This document shows, piece after piece, positions 1 to 64,000 of a stretch of 64,000 nucleotides of DNA (within the stretch, counting starts at the first letter, position 1; every line of letters starts with the position of its first letter). The position numbers and the translations under genes are program-made. The stretch comes from Curtobacterium poinsettiae (GTDB lineage: Bacteria > Actinomycetota > Actinomycetes > Actinomycetales > Microbacteriaceae): the NCBI RefSeq assembly GCF_025677645.1, contig NZ_CP106879.1, positions 2,480,001 through 2,544,000 on the forward strand. Reading direction: 5' to 3'. A model generated the notes under the pieces. It searched no databases. It was not told where the DNA came from and saw only the letters and a list, made by a program, of their open reading frames with translations.

Positions 1-922
1 CCGCATCGAGGACCGCCTGCATGTCGAGGCTCTGGCCGGTCATCGCGAGCACGACGTCCTGCTCCGGCAGGACGACGCAGAACTGACCGTAGGCGCCGTC
101 GCCGCGGAAGCCGTGGCGGGCCATCCAGAACTGGAAGCCGTAGCCCTGGGACCAGTCGGGGTTGGGCTCGTCCGGGTTGGCGACCTGCGTGCTGGTGGCC
201 TGCTCGACCCAGTCGACGTCGAGGATCCGCTCGCCGTCCCACACGCCGCCCTGCAGGTACAGCTGGCCGAGCTTGGCGACCGCGTCCGTCGGCGCGTAGC
301 ACCCGCTGTACCCGAGCTCTGCGCCGGTGTCGTCGCGGCGCCAGGCGAGGTCGTCGATGCCGAGTGGGTCGAGCAGGTGCGGGCGGAGCCACGCGACGAG
401 GGACCCGCCGGTCACCCGCCGGACGATCTCGGCGAGGGTGTACGTGCACGGCTGGTTGTAGGCGAAGACCGTGCCGGGTTCCTCGTCCGGCGGGAGCAGC
501 AGGAACCCGCGCACCGTGTTCGTCGGGTCGAGGGCCTGGGCGCGGTCGATCGTCTCCTCGCGGTGGCCGCTCGCCATCGCGAGCAGGTGCCGGACGCGGA
601 TGCGGCGGCTGCGTTCGTCCGTGACGTCGGCGTCGAGCTCCGGGAAGTACGACAGCACGGTGGCGTCGAGGTCGATCAGGCCCGCCCGGACGGCGATGCC
701 GACCCCGGCGGCGGTGAAGCTCTTGCTCAACGAGTAGAGCAGGTGCACGCGGTCGGCGGCGTACGGCTGCCACCAGCCCTCGGCCGCGACCTGGCCGTGC
801 CGGAGCAGCATGATGCTGTGCGGCTCCACGTCGGGGGTGGACTCGAGGGCGTCGAGCAGGGCGGTCACGCCGGCGGGGTCGATGCCGAGGGCGGCGGGGG
901 TGGTCCGGGGGAACGTCGTCAT
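1..922 (-). CDS. Beta-lactamase-fold serine hydrolase (partial, C-terminus off the left edge)
   Basis: About 307 residues are visible from an ATG at 922. The protein has the SxxK motif of the penicillin-binding/class C beta-lactamase fold at S64-L-S-K67 (context LLYSLSKSFT), followed by a YN motif in PGTVFAYNQ and a late HGFRGDGAYGQ stretch where the HxG/KTG-like box is expected. No signal peptide or membrane segment is visible at the N-terminus, so it is probably cytoplasmic. Family members are esterases, amidohydrolases or D-aminopeptidases, and sequence alone cannot choose between them. The gene runs in the same direction as the carboxypeptidase upstream of it, 42 bases away. Confidence 0.85.
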   Translation of the reverse strand, partial: MTTFPRTTPAALGIDPAGVTALLDALESTPDVEPHSIMLLRHGQVAAEGWWQPYAADRVHLLYSLSKSFTAAGVGIAVRAGLIDLDATVLSYFPELDADVTDERSRRIRVRHLLAMASGHREETIDRAQALDPTNTVRGFLLLPPDEEPGTVFAYNQPCTYTLAEIVRRVTGGSLVAWLRPHLLDPLGIDDLAWRRDDTGAELGYSGCYAPTDAVAKLGQLYLQGGVWDGERILDVDWVEQATSTQVANPDEPNPDWSQGYGFQFWMARHGFRGDGAYGQFCVVLPEQDVVLAMTGQSLDMQAVLDA

Positions 923-964
923 CGTCGTCACCCGACCGACTCTACGGTCGGCGGCCGACGGGCG

Positions 965-2197
965 TCACGCCCCCTGGAACGGGTTCGTCCAGCGCCACCA
1001 GACTCCGGGGTCGTCGATCGTGCGTTCGAGCACGAGCGGCACCGTGACCGGGTCGTGGTCCGAGATGCGGAACCGGACCTGCCCGACCCGTTCGCCCTTC
1101 GTGCCGAAGGTCACCTGCTCGAGCTTCGCCTTCGCGGTGACGGTGGTCCTGCCCCACACGAGCACCTCGGCGGCCTTCGTCGTGACCGCGTCGGCCTCGT
1201 CCTGCCACGGGGTCGAGAACGTGCCGAAGGTCTGCCCCTGGTGCGTGAGCGTCACCACCTGGAAGTTGTCCGCCACGGACCGCAGCAGCCGCTGCACGTC
1301 GACGTCGAGGGAGTCGTGGTCGACGCCGCCGAGCATCACGCCGACGACCGTGACGTCCTTGCCGCCGCGCTCGTACGTCGCCGCGAACAGCAGACAGGCG
1401 CCGGCCTCGTCGAGGGTGCCGGTCTTGATCCCCTCGATGCCATCGAGGCCGAGGAGCTTGTTCGAGTTCTCGATCTCGCCGACCGTCGGGATCGTCACGT
1501 CCTTGGTGCCGACGATGTCCTTCACGACCGGGTTCGCCAGCGCGAGCTGCCCGAGCTCGACCAGGTCGGTGGCGGTCGAGGTGTTGTCCGGGTCGAGGCC
1601 GGTCGGCTCGTGGATCGTGGTGTCGTCCAGGCCGTGTTCGTCGAGCCAGTCGTTCGCCGCGTGCTCGTAGGCGGCGATCGAGCCGAAGGCCCAGATGGCG
1701 AGCGCGCCGGCGTAGTTGTTCGCCGACTTCATGAGCATCACCTGGAACGTCTGGTGCTCGGTGAGCTCCAGGCCGGCCGGCATCGGGGCCACCTCGCCGT
1801 TCTGCGCCGCGTACTTGGCGTACAGACCCTCCATCTGCTTCGTGAAGCGGATGGACGGACCGGACTCCCCCGCGGCCATCGGTTTCTCGTCGAGCACCAC
1901 GAGCGCCGTGACGACCTTCGTGATGCTCGCGATCGACCGGGGCTTCGTGTCGCCGCTGGTGCGCAGGCTCTCCGGGAAGTCGGTCGCCTCGACCGCCGTC
2001 GCGCCGTACCCCGGGAAGCTCAGCGCCGGGACGGTCGTCTTCGGTGCCGAGTAGGTGGTGGTGCTGGCGCTCGCCGGGCCGAACGGCACGACGGCCGCGG
2101 CGACGAGGTAACCGGCCACCAGGAGCAGGACGGCGACCACCGAGATCGTGACCGGCCTCCGGACGGCGGAGCGGGGGCGGCGGACGACTCGTGACAC
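965..2197 (-). CDS. D-alanyl-D-alanine carboxypeptidase (peptidase family S11)
   Basis: A 410-residue low-molecular-weight penicillin-binding protein that trims the terminal D-Ala from peptidoglycan stem peptides outside the membrane. All three active-site motifs are present: S91-I-T-K94, S158-A-N160 and K258-T-G260. An Arg-rich N-terminus followed by a hydrophobic segment at about residues 17-36 acts as signal anchor. The start is GTG at 2197, just before the Arg-rich segment; the frame stays open upstream, but that extension is Arg/Pro/Gly-rich and overlaps the opposite gntR gene. No C-terminal amphipathic anchor is obvious, so retention is probably by the N-terminal helix. Confidence 0.9.
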   Translation of the reverse strand: MSRVVRRPRSAVRRPVTISVVAVLLLVAGYLVAAAVVPFGPASASTTTYSAPKTTVPALSFPGYGATAVEATDFPESLRTSGDTKPRSIASITKVVTALVVLDEKPMAAGESGPSIRFTKQMEGLYAKYAAQNGEVAPMPAGLELTEHQTFQVMLMKSANNYAGALAIWAFGSIAAYEHAANDWLDEHGLDDTTIHEPTGLDPDNTSTATDLVELGQLALANPVVKDIVGTKDVTIPTVGEIENSNKLLGLDGIEGIKTGTLDEAGACLLFAATYERGGKDVTVVGVMLGGVDHDSLDVDVQRLLRSVADNFQVVTLTHQGQTFGTFSTPWQDEADAVTTKAAEVLVWGRTTVTAKAKLEQVTFGTKGERVGQVRFRISDHDPVTVPLVLERTIDDPGVWWRWTNPFQGA

Positions 2198-2334
2198 GGG
2201 ACCCGAGCGTACCGGTCCGCTCCTCGGCCGAGGCTGCGACGGGCTGGTCGGGCTGGCGTGCCGGAGCGGGAGCCTGGGTGGTCGGGCTGGGGGGGTCCGG
2301 AGCGCGACGCCGCGTGTGACGGCCGTGTAAAAGA

Positions 2335-2345
2335 TGGTCGTACCA
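2335..2345. promoter_or_regulatory. Candidate GntR/FadR-type operator
   Basis: The sequence TGGTCGTACCA is a dyad of the form TGGT-N3-ACCA, the arrangement bound by FadR-subfamily GntR regulators. It lies 38 bases upstream of the gntR start, where it would cover the transcription start or the -10 region. This fits autoregulation of the three-gene operon. The assignment rests on the dyad and its position only. Confidence 0.55.
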
Positions 2346-2383
2346 ATCGACCGAGCAGACCAACCGGCCCTACCGTCGAGGGC

Positions 2384-3061
2384 ATGCACCGTGGACGGAC
2401 CCTGAGCGCGGCGACCGCCGCCCACCTCGGCACACTCGTGCTCGATGACCTGCAGCCCGGCGACAAGCTGCCGCCGGAACGCACCCTCGCCGAGGACCTC
2501 GCCGTGTCCCGCACGACCATCCGCGAGGCACTGCAGGAGCTCGAGCGCCGTCGCCTGGTCTCCCGGACCCCTGGTCGTGGCACCGTCGTGCTGCCGCGGC
2601 CAGAGGAGGCGTCCGCCCTGCTCGACCACCACCGCGACGACCTGGACCACCGGGCCGAGCACGTCGCCGAGTTCCGGACCGTCGTGGAGCCGCAGGTCGC
2701 CGGACTCGCGGCGGCACGGGCGGGCGAGGCCGACCTGCTCACCCTGGAACGCATCCTCGCCGCGACGCACGCGGGCCTGAGCCCGGAGGAGTCGCTCGCC
2801 CAGGACGTCGCCTTCCACGTGCAGGTCGCCCGCACCTCGGGGAACCCCCTGCTCGTGTCCCTGTGCGAGCTCAGCAGCGGTTGGGTGCAGGACGTCCGTG
2901 CCCGCTCGCACAGCACCAGCGAGGGGCGCCGGTCGTCGTTCGAGTGGCACGAGCGGATCCTCGAGCGGATCCGGGAGCACGACGTCGCGGGCGCGACGCG
3001 GGCGATGGCCGACCACCTCGCCGACGTGGCCCACCCGGTCGAACGGAGGACGGAACGATGA
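2384..3061 (+). CDS. GntR-family regulator, FadR/FCD subfamily
   Basis: A 225-residue transcription factor. Residues about 8-75 form the GntR winged helix (PGDKLPPERTLAEDLAVSR then TTIREALQELERR), and about 85-215 form the all-helical FCD ligand domain, with the acidic/His positions expected of metal- or carboxylate-binding members (EFRTVVEPQ, FHVQVARTSGN, EWHERILERI). ATG at 2384 is chosen because it begins the conserved fold; the open frame upstream is low-complexity. Its stop overlaps the next start (ATGA at 3058), so it is the first gene of the amidase operon and probably its local repressor, responding to an amide or the acid released from it. Confidence 0.9.
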   Translation: MHRGRTLSAATAAHLGTLVLDDLQPGDKLPPERTLAEDLAVSRTTIREALQELERRRLVSRTPGRGTVVLPRPEEASALLDHHRDDLDHRAEHVAEFRTVVEPQVAGLAAARAGEADLLTLERILAATHAGLSPEESLAQDVAFHVQVARTSGNPLLVSLCELSSGWVQDVRARSHSTSEGRRSSFEWHERILERIREHDVAGATRAMADHLADVAHPVERRTER

Positions 3062-4170
3062 CCACCACACGCGAGACCACCGCCCCCGCGGTGGCGACCC
3101 TGCAGCCCGGCACCGGACCCGTCCGCGGTGACCACTCCCTGCCCGTCGACCCGGAGAGCGTCCTGTGGGGCCGACTGCCGAGCGACGGTGACACCCCGGC
3201 CCTGACGATCGGCCCCGGCGAGTCGGTCACCATCGACACCGTCAGTCACGAGGGGCTCCTCCCCGACCAGGGCAGCGACCCCGTCGGCTGGTTCGGCGAG
3301 CACGGCGTCGCTCCGGAGCACGTCCTCGCCGACGCCGTCACGATCGCCCGCTCCGGTCACCGCGACCCCGCGGCGGACGGACCGCACGTGGTGTCCGGGC
3401 CGATCGCGGTGCGCGGTGCCCGTCCCGGTGACGTGCTGACGATGACGGTCCTCGAGACCCTGCCCCGGGTGCACTACGGCGTCGTGTCGAACCGGCACGG
3501 CCGCGGCGCCCTGCACGGTGAGTTCCCGGTCGACGGCACGACGGTGAGCGTCTTCGCCGACGTCGTGGACACCGACCAGGGCCGGCGGGGCCGCATCCCG
3601 CTCACCCCCGCCGGCGACCGCTTCGCGCACTTCCCCCTCGCCCCGTTCCTCGGGATCATGGGCGTCGCCACCCCCGGGGAGCGGCTGCACTCCGTCCCGC
3701 CCGGTCGCCACGGCGGCAACATCGACGTCAACCTGCTGCAGGTCGGCGCGCAGCTGCACCTGCCGGTGCTCGTCCCCGGCGCGCTCGCCCACGTCGGTGA
3801 CCCGCACTTCGCCCAGGGCGACGGCGAGGTGGCGCTCACCGCGATGGAGGCCTCGCTCCGCGCCACGATCCGCTTCGATCTGACCCCTGCCGCCGAGGCC
3901 GCCGCGCGCTTCGGGGACCTGGTCTGGCCCGTCGCCGAGACGCAGGAGTTCCTCGTGCCCACGGGCATGGACCCCGACCTCGACGAGGCCGTCCGGCAGT
4001 GCGTCCGGCACGCCGTCGCGATCCTCGGCGCGCGCTGGGGCATGGAACGCCACCTGGCGTACGCGTACTTGTCCGCAGCGACCGACTTCAACATCTCGCA
4101 GGTGGTGGACCTGGTCTCCGGTGTCCACGCCCGCATCCGCAAGGCCGACTTCGAGGAGCCCGCCCGATGA
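3058..4170 (+). CDS. Acetamidase/formamidase family protein
   Basis: A 370-residue member of the FmdA_AmdA family, which hydrolyses short aliphatic amides to ammonia and the carboxylic acid. Typical marks are the metal-site histidine stretch GDPHFAQGDGEV, the HGRGALHGEF segment and the GGNIDVN motif. The family is cytoplasmic and no signal peptide is seen. It overlaps gntR by four bases upstream (ATGA at 3058) and the amidase fusion by four bases downstream (ATGA at 4167), so the three genes are translationally coupled. The substrate cannot be read from the sequence; formamide, acetamide or an amide released by its partner enzyme are all possible. Confidence 0.88.
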   Translation: MTTTRETTAPAVATLQPGTGPVRGDHSLPVDPESVLWGRLPSDGDTPALTIGPGESVTIDTVSHEGLLPDQGSDPVGWFGEHGVAPEHVLADAVTIARSGHRDPAADGPHVVSGPIAVRGARPGDVLTMTVLETLPRVHYGVVSNRHGRGALHGEFPVDGTTVSVFADVVDTDQGRRGRIPLTPAGDRFAHFPLAPFLGIMGVATPGERLHSVPPGRHGGNIDVNLLQVGAQLHLPVLVPGALAHVGDPHFAQGDGEVALTAMEASLRATIRFDLTPAAEAAARFGDLVWPVAETQEFLVPTGMDPDLDEAVRQCVRHAVAILGARWGMERHLAYAYLSAATDFNISQVVDLVSGVHARIRKADFEEPAR

Positions 4171-5798
4171 CCACGCCCGCGGCGTCGCCCGCGCCCGAAG
4201 GCCTGCTCGAGGCCCTCGCCGCCTACGAGACCGCCCTGCTGGCGAACGACCGCGACGCCCTCGATGCCGCCTTCGTCGACTCCCCCGGCGCGATGCGCGG
4301 CGACGACCGTGGCCTGCTCGTCGGGCACGACGCGATCAGCGCGTTCCGCGGGGCACGGGGTGGGGTCGCGACCCGGTCGCTGACGCACGTCGAGGTCCGC
4401 CCCCTGGCCGAGGACCGCGCCCTCGTCGTGTCGGTGTCCCGGTTCGCCGCGGGTGGGCAGGGCCTCCAGACCCAGCTCTGGCGCCGCGACGGTGGCACCG
4501 GCGAACGCGGGTCCAACGACGGCGACACCGGCGCCGGCCCCCGCTGGCGCATCGAGGCGGCCCACGTCACCGGCCGTCCCGAGGCCGTCGACACCACCGT
4601 CTGGCGGGCCGTCGGCGACCCGCTCGTCGCCCCCACCGCCTCCGGACCGCTCGACGGCTTGACCGTCGCCGTCAAGGACCTCTACGCCGTCCCCGGCCAG
4701 CCCGTCGGCGCGGGCAACCCGACGTACCTGCGCGAGGCCCCCGTCGAGACCGCGCCCGCCGCAGCGGTCGCCGCGCTCCTCGCCGCCGGCGCCTCGATCC
4801 GTGGGATCGCACGCACCGACGAGTTCGCCTACAACCTGACGGGCCGGAACGCACACCACGGCACGCCGCCGAACAGCGCGGCTCCCACCCGACTGCCCGG
4901 AGGCTCGTCCAGCGGATCCGCGTCGGCCGTCGGCCTCGGCACGGCCGAGATCGGGATCGGCACGGACACCGCGGGATCGGTCCGGGTCCCCGCCTCGTAC
5001 CAGGGGCTCTGGGGCCTCCGGACGACGCACGGCACGGTCTCCCGCGACGGGCTACTCCCGCTCGCGCCGTCGTTCGACACCGTGGGATGGCTCACGCGGA
5101 GCCCCGGTGTGCTGCTCGCCGCCCTCGACGCCACCGTGCCGCCACCGCCCGCGCCGACAGGATCGCCCGACACGACAGCGCTCGTCGTCCCGGAGGAACT
5201 CGTCGCACTCGTCGAACCGGACGTCGCCCGGGCCTTCGCCGCCTTCGTCGAGACGCTCGACGAACCCGTCGCGACCGTCCGGCTGCGCGACCTCGGCATC
5301 CCGGACCCGGCAGCACTGCAGCACCAGATGCGTCTCGTCCAGGCCGCCGAGGCGCTCGCCGCCCACGGTCCCTGGATCGACGCGCACCCAGGTGCCCTGA
5401 GCACCGTCGTCGGTGACCGGTTCCGCGCGGCACGGGCGGACGATCCCGGCACGACCGCCGACGCCGTGACACGCCTCGACGAGGTCCGTGCGACGATCCG
5501 CCGTGCCCTCACCGGTCGGACGCTGCTGTTCCCGACCGCCCCCGGACCCGCACCCCTGCTCCACGCGGACACCGCGGCGCTCGAGCGCACCCGGACCACC
5601 ACCACGGCGATGACCGCGCTCGCGAGTGTCGGCGGCCTGCCCGCGGTGAGCGCACCGGCGCTGACCGTGGACGGCGCGCCCGTCGGCGTCTGCCTGGTCG
5701 GCGGGCCGACCACCGACCGAGCCCTGGTGATCCGCGCCGGGCGCATGCTGCCCGACCAGGCCGCCCCGGGCCTCCCGACCGTCTCGGTGGTGCGCTAG
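4167..5798 (+). CDS. AtzH-like domain fused to an amidase-signature enzyme
   Basis: A 543-residue two-domain protein. Residues 1 to about 137 form an AtzH/DUF3225-type, SnoaL-like domain (ETALLANDRDALDAAF, RGDDRGLLVGHDAISAFRG, ending RWRIEAAHVTG). Residues about 150-535 form an amidase-signature hydrolase with the full Ser-cisSer-Lys triad: K170 in VAVKDLY, S247 in GGSSSGSA and S271 in GTDTAGSVR. AtzH is known as a separate small protein encoded beside the amidase AtzE in cyanuric-acid/biuret-type operons; here it is joined in frame. The start is set by ATGA overlap with the acetamidase gene. The last base group CTAG is shared with the stop of the convergent methyltransferase gene. Confidence 0.88.
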   Translation: MTTPAASPAPEGLLEALAAYETALLANDRDALDAAFVDSPGAMRGDDRGLLVGHDAISAFRGARGGVATRSLTHVEVRPLAEDRALVVSVSRFAAGGQGLQTQLWRRDGGTGERGSNDGDTGAGPRWRIEAAHVTGRPEAVDTTVWRAVGDPLVAPTASGPLDGLTVAVKDLYAVPGQPVGAGNPTYLREAPVETAPAAAVAALLAAGASIRGIARTDEFAYNLTGRNAHHGTPPNSAAPTRLPGGSSSGSASAVGLGTAEIGIGTDTAGSVRVPASYQGLWGLRTTHGTVSRDGLLPLAPSFDTVGWLTRSPGVLLAALDATVPPPPAPTGSPDTTALVVPEELVALVEPDVARAFAAFVETLDEPVATVRLRDLGIPDPAALQHQMRLVQAAEALAAHGPWIDAHPGALSTVVGDRFRAARADDPGTTADAVTRLDEVRATIRRALTGRTLLFPTAPGPAPLLHADTAALERTRTTTTAMTALASVGGLPAVSAPALTVDGAPVGVCLVGGPTTDRALVIRAGRMLPDQAAPGLPTVSVVR

Positions 5799-6613
5799 GA
5801 GGCGAGCCGCCGGGCGTGGGTGACCGCCCACAGACCGACGGCGCTCGCCGCGGCCACGTTGAGCGAGTCGACGCCGTGCGCCATCGGGATCCGGACGGTC
5901 GTGTCGGCCGACGCGATCGCGGCCGGCGTCAGCCCCTGCCCCTCGGTGCCCATCACGAGCGCGACCTTGTCGGGCAGGTCCGCCACGAAGGCGTCGAGGT
6001 CGACTGAATCGTCGGTCAGCGCCATCGCGGCCAGGTGGAAGCCCTGCGCGCGGAGTTCCTCGCCCGCCGCGGGCCAGTCGCCGATGCGGGTCCACGGCAC
6101 CTGCAGGACCGTGCCCATGCTCACGCGGACGCTCCGGCGGTACAGCGGGTCGGCGCAGCGAGGACTGACGAGCACCGCGTCGGCACCGAGACCGGCGACG
6201 CTGCGGAACACCGCGCCGACGTTCGTGTGGTCGACGATGTCCTCGAGCACGACGACGACCTTCGCGTCCCGCACCACGTCGGCGACGCTCGGCAGCTCGG
6301 GACGCTGCATCGCGGCGATCGCACCGCGGTGCATCCGGAAGCCGGTGAGCTCCTCGAGCAGGACGTCGGCGCCGACGAAGACGGGGCCGTCGTGCTCCGC
6401 GACCAGGGGCAGGACACTGTCGAGCCACTTCTCCTGCACCAGGATGCTCCGCGGCACGTGCCCGGCGCGGACCGCACGCTCGATGACCGTGTTCGACTCG
6501 GCGATGTACAGGCCGCCCTCGGGCTCCGAGACCCGACGGAGTGCCACGTCGGTCAGACGGGCGAAGTCGTCGAGGCGGGGATCGTCGAGGGAGTCGATGC
6601 GGACGGAGTGCAC
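5795..6613 (-). CDS. TrmH/SpoU-family RNA 2'-O-methyltransferase
   Basis: A 272-residue SPOUT methyltransferase that uses S-adenosylmethionine to methylate a ribose 2'-OH in rRNA or tRNA. The three trefoil-knot motifs are present in the C-terminal half: HTNVGAVFRSVAGLGAD (motif 1), ALVMGTEGQGL (motif 2) and VDSLNVAAASAVGLW (motif 3). The N-terminal portion resembles the RNA-binding substrate domain. A GTG start at 6613 precedes the first conserved segment. The target nucleotide is not predictable here. It converges with the amidase gene and its stop codon sits in the same CTAG tetranucleotide. Confidence 0.88.
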   Translation of the reverse strand: MHSVRIDSLDDPRLDDFARLTDVALRRVSEPEGGLYIAESNTVIERAVRAGHVPRSILVQEKWLDSVLPLVAEHDGPVFVGADVLLEELTGFRMHRGAIAAMQRPELPSVADVVRDAKVVVVLEDIVDHTNVGAVFRSVAGLGADAVLVSPRCADPLYRRSVRVSMGTVLQVPWTRIGDWPAAGEELRAQGFHLAAMALTDDSVDLDAFVADLPDKVALVMGTEGQGLTPAAIASADTTVRIPMAHGVDSLNVAAASAVGLWAVTHARRLAS

Positions 6614-6771
6614 GGGGCTCGTTTCGGTGTGGTGCGGTGGCGGCGTATGAGTCCCGCGGGCCAGGGCCGGCGCGGGTCCGGCGGGCCGGGGCGTCTCCGG
6701 GCTGCCGCCGGGCGGGTCCGCCGAGGATGCGCTCGGCCTGGGAAGCGACCGGGACGGTCGGGTGTTGAGGG

Positions 6772-6777
6772 TACCGT
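6772..6777 (+). promoter_or_regulatory. -10 element of the sirtuin gene, leaderless arrangement
   Basis: TACCGT lies seven bases upstream of GTG at 6785, the spacing seen at several other genes of this window. This would place the first transcribed base on or next to the start codon. It is the reason for preferring GTG 6785 over GTG 6776, which overlaps the element. Confidence 0.45.
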
Positions 6778-6784
6778 GAACAGG

Positions 6785-7675
6785 GTGCTGGATGATGCTG
6801 CGTCGACGACCGGACCGACCACCGGGGCGGCCGCCGGGTCGGTGACCGCCGACGACCTGGACCGCGTCGTCGAGGTGCTCGCGGGCAAGCGGATCGCCGT
6901 GCTCTCCGGTGCCGGTCTGAGCACCGACTCCGGCATCCCCGACTACCGCGGCGCCGGGCGCGTGGTGCGCAAGCCGATGACGTTCCAGGAGTTCCTGGCC
7001 GACCCCGCGAAGCGCCAGCGCTACTGGGCCGGATCGCACCTGGGCTGGCGGAGCTTCGCCGCCGCCGTGCCGAACGACGGGCACCGTGCGCTCGCCGCAC
7101 TCGAGGACGCCGGGATCGCCGCCGGGATCATCACGCAGAACGTCGACGGCCTGCACCTGCGCGCCGGGTCCCGCCGCGTCGTCGAGATCCACGGCTCGAT
7201 GGACCGTGCCGTGTGCCTGCGGTGCGGCCAGGTGTTCTCCCGCTCCGACCTCGCCGCCACCATCGACCGCGAGAACCCGTGGATCGACGAGCCCGGAACC
7301 GTGCAGCTGCAGCCGGACGGCGACGTCGAGATCACCGACGTCGAACGGTTCGTCGTGCCCGCGTGCACGGTGTGCGGCGGCGACCTGAAGCCCGACGTCG
7401 TCTTCTTCGGCGAGTTCGTGCCGGCCGAGAAGTTCCGCGAGGCCGTGTCGATCGTCGCCGACGCCGACGCACTCCTCGTCGTCGGATCGTCCCTCACCGT
7501 GAACTCGGGCGTGCGGCTGGTCGACCACGCTGCACGCCGCAAGAACCCGGTGGTCATCGTGAACCGCGGCGAGACCCGCAGTGACCGCCGTGCGGCCGTG
7601 AAGCTCGATGCCGGTACCACCGAGACGCTCGTGCAGCTGGCGGAGCGACTCAGTGCGGCGGCATCGGCCGACTGA
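6785..7675 (+). CDS. NAD-dependent protein deacylase, Sir2 family
   Basis: A sirtuin of about 296 residues that removes acyl groups from lysines while consuming NAD+. Visible motifs in order are GAGLSTDSGIPDYRG (NAD binding), TQNVDGLH and the catalytic-base IHGS motif, a Cys4 zinc site (CLRC and CTVC) and the late GSSLTVNSG and VIVNRG motifs. A roughly 25-residue Thr/Ala/Gly-rich N-terminus precedes the domain. GTG 6785 is preferred because a -10-like element ends seven bases before it; GTG 6776 would add three residues. It is divergent from the methyltransferase gene, with a 171-base gap holding both promoters. Confidence 0.9.
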   Translation: MLDDAASTTGPTTGAAAGSVTADDLDRVVEVLAGKRIAVLSGAGLSTDSGIPDYRGAGRVVRKPMTFQEFLADPAKRQRYWAGSHLGWRSFAAAVPNDGHRALAALEDAGIAAGIITQNVDGLHLRAGSRRVVEIHGSMDRAVCLRCGQVFSRSDLAATIDRENPWIDEPGTVQLQPDGDVEITDVERFVVPACTVCGGDLKPDVVFFGEFVPAEKFREAVSIVADADALLVVGSSLTVNSGVRLVDHAARRKNPVVIVNRGETRSDRRAAVKLDAGTTETLVQLAERLSAAASAD

Positions 7676-7727
7676 CCTCCCGCTGTCGCCGGACGGGCCT
7701 GCCGGGCGCGTCTGCGAAGATCGTCGG

Positions 7728-8366
7728 GTGACGACCCTCCTGTACCTCGTCCGACACGGCGAGACCGACTGGAACGCGCAGCGCCGCATCCAGGGCTCCA
7801 CCGACATCCCGCTCAACGACACCGGACGACGGCAGGCCGCCGAGGCCGCCGAGCTCCTGACCCGCCGACCGTTCGACGCGGTCGTCGCCTCACCGCTGTC
7901 CCGAGCGGCCGAGACGGGCGCGATCATCGCGGATCGCCTGGCACTCGACGCGCCGACGGCGTACCCGGGCCTGGCCGAGCGCTCCTACGGCGAGGCCGAG
8001 GGCCTGACCGACGACGAGGTGTCGGCACGGTACCCGCACGACGACATCCCCGGTCGGGAATCCCGCTCGGCGCTGCTCGCCCGCGTCACCGAGACCCTCG
8101 GCGAGATCGCGGTCCGGTTCGACGGGGGCGTCGTGGTGGTCGCGACCCACGGCGCGGTGATCCGCAGTGTCGTGAACGCCGCCGCCCCCGGTACCGCCGA
8201 CCGCCGCCACACCCCGATCCGGAACGGGTCCATCCACTCGTTCCGGTGGGACCCCGAGCGCTTCCACGCCGAACTCGTCCGCTTCGACGACCCGATCGAC
8301 GACGTGTCCGACGCGGCCGGAGGGTCGGCGTTCGAGTACCAGAACCCCTTGGAGCGCAGGGGCTGA
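7728..8366 (+). CDS. Histidine phosphatase family protein
   Basis: A 212-residue phosphoglycerate-mutase-like phosphatase. The N-terminal LVRHGETDWN contains the phospho-acceptor histidine, and the second catalytic histidine is in VVATHGAVIR; the conserved Arg in SPLSRAAETG and the Glu in LAERSYGEAEG complete the site. Such proteins act on small phosphorylated metabolites, and no residue here settles which. The C-terminus carries a short tail ending in EYQNPLERRG. The start is GTG at 7728, 52 bases after the sirtuin stop, so it may be read from the sirtuin transcript. Confidence 0.87.
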   Translation: MTTLLYLVRHGETDWNAQRRIQGSTDIPLNDTGRRQAAEAAELLTRRPFDAVVASPLSRAAETGAIIADRLALDAPTAYPGLAERSYGEAEGLTDDEVSARYPHDDIPGRESRSALLARVTETLGEIAVRFDGGVVVVATHGAVIRSVVNAAAPGTADRRHTPIRNGSIHSFRWDPERFHAELVRFDDPIDDVSDAAGGSAFEYQNPLERRG

Positions 8367-8414
8367 CCGGGGACTAGGCTCCGACGCACCCGCACACCGG
8401 GTGAGGGGAGCCAC

Positions 8415-9146
8415 ATGTCCGACGACGGAACCGACCGACACGGTCAGCGTGCCCTCGACCCGCAGGACGACGACCTCGACCGTGTCTTCGGCCCCGAGAC
8501 CGCGAGCGTCCCCACCCGCACCCGGGCCCGCACCTGGTTCATCATCGGCGGGAGTGCCCTGGCGGTCGCCGCCGTCATCGCGGTGGTGCTCGGCTCGATC
8601 ATCGGGAGCGTCCAGAACGGCATCGGCGGGGTCTTCCCACGCCCGGACGTGGCGCTCGACCGGTTCGACACGCGCGTGCGTGCCCTGCCCGGCGTCACCG
8701 ACGTGCGGCACCACGCCCCGTCCAAGACCGCGTTCGCGAGCTACGACGCCATCGCGACGGTCCGTGCGGATCCCGCGCTCGACCCCGTTGCCCGGCGTGA
8801 CCTTGTCGCCGCCATCAGCCGCGCAGCAGACGAGTCCGGCGGCAACGGCGTCCGTGTCGTCGTGGTCGCCGACCTCGGCACCCTGCAGATCGGCGTCACC
8901 GGCGCCGGTGCGGTCGCGGCGAAGCGCCTGGCACTGGCGGACACGCTGGACCACATCGGCGGTGTGACGGAGGTCCGCTGCTCGTGGGAGCGTGGCGGGG
9001 ACCCGTCCGACTCCGCAAGCGACCAGTCGATCGTCGTGCGGACCCCGGGTCGGGGGGCAGCGGTGCCGCCGATCGTGGCGCGGGTCACCGAGGAGACGCA
9101 GAAGGTGTTCCCGGGGGCGGACGTGCAGGTGATCGCGCCGGAGTGA
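8415..9146 (+). CDS. Single-pass membrane protein of unknown function
   Basis: A 243-residue protein I do not recognise. An acidic, charged cytoplasmic N-terminus (about residues 1-40, Asp-rich) is followed by one membrane helix at about 41-66 (WFIIGGSALAVAAVIAVVLG) and an extracytoplasmic domain of about 175 residues with two alpha/beta-looking repeats that end in parallel valine-rich strands (VRVVVVADLGTLQIGVTG). A good ribosome site, GAGGGG, lies eight bases before the ATG. A TAGGCT -10 element lies at 8375-8380. The topology suggests a small anchored extracellular domain; nothing more can be assigned. Confidence 0.75.
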   Translation: MSDDGTDRHGQRALDPQDDDLDRVFGPETASVPTRTRARTWFIIGGSALAVAAVIAVVLGSIIGSVQNGIGGVFPRPDVALDRFDTRVRALPGVTDVRHHAPSKTAFASYDAIATVRADPALDPVARRDLVAAISRAADESGGNGVRVVVVADLGTLQIGVTGAGAVAAKRLALADTLDHIGGVTEVRCSWERGGDPSDSASDQSIVVRTPGRGAAVPPIVARVTEETQKVFPGADVQVIAPE

Positions 9147-9215
9147 CGGTGCGGTGGTCGCGCCGTCGAGGCCGGGGAGTGGCACGCCCGACGTGACCGC
9201 GGTCCGCGCCGGCCC

Positions 9216-10295
9216 TCAGCCCCGCCGGTCCCCCACAGCCCGCTCGACGGCCCGGACGACCCGCTCCGCCGAGTCCTGCCACCGGAACCGGCCGGCACGC
9301 TCGATCGACTGCCGCGAGGCCTCGTCCCACCGTTCCTCGACCCGCCGGACAGCCGCAGCGACGGCGGACGGCGACGCCGGGTCGAAGTACTCCGCAGCGG
9401 AGCCGCCGATCTCCCGGAAGATCGGGATGTCACTGACGACGACCGGGGTCCCGACGCCCATCGCCTCGACGAGCGGGATGCCGAACCCCTCGTCGTACGA
9501 CGCGGTCGCCAGTGCCGTGGCCGAACGGAGAACGGACAGGTACTCCTCGTCGGTGGCGCCGTCGTGGAACACGATCGATCCCGCAGGAGCCAGCGCCTCG
9601 AGCCGTGCCCGGTCGGCGTCGGACACCCGCGACATGCAGTGCAGCGTCCAGTCCGCCCCGAGGAGCGGCAGCGCCGCCGCCAGGGTCTCCACGTTCTTGT
9701 ACGGCATGAACGAGCCCATGTAGACGAGCGAGCGTTGCCGTGGCGCTCCGGCCGACCGCGGTGTCGCCGGATCGGCCGCGTTGTAGGCCACGGTCACGGG
9801 TCGGCGCGTCAGCCGGTGCTCGGCGATCAGCCCGGCGGTCGTCTCCGACACCGTCACCACCCCGTCGGCGCCGTTCAGCAGGAACCGCTGCGGCGCCCAG
9901 GACAGGTGGAACGCCCGCCAGCCGAGCCGCAGCGGCCACGAGAACTCCCGCGGCGGCGTGCGGTTGCGGTAGTAGATCAGGTCGTGCAGCGTCAGGACGA
10001 GCGCGTACCGGCGCCCCCGCGACCCCATCGTCTGCATGGGCGAGAACACCGCGTCGAGCCCGAGCCGGTTGACGCGCCGGGCGACGAGCGGCTCCCCCGC
10101 GTCCGTCGGCGCGGGCAGCAGCTCCCACGGCAGGTCGCTCGGCAGCGACTCGAGCTGGCGCTCGTCACTGACGAGCAGTACGTGGTCGTGCCGGTCCGGC
10201 AGGTGCGCGACGACGCCGGCGGTGAACCGGCTGATGCCGTCGTGCCGACCGATCCGCACGTACCGGCAGTCGATGCCGATGCGCAGGCGCGTCAC
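9216..10295 (-). CDS. Glycosyltransferase family 4 protein
   Basis: A 359-residue GT-B fold glycosyltransferase. The N-terminal half contains the DGISRF glycine turn and HDLIYY, and the C-terminal half the nucleotide-sugar signature EGFGIPLVEAMGVGTPVV with its two catalytic-site glutamates. It resembles mannosyltransferases of cell-envelope polysaccharide clusters, but donor and acceptor are unknown. The GTG start at 10295 overlaps the stop of the upstream alpha/beta hydrolase by three bases, giving a translationally coupled pair. No other polysaccharide gene is nearby. Confidence 0.85.
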   Translation of the reverse strand: MTRLRIGIDCRYVRIGRHDGISRFTAGVVAHLPDRHDHVLLVSDERQLESLPSDLPWELLPAPTDAGEPLVARRVNRLGLDAVFSPMQTMGSRGRRYALVLTLHDLIYYRNRTPPREFSWPLRLGWRAFHLSWAPQRFLLNGADGVVTVSETTAGLIAEHRLTRRPVTVAYNAADPATPRSAGAPRQRSLVYMGSFMPYKNVETLAAALPLLGADWTLHCMSRVSDADRARLEALAPAGSIVFHDGATDEEYLSVLRSATALATASYDEGFGIPLVEAMGVGTPVVVSDIPIFREIGGSAAEYFDPASPSAVAAAVRRVEERWDEASRQSIERAGRFRWQDSAERVVRAVERAVGDRRG

Positions 10296-11284
10296 GACGC
10301 GTCCGCCGTCCGGGAGGCCCGCCCCGACCCCGACCGTCGGCTGTCCGCCGCGGCCGCAACGCGTCCCGTGCGCCCCTGGCGTCCGGCACGTCCGGCCGTG
10401 TCCGCCATCCGGCGGAGCACCGCCGCCGCGGCCGGAGCTGGCGTCTCGTAGTGGACGAGGTGGCCGACACCCGGGATCACGACGAGCTCGGCGTCACGCA
10501 GACGCTCGGCGAGTGCGCGCTGTTCGGGGACGGCGGTGATGTCGTCGTGCTCGGCCGCGACGAGCAGCACGGGCACCTCGATCCGGTCGGCGTACTCGGA
10601 GACGTCGTGGGAGACCGAGGTGCGGAATGCCTCGAGCACGCTCGTGCGGTTCGCGAAGGCCGAGAAGTACCGGTCGTGCTGGTCGTGCACCCATCGGCGG
10701 ACGGCGGGGTCGCGCGACTTCAGCATCGCGATGCTCATCGCCCGGACGATCGCCCCGTTCCGCAGGATCCCGAGCCCGATCGGCTTCGGCAGCACCGCGC
10801 CGGCGCGGTAGTACCCGATCGCGATCGCCGTCCCGACGGCACGCGGACCCTGCAGTGCCGGGGCCGCGATGGGGTTCACGAGCACGAGCAGTCGGGTGTC
10901 GAGCCCGGCGGCGACGGTGGCCGACACCACGATCGACCCGAACGAGTGCCCGAGCACAACGGTGTCGCGGCCGAGCCCGAGCGCGGCGTGGAACCCGGCC
11001 AACCAGGCCACGTAGGCGTCGACGTCGGACACCGGCAGCGGATCGGACACGCCGAAGCCGGGCAGGTCCGGCACGACCACACGGACACCTTCGAGGTGCG
11101 CGGCGATGGTCTCGAGCCCGTGGTGGTCCCCGCGGAACCCGTGGACGGCGAGCACGGTGCGATCCGCATCCTCGGGCCCGTAGACCCAGTAGTGCGTGGT
11201 CCGGCCGTCGACCTGGACGGCACGGTGCACGACCGGGGTGGCGGCCATCAACGACTGGTACGGGGAGAGTACGGGCGGTTGCAT
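10292..11284 (-). CDS. Alpha/beta hydrolase
   Basis: A 330-residue alpha/beta-fold hydrolase. It has the oxyanion HGFRGDHHG segment, the nucleophile elbow GHSFGS, a late acidic residue in AAEHDDIT and a catalytic histidine in GVGHLVHYE. The C-terminus has a 35-residue Arg/Ala/Gly-rich tail absent from the core fold. ATG at 11284 begins the conserved region. It is the first gene of a two-gene unit with the GT4 glycosyltransferase and is divergent from the trehalose synthase gene. Its substrate is not deducible; esterase or lipase-like activity is likely. Confidence 0.85.
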   Translation of the reverse strand: MQPPVLSPYQSLMAATPVVHRAVQVDGRTTHYWVYGPEDADRTVLAVHGFRGDHHGLETIAAHLEGVRVVVPDLPGFGVSDPLPVSDVDAYVAWLAGFHAALGLGRDTVVLGHSFGSIVVSATVAAGLDTRLLVLVNPIAAPALQGPRAVGTAIAIGYYRAGAVLPKPIGLGILRNGAIVRAMSIAMLKSRDPAVRRWVHDQHDRYFSAFANRTSVLEAFRTSVSHDVSEYADRIEVPVLLVAAEHDDITAVPEQRALAERLRDAELVVIPGVGHLVHYETPAPAAAAVLRRMADTAGRAGRQGRTGRVAAAADSRRSGSGRASRTADAS

Positions 11285-11343
11285 CCGCGCCAGTCTAGGG
11301 AGCGAACCGCACGAAACCCCGGACACCCGCAGCATCTCGCGCC

Positions 11344-11349
11344 TATCGT
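11344..11349 (+). promoter_or_regulatory. -10 element of treS
   Basis: TATCGT in the treS/hydrolase intergenic region matches the TANNNT actinobacterial -10 consensus. It would start a leader of about 43 bases that includes the GAGGAG ribosome site of treS. No convincing -35 box is seen. Confidence 0.4.
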
Positions 11350-11398
11350 GTCCGGGGCGGGCCGCAAGACCGGTCCGTCGATGACGACGAGGAGCACG

Positions 11399-13108
11399 GT
11401 GACCTTCACAGCCCCGATCCAGCTGCCCGGCCTGACGCTCGACCCGCAGTGGTACAAGCGCTCGGTCTTCTACGAGTGCATGATCCGGTCGTTCGTCGAC
11501 TCCAACGGAGACGGCATCGGCGACATCCAGGGCGTGATCGGCAAGCTCGACTACCTGCAGTGGCTCGGCGTGGACGCCCTGTGGCTGCCGCCGTTCTTCC
11601 AGTCGCCGATGCGCGACGGCGGGTACGACATCTCCGACTACCGCGCGATCCTGCCGGAGTTCGGCACGCTCGACGACTTCCGCGAGCTCGTCACGAAGTC
11701 GCACGAGCGGAACATGCGCATCGTGATCGACATGGTGATCAACCACACCAGCGATCAGCACGAGTGGTTCCAGCAGTCCCGCGAGGACCCGAACGGCCCC
11801 TACGGCGACTTCTACGTCTGGCGGGACACCGACGAGGACTACTCGAACATCCGCATCATCTTCGTCGACACCGAGGAGTCCAACTGGACCTTCGACCCGG
11901 TCCGACGCCAGTTCTTCTTCCACCGCTTCTTCTCGCACCAGCCCGACCTGAACTTCGAGAACCCCGCGGTCATCGAGGCGATCTACGACGTCGTCCGGCA
12001 CTGGCTCGACATGGGCGTCGACGGGCTCCGGCTCGACGCGATCCCGTACCTGTTCGAGTCGGAGGAGGGCAACGGCGAGGGCGAGCCGGAGACCCACGAG
12101 TTCATCAAGAAGCTCCGCGCGATGGTCGACGACGAGTACCCCGGCCGTGTGCTCCTGGCCGAGGCCAACCAGTGGCCGCGCGAGACGGCGGCGTTCTTCG
12201 GCACCGACGAGGAGCCCGAGTGCCACATGGCGTTCGACTTCCCGGTGATGCCGCGCATCTTCTACTCGCTCCGCGCCCAGCACGCCGCCGAGCTCAAGGC
12301 GATCCTGTCCGAGACCCTCGACGTGCCGGCCAGCGCGGCGTGGGGCGTCTTCCTCCGCAACCACGACGAGCTCACGCTCGAGATGGTGAGCGAGGAGTAC
12401 CGGCAGGCGATGTACGGCTGGTACGGCTACGACCCGCGGATGCGCTCGAACATCGGTATCCGTCGTCGCCTCGCGCCCCTGCTCGACAACTCCCGCGCCG
12501 AGCTCGAGCTCATCCACGCGCTGCTGTTCTCGCTGCCCGGTTCGCCGTTCCTGTACTACGGCGACGAGATCGGGATGGGCGACAACATCTGGCTGCCGGA
12601 CCGCGACTCGTCGCGCACGCCGATGCAGTGGACGCCCGACCGCAACGCGGGCTTCTCCACCGCCGACCCGGGCAAGCTCTACCTGCCCGTCGTCCAGTCG
12701 CTCGTGTACAACTACGCGCAGGTCAACGTCGAGGCGCAGCTCGCCCAGTCGCGTTCGCTGCTGCACTGGGTCCGGAACGTCATCCACACGCGCAAGGCCC
12801 ACCCGGTGTTCGGCCTCGGCTCCCTGCACGTGCAGGAGACCTCGAACGACTCGGTGCTCGCCTTCGTCCGCTCGTGGGAGGGCTCCGGCCAGCAGTTCGG
12901 CCCGTCCGCCGAGGACGTCCTGTGCGTGTTCTCGTTCGCGACGAACCCGACCTCGGTCACGGTGTCCGCTCCGGAGTTCGCGGGGCGTCCGCTCTACGAC
13001 CTGTTCGGCGGCGGCTCGTTCCCGTCGTTCGACGAGGACGGCAACGTCACGCTGACCATGGGCACGCAGTCGTTCTACTGGCTCCACGTCGGCGCGCCGA
13101 CCCGGTAG
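11399..13108 (+). CDS. treS: Maltose alpha-D-glucosyltransferase / trehalose synthase (GH13)
   Basis: A 569-residue GH13 enzyme that interconverts maltose and trehalose and links trehalose to alpha-glucan synthesis. The catalytic residues are visible: the nucleophile Asp in DGLRLDAIPYL, the acid/base Glu in LLAEANQWPRE and the third Asp in RNHDELTLEM. The early DSNGDGIGDIQG loop is typical of the family. GTG 11399 is chosen because GAGGAG ends five bases before it; ATG 11381 would add six residues. There is no fused maltokinase domain, unlike many TreS proteins, so any maltose kinase lies elsewhere. Confidence 0.92.
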   Translation: MTFTAPIQLPGLTLDPQWYKRSVFYECMIRSFVDSNGDGIGDIQGVIGKLDYLQWLGVDALWLPPFFQSPMRDGGYDISDYRAILPEFGTLDDFRELVTKSHERNMRIVIDMVINHTSDQHEWFQQSREDPNGPYGDFYVWRDTDEDYSNIRIIFVDTEESNWTFDPVRRQFFFHRFFSHQPDLNFENPAVIEAIYDVVRHWLDMGVDGLRLDAIPYLFESEEGNGEGEPETHEFIKKLRAMVDDEYPGRVLLAEANQWPRETAAFFGTDEEPECHMAFDFPVMPRIFYSLRAQHAAELKAILSETLDVPASAAWGVFLRNHDELTLEMVSEEYRQAMYGWYGYDPRMRSNIGIRRRLAPLLDNSRAELELIHALLFSLPGSPFLYYGDEIGMGDNIWLPDRDSSRTPMQWTPDRNAGFSTADPGKLYLPVVQSLVYNYAQVNVEAQLAQSRSLLHWVRNVIHTRKAHPVFGLGSLHVQETSNDSVLAFVRSWEGSGQQFGPSAEDVLCVFSFATNPTSVTVSAPEFAGRPLYDLFGGGSFPSFDEDGNVTLTMGTQSFYWLHVGAPTR

Positions 13109-13131
13109 CCGGGGGTGTCGGTGCGTCCCGT

Positions 13132-13137
13132 TAGCCT
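13132..13137 (+). promoter_or_regulatory. -10 element of the exonuclease gene, leaderless arrangement
   Basis: TAGCCT lies six bases before the GTG start at 13144, with no ribosome binding site between. This places the transcription start on or next to the start codon. Confidence 0.5.
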
Positions 13138-13143
13138 GACCGC

Positions 13144-13890
13144 GTGACGTTCCCCACTGCACAGCTCGACGCGCCCGCTCCGTCCCAGGACCTCACCGGT
13201 CGGCCCTGGTGGCACGCGCTGGGCGTCTTCGACCTCGAGACCACCGGGGTCGACGTCGAGACGGCCCGGATCGTCACCGCCCACGTCGGGCTCATCGACA
13301 TGACCGGGGCCTCCATCGTCGAGGGCGCCTGGATCGCCGACCCCGGCGTCCCGATCCCCGAGGGTGCCGCCGCCGTGCACGGCTACACGACCGAGCGTGC
13401 CCAGGCCGAGGGGCGTCCCGCGGCCGAGGTCGTGGCCGAGATCATCGCCGCGATCGAGGCTGTGTTCGCCCGTGGCATCCCCCTCGTGATCTACAACGCC
13501 CCGTACGACCTCACCGTCCTCGACCGCGAAGCGAAGCGGCACGGGTTCGCCTCCCCCGTCATCGGCAACGTCGTCGACCCGCTGGTGATCGACAAGGCAC
13601 TCGACACCTTCCGCAAGGGCAAGCGCACGCTCGAGGCCGCGTCGGAGCTCTACGGCGTCACACTCGACGACGCGCACGACGCCGGTGCCGACGCGATCGC
13701 TGCCGGGCGTGTCGCCCAGGCCATCGCGGGCAAGTACCCGGACGAGCTCGGCATCTCCGCCGAGGAACTCCACCGCAAGCAGGTCGGCTGGTGCGCCGAG
13801 CAGGCCACCTCGTTCCAGGACTACATGCGCAAGAAGCGCGACCCGACGTTCACCGCCGACGGCCGCTGGCCGCACCGCAACGGCGCTTGA
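13144..13890 (+). CDS. DnaQ-like 3'-5' exonuclease
   Basis: A 248-residue DEDDh exonuclease related to the epsilon proofreading subunit of DNA polymerase III. Motif I is FDLETTG, motif II lies around YNAPYDLTVL and motif III is the HDAGAD segment supplying the catalytic His and Asp. The domain occupies about residues 25-190, leaving a C-terminal tail of about 55 residues (ISAEELHRKQVGWCAEQ, then basic). It stands alone rather than fused to a polymerase. Proofreading or single-strand DNA/RNA trimming are both possible. It appears to be transcribed as a leaderless message. Confidence 0.87.
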   Translation: MTFPTAQLDAPAPSQDLTGRPWWHALGVFDLETTGVDVETARIVTAHVGLIDMTGASIVEGAWIADPGVPIPEGAAAVHGYTTERAQAEGRPAAEVVAEIIAAIEAVFARGIPLVIYNAPYDLTVLDREAKRHGFASPVIGNVVDPLVIDKALDTFRKGKRTLEAASELYGVTLDDAHDAGADAIAAGRVAQAIAGKYPDELGISAEELHRKQVGWCAEQATSFQDYMRKKRDPTFTADGRWPHRNGA

Positions 13891-13906
13891 CCCCGCACTG
13901 CCCCCT

Positions 13907-13978
13907 CGCAAAGCACCGGTGTTCGCGCGCCGAACACCCGCAGAACGCGGTGTGACGTGCCAACACCGGTGTCTTGCG
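13907..13978. repeat. Large imperfect inverted repeat after the exonuclease gene
   Basis: Two 23-base arms, 13907-13929 and 13956-13978, match at 19 of 23 positions when one is reversed. Both contain the core CACCGGTGT. The arms flank a 26-base loop that holds a smaller inverted repeat (ACAC...GTGT). It could terminate transcription in both directions between the exonuclease and rpmE2, or be a remnant of a small mobile repeat. Confidence 0.55.
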
Positions 13979-14018
13979 TCCCTGGGTCAGGGGCAGCTGG
14001 AGACACCGCACAACGCGA

Positions 14019-14050
14019 ACGGGCGGCCCTCCCGGAGGAGGACCGCCCGT
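14019..14050 (-). terminator. Intrinsic terminator hairpin of rpmE2
   Basis: An eight-base outer stem ACGGGCGG/CCGCCCGT, one mismatch, then an inner stem CCTCC/GGAGG, starting 20 bases beyond the rpmE2 stop. There is no U-tract, which is common in GC-rich actinobacteria. Confidence 0.75.
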
Positions 14051-14069
14051 GGGCGTTGCGTGGGGCTGC

Positions 14070-14318
14070 TTACTTGCTGAAGCCCTTGAAGCGCTGGTTG
14101 AACTTCTCGACGCGACCGGCCGAGTCGAGGATGCGCTGCTTGCCCGTGTAGAACGGGTGCGAAGCGGACGAGATCTCGACGTCGATGACCGGGTAGGTCG
14201 CACCGTCGAGCTCGATGGTCTTGTCGCTGTTCGCGGTCGAACGCGTCAGGAACGTCTCACCGGAGGCCAGGTCGCGGAAGACGATGGCGCGGTACTCGGG
14301 GTGGGTGTCGGTCTTCAT
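14070..14318 (-). CDS. rpmE2: 50S ribosomal protein L31, type B (zinc-free)
   Basis: An 82-residue large-subunit ribosomal protein. It starts [17 protein letters not shown] and contains [17 protein letters not shown], the type B hallmark, and it has no cysteine, so it lacks the zinc-binding CxxC of type A L31. In several bacteria type B replaces type A under zinc starvation and is repressed by Zur; no recognisable Zur operator is visible upstream, so this copy may be the constitutive one. A GAGGAA ribosome site precedes the ATG, and a TATCGT -10 element lies at 14390-14395 on the minus strand. Confidence 0.95.
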
Positions 14319-14420
14319 GGAGATTCCTCGATAGCGGTGGTGGGATTGCGCGAACTGCGCGGGAAGTCGTCGGCTTGCGCCAGCCGTCCACGATACCAGA
14401 GAGACGGCGGGATCGCAGCG

Positions 14421-15203
14421 CTACGCGGCGCGTGCCGTGTAGCGACCGGCGTCCTTGGTGACCGAGAGGCCGATGCCGAACGCCTCGGTCAGGGTCTGGT
14501 CCGTCAGGACCTCGTCGATGGGGCCTGCGGCCTGCACGTGGCCGTCGGCGAGGACGAGCGCGTGGGTGAAGCCGGCCGGGATCTCCTCGACGTGGTGGGT
14601 CACGATGACGATGGCCGGCGAGTCGGCGCTCTGGGCGTAGCCGCCGAGGGTGCGGACGAGGCTCTCGCGGGCACCGAGGTCGAGCGACGCGGCCGGTTCG
14701 TCGAGGAACAGGATCTCCGGGTCGGTCATCACGGCACGTGCGATCTGCACGCGCTTCTGCTCGCCATCGCTCAGGTCGCCGAACGTGCGGTCGGTGAAGG
14801 ACCCCAGGCCCCACTCCTCGAGCACGCGCTGCGCACGGCGGACGTCGAGCTCCTCGTACTCCTCGTTCCAGCGACCCGTGACCGAGTAGGCCGCGGTGAG
14901 CACGACGTCGATGACCTTCTCGGTCACCGGGATGCGACGGGCCAGCGCGGTCGACGCGAAGCCGATGCGCGGGCGGAGCTCGAACAGGTCGGCACCGCCG
15001 AGTTCGGTCCCGAGCACCTCGACGTCGCCGGAGGTCGGGAACGTCTGGGCACCGGCGACCTGCAGCAGCGTCGTCTTGCCGGCACCGTTCGCGCCGAGCA
15101 CGACCCAGCGTTCGTCGTCCTGCACCTCCCACGAGATCGCGTCGAGGATGGTGGCCCCGTTGCGGACCACGGAGACGTCTGACAAGCGCACGACCGAGGG
15201 CAT
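14421..15203 (-). CDS. ABC transporter ATP-binding protein
   Basis: A 260-residue nucleotide-binding subunit with Walker A GANGAGKTT, signature LSDGEQKRV, Walker B ILFLDEP followed by D-loop SLD, and the switch histidine in VTHHVEE. The start is ATG at 15203. No membrane subunit is encoded nearby, so it either serves a permease encoded elsewhere or is a soluble ABC protein of the YlmA type. It lies only nine bases from the glycogen synthase stop on the same strand, so the two are probably co-transcribed, although a functional link is not evident. Confidence 0.85.
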   Translation of the reverse strand: MPSVVRLSDVSVVRNGATILDAISWEVQDDERWVVLGANGAGKTTLLQVAGAQTFPTSGDVEVLGTELGGADLFELRPRIGFASTALARRIPVTEKVIDVVLTAAYSVTGRWNEEYEELDVRRAQRVLEEWGLGSFTDRTFGDLSDGEQKRVQIARAVMTDPEILFLDEPAASLDLGARESLVRTLGGYAQSADSPAIVIVTHHVEEIPAGFTHALVLADGHVQAAGPIDEVLTDQTLTEAFGIGLSVTKDAGRYTARAA

Positions 15204-15212
15204 GCGACCAGC

Positions 15213-16412
15213 CTACGGGTTCTGGCCGAGCACCCGGTCGTAGACCTGCCGTGTCCTGGTGGCGATCGCGTCCCAGGTGAACTCGGTCTCGACACGGAGC
15301 CGTCCGGCGCGTCCCATGAGCTTCGCCAGCCCCTCGTCGGCGAGCACCTCGGTGAGGGTCGCGGCGAGGTCCGCCACGAAACGGTCGGGGTCGGTCGGGG
15401 TGCCGGTGCCGTCCTGCACCTGGTCGATCGGGACGATGCGGCCGGTGAGCCCGTCGGCGACGACCTCGGGGATGCCCCCGGTGCCGGTGCCGACGACGGG
15501 GATGCCGCACGCCATCGCCTCGAGGTTCACGATGCCGAGCGGCTCGTAGACCGACGGGCAGACGAACACGGTGCCCGAGGACAGCACGTTCACGATCTCC
15601 TGGTGCGCGAGCATCCGGTCGATCCAGACGACGCCTTCACGTTCCGCGCGGAGGCCCTCGACGAGCTCGGTGACCTCGGCCAGGATCTCGGGGGTGTCGG
15701 GCGCGCCGGCGCACAGCACGATCTGCACGTCCGACGGCAGCGACGCCACGGCGCGGAGCAGGTACGGCAGGCCCTTCTGGCGGGTGATCCGTCCGACGAA
15801 CACGACGCTCGGGCGCGTCGGGTCGATGCCGAGGGCGCGCACGGCGTCCTCGTCGACGGTCGGCTTCCACGCGTCGATGTCGATGCCGTTGTAGACGACG
15901 TGCACCTTCGCCGGGTCGATCGACGGGTACGAACGCAGGATGTCCGCACGCATGGCCTTCGAGACCGCGATGACGCCGTCGGCGTGTTCGAACGCCTCGC
16001 GCTCCATCCAGCTGGACAGGCGGTAGCCGCCGCCGAGCTGCTCGGCCTTCCACGGACGGAGCGGCTCGAGGCTGTGGGCGGTCACGACGTGGGGGATGCC
16101 GTAGGTGAGCTGCGCGATCCGGCCCGCGGAGTTCGCGTACCAGGTGTGCGAGTGCACGAGGTCGGCACCCTCGACGTCGGCCGCGATGGCCACGTCGGTG
16201 CCGAGGGCCTGCAGCGCGCCGTTCGCCTGGCCGAGGCCGTCCGGGGTCCGGTAGCCCCACACGTCGGGTTCGTCACGGAAGGCCCCGAAGGCCCGGACAC
16301 GGACTTCCGTGTCCGTTCCCGACCGCAACGCGGCGGTGAGTTCGGACACGTGGACACCCGCTCCGCCGTAGACCTCCGGCGGATACTCCCTGGTCAGCAG
16401 ATCGACTCGCAC
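15213..16412 (-). CDS. glgA: Glycogen synthase / alpha-maltose-1-phosphate synthase (GT4)
   Basis: A 399-residue GT-B enzyme. It begins with [21 protein letters not shown], where the GGAGVH loop is the ADP-glucose site, followed by [18 protein letters not shown] and the C-terminal [17 protein letters not shown] with the catalytic glutamates. At about 400 residues it matches the actinobacterial GT4 form. The divergent glgC next to it mirrors the mycobacterial GlgM-GlgC arrangement, where GlgM makes maltose-1-phosphate from ADP-glucose and glucose-1-phosphate. I infer it may do the same and supply alpha-glucan synthesis; classical chain elongation is the alternative. Confidence 0.9.
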
Positions 16413-16446
16413 TGGTTCAACGTAACCGGTTCCCAGTGCTGACGCC

Positions 16447-16452
16447 TACTGT
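16447..16452 (+). promoter_or_regulatory. -10 element of glgC, leaderless arrangement
   Basis: TACTGT ends seven bases before the glgC ATG at 16460, in the 47-base gap between the divergent glgA and glgC genes. Both promoters must fit in this gap, so they probably overlap or face each other closely. Confidence 0.45.
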
Positions 16453-16459
16453 GAGCGGC

Positions 16460-17701
16460 ATGGCACCAAAGAAGGTCTTCGGCATCGTGCTCGCCGGCGG
16501 CGAGGGCAAACGACTCATGCCGCTCACGGCCGATCGCGCGAAGCCCGCCGTCCCGTTCGGCGGCAACTTCCGTCTCATCGACTTCGCACTGTCGAACCTG
16601 GTCAACTCCGGTCTGCAGAAGATCGTCGTCCTGACCCAGTACAAGTCGCACAGTCTCGACCGGCACGTCGCGGAGACGTGGCGCATGGAGGGGCTGCTCG
16701 GCTCCTACGTCGCGTCCGTCCCCGCGCAGCAGCGGCTCGGCAAGCGCTGGTTCGCCGGCTCGGCCGACGCGATCCTGCAGTCGCTCAACCTGCTGCGCGA
16801 CGAGCGACCCGACATCGTGGTCGTCGTCGGGGCGGACCACGTGTACCGGATGGACTTCCACCAGATGGTCGAGGCGCACATCGCCTCCGGCCGCAGCGCC
16901 ACGGTGGCGGCGATCCGTCAGCCGATCGGGCTCGCCGACCAGTTCGGCGTGATCCAGGTGGCTGACGACGACCCGACGAAGATCGAGGCGTTCCTCGAGA
17001 AGCCGAAGGACGCCGTCGGCCTGGCCGACTCCCCCGGCGAGATCCTGGCCTCGATGGGCAACTACGTGTTCAACGCGGACGCGCTCGTCGACGCGGTCCT
17101 GCGTGACGGCCAGCTCGAGACGTCCGCGCACGACATGGGCGGCGACATCGTCCCCGACTTCGTCAACCGCGGCGACGCCGGCGTGTACGACCTGCAGCGC
17201 AACGAGGTCCCCGGTTCCACCGACCGCGACAAGTACTACTGGCGCGACGTCGGCACCATCGACTCGTTCTTCGACGCCCACATGGACCTCATCGCGCCGG
17301 TCCCGGTCTTCAACCTGTACAACCAGGACTGGCCGATCTTCAACCAGCAGACGAACCTGCCGCCGGCGAAGTTCGTCCGCGACGCCAACGGCAACACCGG
17401 GTCCACGGTGGACTCGCTCGTGTCGCTCGGTTGCCTGGTGTCGGGTGCGCAGGTCGAGCGCAGCATGATCGGGCCCTGGTGCTCGATCGACTCCGGCGCG
17501 AAGGTCCTCGACTCGATCGTGTTCGAGCGCGCCACCATCGGTGCCGGGGCGATCGTCAACCGCGCCATCCTCGACAAGGACGTCGTCCTCGCGCCGGGTG
17601 CGCAGGTGGGCGTCGACCGCGAGGCCGACGAGGCGCGCGGGTTCACCGTCACCGAGTCGGGCATCACCGTGGTGGGCAAGGGCGTCCGCGTCGACGCCTG
17701 A
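16460..17701 (+). CDS. glgC: Glucose-1-phosphate adenylyltransferase
   Basis: A 413-residue ADP-glucose pyrophosphorylase, the committed step of glycogen synthesis (glucose-1-phosphate plus ATP to ADP-glucose). The N-terminus has the nucleotide-binding [17 protein letters not shown] and [18 protein letters not shown] and [17 protein letters not shown] follow; the C-terminal left-handed beta-helix carries hexapeptide-like repeats ([16 protein letters not shown]). ATG 16460 begins MAPKKVFG, and an upstream in-frame extension is rejected because it crosses the probable promoter. Its last 17 codons are repeated in frame beyond the stop codon. Confidence 0.95.
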
Positions 17702-17761
17702 TCCGTCACCGAGTCGGGGCTCCGCCCATGGGTCGGCAAGGGCGTCCGCGTCGACGCATAA
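17646..17761 (+). repeat. In-frame duplication of the glgC 3' end across its stop codon
   Basis: The end of glgC (17646-17701) is followed at once by a second copy (17703-17761). CCGTCACCGAGTCGGG is identical in both, and so is the 23-base segment 17675-17697, which recurs at 17735-17757. The second copy is in the glgC frame and ends in its own TAA (17759-17761): the encoded tails are [17 protein letters not shown] and [18 protein letters not shown]. Only the TGA at 17699-17701 separates them. Confidence 0.85.
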
Positions 17762-17769
17762 GCAGACAC

Positions 17770-17786
17770 CCGGGGCGCAGCCCCGG
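17770..17786 (+). terminator. Terminator hairpin of glgC
   Basis: A perfect seven-base stem CCGGGGC/GCCCCGG with a GCA loop, placed nine bases after the duplicated glgC tail. No U-tract is present. Confidence 0.6.
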
Positions 17787-17797
17787 ACGGACGGCCT

Positions 17798-17835
17798 GGA
17801 GGCACGGCTCGCGTCACGGACGCGGCCGTGCCTCC
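17798..17835. repeat. Palindromic repeat, copy 1 (glgC-serB)
   Basis: Arms GGAGGCACGGC (17798-17808) and GCCGTGCCTCC (17825-17835) are perfectly complementary, with a 16-base loop. They match the central part of the longer palindromes at 24018, 39595 and 43804. The right arm ends ten bases before the serB -10 element, so it overlaps the probable -35 region. Confidence 0.7.
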
Positions 17836-17844
17836 GTCAGTCGG

Positions 17845-17850
17845 TACCGT
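17845..17850 (+). promoter_or_regulatory. -10 element of serB, leaderless arrangement
   Basis: TACCGT ends six bases before the serB GTG at 17857, with no ribosome site between. The start of transcription should fall at the start codon. Confidence 0.5.
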
Positions 17851-17856
17851 TGGTGC

Positions 17857-18495
17857 GTGCCCCGCTTCCTCGTCGTCCTCGATGCCGATTCCACCCTCCT
17901 CGAGGACGAGGTGATCGAACTGCTCGCCGACAGCGCCGGGACCCGGCCACAGGTGGCGGCGATCACGGAGCGCGCCATGCGCGGGGAACTCGACTTCGCC
18001 GAGAGCCTCCGGGAGCGTGTCGCGACCCTGGCGGGCCTCCAGGCTGACGTCTTCGTCCGCGCACAGCAGGCGGTCCGTGTGACGCGGGGCGCCGACCAGC
18101 TCGTCCGCGCGGTGCACGCCGCCGGCGGCACCATCGGCGTGGTGTCGGGCGGGTTCCACGAGGTGCTCGACCCGTTCGCCGAGCAGCTGGGCCTCGACCA
18201 CTGCCGGGCGAACCGTCTCGAGGTCACCGACGGCGTGCTCACCGGCCGTGTGCTCGGCGACGTCGTCGACGCGCACGCCAAGGCCGTCGCGCTCCGCGAG
18301 TGGGCGGACGCGGACGGGGTCGACCCGGCACGGACGATCGCGATCGGCGACGGCGCGAACGACCTCGAGATGATGCGCGTCGCGGCGCTGTCGGTCGCGT
18401 TCGACGCGAAGCCGCGCGTGCGCGAGCAGGCCGACGTCGCGGTCGTCGACCGTGACCTGTCCGCCGTGCTCGCGACGCTCGGCCTGCGCGGCTGA
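17857..18495 (+). CDS. serB: Phosphoserine phosphatase (HAD family)
   Basis: A 212-residue haloacid-dehalogenase phosphatase that performs the last step of serine synthesis. The HAD motifs are present: D9-A-D11 (nucleophile and acid) in VVLDADSTLLEDE, the Ser-Gly-Gly of VVSGGFHEV (motif II) and GDGANDLEMM (motif III/IV). It has no N-terminal ACT regulatory domain, which is normal for the short form. The GTG start immediately precedes the first beta strand. Other small HAD phosphatases share these motifs, but the DADSTLLEDE cap-entry sequence is typical of SerB. Confidence 0.88.
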   Translation: MPRFLVVLDADSTLLEDEVIELLADSAGTRPQVAAITERAMRGELDFAESLRERVATLAGLQADVFVRAQQAVRVTRGADQLVRAVHAAGGTIGVVSGGFHEVLDPFAEQLGLDHCRANRLEVTDGVLTGRVLGDVVDAHAKAVALREWADADGVDPARTIAIGDGANDLEMMRVAALSVAFDAKPRVREQADVAVVDRDLSAVLATLGLRG

Positions 18496-18507
18496 GCCGT
18501 CCGGGGG

Positions 18508-19221
18508 CTAGTGCCCCATCCCGAGGCCACCGTCGACCGGGATGATCGCACCCGAGACGTACCCGGCACCGTCGCTCGCCAGGAACAGCGTGGCGTCTGC
18601 GACGTCGTCGACCGTGCCGTAGCGGGCGGCCGGGATCGCCTTCTTGAACTCGGCCTGCAGCTCGTCGGAGAGTGCGGCGGTCATGTCCGTCTGGATGAAG
18701 CCGGGCGCCACGACGTTGGCGGTGATGCCGCGCGAGCCGAGCTCACGCGTGATCGACCGGGCCATGCCGACCAGGGCGGCCTTCGAGGACGCGTAGTTGA
18801 CCTGGCCGATCTGGCCGTAGGCGCCCACGACGCTCGACATCAGCACGATGCGGCCGAACCTGGCCTTCATCATGCCCTTCGTCGCGCGCTTGACGACGCG
18901 GAAGGTGCCCGTGAGGTTCGTGTCGACGACGCTCGTGAAGTCGTCCTCGGACATGCGGAGGAGCAGCTGGTCGTTCGTGATGCCGGCGTTCGCGACGAGG
19001 ACCTCGATCGGACCGAGCTCGGCCTCGACCTGCGTGAACGCGGCGTCGACGGAGGCCGTGTCGGTGATGTCGGCCTGTACCGTCAGTGCGCCCTCGGGGC
19101 CACCGTGGCCGCTGCGCGACGTCACGGCGACCCGGTGGCCGGCCGCGACGAACCGCTCGGCCAGCGCGTGGCCGATGCCGCGGTTGCCGCCGGTGATGAG
19201 GACGGTACGGGGGGTGCTCAT
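18508..19221 (-). CDS. fabG: 3-oxoacyl-ACP reductase (SDR)
   Basis: A 237-residue classical short-chain dehydrogenase. It has the NADPH-binding TGGNRGIG, the ANAG motif, the catalytic Ser and Tyr-Lys in LMSSVVGAYGQIGQVNYASSKAAL, and the VAPGFIQTDMTAAL segment typical of FabG. The ATG at 19221 fits the fold start. It reduces beta-ketoacyl-ACP in fatty-acid elongation. It converges on serB with 12 bases between the stops. Another SDR specificity is possible, but the FabG-like C-terminus (SGAIIPVDGGLGMGH) supports the name. Confidence 0.85.
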   Translation of the reverse strand: MSTPRTVLITGGNRGIGHALAERFVAAGHRVAVTSRSGHGGPEGALTVQADITDTASVDAAFTQVEAELGPIEVLVANAGITNDQLLLRMSEDDFTSVVDTNLTGTFRVVKRATKGMMKARFGRIVLMSSVVGAYGQIGQVNYASSKAALVGMARSITRELGSRGITANVVAPGFIQTDMTAALSDELQAEFKKAIPAARYGTVDDVADATLFLASDGAGYVSGAIIPVDGGLGMGH

Positions 19222-19352
19222 GGTCGCTCCGTTCGGTGGGATCTGCTCGGCACGCGGTGCCGGGGACCCGGCGGACACGCCCGGACGAGCGTACCGGAGC
19301 GGACCACCCCGCCGGTTCGCGCGCGGCGCACCCACGATCGGTCCGGCGGGAT

Positions 19353-19358
19353 TAGGCT
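19353..19358 (+). promoter_or_regulatory. -10 element of the 19387-21079 unit
   Basis: TAGGCT in the fabG/DUF3099 intergenic region would give a leader of about 22 bases before the ATG at 19387. The three following genes overlap and should be read from it. Confidence 0.4.
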
Positions 19359-19386
19359 TGACCACGGGTAGACGGAGACCATCTGT

Positions 19387-19809
19387 ATGAAGAGCACGCA
19401 CACGAGCATCACGTCGCTGCCGGACACACCGGAGCAGGACCGGGCGCACCGCCTGTCCCGCTACGTCTGGCAGATGGCCGTCCGAGTGGTCCTCTTCATC
19501 TCCGCGGTGCTCGTGTACTCGATCTGGCACTCGTGGCTGGCGGTCATCCCGATCGTCCTGGCCGCGGTGATCCCCTGGGTCGCGGTCGTCATCGCGAACG
19601 CGGGCAGCCGGACCGAGAGCGACATGATCTCCCCCGCCGGGTCCATCGAGCTCTACGACGCCGTCGACCCGCGACTCCGCGAACAGCAGGAGGACGCCCG
19701 GGCCCAGGCCTACCGCGACGAGCAGGACCGCCTCCGCCAGCAGGCGCAGCACGCGCAGGACGAGTGGCAGCGCAACGGCGACCGATCGAAGATGTGGGGA
19801 CCCCGCTGA
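19387..19809 (+). CDS. DUF3099-type two-helix membrane protein
   Basis: A 140-residue protein of the actinobacterial DUF3099 type. Two membrane helices at about residues 31-48 and 51-72 (WLAVIPIVLAAVIPWVAVVIAN) are followed by a soluble, Gln/Arg/Asp-rich tail likely to form a coiled coil (QEDARAQAYRDEQDRLRQQA). Function is unknown. Its stop TGA shares one base with the next ATG, and that gene overlaps SURF1 in turn, so it may take part in cytochrome oxidase assembly or simply share the transcript. Confidence 0.8.
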   Translation: MKSTHTSITSLPDTPEQDRAHRLSRYVWQMAVRVVLFISAVLVYSIWHSWLAVIPIVLAAVIPWVAVVIANAGSRTESDMISPAGSIELYDAVDPRLREQQEDARAQAYRDEQDRLRQQAQHAQDEWQRNGDRSKMWGPR

Positions 19810-20117
19810 TGGGTGCGACGTTCGACCTGCAGACCGAGCCCGGATCCACCCCGGTGTGCTCGCGAGCCGGGTGCGTGTCGACGGCCGGGTGGCGTGTGAA
19901 CTGGCGCAATCCCCGGATCCACGCGATCGACCGCGTGAAGATCTGGGCCGCGTGCGAAGAACACCGTGACTTCCTCGCCGACTACCTCCGCTCCCGCTCG
20001 TTCCCGGTGCGCGTCACCGGGATGCACGAGGACGTCGATCACCTCGACGACGAGCGCGAGTCGACCGCTGCGCCGAAGAACGACGTCGGGGTGCGCTCCA
20101 CCGGCACCTCGCGATGA
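19809..20117 (+). CDS. Small Cys-rich protein of unknown function, coupled to SURF1
   Basis: A 102-residue protein with a possible metal site: C17-x4-C22 near the N-terminus and C49-x2-H52 in WAACEEH. The middle is basic and Trp-rich (GWRVNWRNPRIHAIDRVKIW) and the C-terminus is acidic. There is no membrane segment. Homologues I recall in this family carry unreliable names, so I assign no function. It begins one base inside the DUF3099 stop and ends overlapping the SURF1 start (ATGA at 20114), indicating tight co-translation with an oxidase assembly factor. Confidence 0.75.
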   Translation: MGATFDLQTEPGSTPVCSRAGCVSTAGWRVNWRNPRIHAIDRVKIWAACEEHRDFLADYLRSRSFPVRVTGMHEDVDHLDDERESTAAPKNDVGVRSTGTSR

Positions 20118-21079
20118 CCGACGGCTTCGACCCGCAGTCCCGGTACGGCCGCAAGCACGCCGCGAAGCTGCAGCGCGCATCCGCGGGTTCGGGCGCTCCG
20201 GCGCAGCAGCACGACCCCGACGAACCCTTCGTCGGCTGGCGCTTCGTCCGGAGTCGCCGCTGGCTCGGCTACTTCGCGATCGCGGTCGCCTTCGCCATCG
20301 TCTGCGCGTTGTTCGGCATGTGGCAGTGGGACCGCCGCAACGAGGCCGTCCGGCAGAACGAGCAGGTCGCGCAGAACTACGACCACACTCCCGTCCCCGT
20401 CGACCGGGCGCTGCCGAAGGCCTCGAGCTGGCAGGACGAGCAGGAGTGGCTCCGGGTCTCCGTGACCGGTCGCTACGACGTCGACTCGCAGCTGCTCGTG
20501 CGCAACCGCGTGCACAACGGGCAGCCCGGGTTCGAGGTCCTGACGCCCCTGGTCACGTCCGAGGGCCGCGCCTTCATCGTCGACCGCGGGTGGGTGCCGA
20601 CCGGCAACGCACAGGACGCCCCCGACCACGTGCCGGCTCCCCCGTCCGGCGAGGTGACCGCGATCGTCCGCCTGCAGCAGAGCGAACCGCGTATCCCCGG
20701 CCGCTCCGACCCGAAGGACACCGACCAGGTGCAGTCGGTGACCCTCGCCGACGTGGCGGACAAGGTCGACGACCCGATCTGGACGGGCGCCTACGGGCAG
20801 CTCGCCTCGGAGTCCCCCGCCCCGACCGAAGCCCGCCCGCTCGGCTGGGAGCGTCCCAATGCCGACACGGGGCTGCACCTCAGCTACTTCATCCAATGGT
20901 TCCTGTTCGCCGCCGGGGGCTTCGGCTTCTTGGCGTACGTGATGGTGCAGGAGTACCGGAACCTCAACCAGGACGACCCGGAGGAGCGCGAGCGCGCCCT
21001 CGAGCGCGAGCGTCGCAAGAACGCGAAGCCGAAGACCGACGCCGAGATCGAGGACGAGCTCATCGCGTCACGTCGCTGA
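20114..21079 (+). CDS. SURF1-family cytochrome oxidase assembly protein
   Basis: A 321-residue SURF1/Shy1 protein, a membrane factor for inserting heme A into cytochrome c oxidase. It has the two-helix topology of the family: helix 1 around residues 51-73 (ending GMWQWDRRNEA, the conserved WQ-R motif) and helix 2 near residues 257-277 (FIQWFLFAAGGFGFLAY). Between them lies the periplasmic domain with LLVRNRVHNGQPGFEVLTPL and VDRGWVP. The C-terminus is a charged cytoplasmic tail. It fits with ctaA and ctaB elsewhere in the window. Confidence 0.92.
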   Translation: MTDGFDPQSRYGRKHAAKLQRASAGSGAPAQQHDPDEPFVGWRFVRSRRWLGYFAIAVAFAIVCALFGMWQWDRRNEAVRQNEQVAQNYDHTPVPVDRALPKASSWQDEQEWLRVSVTGRYDVDSQLLVRNRVHNGQPGFEVLTPLVTSEGRAFIVDRGWVPTGNAQDAPDHVPAPPSGEVTAIVRLQQSEPRIPGRSDPKDTDQVQSVTLADVADKVDDPIWTGAYGQLASESPAPTEARPLGWERPNADTGLHLSYFIQWFLFAAGGFGFLAYVMVQEYRNLNQDDPEERERALERERRKNAKPKTDAEIEDELIASRR

Positions 21080-21120
21080 CGCGTGCGCCTGCGCGTGCGC
21101 CTGTGCGCGTCGCCAGTGCG

Positions 21121-21340
21121 CCGTGCGCACCTCGCGACCCGTGCGCGCTTCGGCGCACCGTGCCGCGCCACAAGCGGGCACCCAGCAAGCAGCGCCGCAG
21201 CGGACTGCGGACGCGGCACCGTGCGGACGGGAGGCACGGCGCACGACCGGTGCCGCGCCTCCAGGCCGTACCGTGCCCACCTCGCGGCCCCGTGCGCGCT
21301 TCCGCGCACCGTGCCGCCCCACAAGCGCGCACCCAGCACG
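21121..21340. repeat. Imperfect direct repeat, 150-base period (SURF1 to ABC-F gap)
   Basis: The 339-base gap between the SURF1 and ABC-F stops holds no gene. It contains a 70-base unit at 21121-21190 repeated imperfectly at 21271-21340, sharing CACCTCGCG, CGTGCGCGCTTC and CCACAAGCG. Each copy is followed by a GTGCGGACGGG segment (21221 and 21382). The first 50 bases of the gap are low-complexity GCGTGCGCCT repeats. Confidence 0.65.
21230..21262. repeat. Palindromic repeat, copy 2 (degenerate)
   Basis: Arms GGAGGCACGGC (21230-21240) and GCCGCGCCTCC (21252-21262) pair with one mismatch. The left arm is identical to that of copy 1 and is preceded by GGACG, as in the long copies. Confidence 0.6.
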
Positions 21341-21418
21341 CAACACGCAACACGCACCGGACCGGACCGCGAACGCCGCGCCGTGCGGACGGGCCTCGCC
21401 CGACCGCACGCGCGGCAA

Positions 21419-23017
21419 CTAGGCGAGCTCGATGAGCTCCGCGTAGTCCTTGTTCCAGTGGTCCTCGGTGCCGTCCGGCAGCAGCAGCACCCGCTCGGGA
21501 TTGAGCGCCTCGACCGCTCCGGCGTCGTGGGACACCAGGACGACCGCACCCTCGAAGCCGGCCAGGGCGTTGAGGATCTCCTCGCGCGACGCCGGGTCCA
21601 GGTTGTTCGTCGGCTCGTCGAGCAGCAGGACGTTCGCGCCGGAGACCACGATCATCGCGAGCGACAGACGTGTCTTCTCGCCACCGGACAGGACGCCGGC
21701 CTTCTTGTAGCCGTCGTCGCCGGTGAACAGGAACGACCCGAGCACGCGACGGGCCTCGGTCTCGTTGAGGTCGGTCGACGCCGACACCATGTTCTCGATC
21801 ACGGTGCGGTTGACGTCGATGTTCTCGTGCTCCTGCGCGTAGTAGCCGATGCGCAGGCCGTGGCCGGGCTGGATCTCGCCGGTGTCGGGCTGGTCGGCGC
21901 CCGCCAGGATCCGCAGCAGCGTCGTCTTGCCCGCACCGTTGAAGCCGAGGATGACGACGCGCGAACCGCGGTCGATCGCCAGGTCGACACCCGCGAAGAT
22001 CTCGAGCGACCCGTAGGACTTCGACAGGCCCTCGGCCATCAGCGGCGTGCGGCCGCACGGGGCCGGGGTGGGGAAGCGGATCTTCGCGACCCGGTCGGCG
22101 ACGCGCTCGTCCTCGAGGCCGGCGAGCAGCTTGTCGGCACGCGCGACCATCTGGTGGGCTGCCGCGGCCTTCGACGCCTTGGCGCCGAACCGGGCGGCCT
22201 GGTCCTTGAGCGTGGCGGCCTTCTTCTCGGCGCCTGCGCGCTCCTTGCGGCGGCGCTCCTCGTCGGCGACGCGTTGCCGCTGGTAGAGCTTCCAGCCCAT
22301 GTTGTAGATGTCGATGGTCTGGCGGTTGGCGTCCAGGTAGAAGACGCGGTTCACGACCTCGTCGACGAGCTCGACGTCGTGGGAGATGATGATGACGCCA
22401 CCGGGGTAGGTCTTCAGGTGCTCGCGGAGCCACACGACGGAATCGGCGTCGAGGTGGTTGGTCGGCTCGTCGAGGATCATCGTCTCGGCGTCCGAGAACA
22501 GGATCCGGGCGAGCTCGATGCGCCGCCGCTGACCGCCCGAGAGCGTCTTGAGCTGCTGGTCGAGGATGCGGTCCGGAAGCTTGAGGTTCGAGGCGATGGA
22601 GGCCGCCTCGGCCTCGGCTGCGTAGCCACCGAGCGCGTTGAACTGGTCGTCGAGGCGGCTGTAGCGGCGCATCGCCTTCTCGGCAACGGCCGCGTCGTCA
22701 CTCGCCATGTCGAGGGTCGCAAGCCGGATGCCCTCCACGAGCTCACCGAGTCCACGGGCGTCGAGGATGCGCTTCCGCGCCGTCTCCTCCGGGTCGCCAG
22801 AGCGGGGGTCCTGGGGCAGGTAGCCGATCTCGCCGCCGCGCTCGATCTTGCCGCCGGTGGGCTGCGTCTCGCCCGCGAGGGCCTTGGTCATCGTCGTCTT
22901 CCCCGCGCCGTTGCGGCCGACGAGTCCGATCTTGTCGCCCTTCTCGACACGGAAGGACACGTCCTCCATGAGGAGACGAGCTCCGACGCGGATCTCGAGT
23001 TCGTGCACGGCAAGCAC
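21419..23017 (-). CDS. ABC-F family ATPase (translation factor type)
   Basis: A 532-residue protein with two ABC domains and no membrane segment. Domain 1 has GRNGAGKTT, LSGGQRRR and MILDEPTNHLD; domain 2 has GFNGAGKTT, LSGGEKTR and LLLDEPTNNLD. A charged linker (about residues 240-310, QRQRVADEERRRKERAGAEKK region) corresponds to the P-site interaction motif that enters the ribosome. ABC-F proteins act on ribosomes in translation quality control or antibiotic protection. The sequence is closest in my memory to the mycobacterial Rv1473 lineage rather than to EttA. The start is GTG at 23017. Confidence 0.9.
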   Translation of the reverse strand: MLAVHELEIRVGARLLMEDVSFRVEKGDKIGLVGRNGAGKTTMTKALAGETQPTGGKIERGGEIGYLPQDPRSGDPEETARKRILDARGLGELVEGIRLATLDMASDDAAVAEKAMRRYSRLDDQFNALGGYAAEAEAASIASNLKLPDRILDQQLKTLSGGQRRRIELARILFSDAETMILDEPTNHLDADSVVWLREHLKTYPGGVIIISHDVELVDEVVNRVFYLDANRQTIDIYNMGWKLYQRQRVADEERRRKERAGAEKKAATLKDQAARFGAKASKAAAAHQMVARADKLLAGLEDERVADRVAKIRFPTPAPCGRTPLMAEGLSKSYGSLEIFAGVDLAIDRGSRVVILGFNGAGKTTLLRILAGADQPDTGEIQPGHGLRIGYYAQEHENIDVNRTVIENMVSASTDLNETEARRVLGSFLFTGDDGYKKAGVLSGGEKTRLSLAMIVVSGANVLLLDEPTNNLDPASREEILNALAGFEGAVVLVSHDAGAVEALNPERVLLLPDGTEDHWNKDYAELIELA

Positions 23018-23075
23018 AGTGGACGTCCAATCAGTTGGTGGGTTTGCACAACGGTGTGTGCGTGAGGTGCACCGC

Positions 23076-23110
23076 TACGCTGACGGGACCGATGGTTCCG
23101 AACGGAACCA
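23076..23110 (+). promoter_or_regulatory. bioY -10 element and downstream 18-base dyad (candidate operator)
   Basis: TACGCT (23076-23081) looks like the -10 element. About 12 bases on, TGGTTCCG-AA-CGGAACCA (23093-23110) is a perfect dyad with eight-base arms and a two-base centre. It sits between the likely start of transcription and the AGGAG ribosome site (23123-23127), where a bound regulator would block transcription. No biotin regulator gene is nearby. Confidence 0.5.
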
Positions 23111-23132
23111 GCAGTCCATTCTAGGAGAATCC

Positions 23133-23732
23133 ATGACGAACGCCACCGGGTTCGCTCCCCGCGCAGTCCTCGCCGACCGTCTGCGCACGCACGGGCTGGC
23201 CACCGACGCCGCCCTCGTCGCCGGCGGAGCCCTGTTCACCGCCGCGATGGCGCAGCTCGAGGTCCCGATGTGGCCGGTCCCGATCACCGGGCAGACGCTC
23301 GCCGTCGTGCTCGTCGGCGCGACGCTCGGCGCACGTCGCGGCATGCTCTCGCTGCTCGTGTACGCCGTCGCCGGACTCGCGGGTGCCCCGTTCTTCGCCG
23401 ACATGCAGGGCGGCCTGCAGGCCCTGGCCCTGCCGAGCTTCGGGTACGTCATCGGCTTCATCCCGGCCGCCGGGCTCGTCGGCTGGCTCGCGCGCCGCAA
23501 CTGGGACCGCCACGTCGGTCGCGCCGCGGTGGCGATGCTGCTCGCGAGCGCCATCCCGTTCGTGACCGGCCTGCCGTACCTGGCGGTGGCGCTCGGCCAG
23601 CTCGGCGCCCCGAACGACGTCCAGTCGGTGCTCGCCGCCGGCCTGTACCCGTTCGTCATCGGTGGCATCGCCAAGGCATTCATCGCGGCCGGCATCCTGC
23701 CGCTCGCGTGGAAGGCCGTCGGCCGCCGCTGA
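23133..23732 (+). CDS. bioY: Biotin transporter BioY (S component)
   Basis: A 199-residue membrane protein with about six helices, the substrate-binding subunit of an ECF-type biotin importer. Typical features are VPMWPVPITGQTLAVVLVGATLGARRG, a family hallmark whose core is PVPITGQT, and GGLQALALPSFGYVIGFIPAA. ATG 23133 has AGGAG five bases upstream. The energising EcfA/EcfT subunits (BioM/BioN) are not encoded next to it, so it either works alone, as some BioY do, or shares a module encoded elsewhere. A strong terminator follows. Confidence 0.93.
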   Translation: MTNATGFAPRAVLADRLRTHGLATDAALVAGGALFTAAMAQLEVPMWPVPITGQTLAVVLVGATLGARRGMLSLLVYAVAGLAGAPFFADMQGGLQALALPSFGYVIGFIPAAGLVGWLARRNWDRHVGRAAVAMLLASAIPFVTGLPYLAVALGQLGAPNDVQSVLAAGLYPFVIGGIAKAFIAAGILPLAWKAVGRR

Positions 23733-23743
23733 CGCCGCGCACG

Positions 23744-23780
23744 AGAACGGCCCCGCACCCGATCGGTGCGGGGCCGTTCT
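23744..23780 (+). terminator. Terminator of bioY
   Basis: A perfect 16-base stem AGAACGGCCCCGCACC/GGTGCGGGGCCGTTCT with a five-base loop, 12 bases after the bioY stop. Confidence 0.85.
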
Positions 23781-23875
23781 GCGTCCGGTGCGGGCCGGCC
23801 CTCGGTGCGGTTCGGGTGGTTCGGGCGGTTCGCCGAGATCGCGGGGCACGCCCCGTGCGCGACCCGCCGGTCGGT

Positions 23876-23953
23876 CACGACTCCCCGTCACCCGAACGCC
23901 GGGTGGTCGCGTTCTGTCGCCTGGACCGCGGCCAGCCGACAGAACGCGACCAC
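23876..23953. repeat. Second intergenic repeat family, copy 1
   Basis: The segment CACGACTCCCCG through CTGTCG (23876-23919) matches 39673-39716 at 34 of 44 positions. Its last 17 bases, GTGGTCGCGTTCTGTCG (23903-23919), also form a perfect inverted repeat with 23937-23953. Together with the bioY terminator and the 48-base palindrome it fills the 345-base gap between bioY and the DUF59 gene; I see no gene there. Confidence 0.6.
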
Positions 23954-24017
23954 TCCGCGAACGTGGGCGGGCGGTCCCGACCGATCGGCGGCGCGCCCCG
24001 CGCGTGGCGTGCGCACA

Positions 24018-24065
24018 GACGGACGGGAGGTCCGGTGCCAGCTGGCACCGGACCTCCCGTCCGTC
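24018..24065. repeat. Palindromic repeat, copy 3: perfect 48-base palindrome
   Basis: A perfect palindrome of two 24-base halves centred on CCAG/CTGG. The left half begins GACGGACGGGAGGTCCGGTG and continues CCAG. It lies 12 bases beyond the stop of the minus-strand DUF59 gene, in the position of a terminator. Copies 6 and 7 share its ends and centre but differ in the middle of the arms, with matching changes on both sides. Confidence 0.9.
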
Positions 24066-24077
24066 AGGGGGTCGTGA

Positions 24078-24407
24078 CTAGATCGCGAACCCGAGGGCGC
24101 GCATCATCTCGCGTCCGTCGTCGGTGATCCGTTCCGGACCCCACGGCGGCATCCAGACCCAGTTGATCCGGAAGGCGTCCACGATGCCGTCGAGGGCGTT
24201 CGCGGTGTCCCCCTCGATGACGTCGGTCAGGGGGCAGCCCGCGCTGGTGAGCGTCATGCTGATGACGAGCGCGTTGGCATCGTCGTCCCAGGCGAGGTCG
24301 TAGATCAGACCGAGGTCGACGATGTTCACGCCGAGCTCCGGGTCCTGGACCTCCTTCAGGCCCTCGACGACCTCGTCGAACTTGTCGGGAGCGAGTGCGG
24401 CGATCAT
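24078..24407 (-). CDS. sufT: DUF59/MIP18-type Fe-S assembly protein (SufT-like)
   Basis: A 109-residue protein of the DUF59 family with the signature VQDPELGVNIVDLGLIYDL, the motif MTLTSAGCPL carrying the conserved cysteine, and a Trp-rich C-terminus (WVWMPPWGPERI). SufT-like proteins help mature Fe-S proteins when demand is high. It is the last gene of the suf operon and its ATG shares one base with the sufC stop. The name is by family and position. Confidence 0.88.
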   Translation of the reverse strand: MIAALAPDKFDEVVEGLKEVQDPELGVNIVDLGLIYDLAWDDDANALVISMTLTSAGCPLTDVIEGDTANALDGIVDAFRINWVWMPPWGPERITDDGREMMRALGFAI

Positions 24408-25180
24408 CAGGCCTGCGCCTCGGCGGCAGCGGCCTGCACGTAGCGGTCGTAGCCCTCGTTCTCGAGGCGGTCGGCGAGCTCCGGGCCGCCCTGCTCCGCG
24501 ACCTTGCCGGCGACGAACACGTGCACGAAGTCCGGCTTGATGTAGCGGAGGATGCGCGTGTAGTGCGTGATGAGCAGCACACCGAGGCCGGTCGCGGCCT
24601 TGGCGCGGTTGACACCCTCGGAGACGATCTTCAGCGCGTCGACGTCGAGGCCGGAGTCGGTCTCGTCGAGGACGGCGAACTTCGGCTTGAGGAGCTCGAG
24701 CTGCATGATCTCGTGGCGCTTCTTCTCGCCACCGGAGAAGCCCTCGTTGACGTTGCGCTCGGCGAACGACGAGTCCATCTTCAGGTCGGCCATCGACTGA
24801 CGGAGTTCCTTGATCCAGCCACGGAGTGCCGGAGCCTCACCGTCGATCGCCGTCTTGGCGGTGCGCAGGAAGTTCGACACCGTCACGCCCGGGATCTCGA
24901 CCGGGTACTGCATCGCCAGGAACATGCCGGCACGGGCGCGCTCGTCGACGCTCATCGCGAGGACGTCCTCGCCGTCGAGGGTGATCGTGCCTCCGACGAC
25001 GTTGTACCGGGGGTGCCCGGCGATCGTGTACGCCAGGGTGGACTTGCCGGAGCCGTTCGGCCCCATGATCGCGTGGATCTCGCCCTCGTTGATGGTGAGG
25101 TCGACACCCTTCAGGATCTCCTTGGTGCCCTGGTCGGTGTCGATCGAGACCTTGAGGTCACGGATTTCCAGAGTGGACAT
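24407..25180 (-). CDS. sufC: Fe-S assembly ATPase SufC
   Basis: A 257-residue ABC-type ATPase that drives the SufBCD scaffold. Walker A is GPNGSGKST, the signature is [13 protein letters not shown], the Walker B region is [12 protein letters not shown] (the SufC-type ETDSGLD) and the switch is ITHYTRIL. It is soluble. ATG 25180 begins [11 protein letters not shown]. It follows the ferredoxin gene by 56 bases in the operon. Confidence 0.96.
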
Positions 25181-25236
25181 TGCGTTCCTTCGGTTGCAGC
25201 TGTGTGCGGCGTCAGCCGCGGGAAGTGTTGGTGTGC

Positions 25237-25563
25237 TCAGTCGACCGGGACGACGTCCTGCACGTCGACGTAGACGTCGCCGTCGCGGACCTCGACCCGG
25301 AAGACCGGGACGGGCTCGTAGGCCGGGAAGTTCTGCGGCTTGCCGGTGGTCAGCGAGAAGCGGGACCCGTGGGCCCAGCACTCCAGCGAGTCACCCTCGA
25401 CGAAGCCCTCGGCCAGCGAGATGTCGCCGTGCGTGCAGGTGTCGCCGATGGCGTGGACCGTGCCGGACGAGTCCTTCACGATCGCGACCGCCGTACCGTC
25501 GACGACCACCCGCATCGGGCTGTCCACCGCGATGTCGGCTTCGGCGCAGACCTTCTCGGCCAT
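25237..25563 (-). CDS. Rieske-type [2Fe-2S] ferredoxin in the suf operon
   Basis: A 108-residue soluble Rieske ferredoxin related to the ferredoxin subunits of non-heme iron dioxygenases. The cluster ligands are visible as [11 protein letters not shown] and, 18 residues on, CWAHGSRF (C-x-H and C-x2-H). It is encoded between sufD, with which it shares one base, and sufC. It may supply electrons during cluster assembly or be a first client of the scaffold. No dioxygenase gene is close. Confidence 0.9.
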
Positions 25564-26873
25564 CAGGCGGTGGCCTCCGCGCCATCGGCCCGCGGGGCGG
25601 CAGCCTGTGCGTCGCCCGCCTCGGCCGGTGCGGCGATGACCGAACGGCCCTCGGCCAGCTCCTGCTCGACCGCGGCGATGAGGCGTTCCTCGAGCTCGGG
25701 CGCACCGATCTTCTGGATGACCTCGACCAGGAAGCCGAGCACGACGAGACGCCGGGCTTCTTCTTCCGGGACGCCGCGGGACTGCAGGTAGAACAGCTGC
25801 TCGTCGTCGAAGCGACCGGTCGCACTCGCGTGCCCGGCACCCTCGATGTTGCCCGTCTCGATCTCGAGGTTCGGGATGCTGTCGGCACGGGTGCCGTCCG
25901 TCAGCACGAGGTTGCGGTTCTGCTCGTACGAGTCGGTGCCGTCGCCGGCGCGGCCGATCAGGACGTCACCGATCCAGACGGTGTGCGCGCCCTGGCCCTG
26001 CAACGCGCCCTTGTAGTTGACCCGACCGCGCGTGTTGGGCGCGTCGTGGTTCACGTAGACCTGCTGCTCGATGTACTGGCCGGCGTCGGCGAAGTACACG
26101 CCGTACATCTCCGTGTCGGCGCCCTGCGCACCCAGGTGGGTCGAGGGGTTGACCCGGATGACGTCGCCGCCGAGCGAGACCACGACGTGCTTCAGGAACG
26201 CGTCGCGGCCGACCTCGGCGAAGTGCGTCGCGACGTGGACGGCGTCGTCGTCCCAGTCCTGCAGGCTGACGACGGTCAGTCGCGAATTCTGCTGCGCGAC
26301 GATCTCGACGTTCTCGCTGAGCAGGGCGCTGCCGCGGTTGTCGAGCACGACGATGCCCTGCGCGTTCGGCTCGGCCGTGATGACCGTGTGTGCGGCGCGG
26401 GGCTGCGACCCGAAGTCGGAGCGGGTCACGGTGATGAACTCGTGTGCCTCGGTGGCCTTGATCGTGATCGCCAGCACGGCGTCGCGCGCGCTCCAGGCCG
26501 CGGCCGAGGCGCGGTCCTCGGGCAGCCCAGCGGAGCCGACGCGGGGGTCGTCGCTGCGGCCCCATTCGACGTCGGCACCCTCGGACTGTCGGGCGAGGTA
26601 CGGGTAGGCGGATCCGTCGAGTCCGCCGTCCAGCAGCGGCTGGAGCTTGGCGAGCGGTGCGAACTTCCAGTTGACCTCTCGGCCGGTGACCTTCGGGAAC
26701 GCCTCGACGTCGCCGGACTGGAACCGCTCGGAGCGGGTCTGGACCGGCACCTTCTTGTCGGGGGCGTCCCAGCCGCCGTCGGAGTGGGCTCCGGCGCCGT
26801 GCTGGGTGCCACCCTGCGCTGCGGCAGCGGGCTCGATCGGCTGGTCGATGTGGGGAGGGGTGGTGCTGGACAT
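25563..26873 (-). CDS. sufD: Fe-S assembly scaffold protein SufD
   Basis: A 436-residue beta-helix protein that forms the SufBC2D complex. It has the family stretch NYKGALQGQGAHTVWIGDVL and the C-terminal YEQNRNLVLTDGTRADSIP, SATGRFDDEQLFYLQSRGVP and EEEARRLVVLGFL. An extended His/Ala/Gly-rich N-terminus of about 30 residues precedes the fold, and the Ala/Glu-rich C-terminus is unusually long. The ATG at 26873 is directly adjacent to the sufB stop (26874), so the two are coupled. Confidence 0.95.
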   Translation of the reverse strand: MSSTTPPHIDQPIEPAAAAQGGTQHGAGAHSDGGWDAPDKKVPVQTRSERFQSGDVEAFPKVTGREVNWKFAPLAKLQPLLDGGLDGSAYPYLARQSEGADVEWGRSDDPRVGSAGLPEDRASAAAWSARDAVLAITIKATEAHEFITVTRSDFGSQPRAAHTVITAEPNAQGIVVLDNRGSALLSENVEIVAQQNSRLTVVSLQDWDDDAVHVATHFAEVGRDAFLKHVVVSLGGDVIRVNPSTHLGAQGADTEMYGVYFADAGQYIEQQVYVNHDAPNTRGRVNYKGALQGQGAHTVWIGDVLIGRAGDGTDSYEQNRNLVLTDGTRADSIPNLEIETGNIEGAGHASATGRFDDEQLFYLQSRGVPEEEARRLVVLGFLVEVIQKIGAPELEERLIAAVEQELAEGRSVIAAPAEAGDAQAAAPRADGAEATA

Positions 26874-28292
26874 CTAGCCGACGGATCCTTCCATGCTCAT
26901 CTCGATGAGCTTGTTGAGTTCGAGTGCGTACTCCATCGGGAGCTCGCGGGCGATCGGCTCGATGAAGCCACGGACGATCATCGCCATCGCCTCGTCCTCG
27001 GCCATGCCGCGGGACATGAGGTAGAAGAGCTGCTCCTCGCTGACACGCGAGACCGTCGCCTCGTGTCCCAGCTGCACGTCGTCGACACGGATGTCGATCG
27101 CCGGGTAGGTGTCGCTCCGGCTGATCGTGTCGACCAGCAGGGCGTCGCAGCGCACGGTGTTGGCGGCGTGGTGTGCGGCCGGGTCGACCCGGACCTCACC
27201 GCGGTAACCCGCACGACCGCCACCACGGGCGATCGACTTCGACACGATCGACGACGTCGTGTACGGCGCCATGTGGATCATCTTCGCGCCGGCGTCCTGG
27301 TGCTGACCCGGGCCCGCGAAGGCGACGGAGAGCGTCTCGCCCTTGGCGTGCTCACCGGCGAGGTAGATCGACGGGTACTTCATCGTGACCTTGGACCCGA
27401 TGTTGCCGTCGATCCACTCCATCGTCGCGCCCTCGTGTGCGATCGCACGCTTGGTGACGAGGTTGTAGACGTTGTTCGACCAGTTCTGGATCGTCGTGTA
27501 CCGAACGCGGGCGTTCTTCTTGACGATGATCTCGACGACGGCCGAGTGCAGCGAGTCGGACTTGTAGATCGGGGCGGTGCAGCCCTCGATGTAGTGGACG
27601 TACGAGTCCTCGTCCGCGATGATCAGCGTCCGCTCGAACTGGCCCATGTTCTCGGTGTTGATCCGGAAGTACGCCTGCAGCGGGATCTCGACGTGGACGC
27701 CCTTCGGGACGTAGACGAACGAGCCACCGGACCAGACGGCCGTGTTCAGCGCGGCGAACTTGTTGTCGCCCGCCGGGATCACGGTGCCGAAGTACTCCTC
27801 GAACAGCTCCGGGTGCTCACGGAGCGCCGTGTCGGTGTCCATGAAGATGACGCCCTGCTGCTCCAGGTCCTCGCGGATCTGGTGGTAGACGACCTCGGAC
27901 TCGTACTGCGCGGCGACACCGGCGACGAGGCGCTGGCGTTCGGCCTCGGGGATGCCGAGCTTCTCGTAGGTCGCACGGATGTCCTCGGGGAGGTCTTCCC
28001 ACGACTGCGCCTGCTTCTCCGTGGAGCGCACGAAGTACTTGATGTTGTCGAAGTCGATGCCCGTCAGGTCGGCGCCCCACGTCGGCATCGGCTTGCGACC
28101 GAAGAGCGACAGCCCCTTGAGGCGGTTCTTCAGCATCCACTCGGGCTCGTCCTTGAGGTTCGAGATGTCGGTGACGACCTCTTCCGAGATCCCACGACGG
28201 GCGGAGGACCCTGCCGAGTCGGAGTCGGACCAGCCGAACTCGTATTGGCCGAGCCCTTCGAGCTCGGGACGGTCGATGAGCACGTCGGACAT
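26874..28292 (-). CDS. sufB: Fe-S assembly scaffold protein SufB
   Basis: A 472-residue scaffold protein on which nascent Fe-S clusters form. Diagnostic segments include [40 protein letters not shown] with the conserved cysteine, [15 protein letters not shown] and the C-terminal [20 protein letters not shown] 28292 is chosen at [11 protein letters not shown]; the frame upstream is not SufB-like. It is the first gene of a minus-strand operon sufB-sufD-ferredoxin-sufC-sufT. No sufR repressor precedes it. Confidence 0.97.
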
Positions 28293-28471
28293 GGTCTCCT
28301 CGTTTCCTTCTCGCGGGACAGCGTTACAGGTGTCAACCCGTGGCGTCTGGACGCCATTCCACCGCGGACCGCTGACATGCGGACCCGGTGCTGCTCCCTC
28401 GCAACGACAATGGTTCCACGCAGTCCGTGGAGTGATCGGCGATCTCGGCCCATTCGGAGCCGGCGCCTGCC

Positions 28472-28477
28472 TAGACT
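28472..28477 (+). promoter_or_regulatory. -10 element of the heme A synthase gene
   Basis: TAGACT in the 251-base gap between divergent sufB and ctaA, 66 bases before the ctaA start. The same gap must hold the suf operon promoter; I could not identify that one, and see no Fe-S regulator operator I can name. Confidence 0.4.
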
Positions 28478-28543
28478 TGACTGCTGCTGAACCCTCGAAT
28501 CCTACAGGTTCACTGCACGGAACAACAGGAAGGCACCACCCTC

Positions 28544-29518
28544 GTGACACGCGTCGGATCCCCCGTCGAGCAGGATCTCCGGACCGGACGGTGGTGGTCG
28601 CTCCCCCGCGTGGTCGACCGTCGCGTCGTGGCGCTGGCCTGGGCGTCCTTCGTGGTCGAGGTCGTGCTGATCGGCACCGGAGGGCTGGTGCGCCTCACCG
28701 CCTCGGGCCTCGGATGCCCCACCTGGCCCAAGTGCACGGCGGATTCGCTGGTCTCCACGCCGGAGATGGGCATCCACGGCATCATCGAGTTCGGCAACCG
28801 CCTGCTCACCTTCGTGCTCGTGATCGTGGCCGTCGCGATGTTCCTCGCGGTCGTCCGGATGCTCCGCACGCGCCCCGAACTCTTCTGGCTCGCGTTCGCT
28901 CAGGGCGTCGCGATCCCCGTGCAGGCCGTCATCGGCGGCATGAGCGTCTGGACGAACCTGAACCCCTTCGTGGTCGGGCTGCACTTCGTCGTCTCCGCCG
29001 CGCTCACCTCGGTGACCGCTGCGCTGGTCTACCGGACGACGCACGGCCCGCGCACCGCCCAGCGGCTCGTCCCCGGCTGGTACACGGGTGTCGTCCGCGG
29101 CACCGTCGCCGCCGTGGTCGTGACCGTGCTCGTCGGCATCCTGACCACCGGCAGCGGCCCGCACGCCGGAGCCGACGCCGCGGTCGACGGTGGGCGTCTG
29201 CACCGCACCGGATTCGACCCGGCGGTCATGGAGCACGTGCACGCCTGGCCCGCGTACGCCCTCTTCGCCCTGACCCTGGTGCTCGTCATCGGAGCCGTCC
29301 GCCTGCGCCGACCGAGCAAGTGGCCGCTGCTGCTGCTCGTCGTCGAGTTCCTGCAGATCGCGGTCGGCCTCACGCAGGCGCGCACGGGCCTGCCCGTCGG
29401 ACTCGTCGGCACGCACATGGTGCTCGCCGGGCTGCTCGTCGGCGCGGTGACCGCCGTGGTGCTGTCGACGCGGGCCTCGGCCGGCCGAGACGCCGTCCGG
29501 GAACCACTCGACGCCTGA
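28544..29518 (+). CDS. ctaA: Heme A synthase (COX15/CtaA family)
   Basis: A 324-residue membrane protein with about eight helices that oxidises heme O to heme A for cytochrome aa3 oxidase. It shows the [15 protein letters not shown] loop with the conserved Cys pair and heme-ligand histidines in [32 protein letters not shown] and VGTHMVLAG. The start is GTG at 28544. It is divergent from sufB, and the heme O synthase that supplies its substrate converges on it from the other side. Confidence 0.93.
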
Positions 29519-29553
29519 CGCCCGGGCGCGTCGCGCGCTCGACACCCGTTCTC

Positions 29554-29589
29554 CGACACCCCACGAGTCGTTCGACTCGTGGGGTGTCG
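29554..29589 (+). terminator. Terminator of ctaA
   Basis: Arms CGACACCCCACGAGTCG (29554-29570) and its exact complement (29573-29589) flank a TT centre, 36 bases after the ctaA stop. In RNA the loop would open to about eight bases. Confidence 0.8.
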
Positions 29590-29675
29590 CGTTCCCGGTG
29601 GGCATCGTCAGCGGGCGCACCACGCGCGGTCAGCAACCACTCGCGTCCGCCCCGTGGCCGACGCTCCCCGCGCGC

Positions 29676-29719
29676 CGGACGGGAGGCCCGTGGCGGGCCC
29701 GCACCGTGCCTCCCGTCCG
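29676..29719. repeat. Palindromic repeat, copy 4 (ctaA-ctaB)
   Basis: Twelve-base arms CGGACGGGAGGC and GCCTCCCGTCCG pair perfectly around a 20-base centre that has lost the palindromic core. It lies in the 396-base gap between ctaA and ctaB, which holds no gene but has this copy, the ctaA terminator and the hairpin row at 29778. Confidence 0.75.
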
Positions 29720-29777
29720 CCTCGTGCCGAGCACGGGACGCCGGTGCCCTGCGGACACGCCTCCGGGTGCACGAGAA

Positions 29778-29871
29778 GCCGCCGGATCCGGCGGCGTCTC
29801 GGCGGACGCGCGGCGTCGTGCAAACACGACGCGGCGTCGACTGGACACGACGGCGTCGCGTGGGCGCGACG
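29778..29871. repeat. Row of five hairpins with a shared GCGTC core
   Basis: Five consecutive inverted repeats in 94 bases: GCCGCCGGATCCGGCGGC (29778-29795, perfect); GCGTC/GACGC (29794-29809); GCGTCGTG-CAAA-CACGACGC (29813-29832); CGTCG/CGACG (29835-29852); CGTCGCG-TGGG-CGCGACG (29854-29871). Units 2 to 5 begin with the same GCGTC or CGTC and recur about every 19-21 bases. Units 3 and 5 differ in the stem by a paired change (TG/CA to CG/CG), so the pairing is kept while the sequence varies. Confidence 0.7.
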
Positions 29872-29914
29872 GCGTCCTGCGGGCCGAGCGCGCGCGGGTG
29901 CCCCGCTCGACCGC

Positions 29915-30856
29915 CTAGAAGGTGAAGACCTGCGGCAGCAGCGGGTCGATGCCCACGGCGATGAAGAGCAGCGTCAGGTACGTGATCGAGCTGTGGAAGA
30001 CCCGCATCGGCTGCACGTGCTCGACGTGCTGGATGGCCCGCGAGTACAGGCGGTGCGACTCGACGACGAACCAGATGCCGCCCGCCAGCGCGACGACCGT
30101 GTAGAGCGGACCCATGTGCCCGACCGGGATGAGCAGCAGTGAGCAGACGAGCGTCGCCCAGGCGTAGAGCACGACCTGCAGGCCGACGACGGTGCGGCCA
30201 CGGACCACGGCGAGCATCGGCACGTCGGCCGCGTCGTAGTCGTCGCGGTACTTCATCGACAGCGGCCAGTAGTGCGGCGGCGTCCAGAGGAAGATCACCA
30301 TGAACAGGATGACCGGGGTCCAGGTCAGCGACCCGGTGACGCCCGCCCAGCCGATGAGCACCGGCATGCAGCCGGCCGAGCCGCCCCAGACGATGTTCTG
30401 CGGGGTGCGGCGCTTGAGCCACAGCGTGTAGACGAACACGTAGATCAGGATCGCGATGACGCTCAGCGCGGCGGCCAGCCAGTTCACCAGGAACCCGAGC
30501 ACCGCGGTCGACAGGATGCCGAGCACCCACGAGAACACGAGCGCCTCGCGGTCGGACAGCTCCCCGGTGACGAGCGGGCGGGTGCTGGTCCGCTTCATCA
30601 GCCGGTCGATGTCCCGGTCGATGTAGCAGTTGAAGGCCGACGCCGAACCGGCCGACATCGCTCCGCCCAGCATCGTCCAGAAGACGAGCCACAGGTCGGG
30701 GACGCCGCGTTCGGCGAGGAACATCGTCGGCGCCGTGGTGACGAGCAGCAGCTCCATCACGCGCGGCTTCGTCAACGAGACGTACGCACGGACCTTGCGG
30801 GACAGCGGCGATCGGGGTCGATCGGTGTCGGGCCGGGTCACGGTGGCAGTCGGCAA
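29915..30856 (-). CDS. ctaB: Heme O synthase (protoheme IX farnesyltransferase)
   Basis: A 313-residue UbiA-type prenyltransferase that adds farnesyl to heme B, making heme O. The prenyl-diphosphate site is the Asp-rich [15 protein letters not shown], and [12 protein letters not shown] and [18 protein letters not shown] are family hallmarks; about nine helices are visible. The start is TTG at 30856 (LPTATVTRP), chosen because the conserved helix region begins soon after and a GAGG site lies upstream. It converges with ctaA, and the two enzymes act in sequence. Confidence 0.94.
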
Positions 30857-31265
30857 GAGAACCTCAGTCTGTTCGCATCAGCTCGCACACTCGGTGGACG
30901 ACTGCGACGGCGTCCGGGCATGCGCTGACCCGGAATGTCCACGGGTCCCGACCAGTTTACGGGATGGAAGCGCCGCGACGGTGCCCCGCTCCGACATCCC
31001 GGCGTGATCCGGACGCGCTCGACACGCCCGGATCGACCGTCGGCGGCCACCCCGGTGTGAACATCGGGGGTCACCTGAACCCCTTCTGAGTACCGGGTCA
31101 CTATGCTGGACACGCCCTCCCGCAGTGCGCGCCCCGATGACGTCGGCCGCGATGAGCCGGTCGGCCGCCGTCAGACGGCGACACGACTCGGCCCCGGGAT
31201 GGCCACATGTCCGTGCGATGGCACGAGCCCTCGCACATGTCGCATCAAGAAGGGTCAACATCCAA
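30857..31265. other. 409-base divergent regulatory gap between ctaB and tkt
   Basis: No gene is supported here. A TATGCT -10 element at 31102-31107 probably starts the tkt operon, leaving a leader of about 150 bases. The open frame that extends tkt upstream to 31125 is Arg/Ala-rich and not transketolase-like. The ctaB promoter must also lie here. I see no riboswitch fold. Confidence 0.45.
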
Positions 31266-33359
31266 GTGGCTGAATTCACCTGGGACGCCATCGACCGGAA
31301 GGCCGTCGACACGGCCCGCGTTCTCGCCGCCGACTCGGTCGAGGCCGCCGGCAACGGTCACCCCGGCACCGCGATGAGCCTCGCTCCGCTCGCCCACCTG
31401 CTCTTCCAGAAGGTGATGCGTCGCGACCCCAGCGACGCCACCTGGATCGGCCGCGACCGCTTCATCCTCTCCGCCGGTCACGCCTCGATCCTCCAGTACG
31501 TGCAGTTCTACCTGCACGGCTACGGGCTCGAGCTCGAGGACCTGCAGCACCTGCGCAAGTGGGGCTCGAAGACCCCGGGTCACCCGGAGTACGGCCACAC
31601 CGACGGTGTCGAGATCACCACGGGCCCGCTCGGCCAGGGCCTCGCGTCCTCGGTCGGCTTCGCCTACGCCCAGCGCTTCGAGCGCGGCCTGTTCGACCCG
31701 GAGACCCCGGCCGGTCAGTCGCCGTTCGACCACTTCACCTACGTGATCGCCGGTGACGGTGACATGCAGGAGGGCGTGACCAACGAGGCAGGCTCGCTCG
31801 CGGGTCGCCAGCAGCTCGGCAACCTCATCGCCTTCTACGACTCGAACCAGATCTCGATCGAGGACAACACCGACATCGCGTTCTCGGAGAGCGTCCCCGA
31901 GCGCTACGAGGCGCTCGGATGGCACGTCCAGATCGTCGACTGGAAGAAGACCGGCGAGTACTCCGAGGACGTCGAGGAGCTCCACGCCGCGATCGAGGCC
32001 GCCAAGCAGGTCACCGACAAGCCGTCGCTCATCGTCCTCAAGACGATCATCGGCTGGCCGTCGCCGACCAAGCAGAACTCGGGCAAGATCCACGGTTCGG
32101 CGCTCGGCGCCGACGAGATCAAGGGCCTCAAGGAGGTCCTCGGCTTCGACACCGACAAGACCTTCGAGGTGGCCCCCGAGGTCCTCGAGTACACCCGCGG
32201 TGCCGTCGCCAAGGGCCAGGCCGAGCACGCCGAGTGGCAGAAGACCTTCGACGCGTGGGCCGCCGCCAACGCCGACAAGAAGGCGCTGTTCGACCGTGTC
32301 CAGTCGAAGGAACTCCCGGAGGGCCTCGAAGCAGCGCTCCCGGTCTTCCCGACCGACAAGGCCGTCTCGACCCGTGCCGCTTCCGGCAAGGTCATCAACG
32401 CCATCGCGCCGCTGATGCCCGAGTTCTGGGGCGGTTCGGCCGACCTCGCCGAGTCGAACCTCACCACGATCGAGGGCGCCAAGTCCTTCGGTCCGGCCGA
32501 GGCCTCGACGTCGACGTGGAGCACCGACCCGTACGGCCGCGTGCTGCACTTCGGCATCCGCGAGCACGCCATGGGTTCGATCCTCAACGGCATCGTCCTG
32601 CACGGGAACACCCGCCCCTTCGGTGGCACGTTCCTCATCTTCAGCGACTACATGCGTCCGGCGGTCCGTCTCGCCGCGCTCATGCAGGCGCCGGCGATCT
32701 ACGTCTGGACCCACGACTCGATCGCCCTCGGCGAGGACGGCCCGACGCACCAGCCGATCGAGCAGGTCTCGTCGCTCCGTGCGATCCCGGGGCTCGACGT
32801 CGTCCGCCCGGCCGACGCCAACGAGGTCGCCTACGCGTGGCTCGAGATGCTCAAGCACACCGACCGCCCGGCCGGCATCGCGCTGAGCCGCCAGAACCTC
32901 CCCGTGTTCGAGCGTGGCGAGGGTGACGCCTCCGGTGAGGTCTTCGCCTCGGCGAAGAACGTCGCCAAGGGTGCGTACATCCTGGCCGAGGCGCCCAACG
33001 GCACCCCGGACGTCATCCTCATCGCGACCGGTTCCGAGGTCCAGATCGCGGTCGAGGCTCGCGAACAGCTCAAGGCCGAGGGCATCAACGCCCGCGTCGT
33101 GAGCGCCCCGTCGATCGAGTGGTTCCGCGCCCAGTCCGAGAACTACCAGGACCAGGTGCTCCCGAAGGACGTCACCGCTCGCGTGTCGGTCGAGGCCGGC
33201 ATCGCCATGAGCTGGCGCGACATCGTCGGCGACAAGGGCCGCAGCGTCTCGATCGAGCACTTCGGTGCCTCGGCCGACTACCAGACGCTCTTCAAGGAGT
33301 TCGGCTTCACGACGGAGCACGTCGTGGCCGCCGCGAAGGAATCGATCGCGGCTTCCTGA
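31266..33359 (+). CDS. tkt: Transketolase
   Basis: A 697-residue thiamine-diphosphate enzyme of the non-oxidative pentose phosphate pathway. It has the substrate-site [16 protein letters not shown], the diphosphate-binding [18 protein letters not shown], and the pyrimidine-domain [18 protein letters not shown] with catalytic His and Glu context. GTG 31266 begins [10 protein letters not shown] and has an AAGGGT ribosome site upstream. It heads the six-gene run tkt-tal-pgi-zwf-opcA-pgl. A terminator with a TTCTT tail follows it, so downstream genes may be read partly from a separate start. Confidence 0.97.
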
Positions 33360-33365
33360 CCTGCG

Positions 33366-33396
33366 AGGGCCGGGTCCGGTTTCCGGATCCGGCCCT
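33366..33396 (+). terminator. Terminator or attenuator after tkt
   Basis: AGGGCCGGGTCCGG, loop TTT, CCGGATCCGGCCCT: a 14-base stem with one G-U pair, followed by TCTT. It starts seven bases after the tkt stop and is one of the few hairpins here with a pyrimidine tail. Confidence 0.75.
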
Positions 33397-33404
33397 TCTT
33401 CCGG

Positions 33405-33434
33405 GAGGCCCGGCGCGGTTCCGCCCCGGGCCTC
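33405..33434. repeat. Palindromic repeat, copy 5 (degenerate, tkt-tal)
   Basis: Arms GAGGCCCGG (33405-33413) and CCGGGCCTC (33426-33434) with an inner CGG/CCG pair. The arms match the middle of copy 6; the outer GACGG segments are lost. Confidence 0.5.
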
Positions 33435-33497
33435 ACGTCCCCCAGACCCCGACTCACGGTCCTCACGGACCCGTCGATGAAAGAAGAAGAGAAACAC

Positions 33498-34610
33498 ATG
33501 GCTGAGAACACCCCCACCGCCGCCCTCTCCGCGGTCGGCGTGAGCATCTGGCTCGACGACCTCTCCCGCGAGCTCCTCGAGACCGGCAAGCTCACCGAGC
33601 TCATCGAGCAGAAGAACGTCGTCGGCGTGACGACGAACCCGACGATCTTCGCGTCGGCCCTCGCCAAGGGCGAGCGCTACGACTCGCAGGTCAAGGAGCT
33701 CGCCGCTGCGGGCACCGACGTCACCGACGCGATCTTCGAGATCACCACGCAGGACGTCGCGAACGCCTCCGACGTCTTCAAGCCGATCTACGACGAGACC
33801 AAGGGCTTCGACGGCCGCGTCTCGATCGAGGTCGAGCCGGGCCTCGCGCACGACACCGCCAAGACCATCGAGCAGGCGAAGTTCCTGTTCGACAAGGTCG
33901 GCAAGGAGAACGTCCTCATCAAGATCCCGGCGACGCTCGAGGGTCTCGAGGCGATCACCGAGGTCATCGGCGCCGGCATCTCCGTCAACGTCACCCTGAT
34001 CTTCTCGCTCGAGCGCTACCGCGCCGTCATCGACGCCTACCTCGGTGGGCTCGAGAAGGCCAAGGCCGCCGGCCACGACCTCTCCAAGATCCACTCCGTC
34101 GCGTCCTTCTTCGTGTCGCGCGTCGACTCCGAGATCGACAAGCGCCTGGACGCCGTCGGCACCGACGAGGCCAAGGCCCTCAAGTCGAAGGCCGGCATCG
34201 CCAACGCGCAGCTCGCGTACCAGGTCTGGACCGAGGCGTTCGCCTCGGAGCGCGCCCTCGGCCTGCTCGAGTCCGGTGCCAACACGCAGCGTCCGCTCTG
34301 GGCCTCGACCGGTGTCAAGGACCCGTCGCTCCCCGACACGCTCTACGTGACCGAGCTCGCCGCCCCGAACACCGTGAACACGATGCCGGGCAAGACGCTC
34401 GACGCCACGTTCGACCACGGTGAGATCCACGGCGACGCGATCGCCGGCACGTTCGACCAGGCGCAGCAGGTCCTCGACCAGCTCGCCGCGCAGGGCGTCG
34501 ACTACGACGACGTCGTCGCGCTGCTCGAGAAGGAGGGCGTGGACAAGTTCAACGTCTCCTGGGGCGAGCTCGTCGACACCGTCAAGAACGCGCTCGAGGG
34601 CGCCAAGTAG
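33498..34610 (+). CDS. tal: Transaldolase
   Basis: A 370-residue transaldolase (actinobacterial/TAL-PGI length class). It has the TTNPTIF signature, the Schiff-base lysine in [13 protein letters not shown] and [17 protein letters not shown]. It exchanges three-carbon units between sedoheptulose-7-phosphate and glyceraldehyde-3-phosphate. ATG 33498 (MAENTPT) follows an AGAAGAGAAA site; an ATG seven codons upstream lies in that purine run and is rejected. The stop overlaps the pgi GTG by one base, so the two are coupled; in some bacteria the same two activities are fused in one protein. Confidence 0.96.
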
Positions 34611-36208
34611 TGACGGTTTCCATCGCAGCCAGCGGCGATGCCGCGCGGGCCATCGAACACGTGGTCCCGCGGCTCGTCGCTGACCTGGTGGCCTCGGGCA
34701 TCACCGCCCAGGACGCCGATCTGTGGGGAACCGCCGCCGAGGCCGAGGCGTCGAAGCGCCTCGGCTGGGTGGAGGCCGTCTCGGTCTCCCGCCCGCTCGT
34801 CGCCGAGGTGACCGCGCTGCGCGAGTCGCTCCGTGCCGAAGGGGTCGACCGCGTCGTCCTCGCCGGCATGGGCGGCTCGTCCCTCGCACCCGAGGTCATC
34901 ACGCGCACCGCCGGAGTGCCCCTCACGGTCCTCGACTCGACCGACCCCGCACAGGTCCGCGCCGCCGTGACGACCGACCTCGAGCGCACCGTGCTCGTGG
35001 TCTCGTCGAAGTCCGGCTCGACGCTCGAGACCGATTCGCAGCGTCGTGTCTACGAGCAGGCCTTCCGCGACGCCGGCATCGACCCGGCCCGCCGCATCGT
35101 CGTCGTCACCGACCCGGGCTCCGCGCTCGAGGCCGCTGCGGTCGACGCCGGCTACCGCGTCTTCACCGCCGACCCCACGGTCGGCGGCCGCTACTCCGCG
35201 CTCACCGCCTTCGGCCTCGTGCCGTCCGGGCTCGCGGGAGCGGACATCGCCGAGCTCCTCGACGAGGCCGACGCGATCTCCGCGCTGCTCTCGGTCGACC
35301 TGGACGAGAACCCCGGGCTCGTGCTCGGTGCGGTCCTCGCCGGCACCGAGCCGCTGCGCGACAAGATCGCCATCGTGCCCGACGGCACGCACATCGTCGG
35401 CTTCGGCGACTGGGTCGAACAGCTGATCGCCGAGTCGACCGGCAAGGACGGCCGCGGCCTGCTGCCCGTCGTCCTGCACGCGGACTCCCCCGAGGTCTCC
35501 GCCGGCCTGCCCGACGTCCAGGTGATCCGCCTGGTCGGATCGCGCGAGGACGAGCGTCACGTGACCGAGGGCGAGGTCGAGATCACCGGCACGCTCGGTG
35601 GCCAGATCCTCGTCTGGGAGTACGCCGTCGCGGTCGCTGGTCGCCTGCTCGGCATCAACCCCTTCGACCAGCCCGACGTCGAGGCCGCCAAGGTCGCGAC
35701 CCGTGCGCTGCTCGACGACCGGCCCGCTCCGGCTGCACCGGCGTTCTCCGAGGGCGGCATCGCCGTCCGCGCGACGCCCGGACTGGCGGTCGGTGCGACG
35801 CTCGCGGAAGCCGTGGCGGGCCTCCTGTCCGCCCTCGACCCGACCGGCTACGTGTCGGTGCAGGCGTACGTCGACCGCACCACGAACAGCGGCCTCGAGT
35901 CGCTGCGCGACGCGATCGCGGCGCGCACGGAGCGTCCCGTCACGTTCGGGTACGGTCCGCGGTTCCTGCACTCGACCGGCCAGTACCACAAGGGCGGCCC
36001 CGCCACGGGAGTGTTCCTCCAGATCGTGGCCGACGAGACGGAGGACCTGGCGATCCCGGGTCGGCCGTTCACGTTCGGGCAGCTCCTCCGGGCCCAGGCA
36101 GCCGGCGACGCGAGTGTCCTCGCCGAGCACGGCCGGCCGGTCCTCACCCTCACGACGTCGGACGTCCACGCCGCCACCGCGGCGATCACGTCCGCCGTCT
36201 CCCACTGA
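34610..36208 (+). CDS. pgi: Glucose-6-phosphate isomerase
   Basis: A 532-residue SIS-fold isomerase converting glucose-6-phosphate and fructose-6-phosphate. Visible marks are the sugar-phosphate loops VLAGMGGSSLAPEV and VVSSKSGSTLET, the active-site glutamate in IVGFGDWVEQLIAESTGK and the late RFLHSTGQYHKGGP. The start is GTG 34610, sharing the last base of the tal stop TAG. Placing pgi inside the tkt-tal/zwf-opcA-pgl run couples the branch point of glycolysis and the oxidative pentose phosphate pathway to one transcript. Confidence 0.94.
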   Translation: MTVSIAASGDAARAIEHVVPRLVADLVASGITAQDADLWGTAAEAEASKRLGWVEAVSVSRPLVAEVTALRESLRAEGVDRVVLAGMGGSSLAPEVITRTAGVPLTVLDSTDPAQVRAAVTTDLERTVLVVSSKSGSTLETDSQRRVYEQAFRDAGIDPARRIVVVTDPGSALEAAAVDAGYRVFTADPTVGGRYSALTAFGLVPSGLAGADIAELLDEADAISALLSVDLDENPGLVLGAVLAGTEPLRDKIAIVPDGTHIVGFGDWVEQLIAESTGKDGRGLLPVVLHADSPEVSAGLPDVQVIRLVGSREDERHVTEGEVEITGTLGGQILVWEYAVAVAGRLLGINPFDQPDVEAAKVATRALLDDRPAPAAPAFSEGGIAVRATPGLAVGATLAEAVAGLLSALDPTGYVSVQAYVDRTTNSGLESLRDAIAARTERPVTFGYGPRFLHSTGQYHKGGPATGVFLQIVADETEDLAIPGRPFTFGQLLRAQAAGDASVLAEHGRPVLTLTTSDVHAATAAITSAVSH

Positions 36209-36230
36209 CTCGTAAGGAGTTCACCGACTC

Positions 36231-37769
36231 ATGTCACCGGTGGCAATCACTCCGGAGCACAACCCGCTCCGGCTGCCGACGGATCGTCGACTGAACCGGA
36301 TCGCGGGACCGAGCACGCTCATCATCTTCGGCGTGACGGGCGACCTGTCACGCAAGAAGCTGATGCCCGCGGTCTACGACCTGGCCAACCGGGGGCTCCT
36401 GCCCCCGGGGTTCGCGCTCGTCGGGTTCGCCCGTCGCGACTGGGAGGACCAAGACTTCTCCCAGCTCGTGCACGACGCCGTGAAGGAGCACTCGCGCACC
36501 CCGTTCGACGAGGGCGTCTGGCGTCAGCTCGAACAAGGCATCCGCTTCGTCCAGGGCTCGTTCGACGACCCCGAGGCGTTCCGCGAGCTCAAGCGCACCG
36601 TCGACGACCTCGACGCCGAGCGCGGGACGCTGGGCAACCACGCGTTCTACCTGTCCATCCCGCCGAAGATGTTCCCGGTCGTCACCGAGCAGCTGAAGCT
36701 GTCCGGGCTGACCGAGAAGCGCGAGGGCTCCTGGAGCCGCGTGGTCGTCGAGAAGCCCTTCGGCTCCGACCTCCGCACCGCGCGCGAACTCAACGCGATC
36801 GTCGAGAGCGTCTTCGCCCCCGACGACGTGTTCCGCATCGACCACTACCTCGGCAAGGAGACCGTCCAGAACCTGCTGACGCTCCGGTTCGCGAACCAGA
36901 TGTACGAACCCATCTGGAACTCGAACTACGTCGACCACGTCCAGATCACGATGGCCGAGGACATCGGCGTCGCCGGACGCGCCGCGTACTACGACGGCAT
37001 CGGTGCGGCGCGCGACGTCATCCAGAACCACCTCCTGCAGCTCCTCGCCCTCACCGCGATGGAGGAGCCCGTCTCGTTCAAGGCCGCTGACCTGCGCGCC
37101 GAGAAGGAGAAGGTGCTCTCCGCCGTGCGCCTGCCGGAAGACCTGTCGACCGCCACTGCCCGCGGGCAGTACGACGGTGGCTGGCAGGGCGGCGAGAAGG
37201 TGCTCGGCTTCCTCGAGGAGGCCGGGATGAACCCGGAGTCCGGTACCGAGACCTACGCGGCGATCAAGCTCGACATCGCCACACGTCGCTGGCAGGGCGT
37301 CCCGTTCTACCTGCGCGCCGGCAAGCGTCTCGGCCGTCGTGTGACCGAGATCGCGATCGTGTTCAAGCGCGTCCCCGAGGACGTCTACGGCAACACGCAG
37401 TCCCCGCTCGGCCAGAACGCGCTCGTCATCCGTGTCCAGCCGGACGAGGGCGTCACGCTCCGCTTCGGCTCGAAGGTCCCCGGCGTCGGCACCCAGGTGC
37501 GCGACGTGACGATGGACTTCGGCTACGGCCATGCGTTCACCGAAGCATCCCCCGAGGCGTACGAGCGACTCATCCTCGACGTGCTCCTCGGTGACCCGCC
37601 GCTGTTCCCGCGGCACCAGGAGGTCGAGCTGTCCTGGAAGATCCTCGACCCCATCGAGGAGTTCTGGGCCACGCAGGGCCAGCCCGAGCAGTACCGTCCC
37701 GGCACGTGGGGCCCGGCATCCGCCGACGCCCTGCTCGCCCGCGACGGTCGGACCTGGAGGCGTCCGTGA
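36231..37769 (+). CDS. zwf: Glucose-6-phosphate 1-dehydrogenase
   Basis: A 512-residue enzyme of the first oxidative pentose phosphate step, producing NADPH. It has the Rossmann FGVTGDLSRKKL, the active-site signature FRIDHYLGKETVQN and EKPFGSDL. The ATG at 36231 has TAAGGAG 11 bases upstream. Its stop TGA overlaps the GTG of opcA, whose product is known to be needed for or to tune this enzyme in cyanobacteria and corynebacteria. Confidence 0.97.
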   Translation: MSPVAITPEHNPLRLPTDRRLNRIAGPSTLIIFGVTGDLSRKKLMPAVYDLANRGLLPPGFALVGFARRDWEDQDFSQLVHDAVKEHSRTPFDEGVWRQLEQGIRFVQGSFDDPEAFRELKRTVDDLDAERGTLGNHAFYLSIPPKMFPVVTEQLKLSGLTEKREGSWSRVVVEKPFGSDLRTARELNAIVESVFAPDDVFRIDHYLGKETVQNLLTLRFANQMYEPIWNSNYVDHVQITMAEDIGVAGRAAYYDGIGAARDVIQNHLLQLLALTAMEEPVSFKAADLRAEKEKVLSAVRLPEDLSTATARGQYDGGWQGGEKVLGFLEEAGMNPESGTETYAAIKLDIATRRWQGVPFYLRAGKRLGRRVTEIAIVFKRVPEDVYGNTQSPLGQNALVIRVQPDEGVTLRFGSKVPGVGTQVRDVTMDFGYGHAFTEASPEAYERLILDVLLGDPPLFPRHQEVELSWKILDPIEEFWATQGQPEQYRPGTWGPASADALLARDGRTWRRP

Positions 37770-38710
37770 AGATCGACATGCCCGACACCACGGTGTCGAA
37801 GATCCAGAAGAAGCTCGTCCGCATCCGCGAAGAGGGCGGCGCCGTCGCCCTCGGCCGCGTGCTGACCCTCATCATCTCGACGGCCCTCGGCCACGAGGAA
37901 GAGGCGATCGAGGCGGCGAACGAGGCGTCCCGCGAGCACCCGATGCGCGTGATCATCGTCTCGAAGAACAGCGGTGACACGAAGTCCCCCGGCCGCCTCG
38001 ACGCGCAGATCCGCGTCGGCAGCGACGCGGGTGCGAGCGAGGTCATCGTCCTCCGTGCGTACGGCGAGACCGCGACCGACGAGGAGAGCCTGGTCACCGG
38101 CCTCCTGCTGCCGGACGCACCCGTCGTCGCATGGTGGCCGCAGACCGCTCCCGAGCAGCCCGCGGCGTCAGCCCTCGGCCGCATCGCGCAGCGACGGATC
38201 ACGGACGCGGCCGCGCAGAAGGACCCGAACGACGCGATCGAGGCGCTCGGCGCGTCCTACGTGCCGGGTGACACCGACTTCGCGTGGACCCGTCTGACCC
38301 TGTGGCGGAACCAGCTCGCCGCGGCGCTCGACCAGCCGCCGTACGAGCCGATCACCGCAGTCGAGGTCTCCGGAGCGTCTGACAGCCCGTCGACGATCCT
38401 CCTCGCCGCCTGGCTCCAGCTGCAGCTCCGGGTGCCGGTGTCCGTCGTCACGTCGCCGCGCGCGACGGGGTCGAGCGGCATCCACGGTGTGCAGCTCGTC
38501 CGCGAGTCCGGCACCATCGAGCTCGAGCGTTCCCTGGTGGACGTCGCCACGCTCTCGATGCCCGGGCAGCCGACGCACGACCTGTCGCTGCCACGCCGCA
38601 ACCTGCGCGACTGCCTGGCCGAGGAACTCCGTAGACTCGACCCGGACGTCCTCTTCGGAGACGTCGTCAAGCACGGGGTGCCCCAGCTGCGCGAGACCAT
38701 CGCCCGCTGA
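37766..38710 (+). CDS. opcA: Glucose-6-phosphate dehydrogenase assembly protein OpcA
   Basis: A 314-residue OpcA protein, without catalytic motifs of its own. Recognisable stretches are VKIDMPDTTVSKIQKKLVRI at the start, PVVAWWPQTAPE, DTDFAWTRLTLWRNQLAAAL and DLSLPRRNLRDCLAEELRRL. It assists oligomerisation or redox control of Zwf. GTG 37766 overlaps the zwf stop and has GGAGG five bases upstream. A strong terminator hairpin stands between it and pgl. Confidence 0.94.
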   Translation: MKIDMPDTTVSKIQKKLVRIREEGGAVALGRVLTLIISTALGHEEEAIEAANEASREHPMRVIIVSKNSGDTKSPGRLDAQIRVGSDAGASEVIVLRAYGETATDEESLVTGLLLPDAPVVAWWPQTAPEQPAASALGRIAQRRITDAAAQKDPNDAIEALGASYVPGDTDFAWTRLTLWRNQLAAALDQPPYEPITAVEVSGASDSPSTILLAAWLQLQLRVPVSVVTSPRATGSSGIHGVQLVRESGTIELERSLVDVATLSMPGQPTHDLSLPRRNLRDCLAEELRRLDPDVLFGDVVKHGVPQLRETIAR

Positions 38711-38723
38711 TCCACACCCCACA

Positions 38724-38760
38724 CGGTCGGGCCGCCTGTCTGGTGCAGGCGGCCCGACCG
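38724..38760 (+). terminator. Terminator of opcA
   Basis: A perfect 15-base stem CGGTCGGGCCGCCTG/CAGGCGGCCCGACCG with a seven-base loop, 13 bases after the opcA stop. It separates pgl, which must be read by leak-through or from its own promoter. Confidence 0.85.
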
Positions 38761-38810
38761 GACCGAAGGCGGTCGGACGACCGGTCGGCCGCCACGAACA
38801 CGGGAGTCAC

Positions 38811-39581
38811 GTGACCAACGAACGGCGGGTGCTCGTGCACCCGGACAAGCAGGCCCTCGGCGCTTCGGTCGCCGCACGCTTCATCACCAAGATCATCGAC
38901 GTGCTCGACGAGCAGGAGCGTGCCGACATCGCGATCAGCGGTGGCTCGGTGTCGTCCCTCGTCCTCGCCGCGATCGGCCAGTCGCCGGCTCGTGAGAGCG
39001 TCGACTGGTCGAAGGTCCACGTGTGGTGGGTCGACGAGCGCTGGGTGCCGGCCGGTGACGCCGACCGCAACACCACGGGGACGCAGACCGACTTCTTCGA
39101 CCACGTCGACATCCCGGAGTCGAACATCCACCCGATGCCCGCGTCCGACGCCGGCATCGACATCGAGCAGGCTGCGCTGCAGTACGAGCGCGAGCTGCAG
39201 GACGCCGCGTACGAGGGCGCCGTCGCTCCGCGCTTCGACATCACGCTGCTCGGCGTCGGTCCCGACGGACACACCGCCTCGCTCTTCCCGGAGTTCCCGC
39301 AGCTCACGGTCACCGACCGTGCCGTCGTGTCGGTCGACGACTCCCCCAAGCCGCCGCCGCAGCGTCTGACCGTCACCTTCCCCGTGATCAACGCCTCGCA
39401 GCGCGTCTGGGTGATCCTCTCCGGCGCCGAGAAGGCCTCGGTCCTCGGGCTGGCCCTCGCCGGTGCGTCGATCGAAGACGTCCCCGTCGGTGGCGTGCAG
39501 GGTCGCAAGCGCACGGTCTTCTTCGTGGACCAGGATGCCGCGCGCGACGTCCCCGAGAACCTCATCGCGTCGACGTACTAG
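38811..39581 (+). CDS. pgl: 6-phosphogluconolactonase
   Basis: A 256-residue lactonase of the DevB type that hydrolyses 6-phosphogluconolactone, the product of Zwf. It has ADIAISGGSVSSLVLAAI, VHVWWVDERWVP, the active-site LLGVGPDGHTASLFPEF and VWVILSGAEKA. GTG 38811 begins VTNERRVLVHPD, with a GGGAG site upstream. It ends the pentose phosphate run; the next enzyme, 6-phosphogluconate dehydrogenase, is not in the window. Confidence 0.95.
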   Translation: MTNERRVLVHPDKQALGASVAARFITKIIDVLDEQERADIAISGGSVSSLVLAAIGQSPARESVDWSKVHVWWVDERWVPAGDADRNTTGTQTDFFDHVDIPESNIHPMPASDAGIDIEQAALQYERELQDAAYEGAVAPRFDITLLGVGPDGHTASLFPEFPQLTVTDRAVVSVDDSPKPPPQRLTVTFPVINASQRVWVILSGAEKASVLGLALAGASIEDVPVGGVQGRKRTVFFVDQDAARDVPENLIASTY

Positions 39582-39594
39582 ACGCGCGTTCCTG

Positions 39595-39640
39595 ACGGAC
39601 GGGAGGCCCGGTGCCAGCTGGCACCGGGCCTCCCGTCCGT
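39595..39640. repeat. Palindromic repeat, copy 6: perfect 46-base palindrome
   Basis: Two 23-base halves centred on CCAG/CTGG, left half beginning ACGGACGGGAGGCCCGGTG. It starts 14 bases after the pgl stop, a terminator position. It differs from copy 3 by a compensated change (CC for TC in the left arm, GG for GA in the right). Confidence 0.9.
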
Positions 39641-39672
39641 TTGTGGTGGCGCTCACCGCGCGCCGCGCCCGA

Positions 39673-39752
39673 CACGACTCCCCGCCGAAGCAACGCCGAG
39701 TGGTCACGAACTGTCGGCTACGCGGATGCCGGACGACGGTTCGCGCCACCTC
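39673..39752. repeat. Second intergenic repeat family, copy 2
   Basis: Matches 23876-23919 at 34 of 44 positions, starting CACGACTCCCCG and ending CTGTCG. An imperfect complementary arm (ends near CCACCTC, 39752) follows. As at copy 1, it lies within 150 bases of a long palindrome. The rest of the 282-base pgl-rbpA gap holds the rbpA terminator and no gene. Confidence 0.55.
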
Positions 39753-39813
39753 GACGCACCGCACGCGGCATGTCGTGACCGCTCGGCGAGCGAGCCGCCC
39801 GCGCCCCGGACAC

Positions 39814-39850
39814 ACGAAGGCCCCTGCACCATCGGTGCAGGGGCCTTCGT
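39814..39850 (-). terminator. Terminator of secG-rbpA
   Basis: A perfect 17-base stem (left arm ACGAAGGCCCCTGCACC) with an ATC loop, 13 bases beyond the rbpA stop on the minus strand. Confidence 0.88.
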
Positions 39851-39863
39851 CAGCGTGCGTGCG

Positions 39864-40232
39864 CTAGCTCTTCTTCGCCATGGTGCCGCGACGCTCTCGG
39901 AGCTGCTGGAGCGCGTCCTCGAGGAGCTGCGCTGCCTCTTCCTCGGTGCGGCGTTCCTTCACGTACGCGAGGTGGGTCTTGTAGGGCTCCGTCTTGGAGA
40001 CCACGGGCGGGTTCTCCTTGTCGCGACCGGCCGGCAGACCACTCGACGGCGAGTCCACCGTCTCGGGGATCTCTTCGTCGGGCAGGTTCGCGGCGAAGTA
40101 CCGCACGACCTCGTTGCCGAGGGCGTCCCAGTACGAGATCGCCACCCGCTCTGCCTGGACCCCGCGGTCCTGTTCGCCCATCGGTCCCGCGCCGACGCGG
40201 GACCCTCGGATTGCACTGCCTCCGCTTGCCAT
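39864..40232 (-). CDS. rbpA: RNA polymerase-binding protein RbpA
   Basis: A 122-residue actinobacterial transcription factor that binds the principal sigma factor and RNA polymerase and stabilises the open promoter complex. The N-terminal MASGGSAIRGSRVGAGPMGE is the conserved core-interacting tail, and the central part carries the beta-barrel (RVAISYWDALGNEVVRYFA). The C-terminal sigma-interaction segment KTHLAYVKERRTEEEAAQLL is complete. The zinc-site cysteines of some homologues are absent. ATG 40232 lies three bases after the secG stop, so it is co-translated with secG. Confidence 0.93.
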   Translation of the reverse strand: MASGGSAIRGSRVGAGPMGEQDRGVQAERVAISYWDALGNEVVRYFAANLPDEEIPETVDSPSSGLPAGRDKENPPVVSKTEPYKTHLAYVKERRTEEEAAQLLEDALQQLRERRGTMAKKS

Positions 40233-40235
40233 GGA

Positions 40236-40487
40236 TCAGACCCCCGCCGTGAACTTGTTGATGAGACCGAGCACGATGATGGAGACGATCCAGACCAGAC
40301 CGAGGATCACCGTGATGCGGTTGAGGTTGCGCTCGGCCACACCGGACGCACCGAGGTTGCTCGTGACCCCACCGCCGAACATGTCGGAGAGGCCACCACC
40401 GCGGCCCTTGTGCAGCAGGATGAGGAGCGTGAGCAGGAGGCTCGTGATTGCGAGCAGGACCTGCAGCACGACGGAGAGTATCGCCAC
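40236..40487 (-). CDS. secG: Protein translocase subunit SecG
   Basis: An 83-residue membrane protein of the SecYEG channel with two helices: residues about 3-25 (VVLQVLLAITSLLLTLLILL) and 56-76 (ITVILGLVWIVSIIVLGL). The conserved loop HKGRGGGLSDMFGGG lies between them, and FGGGVTSNLGASGVAERNLNR is family-typical. GTG start at 40487. It follows tpiA, but a hairpin separates the two, and rbpA follows by three bases. Confidence 0.94.
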   Translation of the reverse strand: MAILSVVLQVLLAITSLLLTLLILLHKGRGGGLSDMFGGGVTSNLGASGVAERNLNRITVILGLVWIVSIIVLGLINKFTAGV

Positions 40488-40520
40488 GACGTACCTTTCG
40501 TGTCAGTCAGCCGTACCAGT

Positions 40521-40549
40521 GTACCGGCCGCGCGGAGCACGGCCGGTAC
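40521..40549 (-). terminator. Terminator of gap-pgk-tpiA
   Basis: A perfect ten-base stem GTACCGGCCG/CGGCCGGTAC with a nine-base loop, 47 bases beyond the tpiA stop and 34 before the secG start. Confidence 0.7.
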
Positions 40550-40595
40550 CTGGACGGGAGTGGTGCGGACGACTGCCCGCGACGATGCCTGTGGA

Positions 40596-41375
40596 CTACA
40601 GTCCGACGTGCTGCCGGAACCGGGCGATGGCCGCGAACTCCTGCACGTCGAGCGAAGCGCCACCGACGAGCGCACCGTCGATGTCGGGCTCGCGGAGGAA
40701 CCCCGCGATGTTACCCGACTTGACGGAGCCGCCGTAGAGCACGCGGGTGTCGGCCGCAGCCTGGTCACCCCAGGCTGCAGCGATGCCACGACGGATGGCC
40801 GCGCACTCGTCCTGCGCCTGCTCGGCCGTGGCCGCCTGGCCGGAGCCGATGGCCCAGACCGGCTCGTACGCCACGACGATGTCGGCGGCCTCGACCGCGT
40901 CGAGCACGACGCGGAGCTGCTCGACCGGGACGACACCGGCGCCGCGCTCCTCGCGCTGCTCGCCGGTCTCGCCGACGCAGACCACGGGCACGAGACCGTG
41001 CTTGACGGCCGCTGCGGTCTTCGCCGCGACGACCTCGTCGGTCTCACCGTGCAGCGTGCGCCGCTCGGAGTGGCCGACGATGACGTACTGGGCGTCGAGT
41101 GCAGCGAGGAACGCGCCGGAGACGTCACCGGTGTAGGCGCCGGAATCGAACTGGGACAGGTCCTGCGCACCGAAGTGGATCGGCAGCTTGTCGGCCGAGA
41201 TGAGCGTCTGCACGCTCCGCAGGTCGGTGAACGGCGGGAACACCGCGACCTCGACGTCGTCGAAGTCGTGCCGGGCGTCCTTGAGCGTCCACGCGAGCTT
41301 CTGCACGGTGGCGATGGCCTGGAGGTGGTCCAGGTTCATCTTCCAGTTGCCCGCGATGAGCGGCGTCCGGGTCAT
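40596..41375 (-). CDS. tpiA: Triose-phosphate isomerase
   Basis: A 259-residue TIM-barrel enzyme interconverting dihydroxyacetone phosphate and glyceraldehyde-3-phosphate. It has GNWKMN with the substrate lysine, the electrophilic histidine in IVGHSERR, the catalytic glutamate in [16 protein letters not shown] and the phosphate loop [14 protein letters not shown] 41375 overlaps the pgk stop as ATGA; a GTG three codons earlier lies inside pgk and is not preferred. Confidence 0.97.
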
Positions 41376-42589
41376 GCGGTCCACCCCAGTGCTTCGAGAC
41401 CGGGGAGCGACTTGCCCTCGAGGAACTCGAGGCTCGCACCGCCACCGGTCGAGATGTGCCCGAACTGGTCGTCCGAGAAGCCGAGCGACCGGACGGCCGC
41501 GGCGGAGTCGCCACCGCCGACCACACCGAGGCCGTCGACCTCGGTCAGGGCCTGCGCGACCGTCTTCGTGCCGGCGGCGAAGGCCGGGAACTCGAACACG
41601 CCCATCGGGCCGTTCCAGAAGACGGTCTTCGAACCCGAGACGGCCGAGGCGAACCGGGCTGCGGTCTCCGGGCCGATGTCGAGGCCGATGCCGTCCGTGC
41701 CGAACGACGAGGACTCGATGGCGTCCGCCGCCACGGTCTCGTGGTCGGCGTCGGCCGCGAAGCCGGAGGCCACCACGACGTCGGTCGGCAGGTCGATGGT
41801 GACACCGAGCTCCTTCGCCCGCGAGAGGTACTCGCGGACGACGTCGAGCTGGTCGGCCTCGAGCAGCGACTTCGCGACCCCGTGGCCCTGCGCCGCGAGG
41901 AACGTGAAGAGCATGCCGCCACCGATGCAGAGCGTGTCGACCTTCGGCAGGATGTGGTCGATCACGCCGAGCTTGTCGCTGACCTTCGAACCGCCGAGCA
42001 CCACCGTGTAGGGGCGCTCCGGGTCCTTCGTCAGGCGCTCGAGCACGCGGAGCTCGGTCTCGATGAGGGAGCCGGCCGCACTGGGCAGCGCGGACGCGAG
42101 CTCGTAGACCGAGGCCTGCTTGCGGTGCACGACGCCGAAGCCGTCGGAGACGAAGGCGTCCCCGAGGGCGGCGATCCGCTCCGCGAAGGCACGGCGCTCG
42201 TCTGCGTCCTTCGAGGTCTCCTCCGGGTTGAACCGGAGGTTCTCGAGCAGCAGGACGTCGCCGTCCCCGAGGGCCTCGGCGGCCGCGGTCGCTTCGTCAC
42301 CGACGGTCCCGCCGACGAACGTGACCTCCTTGCCGAGCAGCTCGGAGAGCCGCTGCGCCACGGGGGCGAGCGAGTACTCCGGGGCGGGCGAACCATCCGG
42401 GCGCCCGAGGTGCGAGACCACGATGACGCGGGCCCCGGCGTTCACCAGCGTGTTCAGGGTGCCGAGCGACGCCCGCACGCGGCCGTCGTCCGTGATGGTG
42501 CCGTCCTTGAGCGGGACGTTCAGGTCACAACGGACGATGACGCGCTTGCCGGCGAGGTCGCCGAGGTCCTCGAGGGTGCGGAGGGCCAT
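41372..42589 (-). CDS. pgk: Phosphoglycerate kinase
   Basis: A 405-residue glycolytic kinase making ATP from 1,3-bisphosphoglycerate. It has [16 protein letters not shown], the substrate stretch [31 protein letters not shown] and the nucleotide end [18 protein letters not shown]. The common DAFGTAHR segment reads [13 protein letters not shown] here, an acceptable variant. ATG 42589 stands three bases beyond the gap stop, and its own stop overlaps tpiA. Confidence 0.97.
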
Positions 42590-42592
42590 GTG

Positions 42593-44847
<2,255 letters not shown>

Positions 44848-44922
44848 AGCATCATTCCTAACGTTCGTTCAGTGGTTCCCGCAGATCCGGCGGCACGGGC
44901 GTGGGAGCGGCCGGAGGGACGG

Positions 44923-45822
44923 TCACTCCCGGCCGAGATCTCGGTTCTTCACACGCACGGCGACGCCAGGCATCCCGCGGAGGAGGTTCGCCAACTCGGC
45001 GACGATGGCGACCGAGCGGTGCTTCCCGCCGGTACAGCCGATGGCGATCGTAGCGTGTCTTTTGTTCTCGCGCTGGTACCCCTCGAACACCGGCTCGAGG
45101 ACGGAGGCGTAGCGATCGACGAACGGACGGGCCCCGGCCTGGGCCAGCACGTAGTCCGAGACCGGCTGGTCGAGCCCGGTGTGCGGCCGCAGTTCCGGCA
45201 CCCAGTAGGGGTTCGGGAGGAACCGCACGTCGGCCACCATGTCGGCGTCGGCGGGGAGTCCGTACTTGAAGCCGAAGCTCATCAGCGTGACCTGTACGCC
45301 CACGAAGTGCTCGTCGGCGAAGTGCTCGATGACGGTGTTCGCGAGCTGGTGGATGTTGAGGTCGGAGGTGTCGATCACCACGTCGGACGCCTCGCGGAGG
45401 CCGGCGAGACGCGCCCGTTCGCGGGCGATGCCGTCGAGCAGGGTGTCCTCGCCCTGGAGCGGGTGGGGTCGACGAACCTGCTCGAAGCGCCGGACCAGCA
45501 CGGCGTCGGTGGCCTCGAGGAACAGCACCCGGACCCGCGCGGAGGTGCTCGAGCGGACCTGCTCGACCGCGTGCTCGGGGTCGGTGAAGAACCGCCCGCC
45601 GCGGACGTCGACCACCGTGGCGATCTTCGGGATCTTCTCCCCCGCGCGGTCGGCCAGCTCGGTCAGCGGGGCCAGCATCTGCGTGGGCAGGTTGTCGACG
45701 ACGTACCAGCCCAGGTCTTCGAGGGCCTTACCGACGGTGGACCGCCCGGCCCCGGACATGCCGGTGACGATGAGGATGTCGTGCTGCGACGCGTGGGTGG
45801 TCGCGGTGGCGCTGTCGGTCAT
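44923..45822 (-). CDS. rapZ: RNase adapter protein RapZ (YvcJ family)
   Basis: A 299-residue nucleotide-binding protein. Walker A is [11 protein letters not shown], and [22 protein letters not shown] and the C-terminal [19 protein letters not shown] are hallmarks. In enterobacteria it guides RNase E to small RNAs; in Gram-positives it is an NTPase of unsettled role. ATG 45822. A TAGCCT -10 element at 45887-45892 (minus strand) suggests rapZ-whiA also have their own promoter, apart from uvrC. Confidence 0.94.
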
Positions 45823-45886
45823 CTGGGAGTGGGCTCCGTCGTGGCGGCCCGGGCGCGTCGCCCGGGGAGGTCTCGGCTGCCGGACC

Positions 45887-45892
45887 AGGCTA
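45887..45892 (-). promoter_or_regulatory. -10 element upstream of rapZ
   Basis: TAGCCT on the minus strand in the 103-base uvrC-rapZ gap, giving a leader of about 58 bases before the rapZ ATG. Confidence 0.4.
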
Positions 45893-45925
45893 CCGCCCGG
45901 TGGCGGCCGGGAGGCGCGGGGTTCG

Positions 45926-47974
45926 TCACGACGGTCGCTGCGGACCGTCGTCGGTCACCTCGGGGACCCGCACCGGGCCTCCGGGATCGGTTCCGGTTCC
46001 GGTCCCAGCCCCGGTCCCGGTGTCGGCGATCGCGTCGGGGTCCGGTTCGGGGGCGCTCGACGCGCTCGTGGCGGGTGCACTCGTCGGCGTCTGGGCCAGC
46101 TTCGAGACCACCGCGGCAGCGGTCGCCGGGCCGATCCCGTTCACCTCGCCGATGTCCTCGGCCGTGGCCTCGCGCAGCCGGGCGACCGAGCCGAAGTGCT
46201 TCAGCAGGGCGTTGACGCGGCTCGGGCCGAGACCGGGGATTTCGGACAGCCGCGAGCGGACGTCGCGCTTCCGCTTGCTGCGCTGGTGGGTGATCGCGAA
46301 CCGGTGCGCCTCGTCGCGGATGCGCTGGATGAGGAAGAGCGCCTCGGAGTTGCGGGGCAGGATGACCGGGAAGTCGTCGTCGGGGAGCCAGAGCTCCTCG
46401 AGCCGCTTGGCGATGCCGACCAGGGCGATGTCGTGCACGCCGGCTTCGTCCATCGCGCGCTTCGCGGCTTGCACCTGGGGCTGGCCGCCGTCGACGATGA
46501 GCAGCTGCGGGCGGTACGCGAACCGCTTCGTCGGCTTCGACCCCTCGACGACCTCGTCGGTCGTGACGTCGGGGACGTCCGGCAGCTCGGCGTCCTCGTC
46601 CAGCCGTGCCAGACGCCGCGAGAGCACCTGGTACATGCTGTCGGTGTCGTCGGTGGTCTCGGCGATCGAGTACCGGCGGTACTGGTCCTTGCGCGGCAGA
46701 CCGTCCTCGAACACCACCATCGACGCGACGACGTTCGTGCCCTGCAGGTGCGAGATGTCGTAGCACTCCATGCGGAGCGGCGCCTCGGTCATGCCGAGGG
46801 CGTCCTGGATGTCGGCCAGGGCCGCAGCCCGCGTCGTGTAGTCGGCGGAGCGCTTGGTCTTGTAGAGCATGAGCGCCTGCCCGGCGTTCTGCGCGGCCGT
46901 CCGGGCGAGCCCGGCACGATCGCCGCGCTGCGCGGTGCTGAGCTTCGTCCCACGGCCGTTCCGGCGCCCGCTGAGCCACTCCTGGAGCGCGTCGGCGTCC
47001 TCCGGCAGTTCGGGGACCACGACCTCGCGCGGGGGCTCGTCCGTGACGTAGACACCCTGCACGATCTGCTCGACGAGGTCGCCGGTGGCGATGTCGAGCT
47101 CCTTGTCGACCACCCAGCCGCGGACACCACGGATGCGGCCACCACGGACGGAGAACAGCTGCACGGCCGCGGCGAGCTCGTCCTCCGCGATGCCGAACAG
47201 GTCGAGGTCGACCGAGTCGCGGAGCACCACGGCGGACTTCTCGAGCACGGCCTCGAGCGCTTCGACCTGGTCGCGGTACTTCGCGGCCTGCTCGTACTGC
47301 ATCGCGTCGGCCGAGGCACCCATGCGCTGCCGGAGCTCGGTGATGACCCGACGGTCGTAGGAGTTCATGAAGCGCACGAACTCCTCGACGAGCGCACGGT
47401 GCTCCTCGATCGTGACCTTCTGCGAGCACGGCCCACCGCACTTGCCGATCTGCCCCGGGAAGCACGGCCGGCCCGTCTGCATCGCCTTCTTGTACGACGA
47501 GTCCGAACACGTGCGGATCGGGAACACCTTGATCATCAGGTCGATGGTGTCGTGCACCGCCCAGATCTTCGGGTACGGACCGAAGTACTTCGCGCCCTTG
47601 ATCTTGCGGTTGCGCGTGACCATCACCCGCGGCGCTTCGTCACCCAGGGTGACCGCCATGTACGGGTACGACTTGTCGTCGCGGAACTTGACGTTGAACG
47701 GCGGGTCGAACTCCTTGATCCAGGTGTACTCCAGCTGGAGCGCCTCGATCTCGGAGCCGACCGTCGTCCACTCGACGCTGCGCGCCGTCAGGACCATGCG
47801 CCGCGTGCGCTCGTGCAGCGTCGGGAGCGGCGCGAAGTAGTTGCTCAGCCGGGCGCGGAGGTTCTTCGCCTTGCCGACGTAGAGCACCCGACCGGCTTCG
47901 TCACGCCAGCGGTAGACGCCCGGGTCGGTCGGGATCTCCCCCGCCTTCGGACGCCACGGGACGGTGTCCGCCAC
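45926..47974 (-). CDS. uvrC: Excinuclease ABC subunit C
   Basis: A 682-residue nuclease that makes both incisions in nucleotide excision repair. The N-terminal GIY-YIG domain ([20 protein letters not shown]) is followed by the Cys cluster [13 protein letters not shown], the UVR motif around [20 protein letters not shown], an RNase H-like endonuclease domain ([15 protein letters not shown]) and a C-terminal helix-hairpin-helix ([20 protein letters not shown]). The last 50 residues are a Ser/Ala/Pro/Gly-rich tail. GTG 47974 directly abuts the uvrA stop. Confidence 0.96.
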
Positions 47975-51031
<3,057 letters not shown>

Positions 51032-51079
51032 CGTCGTCGATTCTACGAAGCGGGACCGACATTCGGCCGGGATGGAGGG

Positions 51080-51986
51080 TCAGACGAGTGCGTCGAGAGC
51101 GAACGCGACACCGGATGCACGCTCGCTCGCTGCCCAGAGCTGCGCTGCGACCGTCCGGTCGTGCGCCCGTGGTTCCGCCGCGACCACGGCGGCCGGGCCA
51201 CGGAGCTGCATCCAGCCCGCCGGACCCCAGTACTCCCCCGAACGCACGTCCGCACCGACGGCCGCGTGCACGAGCGGCTGGGCACCGAGGTCCTTGCCCT
51301 GGGCCACGATGCGCTGCGCCGGGCGGATCCACTCGGGCTCGGGTCGTGCCGGGCTGACCTCCGGGCGTGCCGGTGACAGGCGGTCGAGCGACAGGCCGGG
51401 GTGCGCGACGACGCTCGACACGGACGACCCCGAGTCGGCCAGTCGCCCGGCGAGCTCGAAGCCGAACAGCATCACCGCGAGCTTGCTCCTTGCGTACTGG
51501 CGGTGGCTCGAGTACCGACCGACGCCGAGCGGATCGGTCGCGTCGAGCTGGGCGAACCGATGGGCGATCGACCCGAGGTGCACGACCCGGCCGGCTCGTC
51601 GTTCGAGCAGGGGCAGGACCAGGGCGGTCCACGCGAAGTGCCCGAGGTGGTTCGTGCCGATCTGCAGCTCGGTGCCCTGTGCCGTGCTCCCCCGCGTCGA
51701 CGCCCCGACGACCCCGGCGTTGTTCACGACCGCGTCGACGCCGTCGGGCTCCAGCGCGGCGAGTTCGTCGGCAGCGGCACTGACCGAGTCGAGGTCGGCG
51801 AGGTCGAGGTGGACGTGCGCGAGCGAGGCGCCGTCGACGTGCCGCCGGATGCTGCGCTCGGCGGCGTCCGCCCGACCGCGGTCGCGCGTCGCCAGCACCA
51901 CACGGTGCCCCGCCGCGGCGAGCTGCTCGGCGGCGTGGTAGCCGAGCCCGGCGCTCGCACCGGTGACGACGACCGTACGGGCGCCG

Positions 51987-51997
<11 letters not shown>
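51080..51997 (-). CDS. SDR-family oxidoreductase inside the uvr cluster
   Basis: A 305-residue atypical short-chain dehydrogenase of the retinol-dehydrogenase/protochlorophyllide-reductase-like group. It has [37 protein letters not shown] and the catalytic Tyr-Lys in [15 protein letters not shown]; the usual SS before the Tyr is present as HLGSIAHRF, so the catalytic Ser is not certain. A 20-residue Pro/Glu/Ala/Arg insert ([16 protein letters not shown]) is unusual. Its ATG overlaps the uvrB 3' end by 11 bases, so it is co-translated with a repair gene without any evident link. Confidence 0.85.
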
Positions 51998-54071
<2,074 letters not shown>

Positions 54072-54229
54072 GGGGACAACGGTAGTCGGCACCCCTGACA
54101 CCGAGGACCCCTGCTCGCCCTCGGCGTATTGTCCGCTGCAAGCAGGCTCCAAGTCGACTGATAGTGGCCGGGCATACCGTCCGATCCGTTCAGTCACCCG
54201 ACTCCTTCCCACTCCCCCGAAGAGGCCTC

Positions 54230-55558
54230 ATGACCACGGCGACCCCGGCCGCACCGATCAAGGGCACCCCGTTCCGCGGACGCATCCGCGGGCGCGTGCT
54301 CGTCCTGCTCTGCTGCATGTACGCGATCTCGTACATCGACCGGACGAACATCTCGACCGCGCTGCCGCACATCACCGAGGAGTTCGGGTTCAACGAGGCG
54401 ACCGCCGGCCTCATCGTCTCCGCGTTCTCGTTGCCGTACGCCCTGCTGCAGGTGTTCGGCGGCACGATCAGCGAGAAGTTCGGCCCGCGCCGTGCGCTCT
54501 TCGTCATCACGGTGATCTGGGGCGTCGCGACGCTCTGGACCGGGTTCGCCGTCGGCTTCTGGACCCTCTTCGCCGCACGGGCACTGCTCGGGCTGAGCGA
54601 GGCCGCGGCGTTCCCGACCGCCACGCAGGCGATGAGCCGGTGGATCCCCCGCGACCGGAACGGCTTCGCCCAGGGCGTGGTCCACTCGGCCGCCCGGCTC
54701 GGCAACGCCCTGGCGCCGCTCATCGTCGCGTGGGTGATCGGCGCGACGGGGAGTTGGCGCTGGGCGTTCTTCGCCACCGCGGTGCTGTCCCTGGCGTGGG
54801 CGGTCGTCTGGTTCGTCTGGTTCCGCGACGAGCCCGAGTCCGCGAAGGGCATCACGCAGGTCGAGCTCGCCGAGCTCCCGCCGGTCGAGACGCGCGCGAC
54901 CCGTCCCCCGGTGCCGTGGCGGCAGATGGCGAAGCAGATCCTGCCGGTCACCTTCGTCGACTTCGGGTACGGCTGGACCCTCTGGGTGTTCCTCACGTGG
55001 CTCCCGACGTTCCTCAGCTCCACCTACGGCCTGGAGATCGGCGACTTCGCCCTGTTCACCACCCTCATCCTGCTGGCCGGTGTCGTCGGGGACACGGTCG
55101 GCGGGATGCTCAGCGACCGCATCATCCACCGCGGCGGGAACACCCGGAACGCCCGCCGGATCATCCTGGTGATCGGACTCGGCGGCTCGCTCCTCTGCCT
55201 CGTCCCGCTCGTGATCGGGCAGGGGCTGCTCGTCGCGACGATCTCGCTGGCGCTGTCGTTCTTCTTCCTCGAACTCTGCAACGCCAACCTCTGGGCGATC
55301 CCGATGGACGTCGCGCCGCAGTGGTCCGGCACGGCCTCCGGCTTCATGAACACCGGGTTCGGCATCGCCGGTGTCGTCTCGCCCATCGTCTTCGGGCTGC
55401 TCATCGACGCCTCGGGCTGGCAGGTTCCCTTCGCGCTCTCCTGTGTCCTGCTCGGAGCCGCGGCCGTCGTCGCGTGGTTCATGAAGCCCCAGCGGCTGAC
55501 CTCCACCGACGGCGTGCTCGAGATCGGCGTCCCGAAGGCCGAGCAGCGCCCGGCCTGA
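54230..55558 (+). CDS. MFS transporter, anion:cation symporter type
   Basis: A 442-residue secondary transporter with 12 hydrophobic segments. The helix-1 motif YAISYIDRTNISTALP is typical of the ACS subfamily (hexonates, glucarate, tartrate, phthalate-type organic anions), and FGGTISEKFGPRRAL is the loop 2-3 signature. ATG 54230 is preferred because an upstream in-frame extension lies in the divergent promoter gap. It stands alone between uvrB and a repeat, so the substrate cannot be inferred from neighbours. Confidence 0.9.
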   Translation: MTTATPAAPIKGTPFRGRIRGRVLVLLCCMYAISYIDRTNISTALPHITEEFGFNEATAGLIVSAFSLPYALLQVFGGTISEKFGPRRALFVITVIWGVATLWTGFAVGFWTLFAARALLGLSEAAAFPTATQAMSRWIPRDRNGFAQGVVHSAARLGNALAPLIVAWVIGATGSWRWAFFATAVLSLAWAVVWFVWFRDEPESAKGITQVELAELPPVETRATRPPVPWRQMAKQILPVTFVDFGYGWTLWVFLTWLPTFLSSTYGLEIGDFALFTTLILLAGVVGDTVGGMLSDRIIHRGGNTRNARRIILVIGLGGSLLCLVPLVIGQGLLVATISLALSFFFLELCNANLWAIPMDVAPQWSGTASGFMNTGFGIAGVVSPIVFGLLIDASGWQVPFALSCVLLGAAAVVAWFMKPQRLTSTDGVLEIGVPKAEQRPA

Positions 55559-55604
55559 CGGGCAACGTGCGGAACGTGCGCCGGCCCTGGTGGTCCGCGC
55601 GCGA

Positions 55605-55638
55605 CGGCCGGGAGGCGCGGGTCGGGCCCTCCCGGCCG
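55605..55638. repeat. Palindromic repeat, copy 8 (MFS to acyltransferase)
   Basis: Arms CGGCCGGGAGG (55605-55615) and CCTCCCGGCCG (55628-55638) pair perfectly around a 12-base loop. It lies between two convergent stops (55558 and 55685). The inner CGGTGCCAG core is lost. Confidence 0.65.
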
Positions 55639-55684
55639 CCGTGCCACGCGTCCACCGCACCGCGCGGCTGGCGTGAGCGGGCGC

Positions 55685-56980
55685 TCAGCGCGTGGCGCGC
55701 CGCCCGACGTCGTCGGTCTCGCCGACGAGGGCGTCGTCCGGCTCCACCGGTTCCGGCGACCGCTGCGGCACCGCCGCGCCTGCGGAACGACGCGCCCGCG
55801 CCGCGCGCGACGCCCGAGAGGACAACGACGGCCGCCCGGTCAGCGGCACGCTGAGGGGCGTCCACCGGAACAGCTCGGTCACCGCGACGGACAGCACCAG
55901 CACGAGCACGTAGGTGACGAGGGTGAGCCACGGCCGTGGCACGACGGCCTCGAGCCAGCTGTCGCCGTAGAGCAGGATCCAGATGACGAACGGGTGGCTC
56001 AGGAAGATGCCGAACGAGCGGTCGGAGGCGTAGTCGACGAACCGGGCGGTCCGGCTCCCGGGGCGCCGTCGGTCTGCCCATGCGGCGCCGATCGCCAGGA
56101 ACCCGACGAACACCGCGGTGCTCCAGACCACCTGGATCGGCTGCAGCGGCGTCCCCGCGGCGTAGAGGGACTGCCCGAGGCCCACCTGGAGCGCCCACAC
56201 GACGAGGGTCAGCCCCCCGACGCCGGCGGACCCCCACAGGACCGGACGCCGGTGGACCCGGATGAACCGCAGGAAGGCGTCGGCGTGGTCGGCGGCGATC
56301 GCCCCCGAGACGATGAAGAAGACGTACGAGAAGAAGAACTGCTTCTGGTACCCCTGCATCCACGCGTCGCTCGCCGGGAAGTACTTGTACCCGGCGAACA
56401 CCACCAGCTGGACGAGGAAGGCCACGACCAGCACGGTCACGTGGTGCCCGCGGGTCCGGCGCACGAGCCAGACGATCACCGGCAGGAGCAGGTACACCTG
56501 CATCGTCACGAGCAGGAAGTACAGGTGGTACCACGAGGTGCCGGTGACGATGCCCTCGGCCGCGGTGCGCACCAGGTCCGGGACGTCGCCGCGGCGGGTC
56601 GGGCTCAGCAGCCACGCCGCCGCGACGTAGACGAACGACCACGCCAGGTACGGCACGCCCACGAGCAGGAACCGCTTCGGCCAGAACTGCGCCATCGGCC
56701 TCGGGCGCAAGGTGTAGCTGTACACGAGCACGAACGCGGTCAGCGAGAAGAAGACCAGCCGGGTGAAGTGCAGCAGGGCGAGCAGCGCGTTCAGCCCGAC
56801 GTCGTCGGTGGCGGCGGTGTGGCTCGTGGTGTGCACCCCGATCACGCACGCGAACGTGAGGATGCGGAGCACGTCGACCTCGTACAGGTGCCGCGGCTTG
56901 CCCTCGGCCGTGCGCGACGGCGTCTGCACCCCCGGCTCGTCGCCGTTCGATGCCGGCGACACGCGTGATGGTCCGTTCAC
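55685..56980 (-). CDS. Acyltransferase family 3 membrane protein
   Basis: A 431-residue membrane acyltransferase (Acyl_transf_3/OafA type) with about ten helices. The N-terminal YEVDVLRILTFACVIGVH has the conserved R and, after the first helix, the H of the family; later helices contain RSFGIFLSHPFVIWILL. Such enzymes O-acylate sugars or lipids at the outer face of the membrane. There is no fused SGNH domain; the C-terminus is a charged tail of about 60 residues. GTG 56980 overlaps the stop of the acyl-CoA ligase by four bases. Confidence 0.87.
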   Translation of the reverse strand: MNGPSRVSPASNGDEPGVQTPSRTAEGKPRHLYEVDVLRILTFACVIGVHTTSHTAATDDVGLNALLALLHFTRLVFFSLTAFVLVYSYTLRPRPMAQFWPKRFLLVGVPYLAWSFVYVAAAWLLSPTRRGDVPDLVRTAAEGIVTGTSWYHLYFLLVTMQVYLLLPVIVWLVRRTRGHHVTVLVVAFLVQLVVFAGYKYFPASDAWMQGYQKQFFFSYVFFIVSGAIAADHADAFLRFIRVHRRPVLWGSAGVGGLTLVVWALQVGLGQSLYAAGTPLQPIQVVWSTAVFVGFLAIGAAWADRRRPGSRTARFVDYASDRSFGIFLSHPFVIWILLYGDSWLEAVVPRPWLTLVTYVLVLVLSVAVTELFRWTPLSVPLTGRPSLSSRASRAARARRSAGAAVPQRSPEPVEPDDALVGETDDVGRRATR

Positions 56981-58473
56981 GAGGGTCGGGCCATGGTCCG
57001 GACCTTGGCGCGCTGCACCTTGCCGGTGGGTGCACGCGGCAGGTCGGGCACGACGATGACCTCGACCGGTCGACGGAACCGGGTCAGGTGTGCCTCGGCC
57101 CGGGCCACGAGCTCGGCGACGAGGGCTGCGTGGTCGGTCGGTTCGTCGGGCTGCGGGATCACGTAGGCGATCGGCACGGCACCGAGCACGTCGTCGGGGC
57201 GGCCGACGACGACCGCCTCGAGCACGCGCGGGTCACCGAGCAGGACGTCCTCGACCTCGGACGGGTAGACCTTCTCGCCGCCGCGGTTGATGACGTCGTC
57301 GGAGCGCCCGGCCAGGGACACCCAGCCGTCGGCGCTCACGGAACCGACGTCACCGGTGTGGAGCCAGCCGTCGGCGTCGAACCGCTCGGACGCACGACCC
57401 CCGAGGTACCCGCGGACGATCCCCTCGCCACGCACCCAGAGCGCGCCGATCTCATCGGGAGGCAGGAGCGCCCCGTCCTCGCCGCGGACCTGCACCTCGC
57501 ACCCGACCGGCACCCCGACGGTGCCGGGCCGGGCCGGTCCGTCGAGCGGGGTCGCCGTGATCTGCGAGGCGCCCTCGGTCATGCCCCAGCTCACGACGAG
57601 CGGCACGTCGCCGAGGGCGGCGCGCACGGGATCGGGCAGCGGCGCCGACGCACTGCGCACGAACCGCAGGCCCGGCGGGAACTCGAGCGGCCCGGTCTTC
57701 GTCAGGACGGCCAGGACCGCCGGGACGGCGTTGAGCCAGGTGATCCGTCGTTCCGCGAGCAGGTCCCAGAACCCGGTGCGGCGGAAGCGCCGGTCGAGCA
57801 CGAGGGTCGCGCCGGCGACGAGCGTCGCGAGCAGTCCCACCACCTCGGCGTTGACGTGGAACAGCGGCAAGGAGTTGAACCCGCGGTCGTCCGGCACGAG
57901 CCGGTTGTGCCGCGCGACGGCCCGGGCGACGAACAGCAGCTGCGTCTCGGGCAGCTCGACGCCCTTCGGCGTGCCGGTCGACCCGGAGGTGAACAGCACG
58001 ACGGACCCCTGGCCAGGCGCGTGCGGGCTGTCGGCGGGCAGGTCGCCGTCGCGGACGGCGGTCGGGAGGAACGTGGTGGGGTCGATCCCGCTGGCCGGCG
58101 CCCCGGGGACGGTCGCGTCCACCGCACGGTCGGACACGACGATGGACGCGCCGCCGATCAGGTCGGCGAGCCGGCCGGGCTCGCTGGCCGGCTGGCCGGT
58201 GTCGACGGGGATCGCCCGGCGTCCGGAGGCGACGGCACTCAGGTGCACGACCGCGAACGCGAGCGGGTCGCCCACGTCGACCAGGACGGCACCCGACGGG
58301 GCGATGCCGATCGCGTCGAAGGTCCGCGACCAGGCGGTCACCGCGTCGTCGAGCGCGCGGTACGTGAGGACACGCTCGGAGCGAGCGTCCTCGAGAAAGT
58401 GGCGCTCGCTCCCGTCGGCCGCACGGGCCCGGATGAGCGAGCGCAGGTCGGGTTCATCGCGAACGGGCTGCAC
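56977..58473 (-). CDS. AMP-forming acyl-CoA synthetase (ANL family)
   Basis: A 498-residue adenylate-forming ligase that activates a carboxylic acid as acyl-AMP and then a thioester. The P-loop is VLFTSGSTGTPKGVELP, the aromatic/acid motif is SWGMTEGASQIT, the hinge region is WLHTGDVGSVSADGW and the A10 lysine is in PTGKVQRAKV. No carrier domain or transferase is fused. GTG 58473. It stands between a membrane-anchored hydrolase (22 bases upstream) and the acyltransferase it overlaps, so its acyl-CoA may feed that enzyme. Confidence 0.92.
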   Translation of the reverse strand: MQPVRDEPDLRSLIRARAADGSERHFLEDARSERVLTYRALDDAVTAWSRTFDAIGIAPSGAVLVDVGDPLAFAVVHLSAVASGRRAIPVDTGQPASEPGRLADLIGGASIVVSDRAVDATVPGAPASGIDPTTFLPTAVRDGDLPADSPHAPGQGSVVLFTSGSTGTPKGVELPETQLLFVARAVARHNRLVPDDRGFNSLPLFHVNAEVVGLLATLVAGATLVLDRRFRRTGFWDLLAERRITWLNAVPAVLAVLTKTGPLEFPPGLRFVRSASAPLPDPVRAALGDVPLVVSWGMTEGASQITATPLDGPARPGTVGVPVGCEVQVRGEDGALLPPDEIGALWVRGEGIVRGYLGGRASERFDADGWLHTGDVGSVSADGWVSLAGRSDDVINRGGEKVYPSEVEDVLLGDPRVLEAVVVGRPDDVLGAVPIAYVIPQPDEPTDHAALVAELVARAEAHLTRFRRPVEVIVVPDLPRAPTGKVQRAKVRTMARPS

Positions 58474-58495
58474 GCAGGAAGGCTATTGCGCGACC

Positions 58496-59539
58496 CTATG
58501 AGCGGTCGGAGGGAACAGCGGGATCTGTGGAGAACCGGTGCAGCATCCACTGCCACAGCGGGAGCATCCGAGGCTCGCCGTCACGGGTGAGCGGTGTCGA
58601 GTCCTTGATGATCAGGGAGTGCGCCTTGCCCTCGCCACCGAGGTCGGTGAGGATCGCGTGCGGGTCGGCGCCGGCGAGTGGCGGCTCGGTGTCCGTCTCG
58701 AACGGCCCGGACACGCCACTCAGGCCGAGGACGTCCCACGAACCGGTGATGCGGGGGCCGAAGGTGTCCCGGACGTCGTCGATGGCGTACATCCGGTCCA
58801 CCGGTGTCCGGCCCGGGCGGTCCATCCACGCTGCGTGTGCCGGCCCGCGCGACTCGACGGGCGAGGAGAACATCAGCGCGCCGTGGACACTGCGGATGTG
58901 CGCGATGTACGCCGCCTCTCCGCCGCCCTGCGAGTGCCCGGCGACCACGATGTCGTCCCAGACGATCCGGTCGTCGCCCTGGACGAACCGACCCCATCCG
59001 CCGTCGGGGTCGTGGTCGTCGAGGTACGCGACCGCGTCCCGGAACCGCGACACGATCGACCCGGCGGGACTGACCGCACTGAACTCCGAGGGCCGCGTGC
59101 CGTCGAAGCGGTTCCGCTGCACCATGCCGTAGCAGCGTGCGTCGGCCTCACACGTGCCGGACAGGGTGCGGCCGAGGTTCCAGTAGTCGAGGCCGAGCAC
59201 GTGGTAGCCGTCCGCCAGGGCGGCCCCGAGGAACCGCTGGTACTCCGCGGGACGGGACCGGGTCGCCGGCAGGAACAACAGGAGCGGACCGTCGGCCGAG
59301 GTGCGTGCGGCGAAGTCGTCGCGGTTCGGGGTGAGCCGCTCGCCGTTCACCGTGCCGAGCCGGAACCGGTGGAACTCCCCCATGGGCCCGTGTTCGTCGC
59401 CCGACGGCCGCTCGTGCACCGCGACCCGGCCGTTGTCCGCCACACGCTGGGCACCGAGGACGTTCGCGGCGACGAGCGACGCGGCCCCGATCGCCACGAG
59501 GACGATGGCGGCGATGACCAGGAGCAGGCGGTGGTTCAC
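58496..59539 (-). CDS. Membrane-anchored alpha/beta hydrolase
   Basis: A 347-residue protein: one N-terminal membrane helix (about residues 4-25, LLLVIAAIVLVAIGAASLVA) then an extracytoplasmic alpha/beta-type domain with the nucleophile elbow VVAGHSQGGGEAAYIAH. An early LLLFLPATRSRPAEYQRFL fits the oxyanion strand; a late acid in LAGADPHAIL and a histidine in GKAHSLIIKD may complete the triad. GTG 59539 is preferred because it overlaps the coaE stop (GTGA); a GTG six codons upstream is the alternative. Substrate unknown; a lipid or ester is plausible from its neighbours. Confidence 0.82.
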   Translation of the reverse strand: MNHRLLLVIAAIVLVAIGAASLVAANVLGAQRVADNGRVAVHERPSGDEHGPMGEFHRFRLGTVNGERLTPNRDDFAARTSADGPLLLFLPATRSRPAEYQRFLGAALADGYHVLGLDYWNLGRTLSGTCEADARCYGMVQRNRFDGTRPSEFSAVSPAGSIVSRFRDAVAYLDDHDPDGGWGRFVQGDDRIVWDDIVVAGHSQGGGEAAYIAHIRSVHGALMFSSPVESRGPAHAAWMDRPGRTPVDRMYAIDDVRDTFGPRITGSWDVLGLSGVSGPFETDTEPPLAGADPHAILTDLGGEGKAHSLIIKDSTPLTRDGEPRMLPLWQWMLHRFSTDPAVPSDRS

Positions 59540-60138
59540 GGAGTGATCCGCGCCCACACCTCGTCAGCGGAGCGGATCGTCTGCTCGAGCGTCCCGGTGG
59601 CGTCGACCACGTGGTCGGCGAGGGCGAGACGAACGGCATCGCTCGCCTGGGCGGCGACGCGACGCTCGGCCTCGTCGCGGGGCATCCCGCGGTGCGCGAC
59701 GAGCCGTTCGATGCGCTGCGCCGCGGGGGCGTCGACCACCACCACGGCGTCGAACCGGAGCGGACGCGAGCCGCGGGCCTCGGCGAGCAAGGGCACGTCG
59801 TAGACCACCACGGCGTCGGGGTCGGCGTCCTCGGCGACGTCGAACGCCTGCTGCGCGAGCCGCCAGACCTCCGGATGCGTGATGGCTTCGAGGTCCTTCC
59901 GGGCCGCGGGGTCCGCGAACACGATCGACCCGAGCGCCGGCCGGTCGAGGGAACCGTCTGCGGCGATCACCGACGGACCGAACCGCTCGGCGACCTGCTC
60001 CAGGCCCGGGCTGCCCGGTGCCACGGCGTCCCGCGCCAGTCGGTCTGCATCGACGACGACGGCCCCGTGCTCCGCCCATCGCCGGGAAACGGTCGACTTG
60101 CCCGCGGCGATGCCGCCCGTGAGTCCGATGATGTGCAC
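59536..60138 (-). CDS. coaE: Dephospho-CoA kinase
   Basis: A 200-residue P-loop kinase for the last step of CoA synthesis. Walker A is GLTGGIAAGKSTVSR; DADRLARDAV, ITHPEVWRLA and VVYDVPLLAE are family hallmarks. GTG 60138 begins VHIIGLTGG. It appears leaderless (TACCCT six bases upstream) and lies after the rpsA terminator. Many actinobacterial CoaE proteins carry a C-terminal GrpB-like extension; this one does not. Confidence 0.95.
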   Translation of the reverse strand: MHIIGLTGGIAAGKSTVSRRWAEHGAVVVDADRLARDAVAPGSPGLEQVAERFGPSVIAADGSLDRPALGSIVFADPAARKDLEAITHPEVWRLAQQAFDVAEDADPDAVVVYDVPLLAEARGSRPLRFDAVVVVDAPAAQRIERLVAHRGMPRDEAERRVAAQASDAVRLALADHVVDATGTLEQTIRSADEVWARITP

Positions 60139-60144
60139 GGCAAC

Positions 60145-60150
60145 AGGGTA
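60145..60150 (-). promoter_or_regulatory. -10 element of coaE, leaderless arrangement
   Basis: TACCCT on the minus strand ends six bases before the coaE GTG. This gives the coaE-hydrolase-ligase-acyltransferase unit a promoter separate from rpsA. Confidence 0.5.
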
Positions 60151-60172
60151 ACGACCCGTGCATCCGGAAACG

Positions 60173-60212
60173 CCGGAAGCCCGGCACCCTGTCAGGGGTG
60201 CCGGGCTTCCGG
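60173..60212 (-). terminator. Terminator of rpsA
   Basis: A perfect 17-base stem, arms CCGGAAGCCCGGCACCC (60173-60189) and its complement (60196-60212), with a six-base loop, 18 bases beyond the rpsA stop. Confidence 0.88.
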
Positions 60213-60230
60213 TCGGGACGAACCGCTCGA

Positions 60231-61706
60231 TCAGTTGTTGGTCGAGCTGAGCTTCTCGCGGAGTGCCGCGAGCGACGCGTCGTCGGCCAGGGGGCTCGCG
60301 CCACCGGTCTCGCCGGCGAACGACGAGGTCGACGACGACGAGGAAGCCGAGGCCGGGAGGTCGAAGCCACCCTGCGCCTCGTCGGCGATGGTCTTCGCGA
60401 CCTGCGCCTTGTGGGCTTCCCAACGCGCCTGGGCGGCCGCGTACTGGCCCTCCCACTCGGTGCGCTGCGTGTCGTAGCCCTCGAGCCACTCGTTGGTCTC
60501 CGGGTCGAAGCCCTCGGGGTACTTGTAGTCACCCTTGTCGTCGTACTCGGTCGGCATGCCGTAGAGCGCCGGGTCGAACTCGTCGCTCTCCGGGTCGACG
60601 CCCTCGTTCGCCTGCTTGAGGCTGAGCGAGATGCGGCGACGGTCGAGGTCGATGTCGATGATCTTCACGAAGACCTCGTCGTTGACCGAGACGACCTGCT
60701 CGGCGAGCTCGACGTGCTTGTTCGAGAGCTCCGAGATGTGCACGAGGCCCTCGATGCCGTCGGCAACGCGGACGAAGGCACCGAACGGGACGAGCTTCGT
60801 GACCTTGCCCGGTGCGATCTGACCGATCGCGTGGGTGCGGGCGAAGACCTGCCACGGGTCCTCCTGCGTCGCCTTGAGCGAGAGCGACACGCGCTCGCGG
60901 TCCAGGTCGACCTCGAGGATCTCGACGGTGACTTCCTGACCGACCTCGACGACCTCGCTGGCGTGCTCGATGTGCTTCCAGCTGAGCTCGGAGACGTGGA
61001 CGAGACCGTCGACGCCGCCGAGGTCCACGAACGCACCGAAGTTGACGATCGAGGACACGATGCCCTTGCGGACCTGGCCCTTGTGGAGGTTGTTGAGGAA
61101 CGTCGTCCGGGACTCGGACTGCGTCTGCTCGAGGAGCGCACGGCGCGACAGGACCACGTTGTTGCGGTTCTTGTCGAGCTCGAGGATCTTGGCCTCGATC
61201 TCCTGGCCGAGGTACGGCGTGAGGTCGCGGACACGACGGAGCTCGATGAGCGAAGCGGGGAGGAAGCCACGGAGGCCGATGTCGACGATGAGACCGCCCT
61301 TGACGACCTCGATGACCGTCCCGGTCACGACGCCGTCGGACTCCTTGATCTTCTCGACGTCGCCCCACGCACGCTCGTACTGCGCGCGCTTCTTCGACAG
61401 GATGAGGCGGCCTTCCTTGTCCTCCTTCTGGAGAACCAGGGCCTCGACCTCGTCGCCGACCTCGACGACCTCGTTGGGGTCGACGTCGTGCTTGATCGAG
61501 AGCTCGCGCGAGGGGATGACGCCCTCGGTCTTGTAACCGACGTCGAGGAGAACCTCGTCGCGGTCGATCTTCACGACGGTGCCGGAGATGAGATCACCGT
61601 CGTTGAAGAACTTCAGGGTCTTCTCGACCTCGGCCAGGAAGTCATCAGCCGAACCGATGTCGTTGATGGCGACCTGCTTAGGAGCCTTGGTCGTAGTGGT
61701 TGTCAT
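60231..61706 (-). CDS. rpsA: 30S ribosomal protein S1
   Basis: A 491-residue protein with four S1 (OB-fold) RNA-binding domains at about residues 30-105, 120-185, 205-275 and 290-360 (GTVVKIDRDEVLLDVGYK, GTVIEVVKGGLIVDIGLRG, GIVSSIVNFGAFVDLGGVDG, GKVTKLVPFGAFVRVADGIEG). It lifts mRNA onto the 30S subunit. The C-terminus of about 120 residues is acidic then Ser-rich (LPASASSSSSTSSFAGE). ATG 61706 is preferred to an in-frame ATG 12 codons upstream (61742) because MTTTTTKAP is the usual actinobacterial beginning. Confidence 0.97.
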   Translation of the reverse strand: MTTTTTKAPKQVAINDIGSADDFLAEVEKTLKFFNDGDLISGTVVKIDRDEVLLDVGYKTEGVIPSRELSIKHDVDPNEVVEVGDEVEALVLQKEDKEGRLILSKKRAQYERAWGDVEKIKESDGVVTGTVIEVVKGGLIVDIGLRGFLPASLIELRRVRDLTPYLGQEIEAKILELDKNRNNVVLSRRALLEQTQSESRTTFLNNLHKGQVRKGIVSSIVNFGAFVDLGGVDGLVHVSELSWKHIEHASEVVEVGQEVTVEILEVDLDRERVSLSLKATQEDPWQVFARTHAIGQIAPGKVTKLVPFGAFVRVADGIEGLVHISELSNKHVELAEQVVSVNDEVFVKIIDIDLDRRRISLSLKQANEGVDPESDEFDPALYGMPTEYDDKGDYKYPEGFDPETNEWLEGYDTQRTEWEGQYAAAQARWEAHKAQVAKTIADEAQGGFDLPASASSSSSTSSFAGETGGASPLADDASLAALREKLSSTNN

Positions 61707-61814
61707 GTAGAGATTGCTCCGAACGGACATGAGTCGGGCCATGGGGTGCGGGGACTCGGCCCCCGTGGTGCACCGCCGTGGCGATTGATTGAGTGGCGCG
61801 GATTGCGCCGCGCA

Positions 61815-61844
61815 AGTCTAACCGCACCGGCGGAGGCCCCACAA
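61815..61844 (-). promoter_or_regulatory. Promoter of rpsA
   Basis: On the minus strand, TTGTGG (61844-61839) and TAGACT (61820-61815) are separated by 18 bases, a good match for a sigma-A type promoter. The leader would be about 100 bases long. Confidence 0.6.
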
Positions 61845-61864
61845 CCGGGCGTGTCGACGGCGCG

Positions 61865-63544
61865 TCACCCGACCAGGGCGGTCCGGAGGGTGTCGAGGCC
61901 GATGCTGCCGAGCGACAGCGCACGGTGGTGGAACGCCTTCAGGTCGAAGTCCGCTCCCTCGCGCGCAGCGACCTCGTCGCGGATGGACTCCCAGACGCGC
62001 TGACCCACCTTGTACGAGGGTGCCTGCCCCGGCCACCCGAAGTACCGCGCGACCTCGAACCGGACGAACGCCGGGTCCATGTTCACGTTCTGCCCCATGA
62101 AGTCGAGCGCGTACTCCCACGTCCAGCCGCCGCCGTCGGGGTTCGTCTTCTGCAGGTGCACGCCGATGTCGAGCACGACGCGGGCCGCACGCATCCGCTG
62201 CCCGTCGAGCATGCCGAGCCGGTCGCCGTCGTCGTCGAGGAACCCGAGCTGCTCCATCAGCCGCTCGGCGTACAGCGCCCAGCCCTCGACGTGCCCGGAG
62301 GACCCGGACAGCTGCCGGCGCCAGGTGTTCAGCTCGCCGCGGTTGTAGACGCCCTGACTGATCTGGAGGTGGTGTCCGGGGACGCCCTCGTGGTAGACCG
62401 TCGTCTTCTCGCGCCAGGTGCCGAACTCGGTGACGCCCTGGGGCACCGACCACCACATCCGGCCGGCACGGGAGAAGTCGTCGGAGGGGCCGCTGTAGTA
62501 GATGCCTCCCTCTTGCGTGGGGGCGATCCGGCACTCCAGGCGACGGATCGGGTCCGGGATGTCGAAGTAGGTACCGGCCATCGCGGCGATCGACGCATCG
62601 CTGGTCTCCTGCATCCACCGCTGCAGCGCGTCGGTTCCGTGCAGGATCCGGGACGGGTCGGTGTCGAGCACCTCGATCGCCCGGGCGACGCTCGCGCCGG
62701 ACTCGATGCGGTCGGCGATGCGCTCCTGCTCGTCCCGCATGCGCGCGAGTTCCTCGAGGCCCCACTCGTACGTCTCGTCGAGGTCGACCACCGCACCGAG
62801 GAACCGGCGCGAGTGCAACTCGTAGGCCTCGCGACCGACGGCGTCGACGGGGGTGGCGAGCGGCAGCAGCTCGTGCTCCAGGAACTGCCCGAGCGACCGG
62901 TAGGCGGCCGAGGCGACCTGGGCACCACGGGTGAGCTCGGCGCGGAGCGTGTCCGGCACCGGCGAACCGTCGTCGAACGCGGCACCCTCGGCGAGGCGGG
63001 CGAAGAAGCCGTCCTCGGCGCCGTTCCTCGCTGCCTGCTCGGCGACCAGGGCGACCTGGCGCTTGGCCGGGGTGACGTCTTCGCGGGTGCCCTCGAGCAG
63101 GGTCTCGCGGATGCCCTCGAGCGCGTCCGGCAGCGCGTGCAGTCGGCTCGCGATGTCCTGCCAGTCCCCCTCGGTGGCGGTCGGCATCAGGTCGATGATC
63201 TCGCGGACCGACTGCGCCGGACTCGCGATGACGTTGAGGTCACGGAGGTGCAGCTTGCGCTCGTACGACTCCCGCACGAGGTCCAGTTCGGCGCCGAGGT
63301 CGGCCTTCGTCACCTGGTCCACGGCGTCGACGGCGGGAGCGGCGTCGAGTGCCCGCTTCGCACCGCGCGCGGCCTCGGCCATCGCGGCGGCACCGGCGGG
63401 CGAGGTGTCGCCGTACTCCCCCGTGCGTCCCGGGACGCCGATGTACGTGGCGGTCGTCGGGTCGAGGTCGACGAGGGTGGTGACCCAGTCCTCGGCGACG
63501 CGGTCGACGGCGGACGGCTGGCGGACAGGACGCTCTTCGCTCAT
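61865..63544 (-). CDS. DUF885 family putative metallo-hydrolase
   Basis: A 559-residue protein of the DUF885 family, related to M32/M3-like zinc peptidases. The probable metal site is VYHEGVPGHHLQI (an HExxxxHH-like motif) with a third ligand in GHVEGWALYAERLM. The body is mostly helical. No signal peptide is seen, so it is likely cytoplasmic. Substrates for the family are not well known; a peptidase role is inferred from the motif. ATG 63544; 158 bases separate it from rpsA downstream. Confidence 0.87.
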   Translation of the reverse strand: MSEERPVRQPSAVDRVAEDWVTTLVDLDPTTATYIGVPGRTGEYGDTSPAGAAAMAEAARGAKRALDAAPAVDAVDQVTKADLGAELDLVRESYERKLHLRDLNVIASPAQSVREIIDLMPTATEGDWQDIASRLHALPDALEGIRETLLEGTREDVTPAKRQVALVAEQAARNGAEDGFFARLAEGAAFDDGSPVPDTLRAELTRGAQVASAAYRSLGQFLEHELLPLATPVDAVGREAYELHSRRFLGAVVDLDETYEWGLEELARMRDEQERIADRIESGASVARAIEVLDTDPSRILHGTDALQRWMQETSDASIAAMAGTYFDIPDPIRRLECRIAPTQEGGIYYSGPSDDFSRAGRMWWSVPQGVTEFGTWREKTTVYHEGVPGHHLQISQGVYNRGELNTWRRQLSGSSGHVEGWALYAERLMEQLGFLDDDGDRLGMLDGQRMRAARVVLDIGVHLQKTNPDGGGWTWEYALDFMGQNVNMDPAFVRFEVARYFGWPGQAPSYKVGQRVWESIRDEVAAREGADFDLKAFHHRALSLGSIGLDTLRTALVG

Positions 63545-63594
63545 GCCCCGACCCTACCGACCCGCGGGTCGGCAGGACTCCCGAGCCGCCCGGG

Positions 63595-64000
63595 TCAGTG
63601 GGCGGCGCTCTCCCAGTTCGGCCCCACGCCGACCGAGACGTCGAGCGGGACGCTCAGCTCGGCGGCGCTGCCCATCCGGGTGCGGAGGATCTCCTCGACA
63701 CGCTCCTGCTCACCCGGCGCGACCTCGAGGATGAGCTCGTCGTGCACCTGGAGCAGCAGGTGCGACTGCAGCTCGCCCTCGCGCAGGTCGTCGGCGACCC
63801 CGAGCATCGCGATCTTGATGATGTCGGCGGCCGAACCCTGGATCGGGGCGTTCAACGCGGCCCGCTCGGCGTTCTCGCGCAGGACCCGGTTCGGGCTCTT
63901 CAGGTCGGGGAACGGGCGGCGGCGTCCGAAGATCGTCTCGGTGTAGCCGTCCTCGCGCGCCTGCTCGACGACGTTGCGCAGGTAGTCGCGCACCGCACCG
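63595..64000 (-). CDS. polA: DNA polymerase I, C-terminal part (runs off the right edge)
   Basis: The last 134 or so residues of family A DNA polymerase I. Visible are GYTETIFGRRRPFPDL, the RAALNAPIQGSAADIIKIAM helix of the fingers/palm region and the catalytic LLLQVHDELILEV (motif C, with HDE). The start lies beyond the window; the frame is open to base 64000. A 50-base gap separates it from the DUF885 gene downstream. Confidence 0.95.
   Translation of the reverse strand, partial: GAVRDYLRNVVEQAREDGYTETIFGRRRPFPDLKSPNRVLRENAERAALNAPIQGSAADIIKIAMLGVADDLREGELQSHLLLQVHDELILEVAPGEQERVEEILRTRMGSAAELSVPLDVSVGVGPNWESAAH

Follow-up and report, generated by a model that had tools for sequence, protein, structure and literature searches.

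I-shaped terminators have been proposed for mycobacteria as GC-rich hairpins that lack a U-tract and lie within about 50 bp of a stop codon, and termination without a U-tract by actinobacterial polymerases is disputed (PMC12288462). In Neisseria and Pasteurellaceae, the uptake signals DUS and USS place a conserved repeat as inverted pairs at gene ends, and uptake signals generally number 1,000 or more per genome (PMC1852404). The Ype, Efa and Bor stem-loop families are repeated near gene 3' ends and account for a small share of stem-loops (PMC1590033), and CGTC REPs also occur without a dedicated transposase (PMC3733652). Judged against these systems as excerpts of the cited sources present them, the palindrome family reported here, noticed in a 64,000-nucleotide stretch of a Curtobacterium chromosome (the window), shares features with each: its hairpins are GC-rich, free of a U-tract and near stop codons like the mycobacterial I-shaped terminators, form repeated conserved inverted pairs at gene ends like the DUS/USS terminators, recur near gene 3' ends like the Ype, Efa and Bor stem-loops, and are short repeated intergenic palindromes like the REPs (RAYT; GTAG and CGTC superfamilies). 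From its sequence the family looks known in kind, as gene-end hairpins; what appears to set it apart is that a single sequence family would close off a large number of genes, among them one half of the convergently facing pairs in the sampled part of the genome. The I-shaped terminators, in contrast, are described in the excerpted source as individual hairpins, whereas one sequence family stands at half of the sampled convergent junctions in Curtobacterium. We consider it probable that these palindromes are a stereotyped Curtobacterium family of putative two-way terminators without a U-tract, with sites of long standing that are passed on at a fixed location. No earlier description of the family in the genus was found in the open-access literature searched.

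The first-pass annotation had listed eight copies in the window as one family with shared ends. Its three longest palindromes (48, 46 and 44 bp) are indeed present with those ends and with the CGGTGCCAG/CTGGCACCG core, score 68 to 78 bits under a covariance model built partly from these same copies, and are the three of the eight that match the 48-bp palindrome GACGGACGGGAGGCnCGGTGCCAGCTGGCACCGnGCCTCCCGTCCGTC (24018, 39595 and 43804; Table 1). The remaining five are weaker (17.3 to 36.8 bits): exact outer arms were confirmed at 29682, 21230 and 17798, with imperfect inner pairing, while 33405 and 55605 fall outside the pattern. All eight places are intergenic by the gene calls made here, but the proposed closeness to stop codons (under 20 bases for most copies) holds only for the three strong copies, the other five lying about 40 to 160 nt away.

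Table 1. Family palindromes and other gene-end hairpins in the window (scores from the covariance model)
Feature	Coordinates	Score	Gene end and remarks
Core-A palindrome, perfect 24-bp arms (48 bp)	24018..24065	77.2 bits	12 nt to stop of - strand gene 24078-24407; one base off the exact outer-arm pattern, otherwise perfect
Core-A palindrome, perfect 23-bp arms (46 bp)	39595..39640	78.3 bits	13 nt past stop of + strand gene 38811-39581
Core-A palindrome, one mismatch (44 bp)	43804..43847	70.4 bits	19 nt to stop of - strand gene 43867-44802
Member, outer arms intact, inner part imperfect/core-B-like	29676..29719	36.8 bits (match at 29672)	0.79 paired; >150 nt to stop on either side; exact outer arms recorded at 29682
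Imperfect, probably decayed member	21226..21265	32.9 bits (match at 21220)	
Hairpin, family outer arms GGAGGCACGG/CCGTGCCTCC, inner part unrelated	17788..17844	25.5 bits	
Weak, doubtful member; GGGAGG/CCTCCC arms, outside the outer-arm pattern	55601..55642	22.2 bits	
Weak, doubtful member; arms GAGGCCCGG/CCGGGCCTC	33402..33437	17.3 bits	3' of gene 31266-33359
Ordinary gene-end hairpin, unrelated to the family	23744..23780		11 nt past stop of + strand gene 23133-23732
Ordinary gene-end hairpin, unrelated to the family	39814..39850		13 nt from stop of - strand gene 39864-40181

The window alone proves little, since GACGGGAGG with at most one mismatch is not enriched there (26 found versus 62 expected); the proof lies in the genome-wide counts. 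No Rfam match at the gathering score was found in the window. Across the genome, the outer arms GGAGGCnCG/CGnGCCTCC were found at 261 sites compared to 2 for the reversed control, and the inner part of these sites carries two main cores, of which core A was counted 48 times compared to 0 for its reversed control, so that the family clearly exceeds chance hairpins. Strong copies number at least 75, a lower bound given that 75 places (150 rows) were scored, and their places are slightly uneven along the chromosome (KS P = 0.034). Elsewhere, three family copies lie inside about 370 nt (L204). The outer motif GGTCGCG was observed at offset 4-5 in 85 of 464 flanks; its presence on one side is independent of the other (P = 0.60), and an outer helix is therefore not claimed.

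To describe placement, we used contiguous blocks of the window's genome (664 kb, 88% coding) and junctions of at least 50 bp. The 51 members with outer arms occupy 51 separate junctions, and none of them lies inside a gene. Occupancy is 29 of 58 for convergent junctions, 22 of 191 for tandem ones and 0 of 81 for divergent ones; convergent junctions exceed tandem ones (P = 3e-9), and tandem junctions exceed divergent ones (P = 4e-4). When one mismatch was allowed per outer hexamer, one divergent junction also matched, with 1 divergent and 2 tandem matches in the reversed control. Among elements selected by core A, 102 of the 228 having a facing stop lay 10-14 nt from the closest one, and both stops lay within 45 nt in 66 of 136 convergent cases, while 4 of 232 elements were divergent and 1 was inside a called gene. 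Unrelated strong hairpins of the same 664 kb displayed a similar pattern (16/58 convergent, 26/191 tandem, 1/81 divergent), and strong hairpins of any kind, family included, occur at 35 convergent, 42 tandem and 1 divergent junctions. Unlike the Ype, Efa and Bor families, which the excerpted source reports from other organisms as a small share of stem-loops, the family supplies the arms of 44 of the 90 strong hairpins at gene junctions in these blocks. At two convergent junctions of the window (24018/23744 and 39595/39814), a family hairpin stands at the end of one gene and an unrelated hairpin at that of its partner, each 11-13 nt from the stop.

This position, together with the pairing described below, supports the terminator half of the earlier proposal that the palindromes are a REP-like element also serving as a terminator. 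A transcript arriving from either side would fold into a very stable hairpin right after the stop codon, with at least 20 pairs in the best copies, and the hairpin would pause RNA polymerase and then release it with no U-tract needed; because the sequence is a palindrome, a single copy could act for the two convergent genes on either side of it. Compared with a canonical intrinsic terminator, the junction position agrees with a GC-rich hairpin that would close a transcription unit, but a U-tract behind the hairpin is absent: the 12 nt that follow contain 2.65 T for family hairpins and 2.49 T for other gene-end hairpins, where base composition predicts 1.8. The I-shaped description, a U-tract-less hairpin no more than about 50 bp from a stop codon, agrees more fully, as 42 of the 51 members have a stop codon within 60 nt and in 9 of the 51 the nearest stop is farther than 60 nt. 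The missing U-tract and the very stable hairpins near stop codons would equally suit a 3'-end protector, in which transcription ends further downstream (e.g. through Rho, which the excerpted source describes as dominant in mycobacterial termination, PMC12288462) and the hairpin blocks 3'-to-5' exonucleases, thereby fixing and stabilising the mRNA end; the occupancy of 50% of convergent versus 12% of tandem junctions, however, is explained no less well by a two-way stop, and we regard protection as unlikely.

The annotation had further claimed that the arms differ between copies with matching changes on both sides, which was borne out: among 60 copies, 10 of 22 pairs carried two-sided changes compared to 5.0 expected, and none of 500 shuffles reached as high. 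The base ten positions from the centre holds almost no information (0.13 bits left, 0.19 bits right), yet it pairs in 55 of 65 copies compared to 24 expected. Subfamilies were rejected as the cause of this pairing: judged by eye, positions 10 and 17 look only weakly linked, and the pair changes within one and the same site. At the end of gene 38811-39581, the position-10 pair across 53 genomes is G-C 27 times, C-G 23 times and A-T twice, with a single mismatch, and a neighbouring-gene tree of 44 genomes requires at least 8 switches from one paired state to another. Under the terminator reading, single sites would change in the two arms together and could be lost by deletion. A site recognised as double-stranded DNA, on the other hand, needs no match where the identity of the base does not matter, and the pairing at position 10 therefore speaks against a DNA-level element, namely a cruciform or dimeric-protein site absorbing supercoils or organising the chromosome between convergent genes. 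Strand symmetry, the peak at convergent junctions and the conservation of stem positions 9 and 11-16 beyond pairing would fit such an element, but given also the tight 10-14 nt spacing to stops and the absence from divergent junctions, we judge it highly improbable.

Template switching at quasi-palindromes is a known process, and against the terminator reading, such switching in replication could keep the arms matched without selection. Repair of imperfect palindromes in this way would be a mutational source of matching arm changes, silent on function and compatible with the other readings, and the near-perfect arm identity agrees with it. Drift is nevertheless limited to positions 10, 17 and the outer end, and positions 9 and 11-16 stay fixed although they lie outside the search core, so a constraint on sequence exists; pairing is also poorer in members far from a stop than in those near one (0.85 vs 0.94, P = 0.012). 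Template switching as the source of the matched arms thus seems doubtful. The arm sequence kept beyond pairing may point to a sequence-reading factor or to spread by recombination between copies. On the sense strand, G.U vs A.C mismatches at stem positions 3-22 numbered 27:18 in tandem and 41:30 in convergent members, neither significant; at the two orthologous gene ends, where rows are related, the counts were 18:6 (stem) and 15:1 (loop) for the first and 8:9 (stem) and 6:3 (loop) for the second. Counting the tandem set over its full 24 positions gave 53:32 (P = 0.03), a ratio that was discounted because 23:8 of it comes from the two outermost positions, and T-rich flanks could account for that excess. 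With no clear G.U preference on the sense strand, selection at the RNA level gains no direct support from these counts.

At both gene ends that were compared across species, copies hold their position: where the orthologous end was readable, an element was present at the end of gene 38811-39581 in 53 of 63 genomes and at the 43804 site in 36 of 62. Three losses could be read. Those in G047 and L098 left parts of the arms behind, which is what a deletion would do; in G064 a 5-nt direct repeat is compatible with a deletion or an insertion. In pairwise comparison of homologous sites, 102 of 115 pairs were filled, 3 partial and 10 low, figures that are biased because most stretches had been selected for the presence of an element. 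A separate comparison gave 1032 low-score pairs, and among the 60 listed many were artefacts (Ns, shifted projections). In the set of 115, the 10 low pairs break down as follows: four represent one site (L098), one carries an element, four are too diverged to read, and one is the probably decayed 21230 copy, whose orthologous site in another Curtobacterium (L142) is an intact core-A palindrome.

The core-A 18-mer is present in 63 of 66 Curtobacterium genomes and in 0 of 292 genomes of other genera of the bacterial family. Its copy number, from 0 to 80 per genome, the many near-identical copies within one genus, the two main cores plus a clade-specific form, and similar copies on two Microbacterium and two Curtobacterium plasmid records would be natural for a REP- or MITE-like mobile palindrome spread by transposition and tolerated at gene ends; no phage matches to the family were found. 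Unlike REPs as excerpted, however, the Curtobacterium palindromes are long, often perfect and located at gene 3' ends. REPs are further marked by a GTAG or CGTC tag that stays unpaired on one side, and by clusters or dimers; the palindrome is symmetric, and its 51 members in the 664 kb stand in separate junctions, with the three close copies in L204 as a grouped case. The RAYT-mobilised part of the earlier REP-like proposal is not supported, with 0 matches to PF01797 (Y1_Tnp) in the window's genome in a search that was positive in 5 of 14 control genomes, and a dedicated copying enzyme is presumably absent. Together with the filled gene-38811 site, the arm remnants in two of the three losses (G064 fitting either reading) and the lack of members at divergent junctions, this makes a mobile palindrome very unlikely.

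One clade shows a genome-wide switch to GGTACC/GGTACC arms, a clade-specific shift that recalls the DUS dialects (PMC3630211). Unlike DUS/USS, single half-sites are near background in Curtobacterium: the 664 kb contain 17 outside palindromes (two of them damaged palindromes) and 55 inside, where the reversed control gave 9, and the uptake-sequence model was therefore rejected. Counts of single half-sites versus those in palindromes were 9 vs 161 and 19 vs 278 in stretches picked around elements, a choice that biases the 161-to-9 ratio. By analogy with uptake dialects that follow their receptor, Curtobacterium might have a dedicated factor that reads the sequence and acts in termination or at 3' ends, with the hairpin as its signal and the GGTACC/GGTACC switch as a change of specificity, although we hold this to be unlikely.

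Collectively, a well-stocked genome holds about 260 related hairpins without a U-tract, located at gene ends and with arms changing together, which makes the question of U-tract-less termination testable with one standard part. With no RAYT found in the window's genome and nothing to indicate a role in uptake, the family suggests that one stereotyped repeat family can supply much of a genome's terminator stock.

Inspection of the sequence confirmed that the three long copies in the window (bases 2,480,001-2,544,000 of contig 1 in the 3.76-Mb Curtobacterium poinsettiae genome) are palindromes of 48, 46 and 44 bp, and a whole-genome covariance-model search, the check proposed with the first-pass annotation, placed the family at no fewer than 75 sites in this genome, all scoring at least 46 bits (among the first 150 matches, which were those scored). 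With up to two mismatches allowed, a 16-base core was found at 80 places compared with 10 for the reversed control, and 65 of these core-A copies were read, yielding the 48-bp family consensus GACGGACGGGAGGCnCGGTGCCAGCTGGCACCGnGCCTCCCGTCCGTC. Conservation at positions 1-8 from the centre is partly built in because these positions belonged to the search pattern, while positions 9 and 11-16 were nearly fixed too, though outside it. Position 10 was free (0.13 and 0.19 bits) and paired in 55 of 65 copies (24 expected), position 17 was loosely conserved (0.51 and 0.71 bits), with pairing in 56 of 65 (40 expected), and conservation of the palindrome faded past position 22. In a 60-copy alignment, which omits five copies as truncated or shifted (L002, L044, L055 and two in L050), 94.5% of stem cells were paired, and two-sided changes occurred in 10 of 22 pairs (shuffled mean 5.0, with 0 of 500 shuffles as high), in agreement with the earlier proposal that the arms drift while pairing is kept. 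Of 464 flanks, 85 (for example in stretches L032, L048 and L009) held a GGTCGCG motif, read outward, 4-5 nt beyond the end of the 48-bp palindrome, its presence on one side being independent of that on the other.

The exact 18-base core CGGTGCCAGCTGGCACCG occurred 48 times in this genome and was present in 63 of 66 Curtobacterium genomes at 5-80 copies each, with zero occurrences of its reversed control in the 66. The less strict covariance model, whose counts across genomes are lower bounds taken from 19 scored matches per genome, also detected the family in genome G002, at three sites or more scoring up to 57 bits, and in G043, at nine or more. Among named genomes, at least 120 stretches carried the core palindrome; 118 of the matches listed were from Curtobacterium and two were not, namely a Cellulosimicrobium MAG contig and 'Microbacteriaceae bacterium PS02333'. 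A clade of eight genomes (G001, G012, G020, G035, G036, G040, G044 and G045), forming one branch in a single-gene tree, carried 17-24 copies of the variant CGGTACCAGCTGGTACCG, the usual form being limited to 5-14 copies, with 0-6 copies of the variant in the remaining 58 genomes. Sampling of stretches revealed a second core, CCGTGGCGnnnnCGCCACGG (core B), within the same outer arms, at 58 copies in the C. poinsettiae genome and present in 62 of 66 Curtobacterium genomes (reversed control, 0 in 66 of 66). The outer arms alone, GGAGGCnCG...CGnGCCTCC, occurred 261 times in the C. poinsettiae genome versus 2 for the control, and 247-288 times in four other Curtobacterium genomes. The poorly stocked genomes G002 and G043 had 22 and 38 occurrences, respectively. 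The inner parts of 51 outer-arm members in a 664-kb sample comprised 17 of core A, 15 of core B and 19 others, and several outer-arm matches there were imperfect hairpins.

Three copies lay within about 370 nt at one convergent junction (L204:1348-1715). Matches to a self-complementary pattern were listed on one strand only across G000:C1:1.81-2.89 Mb of the C. poinsettiae genome, with equal totals per strand, probably an effect of the listing and not biology. Runs of N or contig ends were seen inside palindromes in L215 (G015), L229 (G061) and G033:C37:5-56, so these hairpins may be break points in draft Curtobacterium assemblies; data masking could also account for the Ns.

Two gene ends, those beside the window copies 39595 and 43804, were examined for persistence of the element. 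For the gene ending ahead of 39595, orthologues whose ends could be read came from 63 genomes, and the element was there in 53. The element's position-10 pair was G-C in 27 genomes, C-G in 23, A-T in 2 and mismatched in 1. A tree built from one neighbouring gene, with several weak branches and 44 usable genomes among its 55, requires at least eight changes of this pair; at the one site where it was followed, the CGGTACCAGCTGGTACCG-type pair requires two changes on the tree. Of 62 orthologues of the gene adjoining 43804, 36 had the element, with at least five gains or losses on the tree and a G-C pair at position 10 in 34 of 36. Since individual sites retain their own pair state, homogenisation between sites looks limited. 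Two of three readable losses (G047 and L098) left arm remnants, as deletions would, and the third (G064) showed a 5-nt direct repeat, which fits a deletion or a mobile-element reading alike.

Other states recorded at the gene end beside 39595
State	Genomes
Element not seen	G002, G010
Other hairpins	G005, G042, G043
Altered outer arms	G030, G031
Half element	G047
Ns at the site	G015
Contig end	G061

Beyond the genus, CGGTGCCAGCTGGCACCG was found in 0 of 292 genomes of 84 other Microbacteriaceae genera, and weak covariance matches (42-49 bits) with different inner parts occurred in nine genomes of three genera (g34, g35 and g55). The outer arms occurred 32-82 times in the six sampled g35 genomes and no more than 9 times in each of the remaining sampled genomes of the family (299 in all); across 396 genomes of the order, no genome outside the family exceeded 7, set against 261 in C. 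poinsettiae. Stretches of 200 kb each were read from four other genera, and in g35 (G357, L358-L367) 9 of 18 gene-end hairpins shared the arms, in the form GGAGGCGCGG, with varied inner parts and loops. In a g7 genome (G071, L378-L387), 3 of 8 gene-end hairpins carried a repeated TCGAGCTTG/CAAGCTCGA, perhaps an independent stock hairpin. Plasmids from two Microbacterium and two Curtobacterium records carried similar palindromes; on those of Microbacterium sediminis and M. paraoxydans (L328 and L330) the palindrome followed the same annotated SDR-family gene at a distance of 13 nt, with the same two genes upstream, as if a gene block had been transferred along with its element. A phage collection yielded no palindrome match, and Rfam none within the window.

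The first-pass annotation had taken the family for REP-like, but no Y1_Tnp, the RAYT transposase tied to REPs, was found in the C. poinsettiae genome, and a RAYT-driven REP is not supported on present evidence. An uptake sequence was rejected, as single half-sites in the 664 kb were near background (17 versus 9 for the control, and 55 in palindromes). Open-access literature on Curtobacterium or Microbacteriaceae palindromes, repeats and terminators (titles and abstract openings, subscription papers being outside the scope) gave no description of the family among the papers listed, and five sequence strings of the palindrome had no match there; Curtobacterium was named neither in PMC3733652 nor in the main text of the RepRanger paper (PMC12306157), the latter not naming Microbacterium either.

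Ahmad 2020 and Czyz 2014 appear in the reference list of PMC12288462, which treats the I-shaped terminators, hairpins that lack a U-tract. The family hairpins are of this type, discussed for mycobacteria, where their ability to terminate is disputed (PMC12288462). No U-tract was apparent, T making up 2.65 of the 12 bases after family hairpins (48 hairpin-gene cases) versus 1.8 by composition, and 2.49 of 12 after other gene-end hairpins (45 cases); predicted stability averaged -45.8 kcal/mol for the family versus -37.3 kcal/mol for the others.

Gene calls came from a codon-usage model for which the window served as training sequence (starts are rough), and the 664-kb sample consisted of contiguous blocks of the C. 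poinsettiae genome (the window, 2.56-2.96 Mb and 0-0.2 Mb) not chosen around copies. None of its 51 exact outer-arm members lay inside a gene, upholding the between-gene location originally described, and among junctions of at least 50 bp they occupied 29 of the 58 convergent and 22 of the 191 tandem ones, and none of the 81 that were divergent. Allowing one mismatch per hexamer gave 31 convergent, 27 tandem and 1 divergent (reversed control 0, 2 and 1). A stop lay within 60 nt of 42 members, at 10-40 nt in 35, and the nine farther away paired less well (0.85 versus 0.94, P = 0.012). A set picked by core A (82 elements from C. poinsettiae, 150 from other Curtobacterium) comprised 136 convergent, 87 tandem, 4 divergent and 5 unclassified elements, one element of the set being inside a called gene, with the closest stop at 10-14 nt in 102 of 228. 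Of 267 stops lying 45 nt or less from an element (C. poinsettiae and other Curtobacterium), 108 were TAG, versus 217 of 881 for all called genes in 120 named stretches, so TAG stops look commoner beside elements, and the adjoining gene ends often read TAGACGCGACC. Strong hairpins in the 664 kb numbered 100, six of them in genes; those with family arms occupied 25 of the 58 convergent junctions, 19 of the 191 tandem and none of the 81 divergent ones, and unrelated hairpins 16, 26 and 1, respectively. The convergent window junctions 23732-24078 and 39581-39864 each held one family and one unrelated hairpin, every hairpin lying 11-13 nt from the stop of its own gene. We read this arrangement as the family, made up of predicted terminators, taking the place of ordinary ones.
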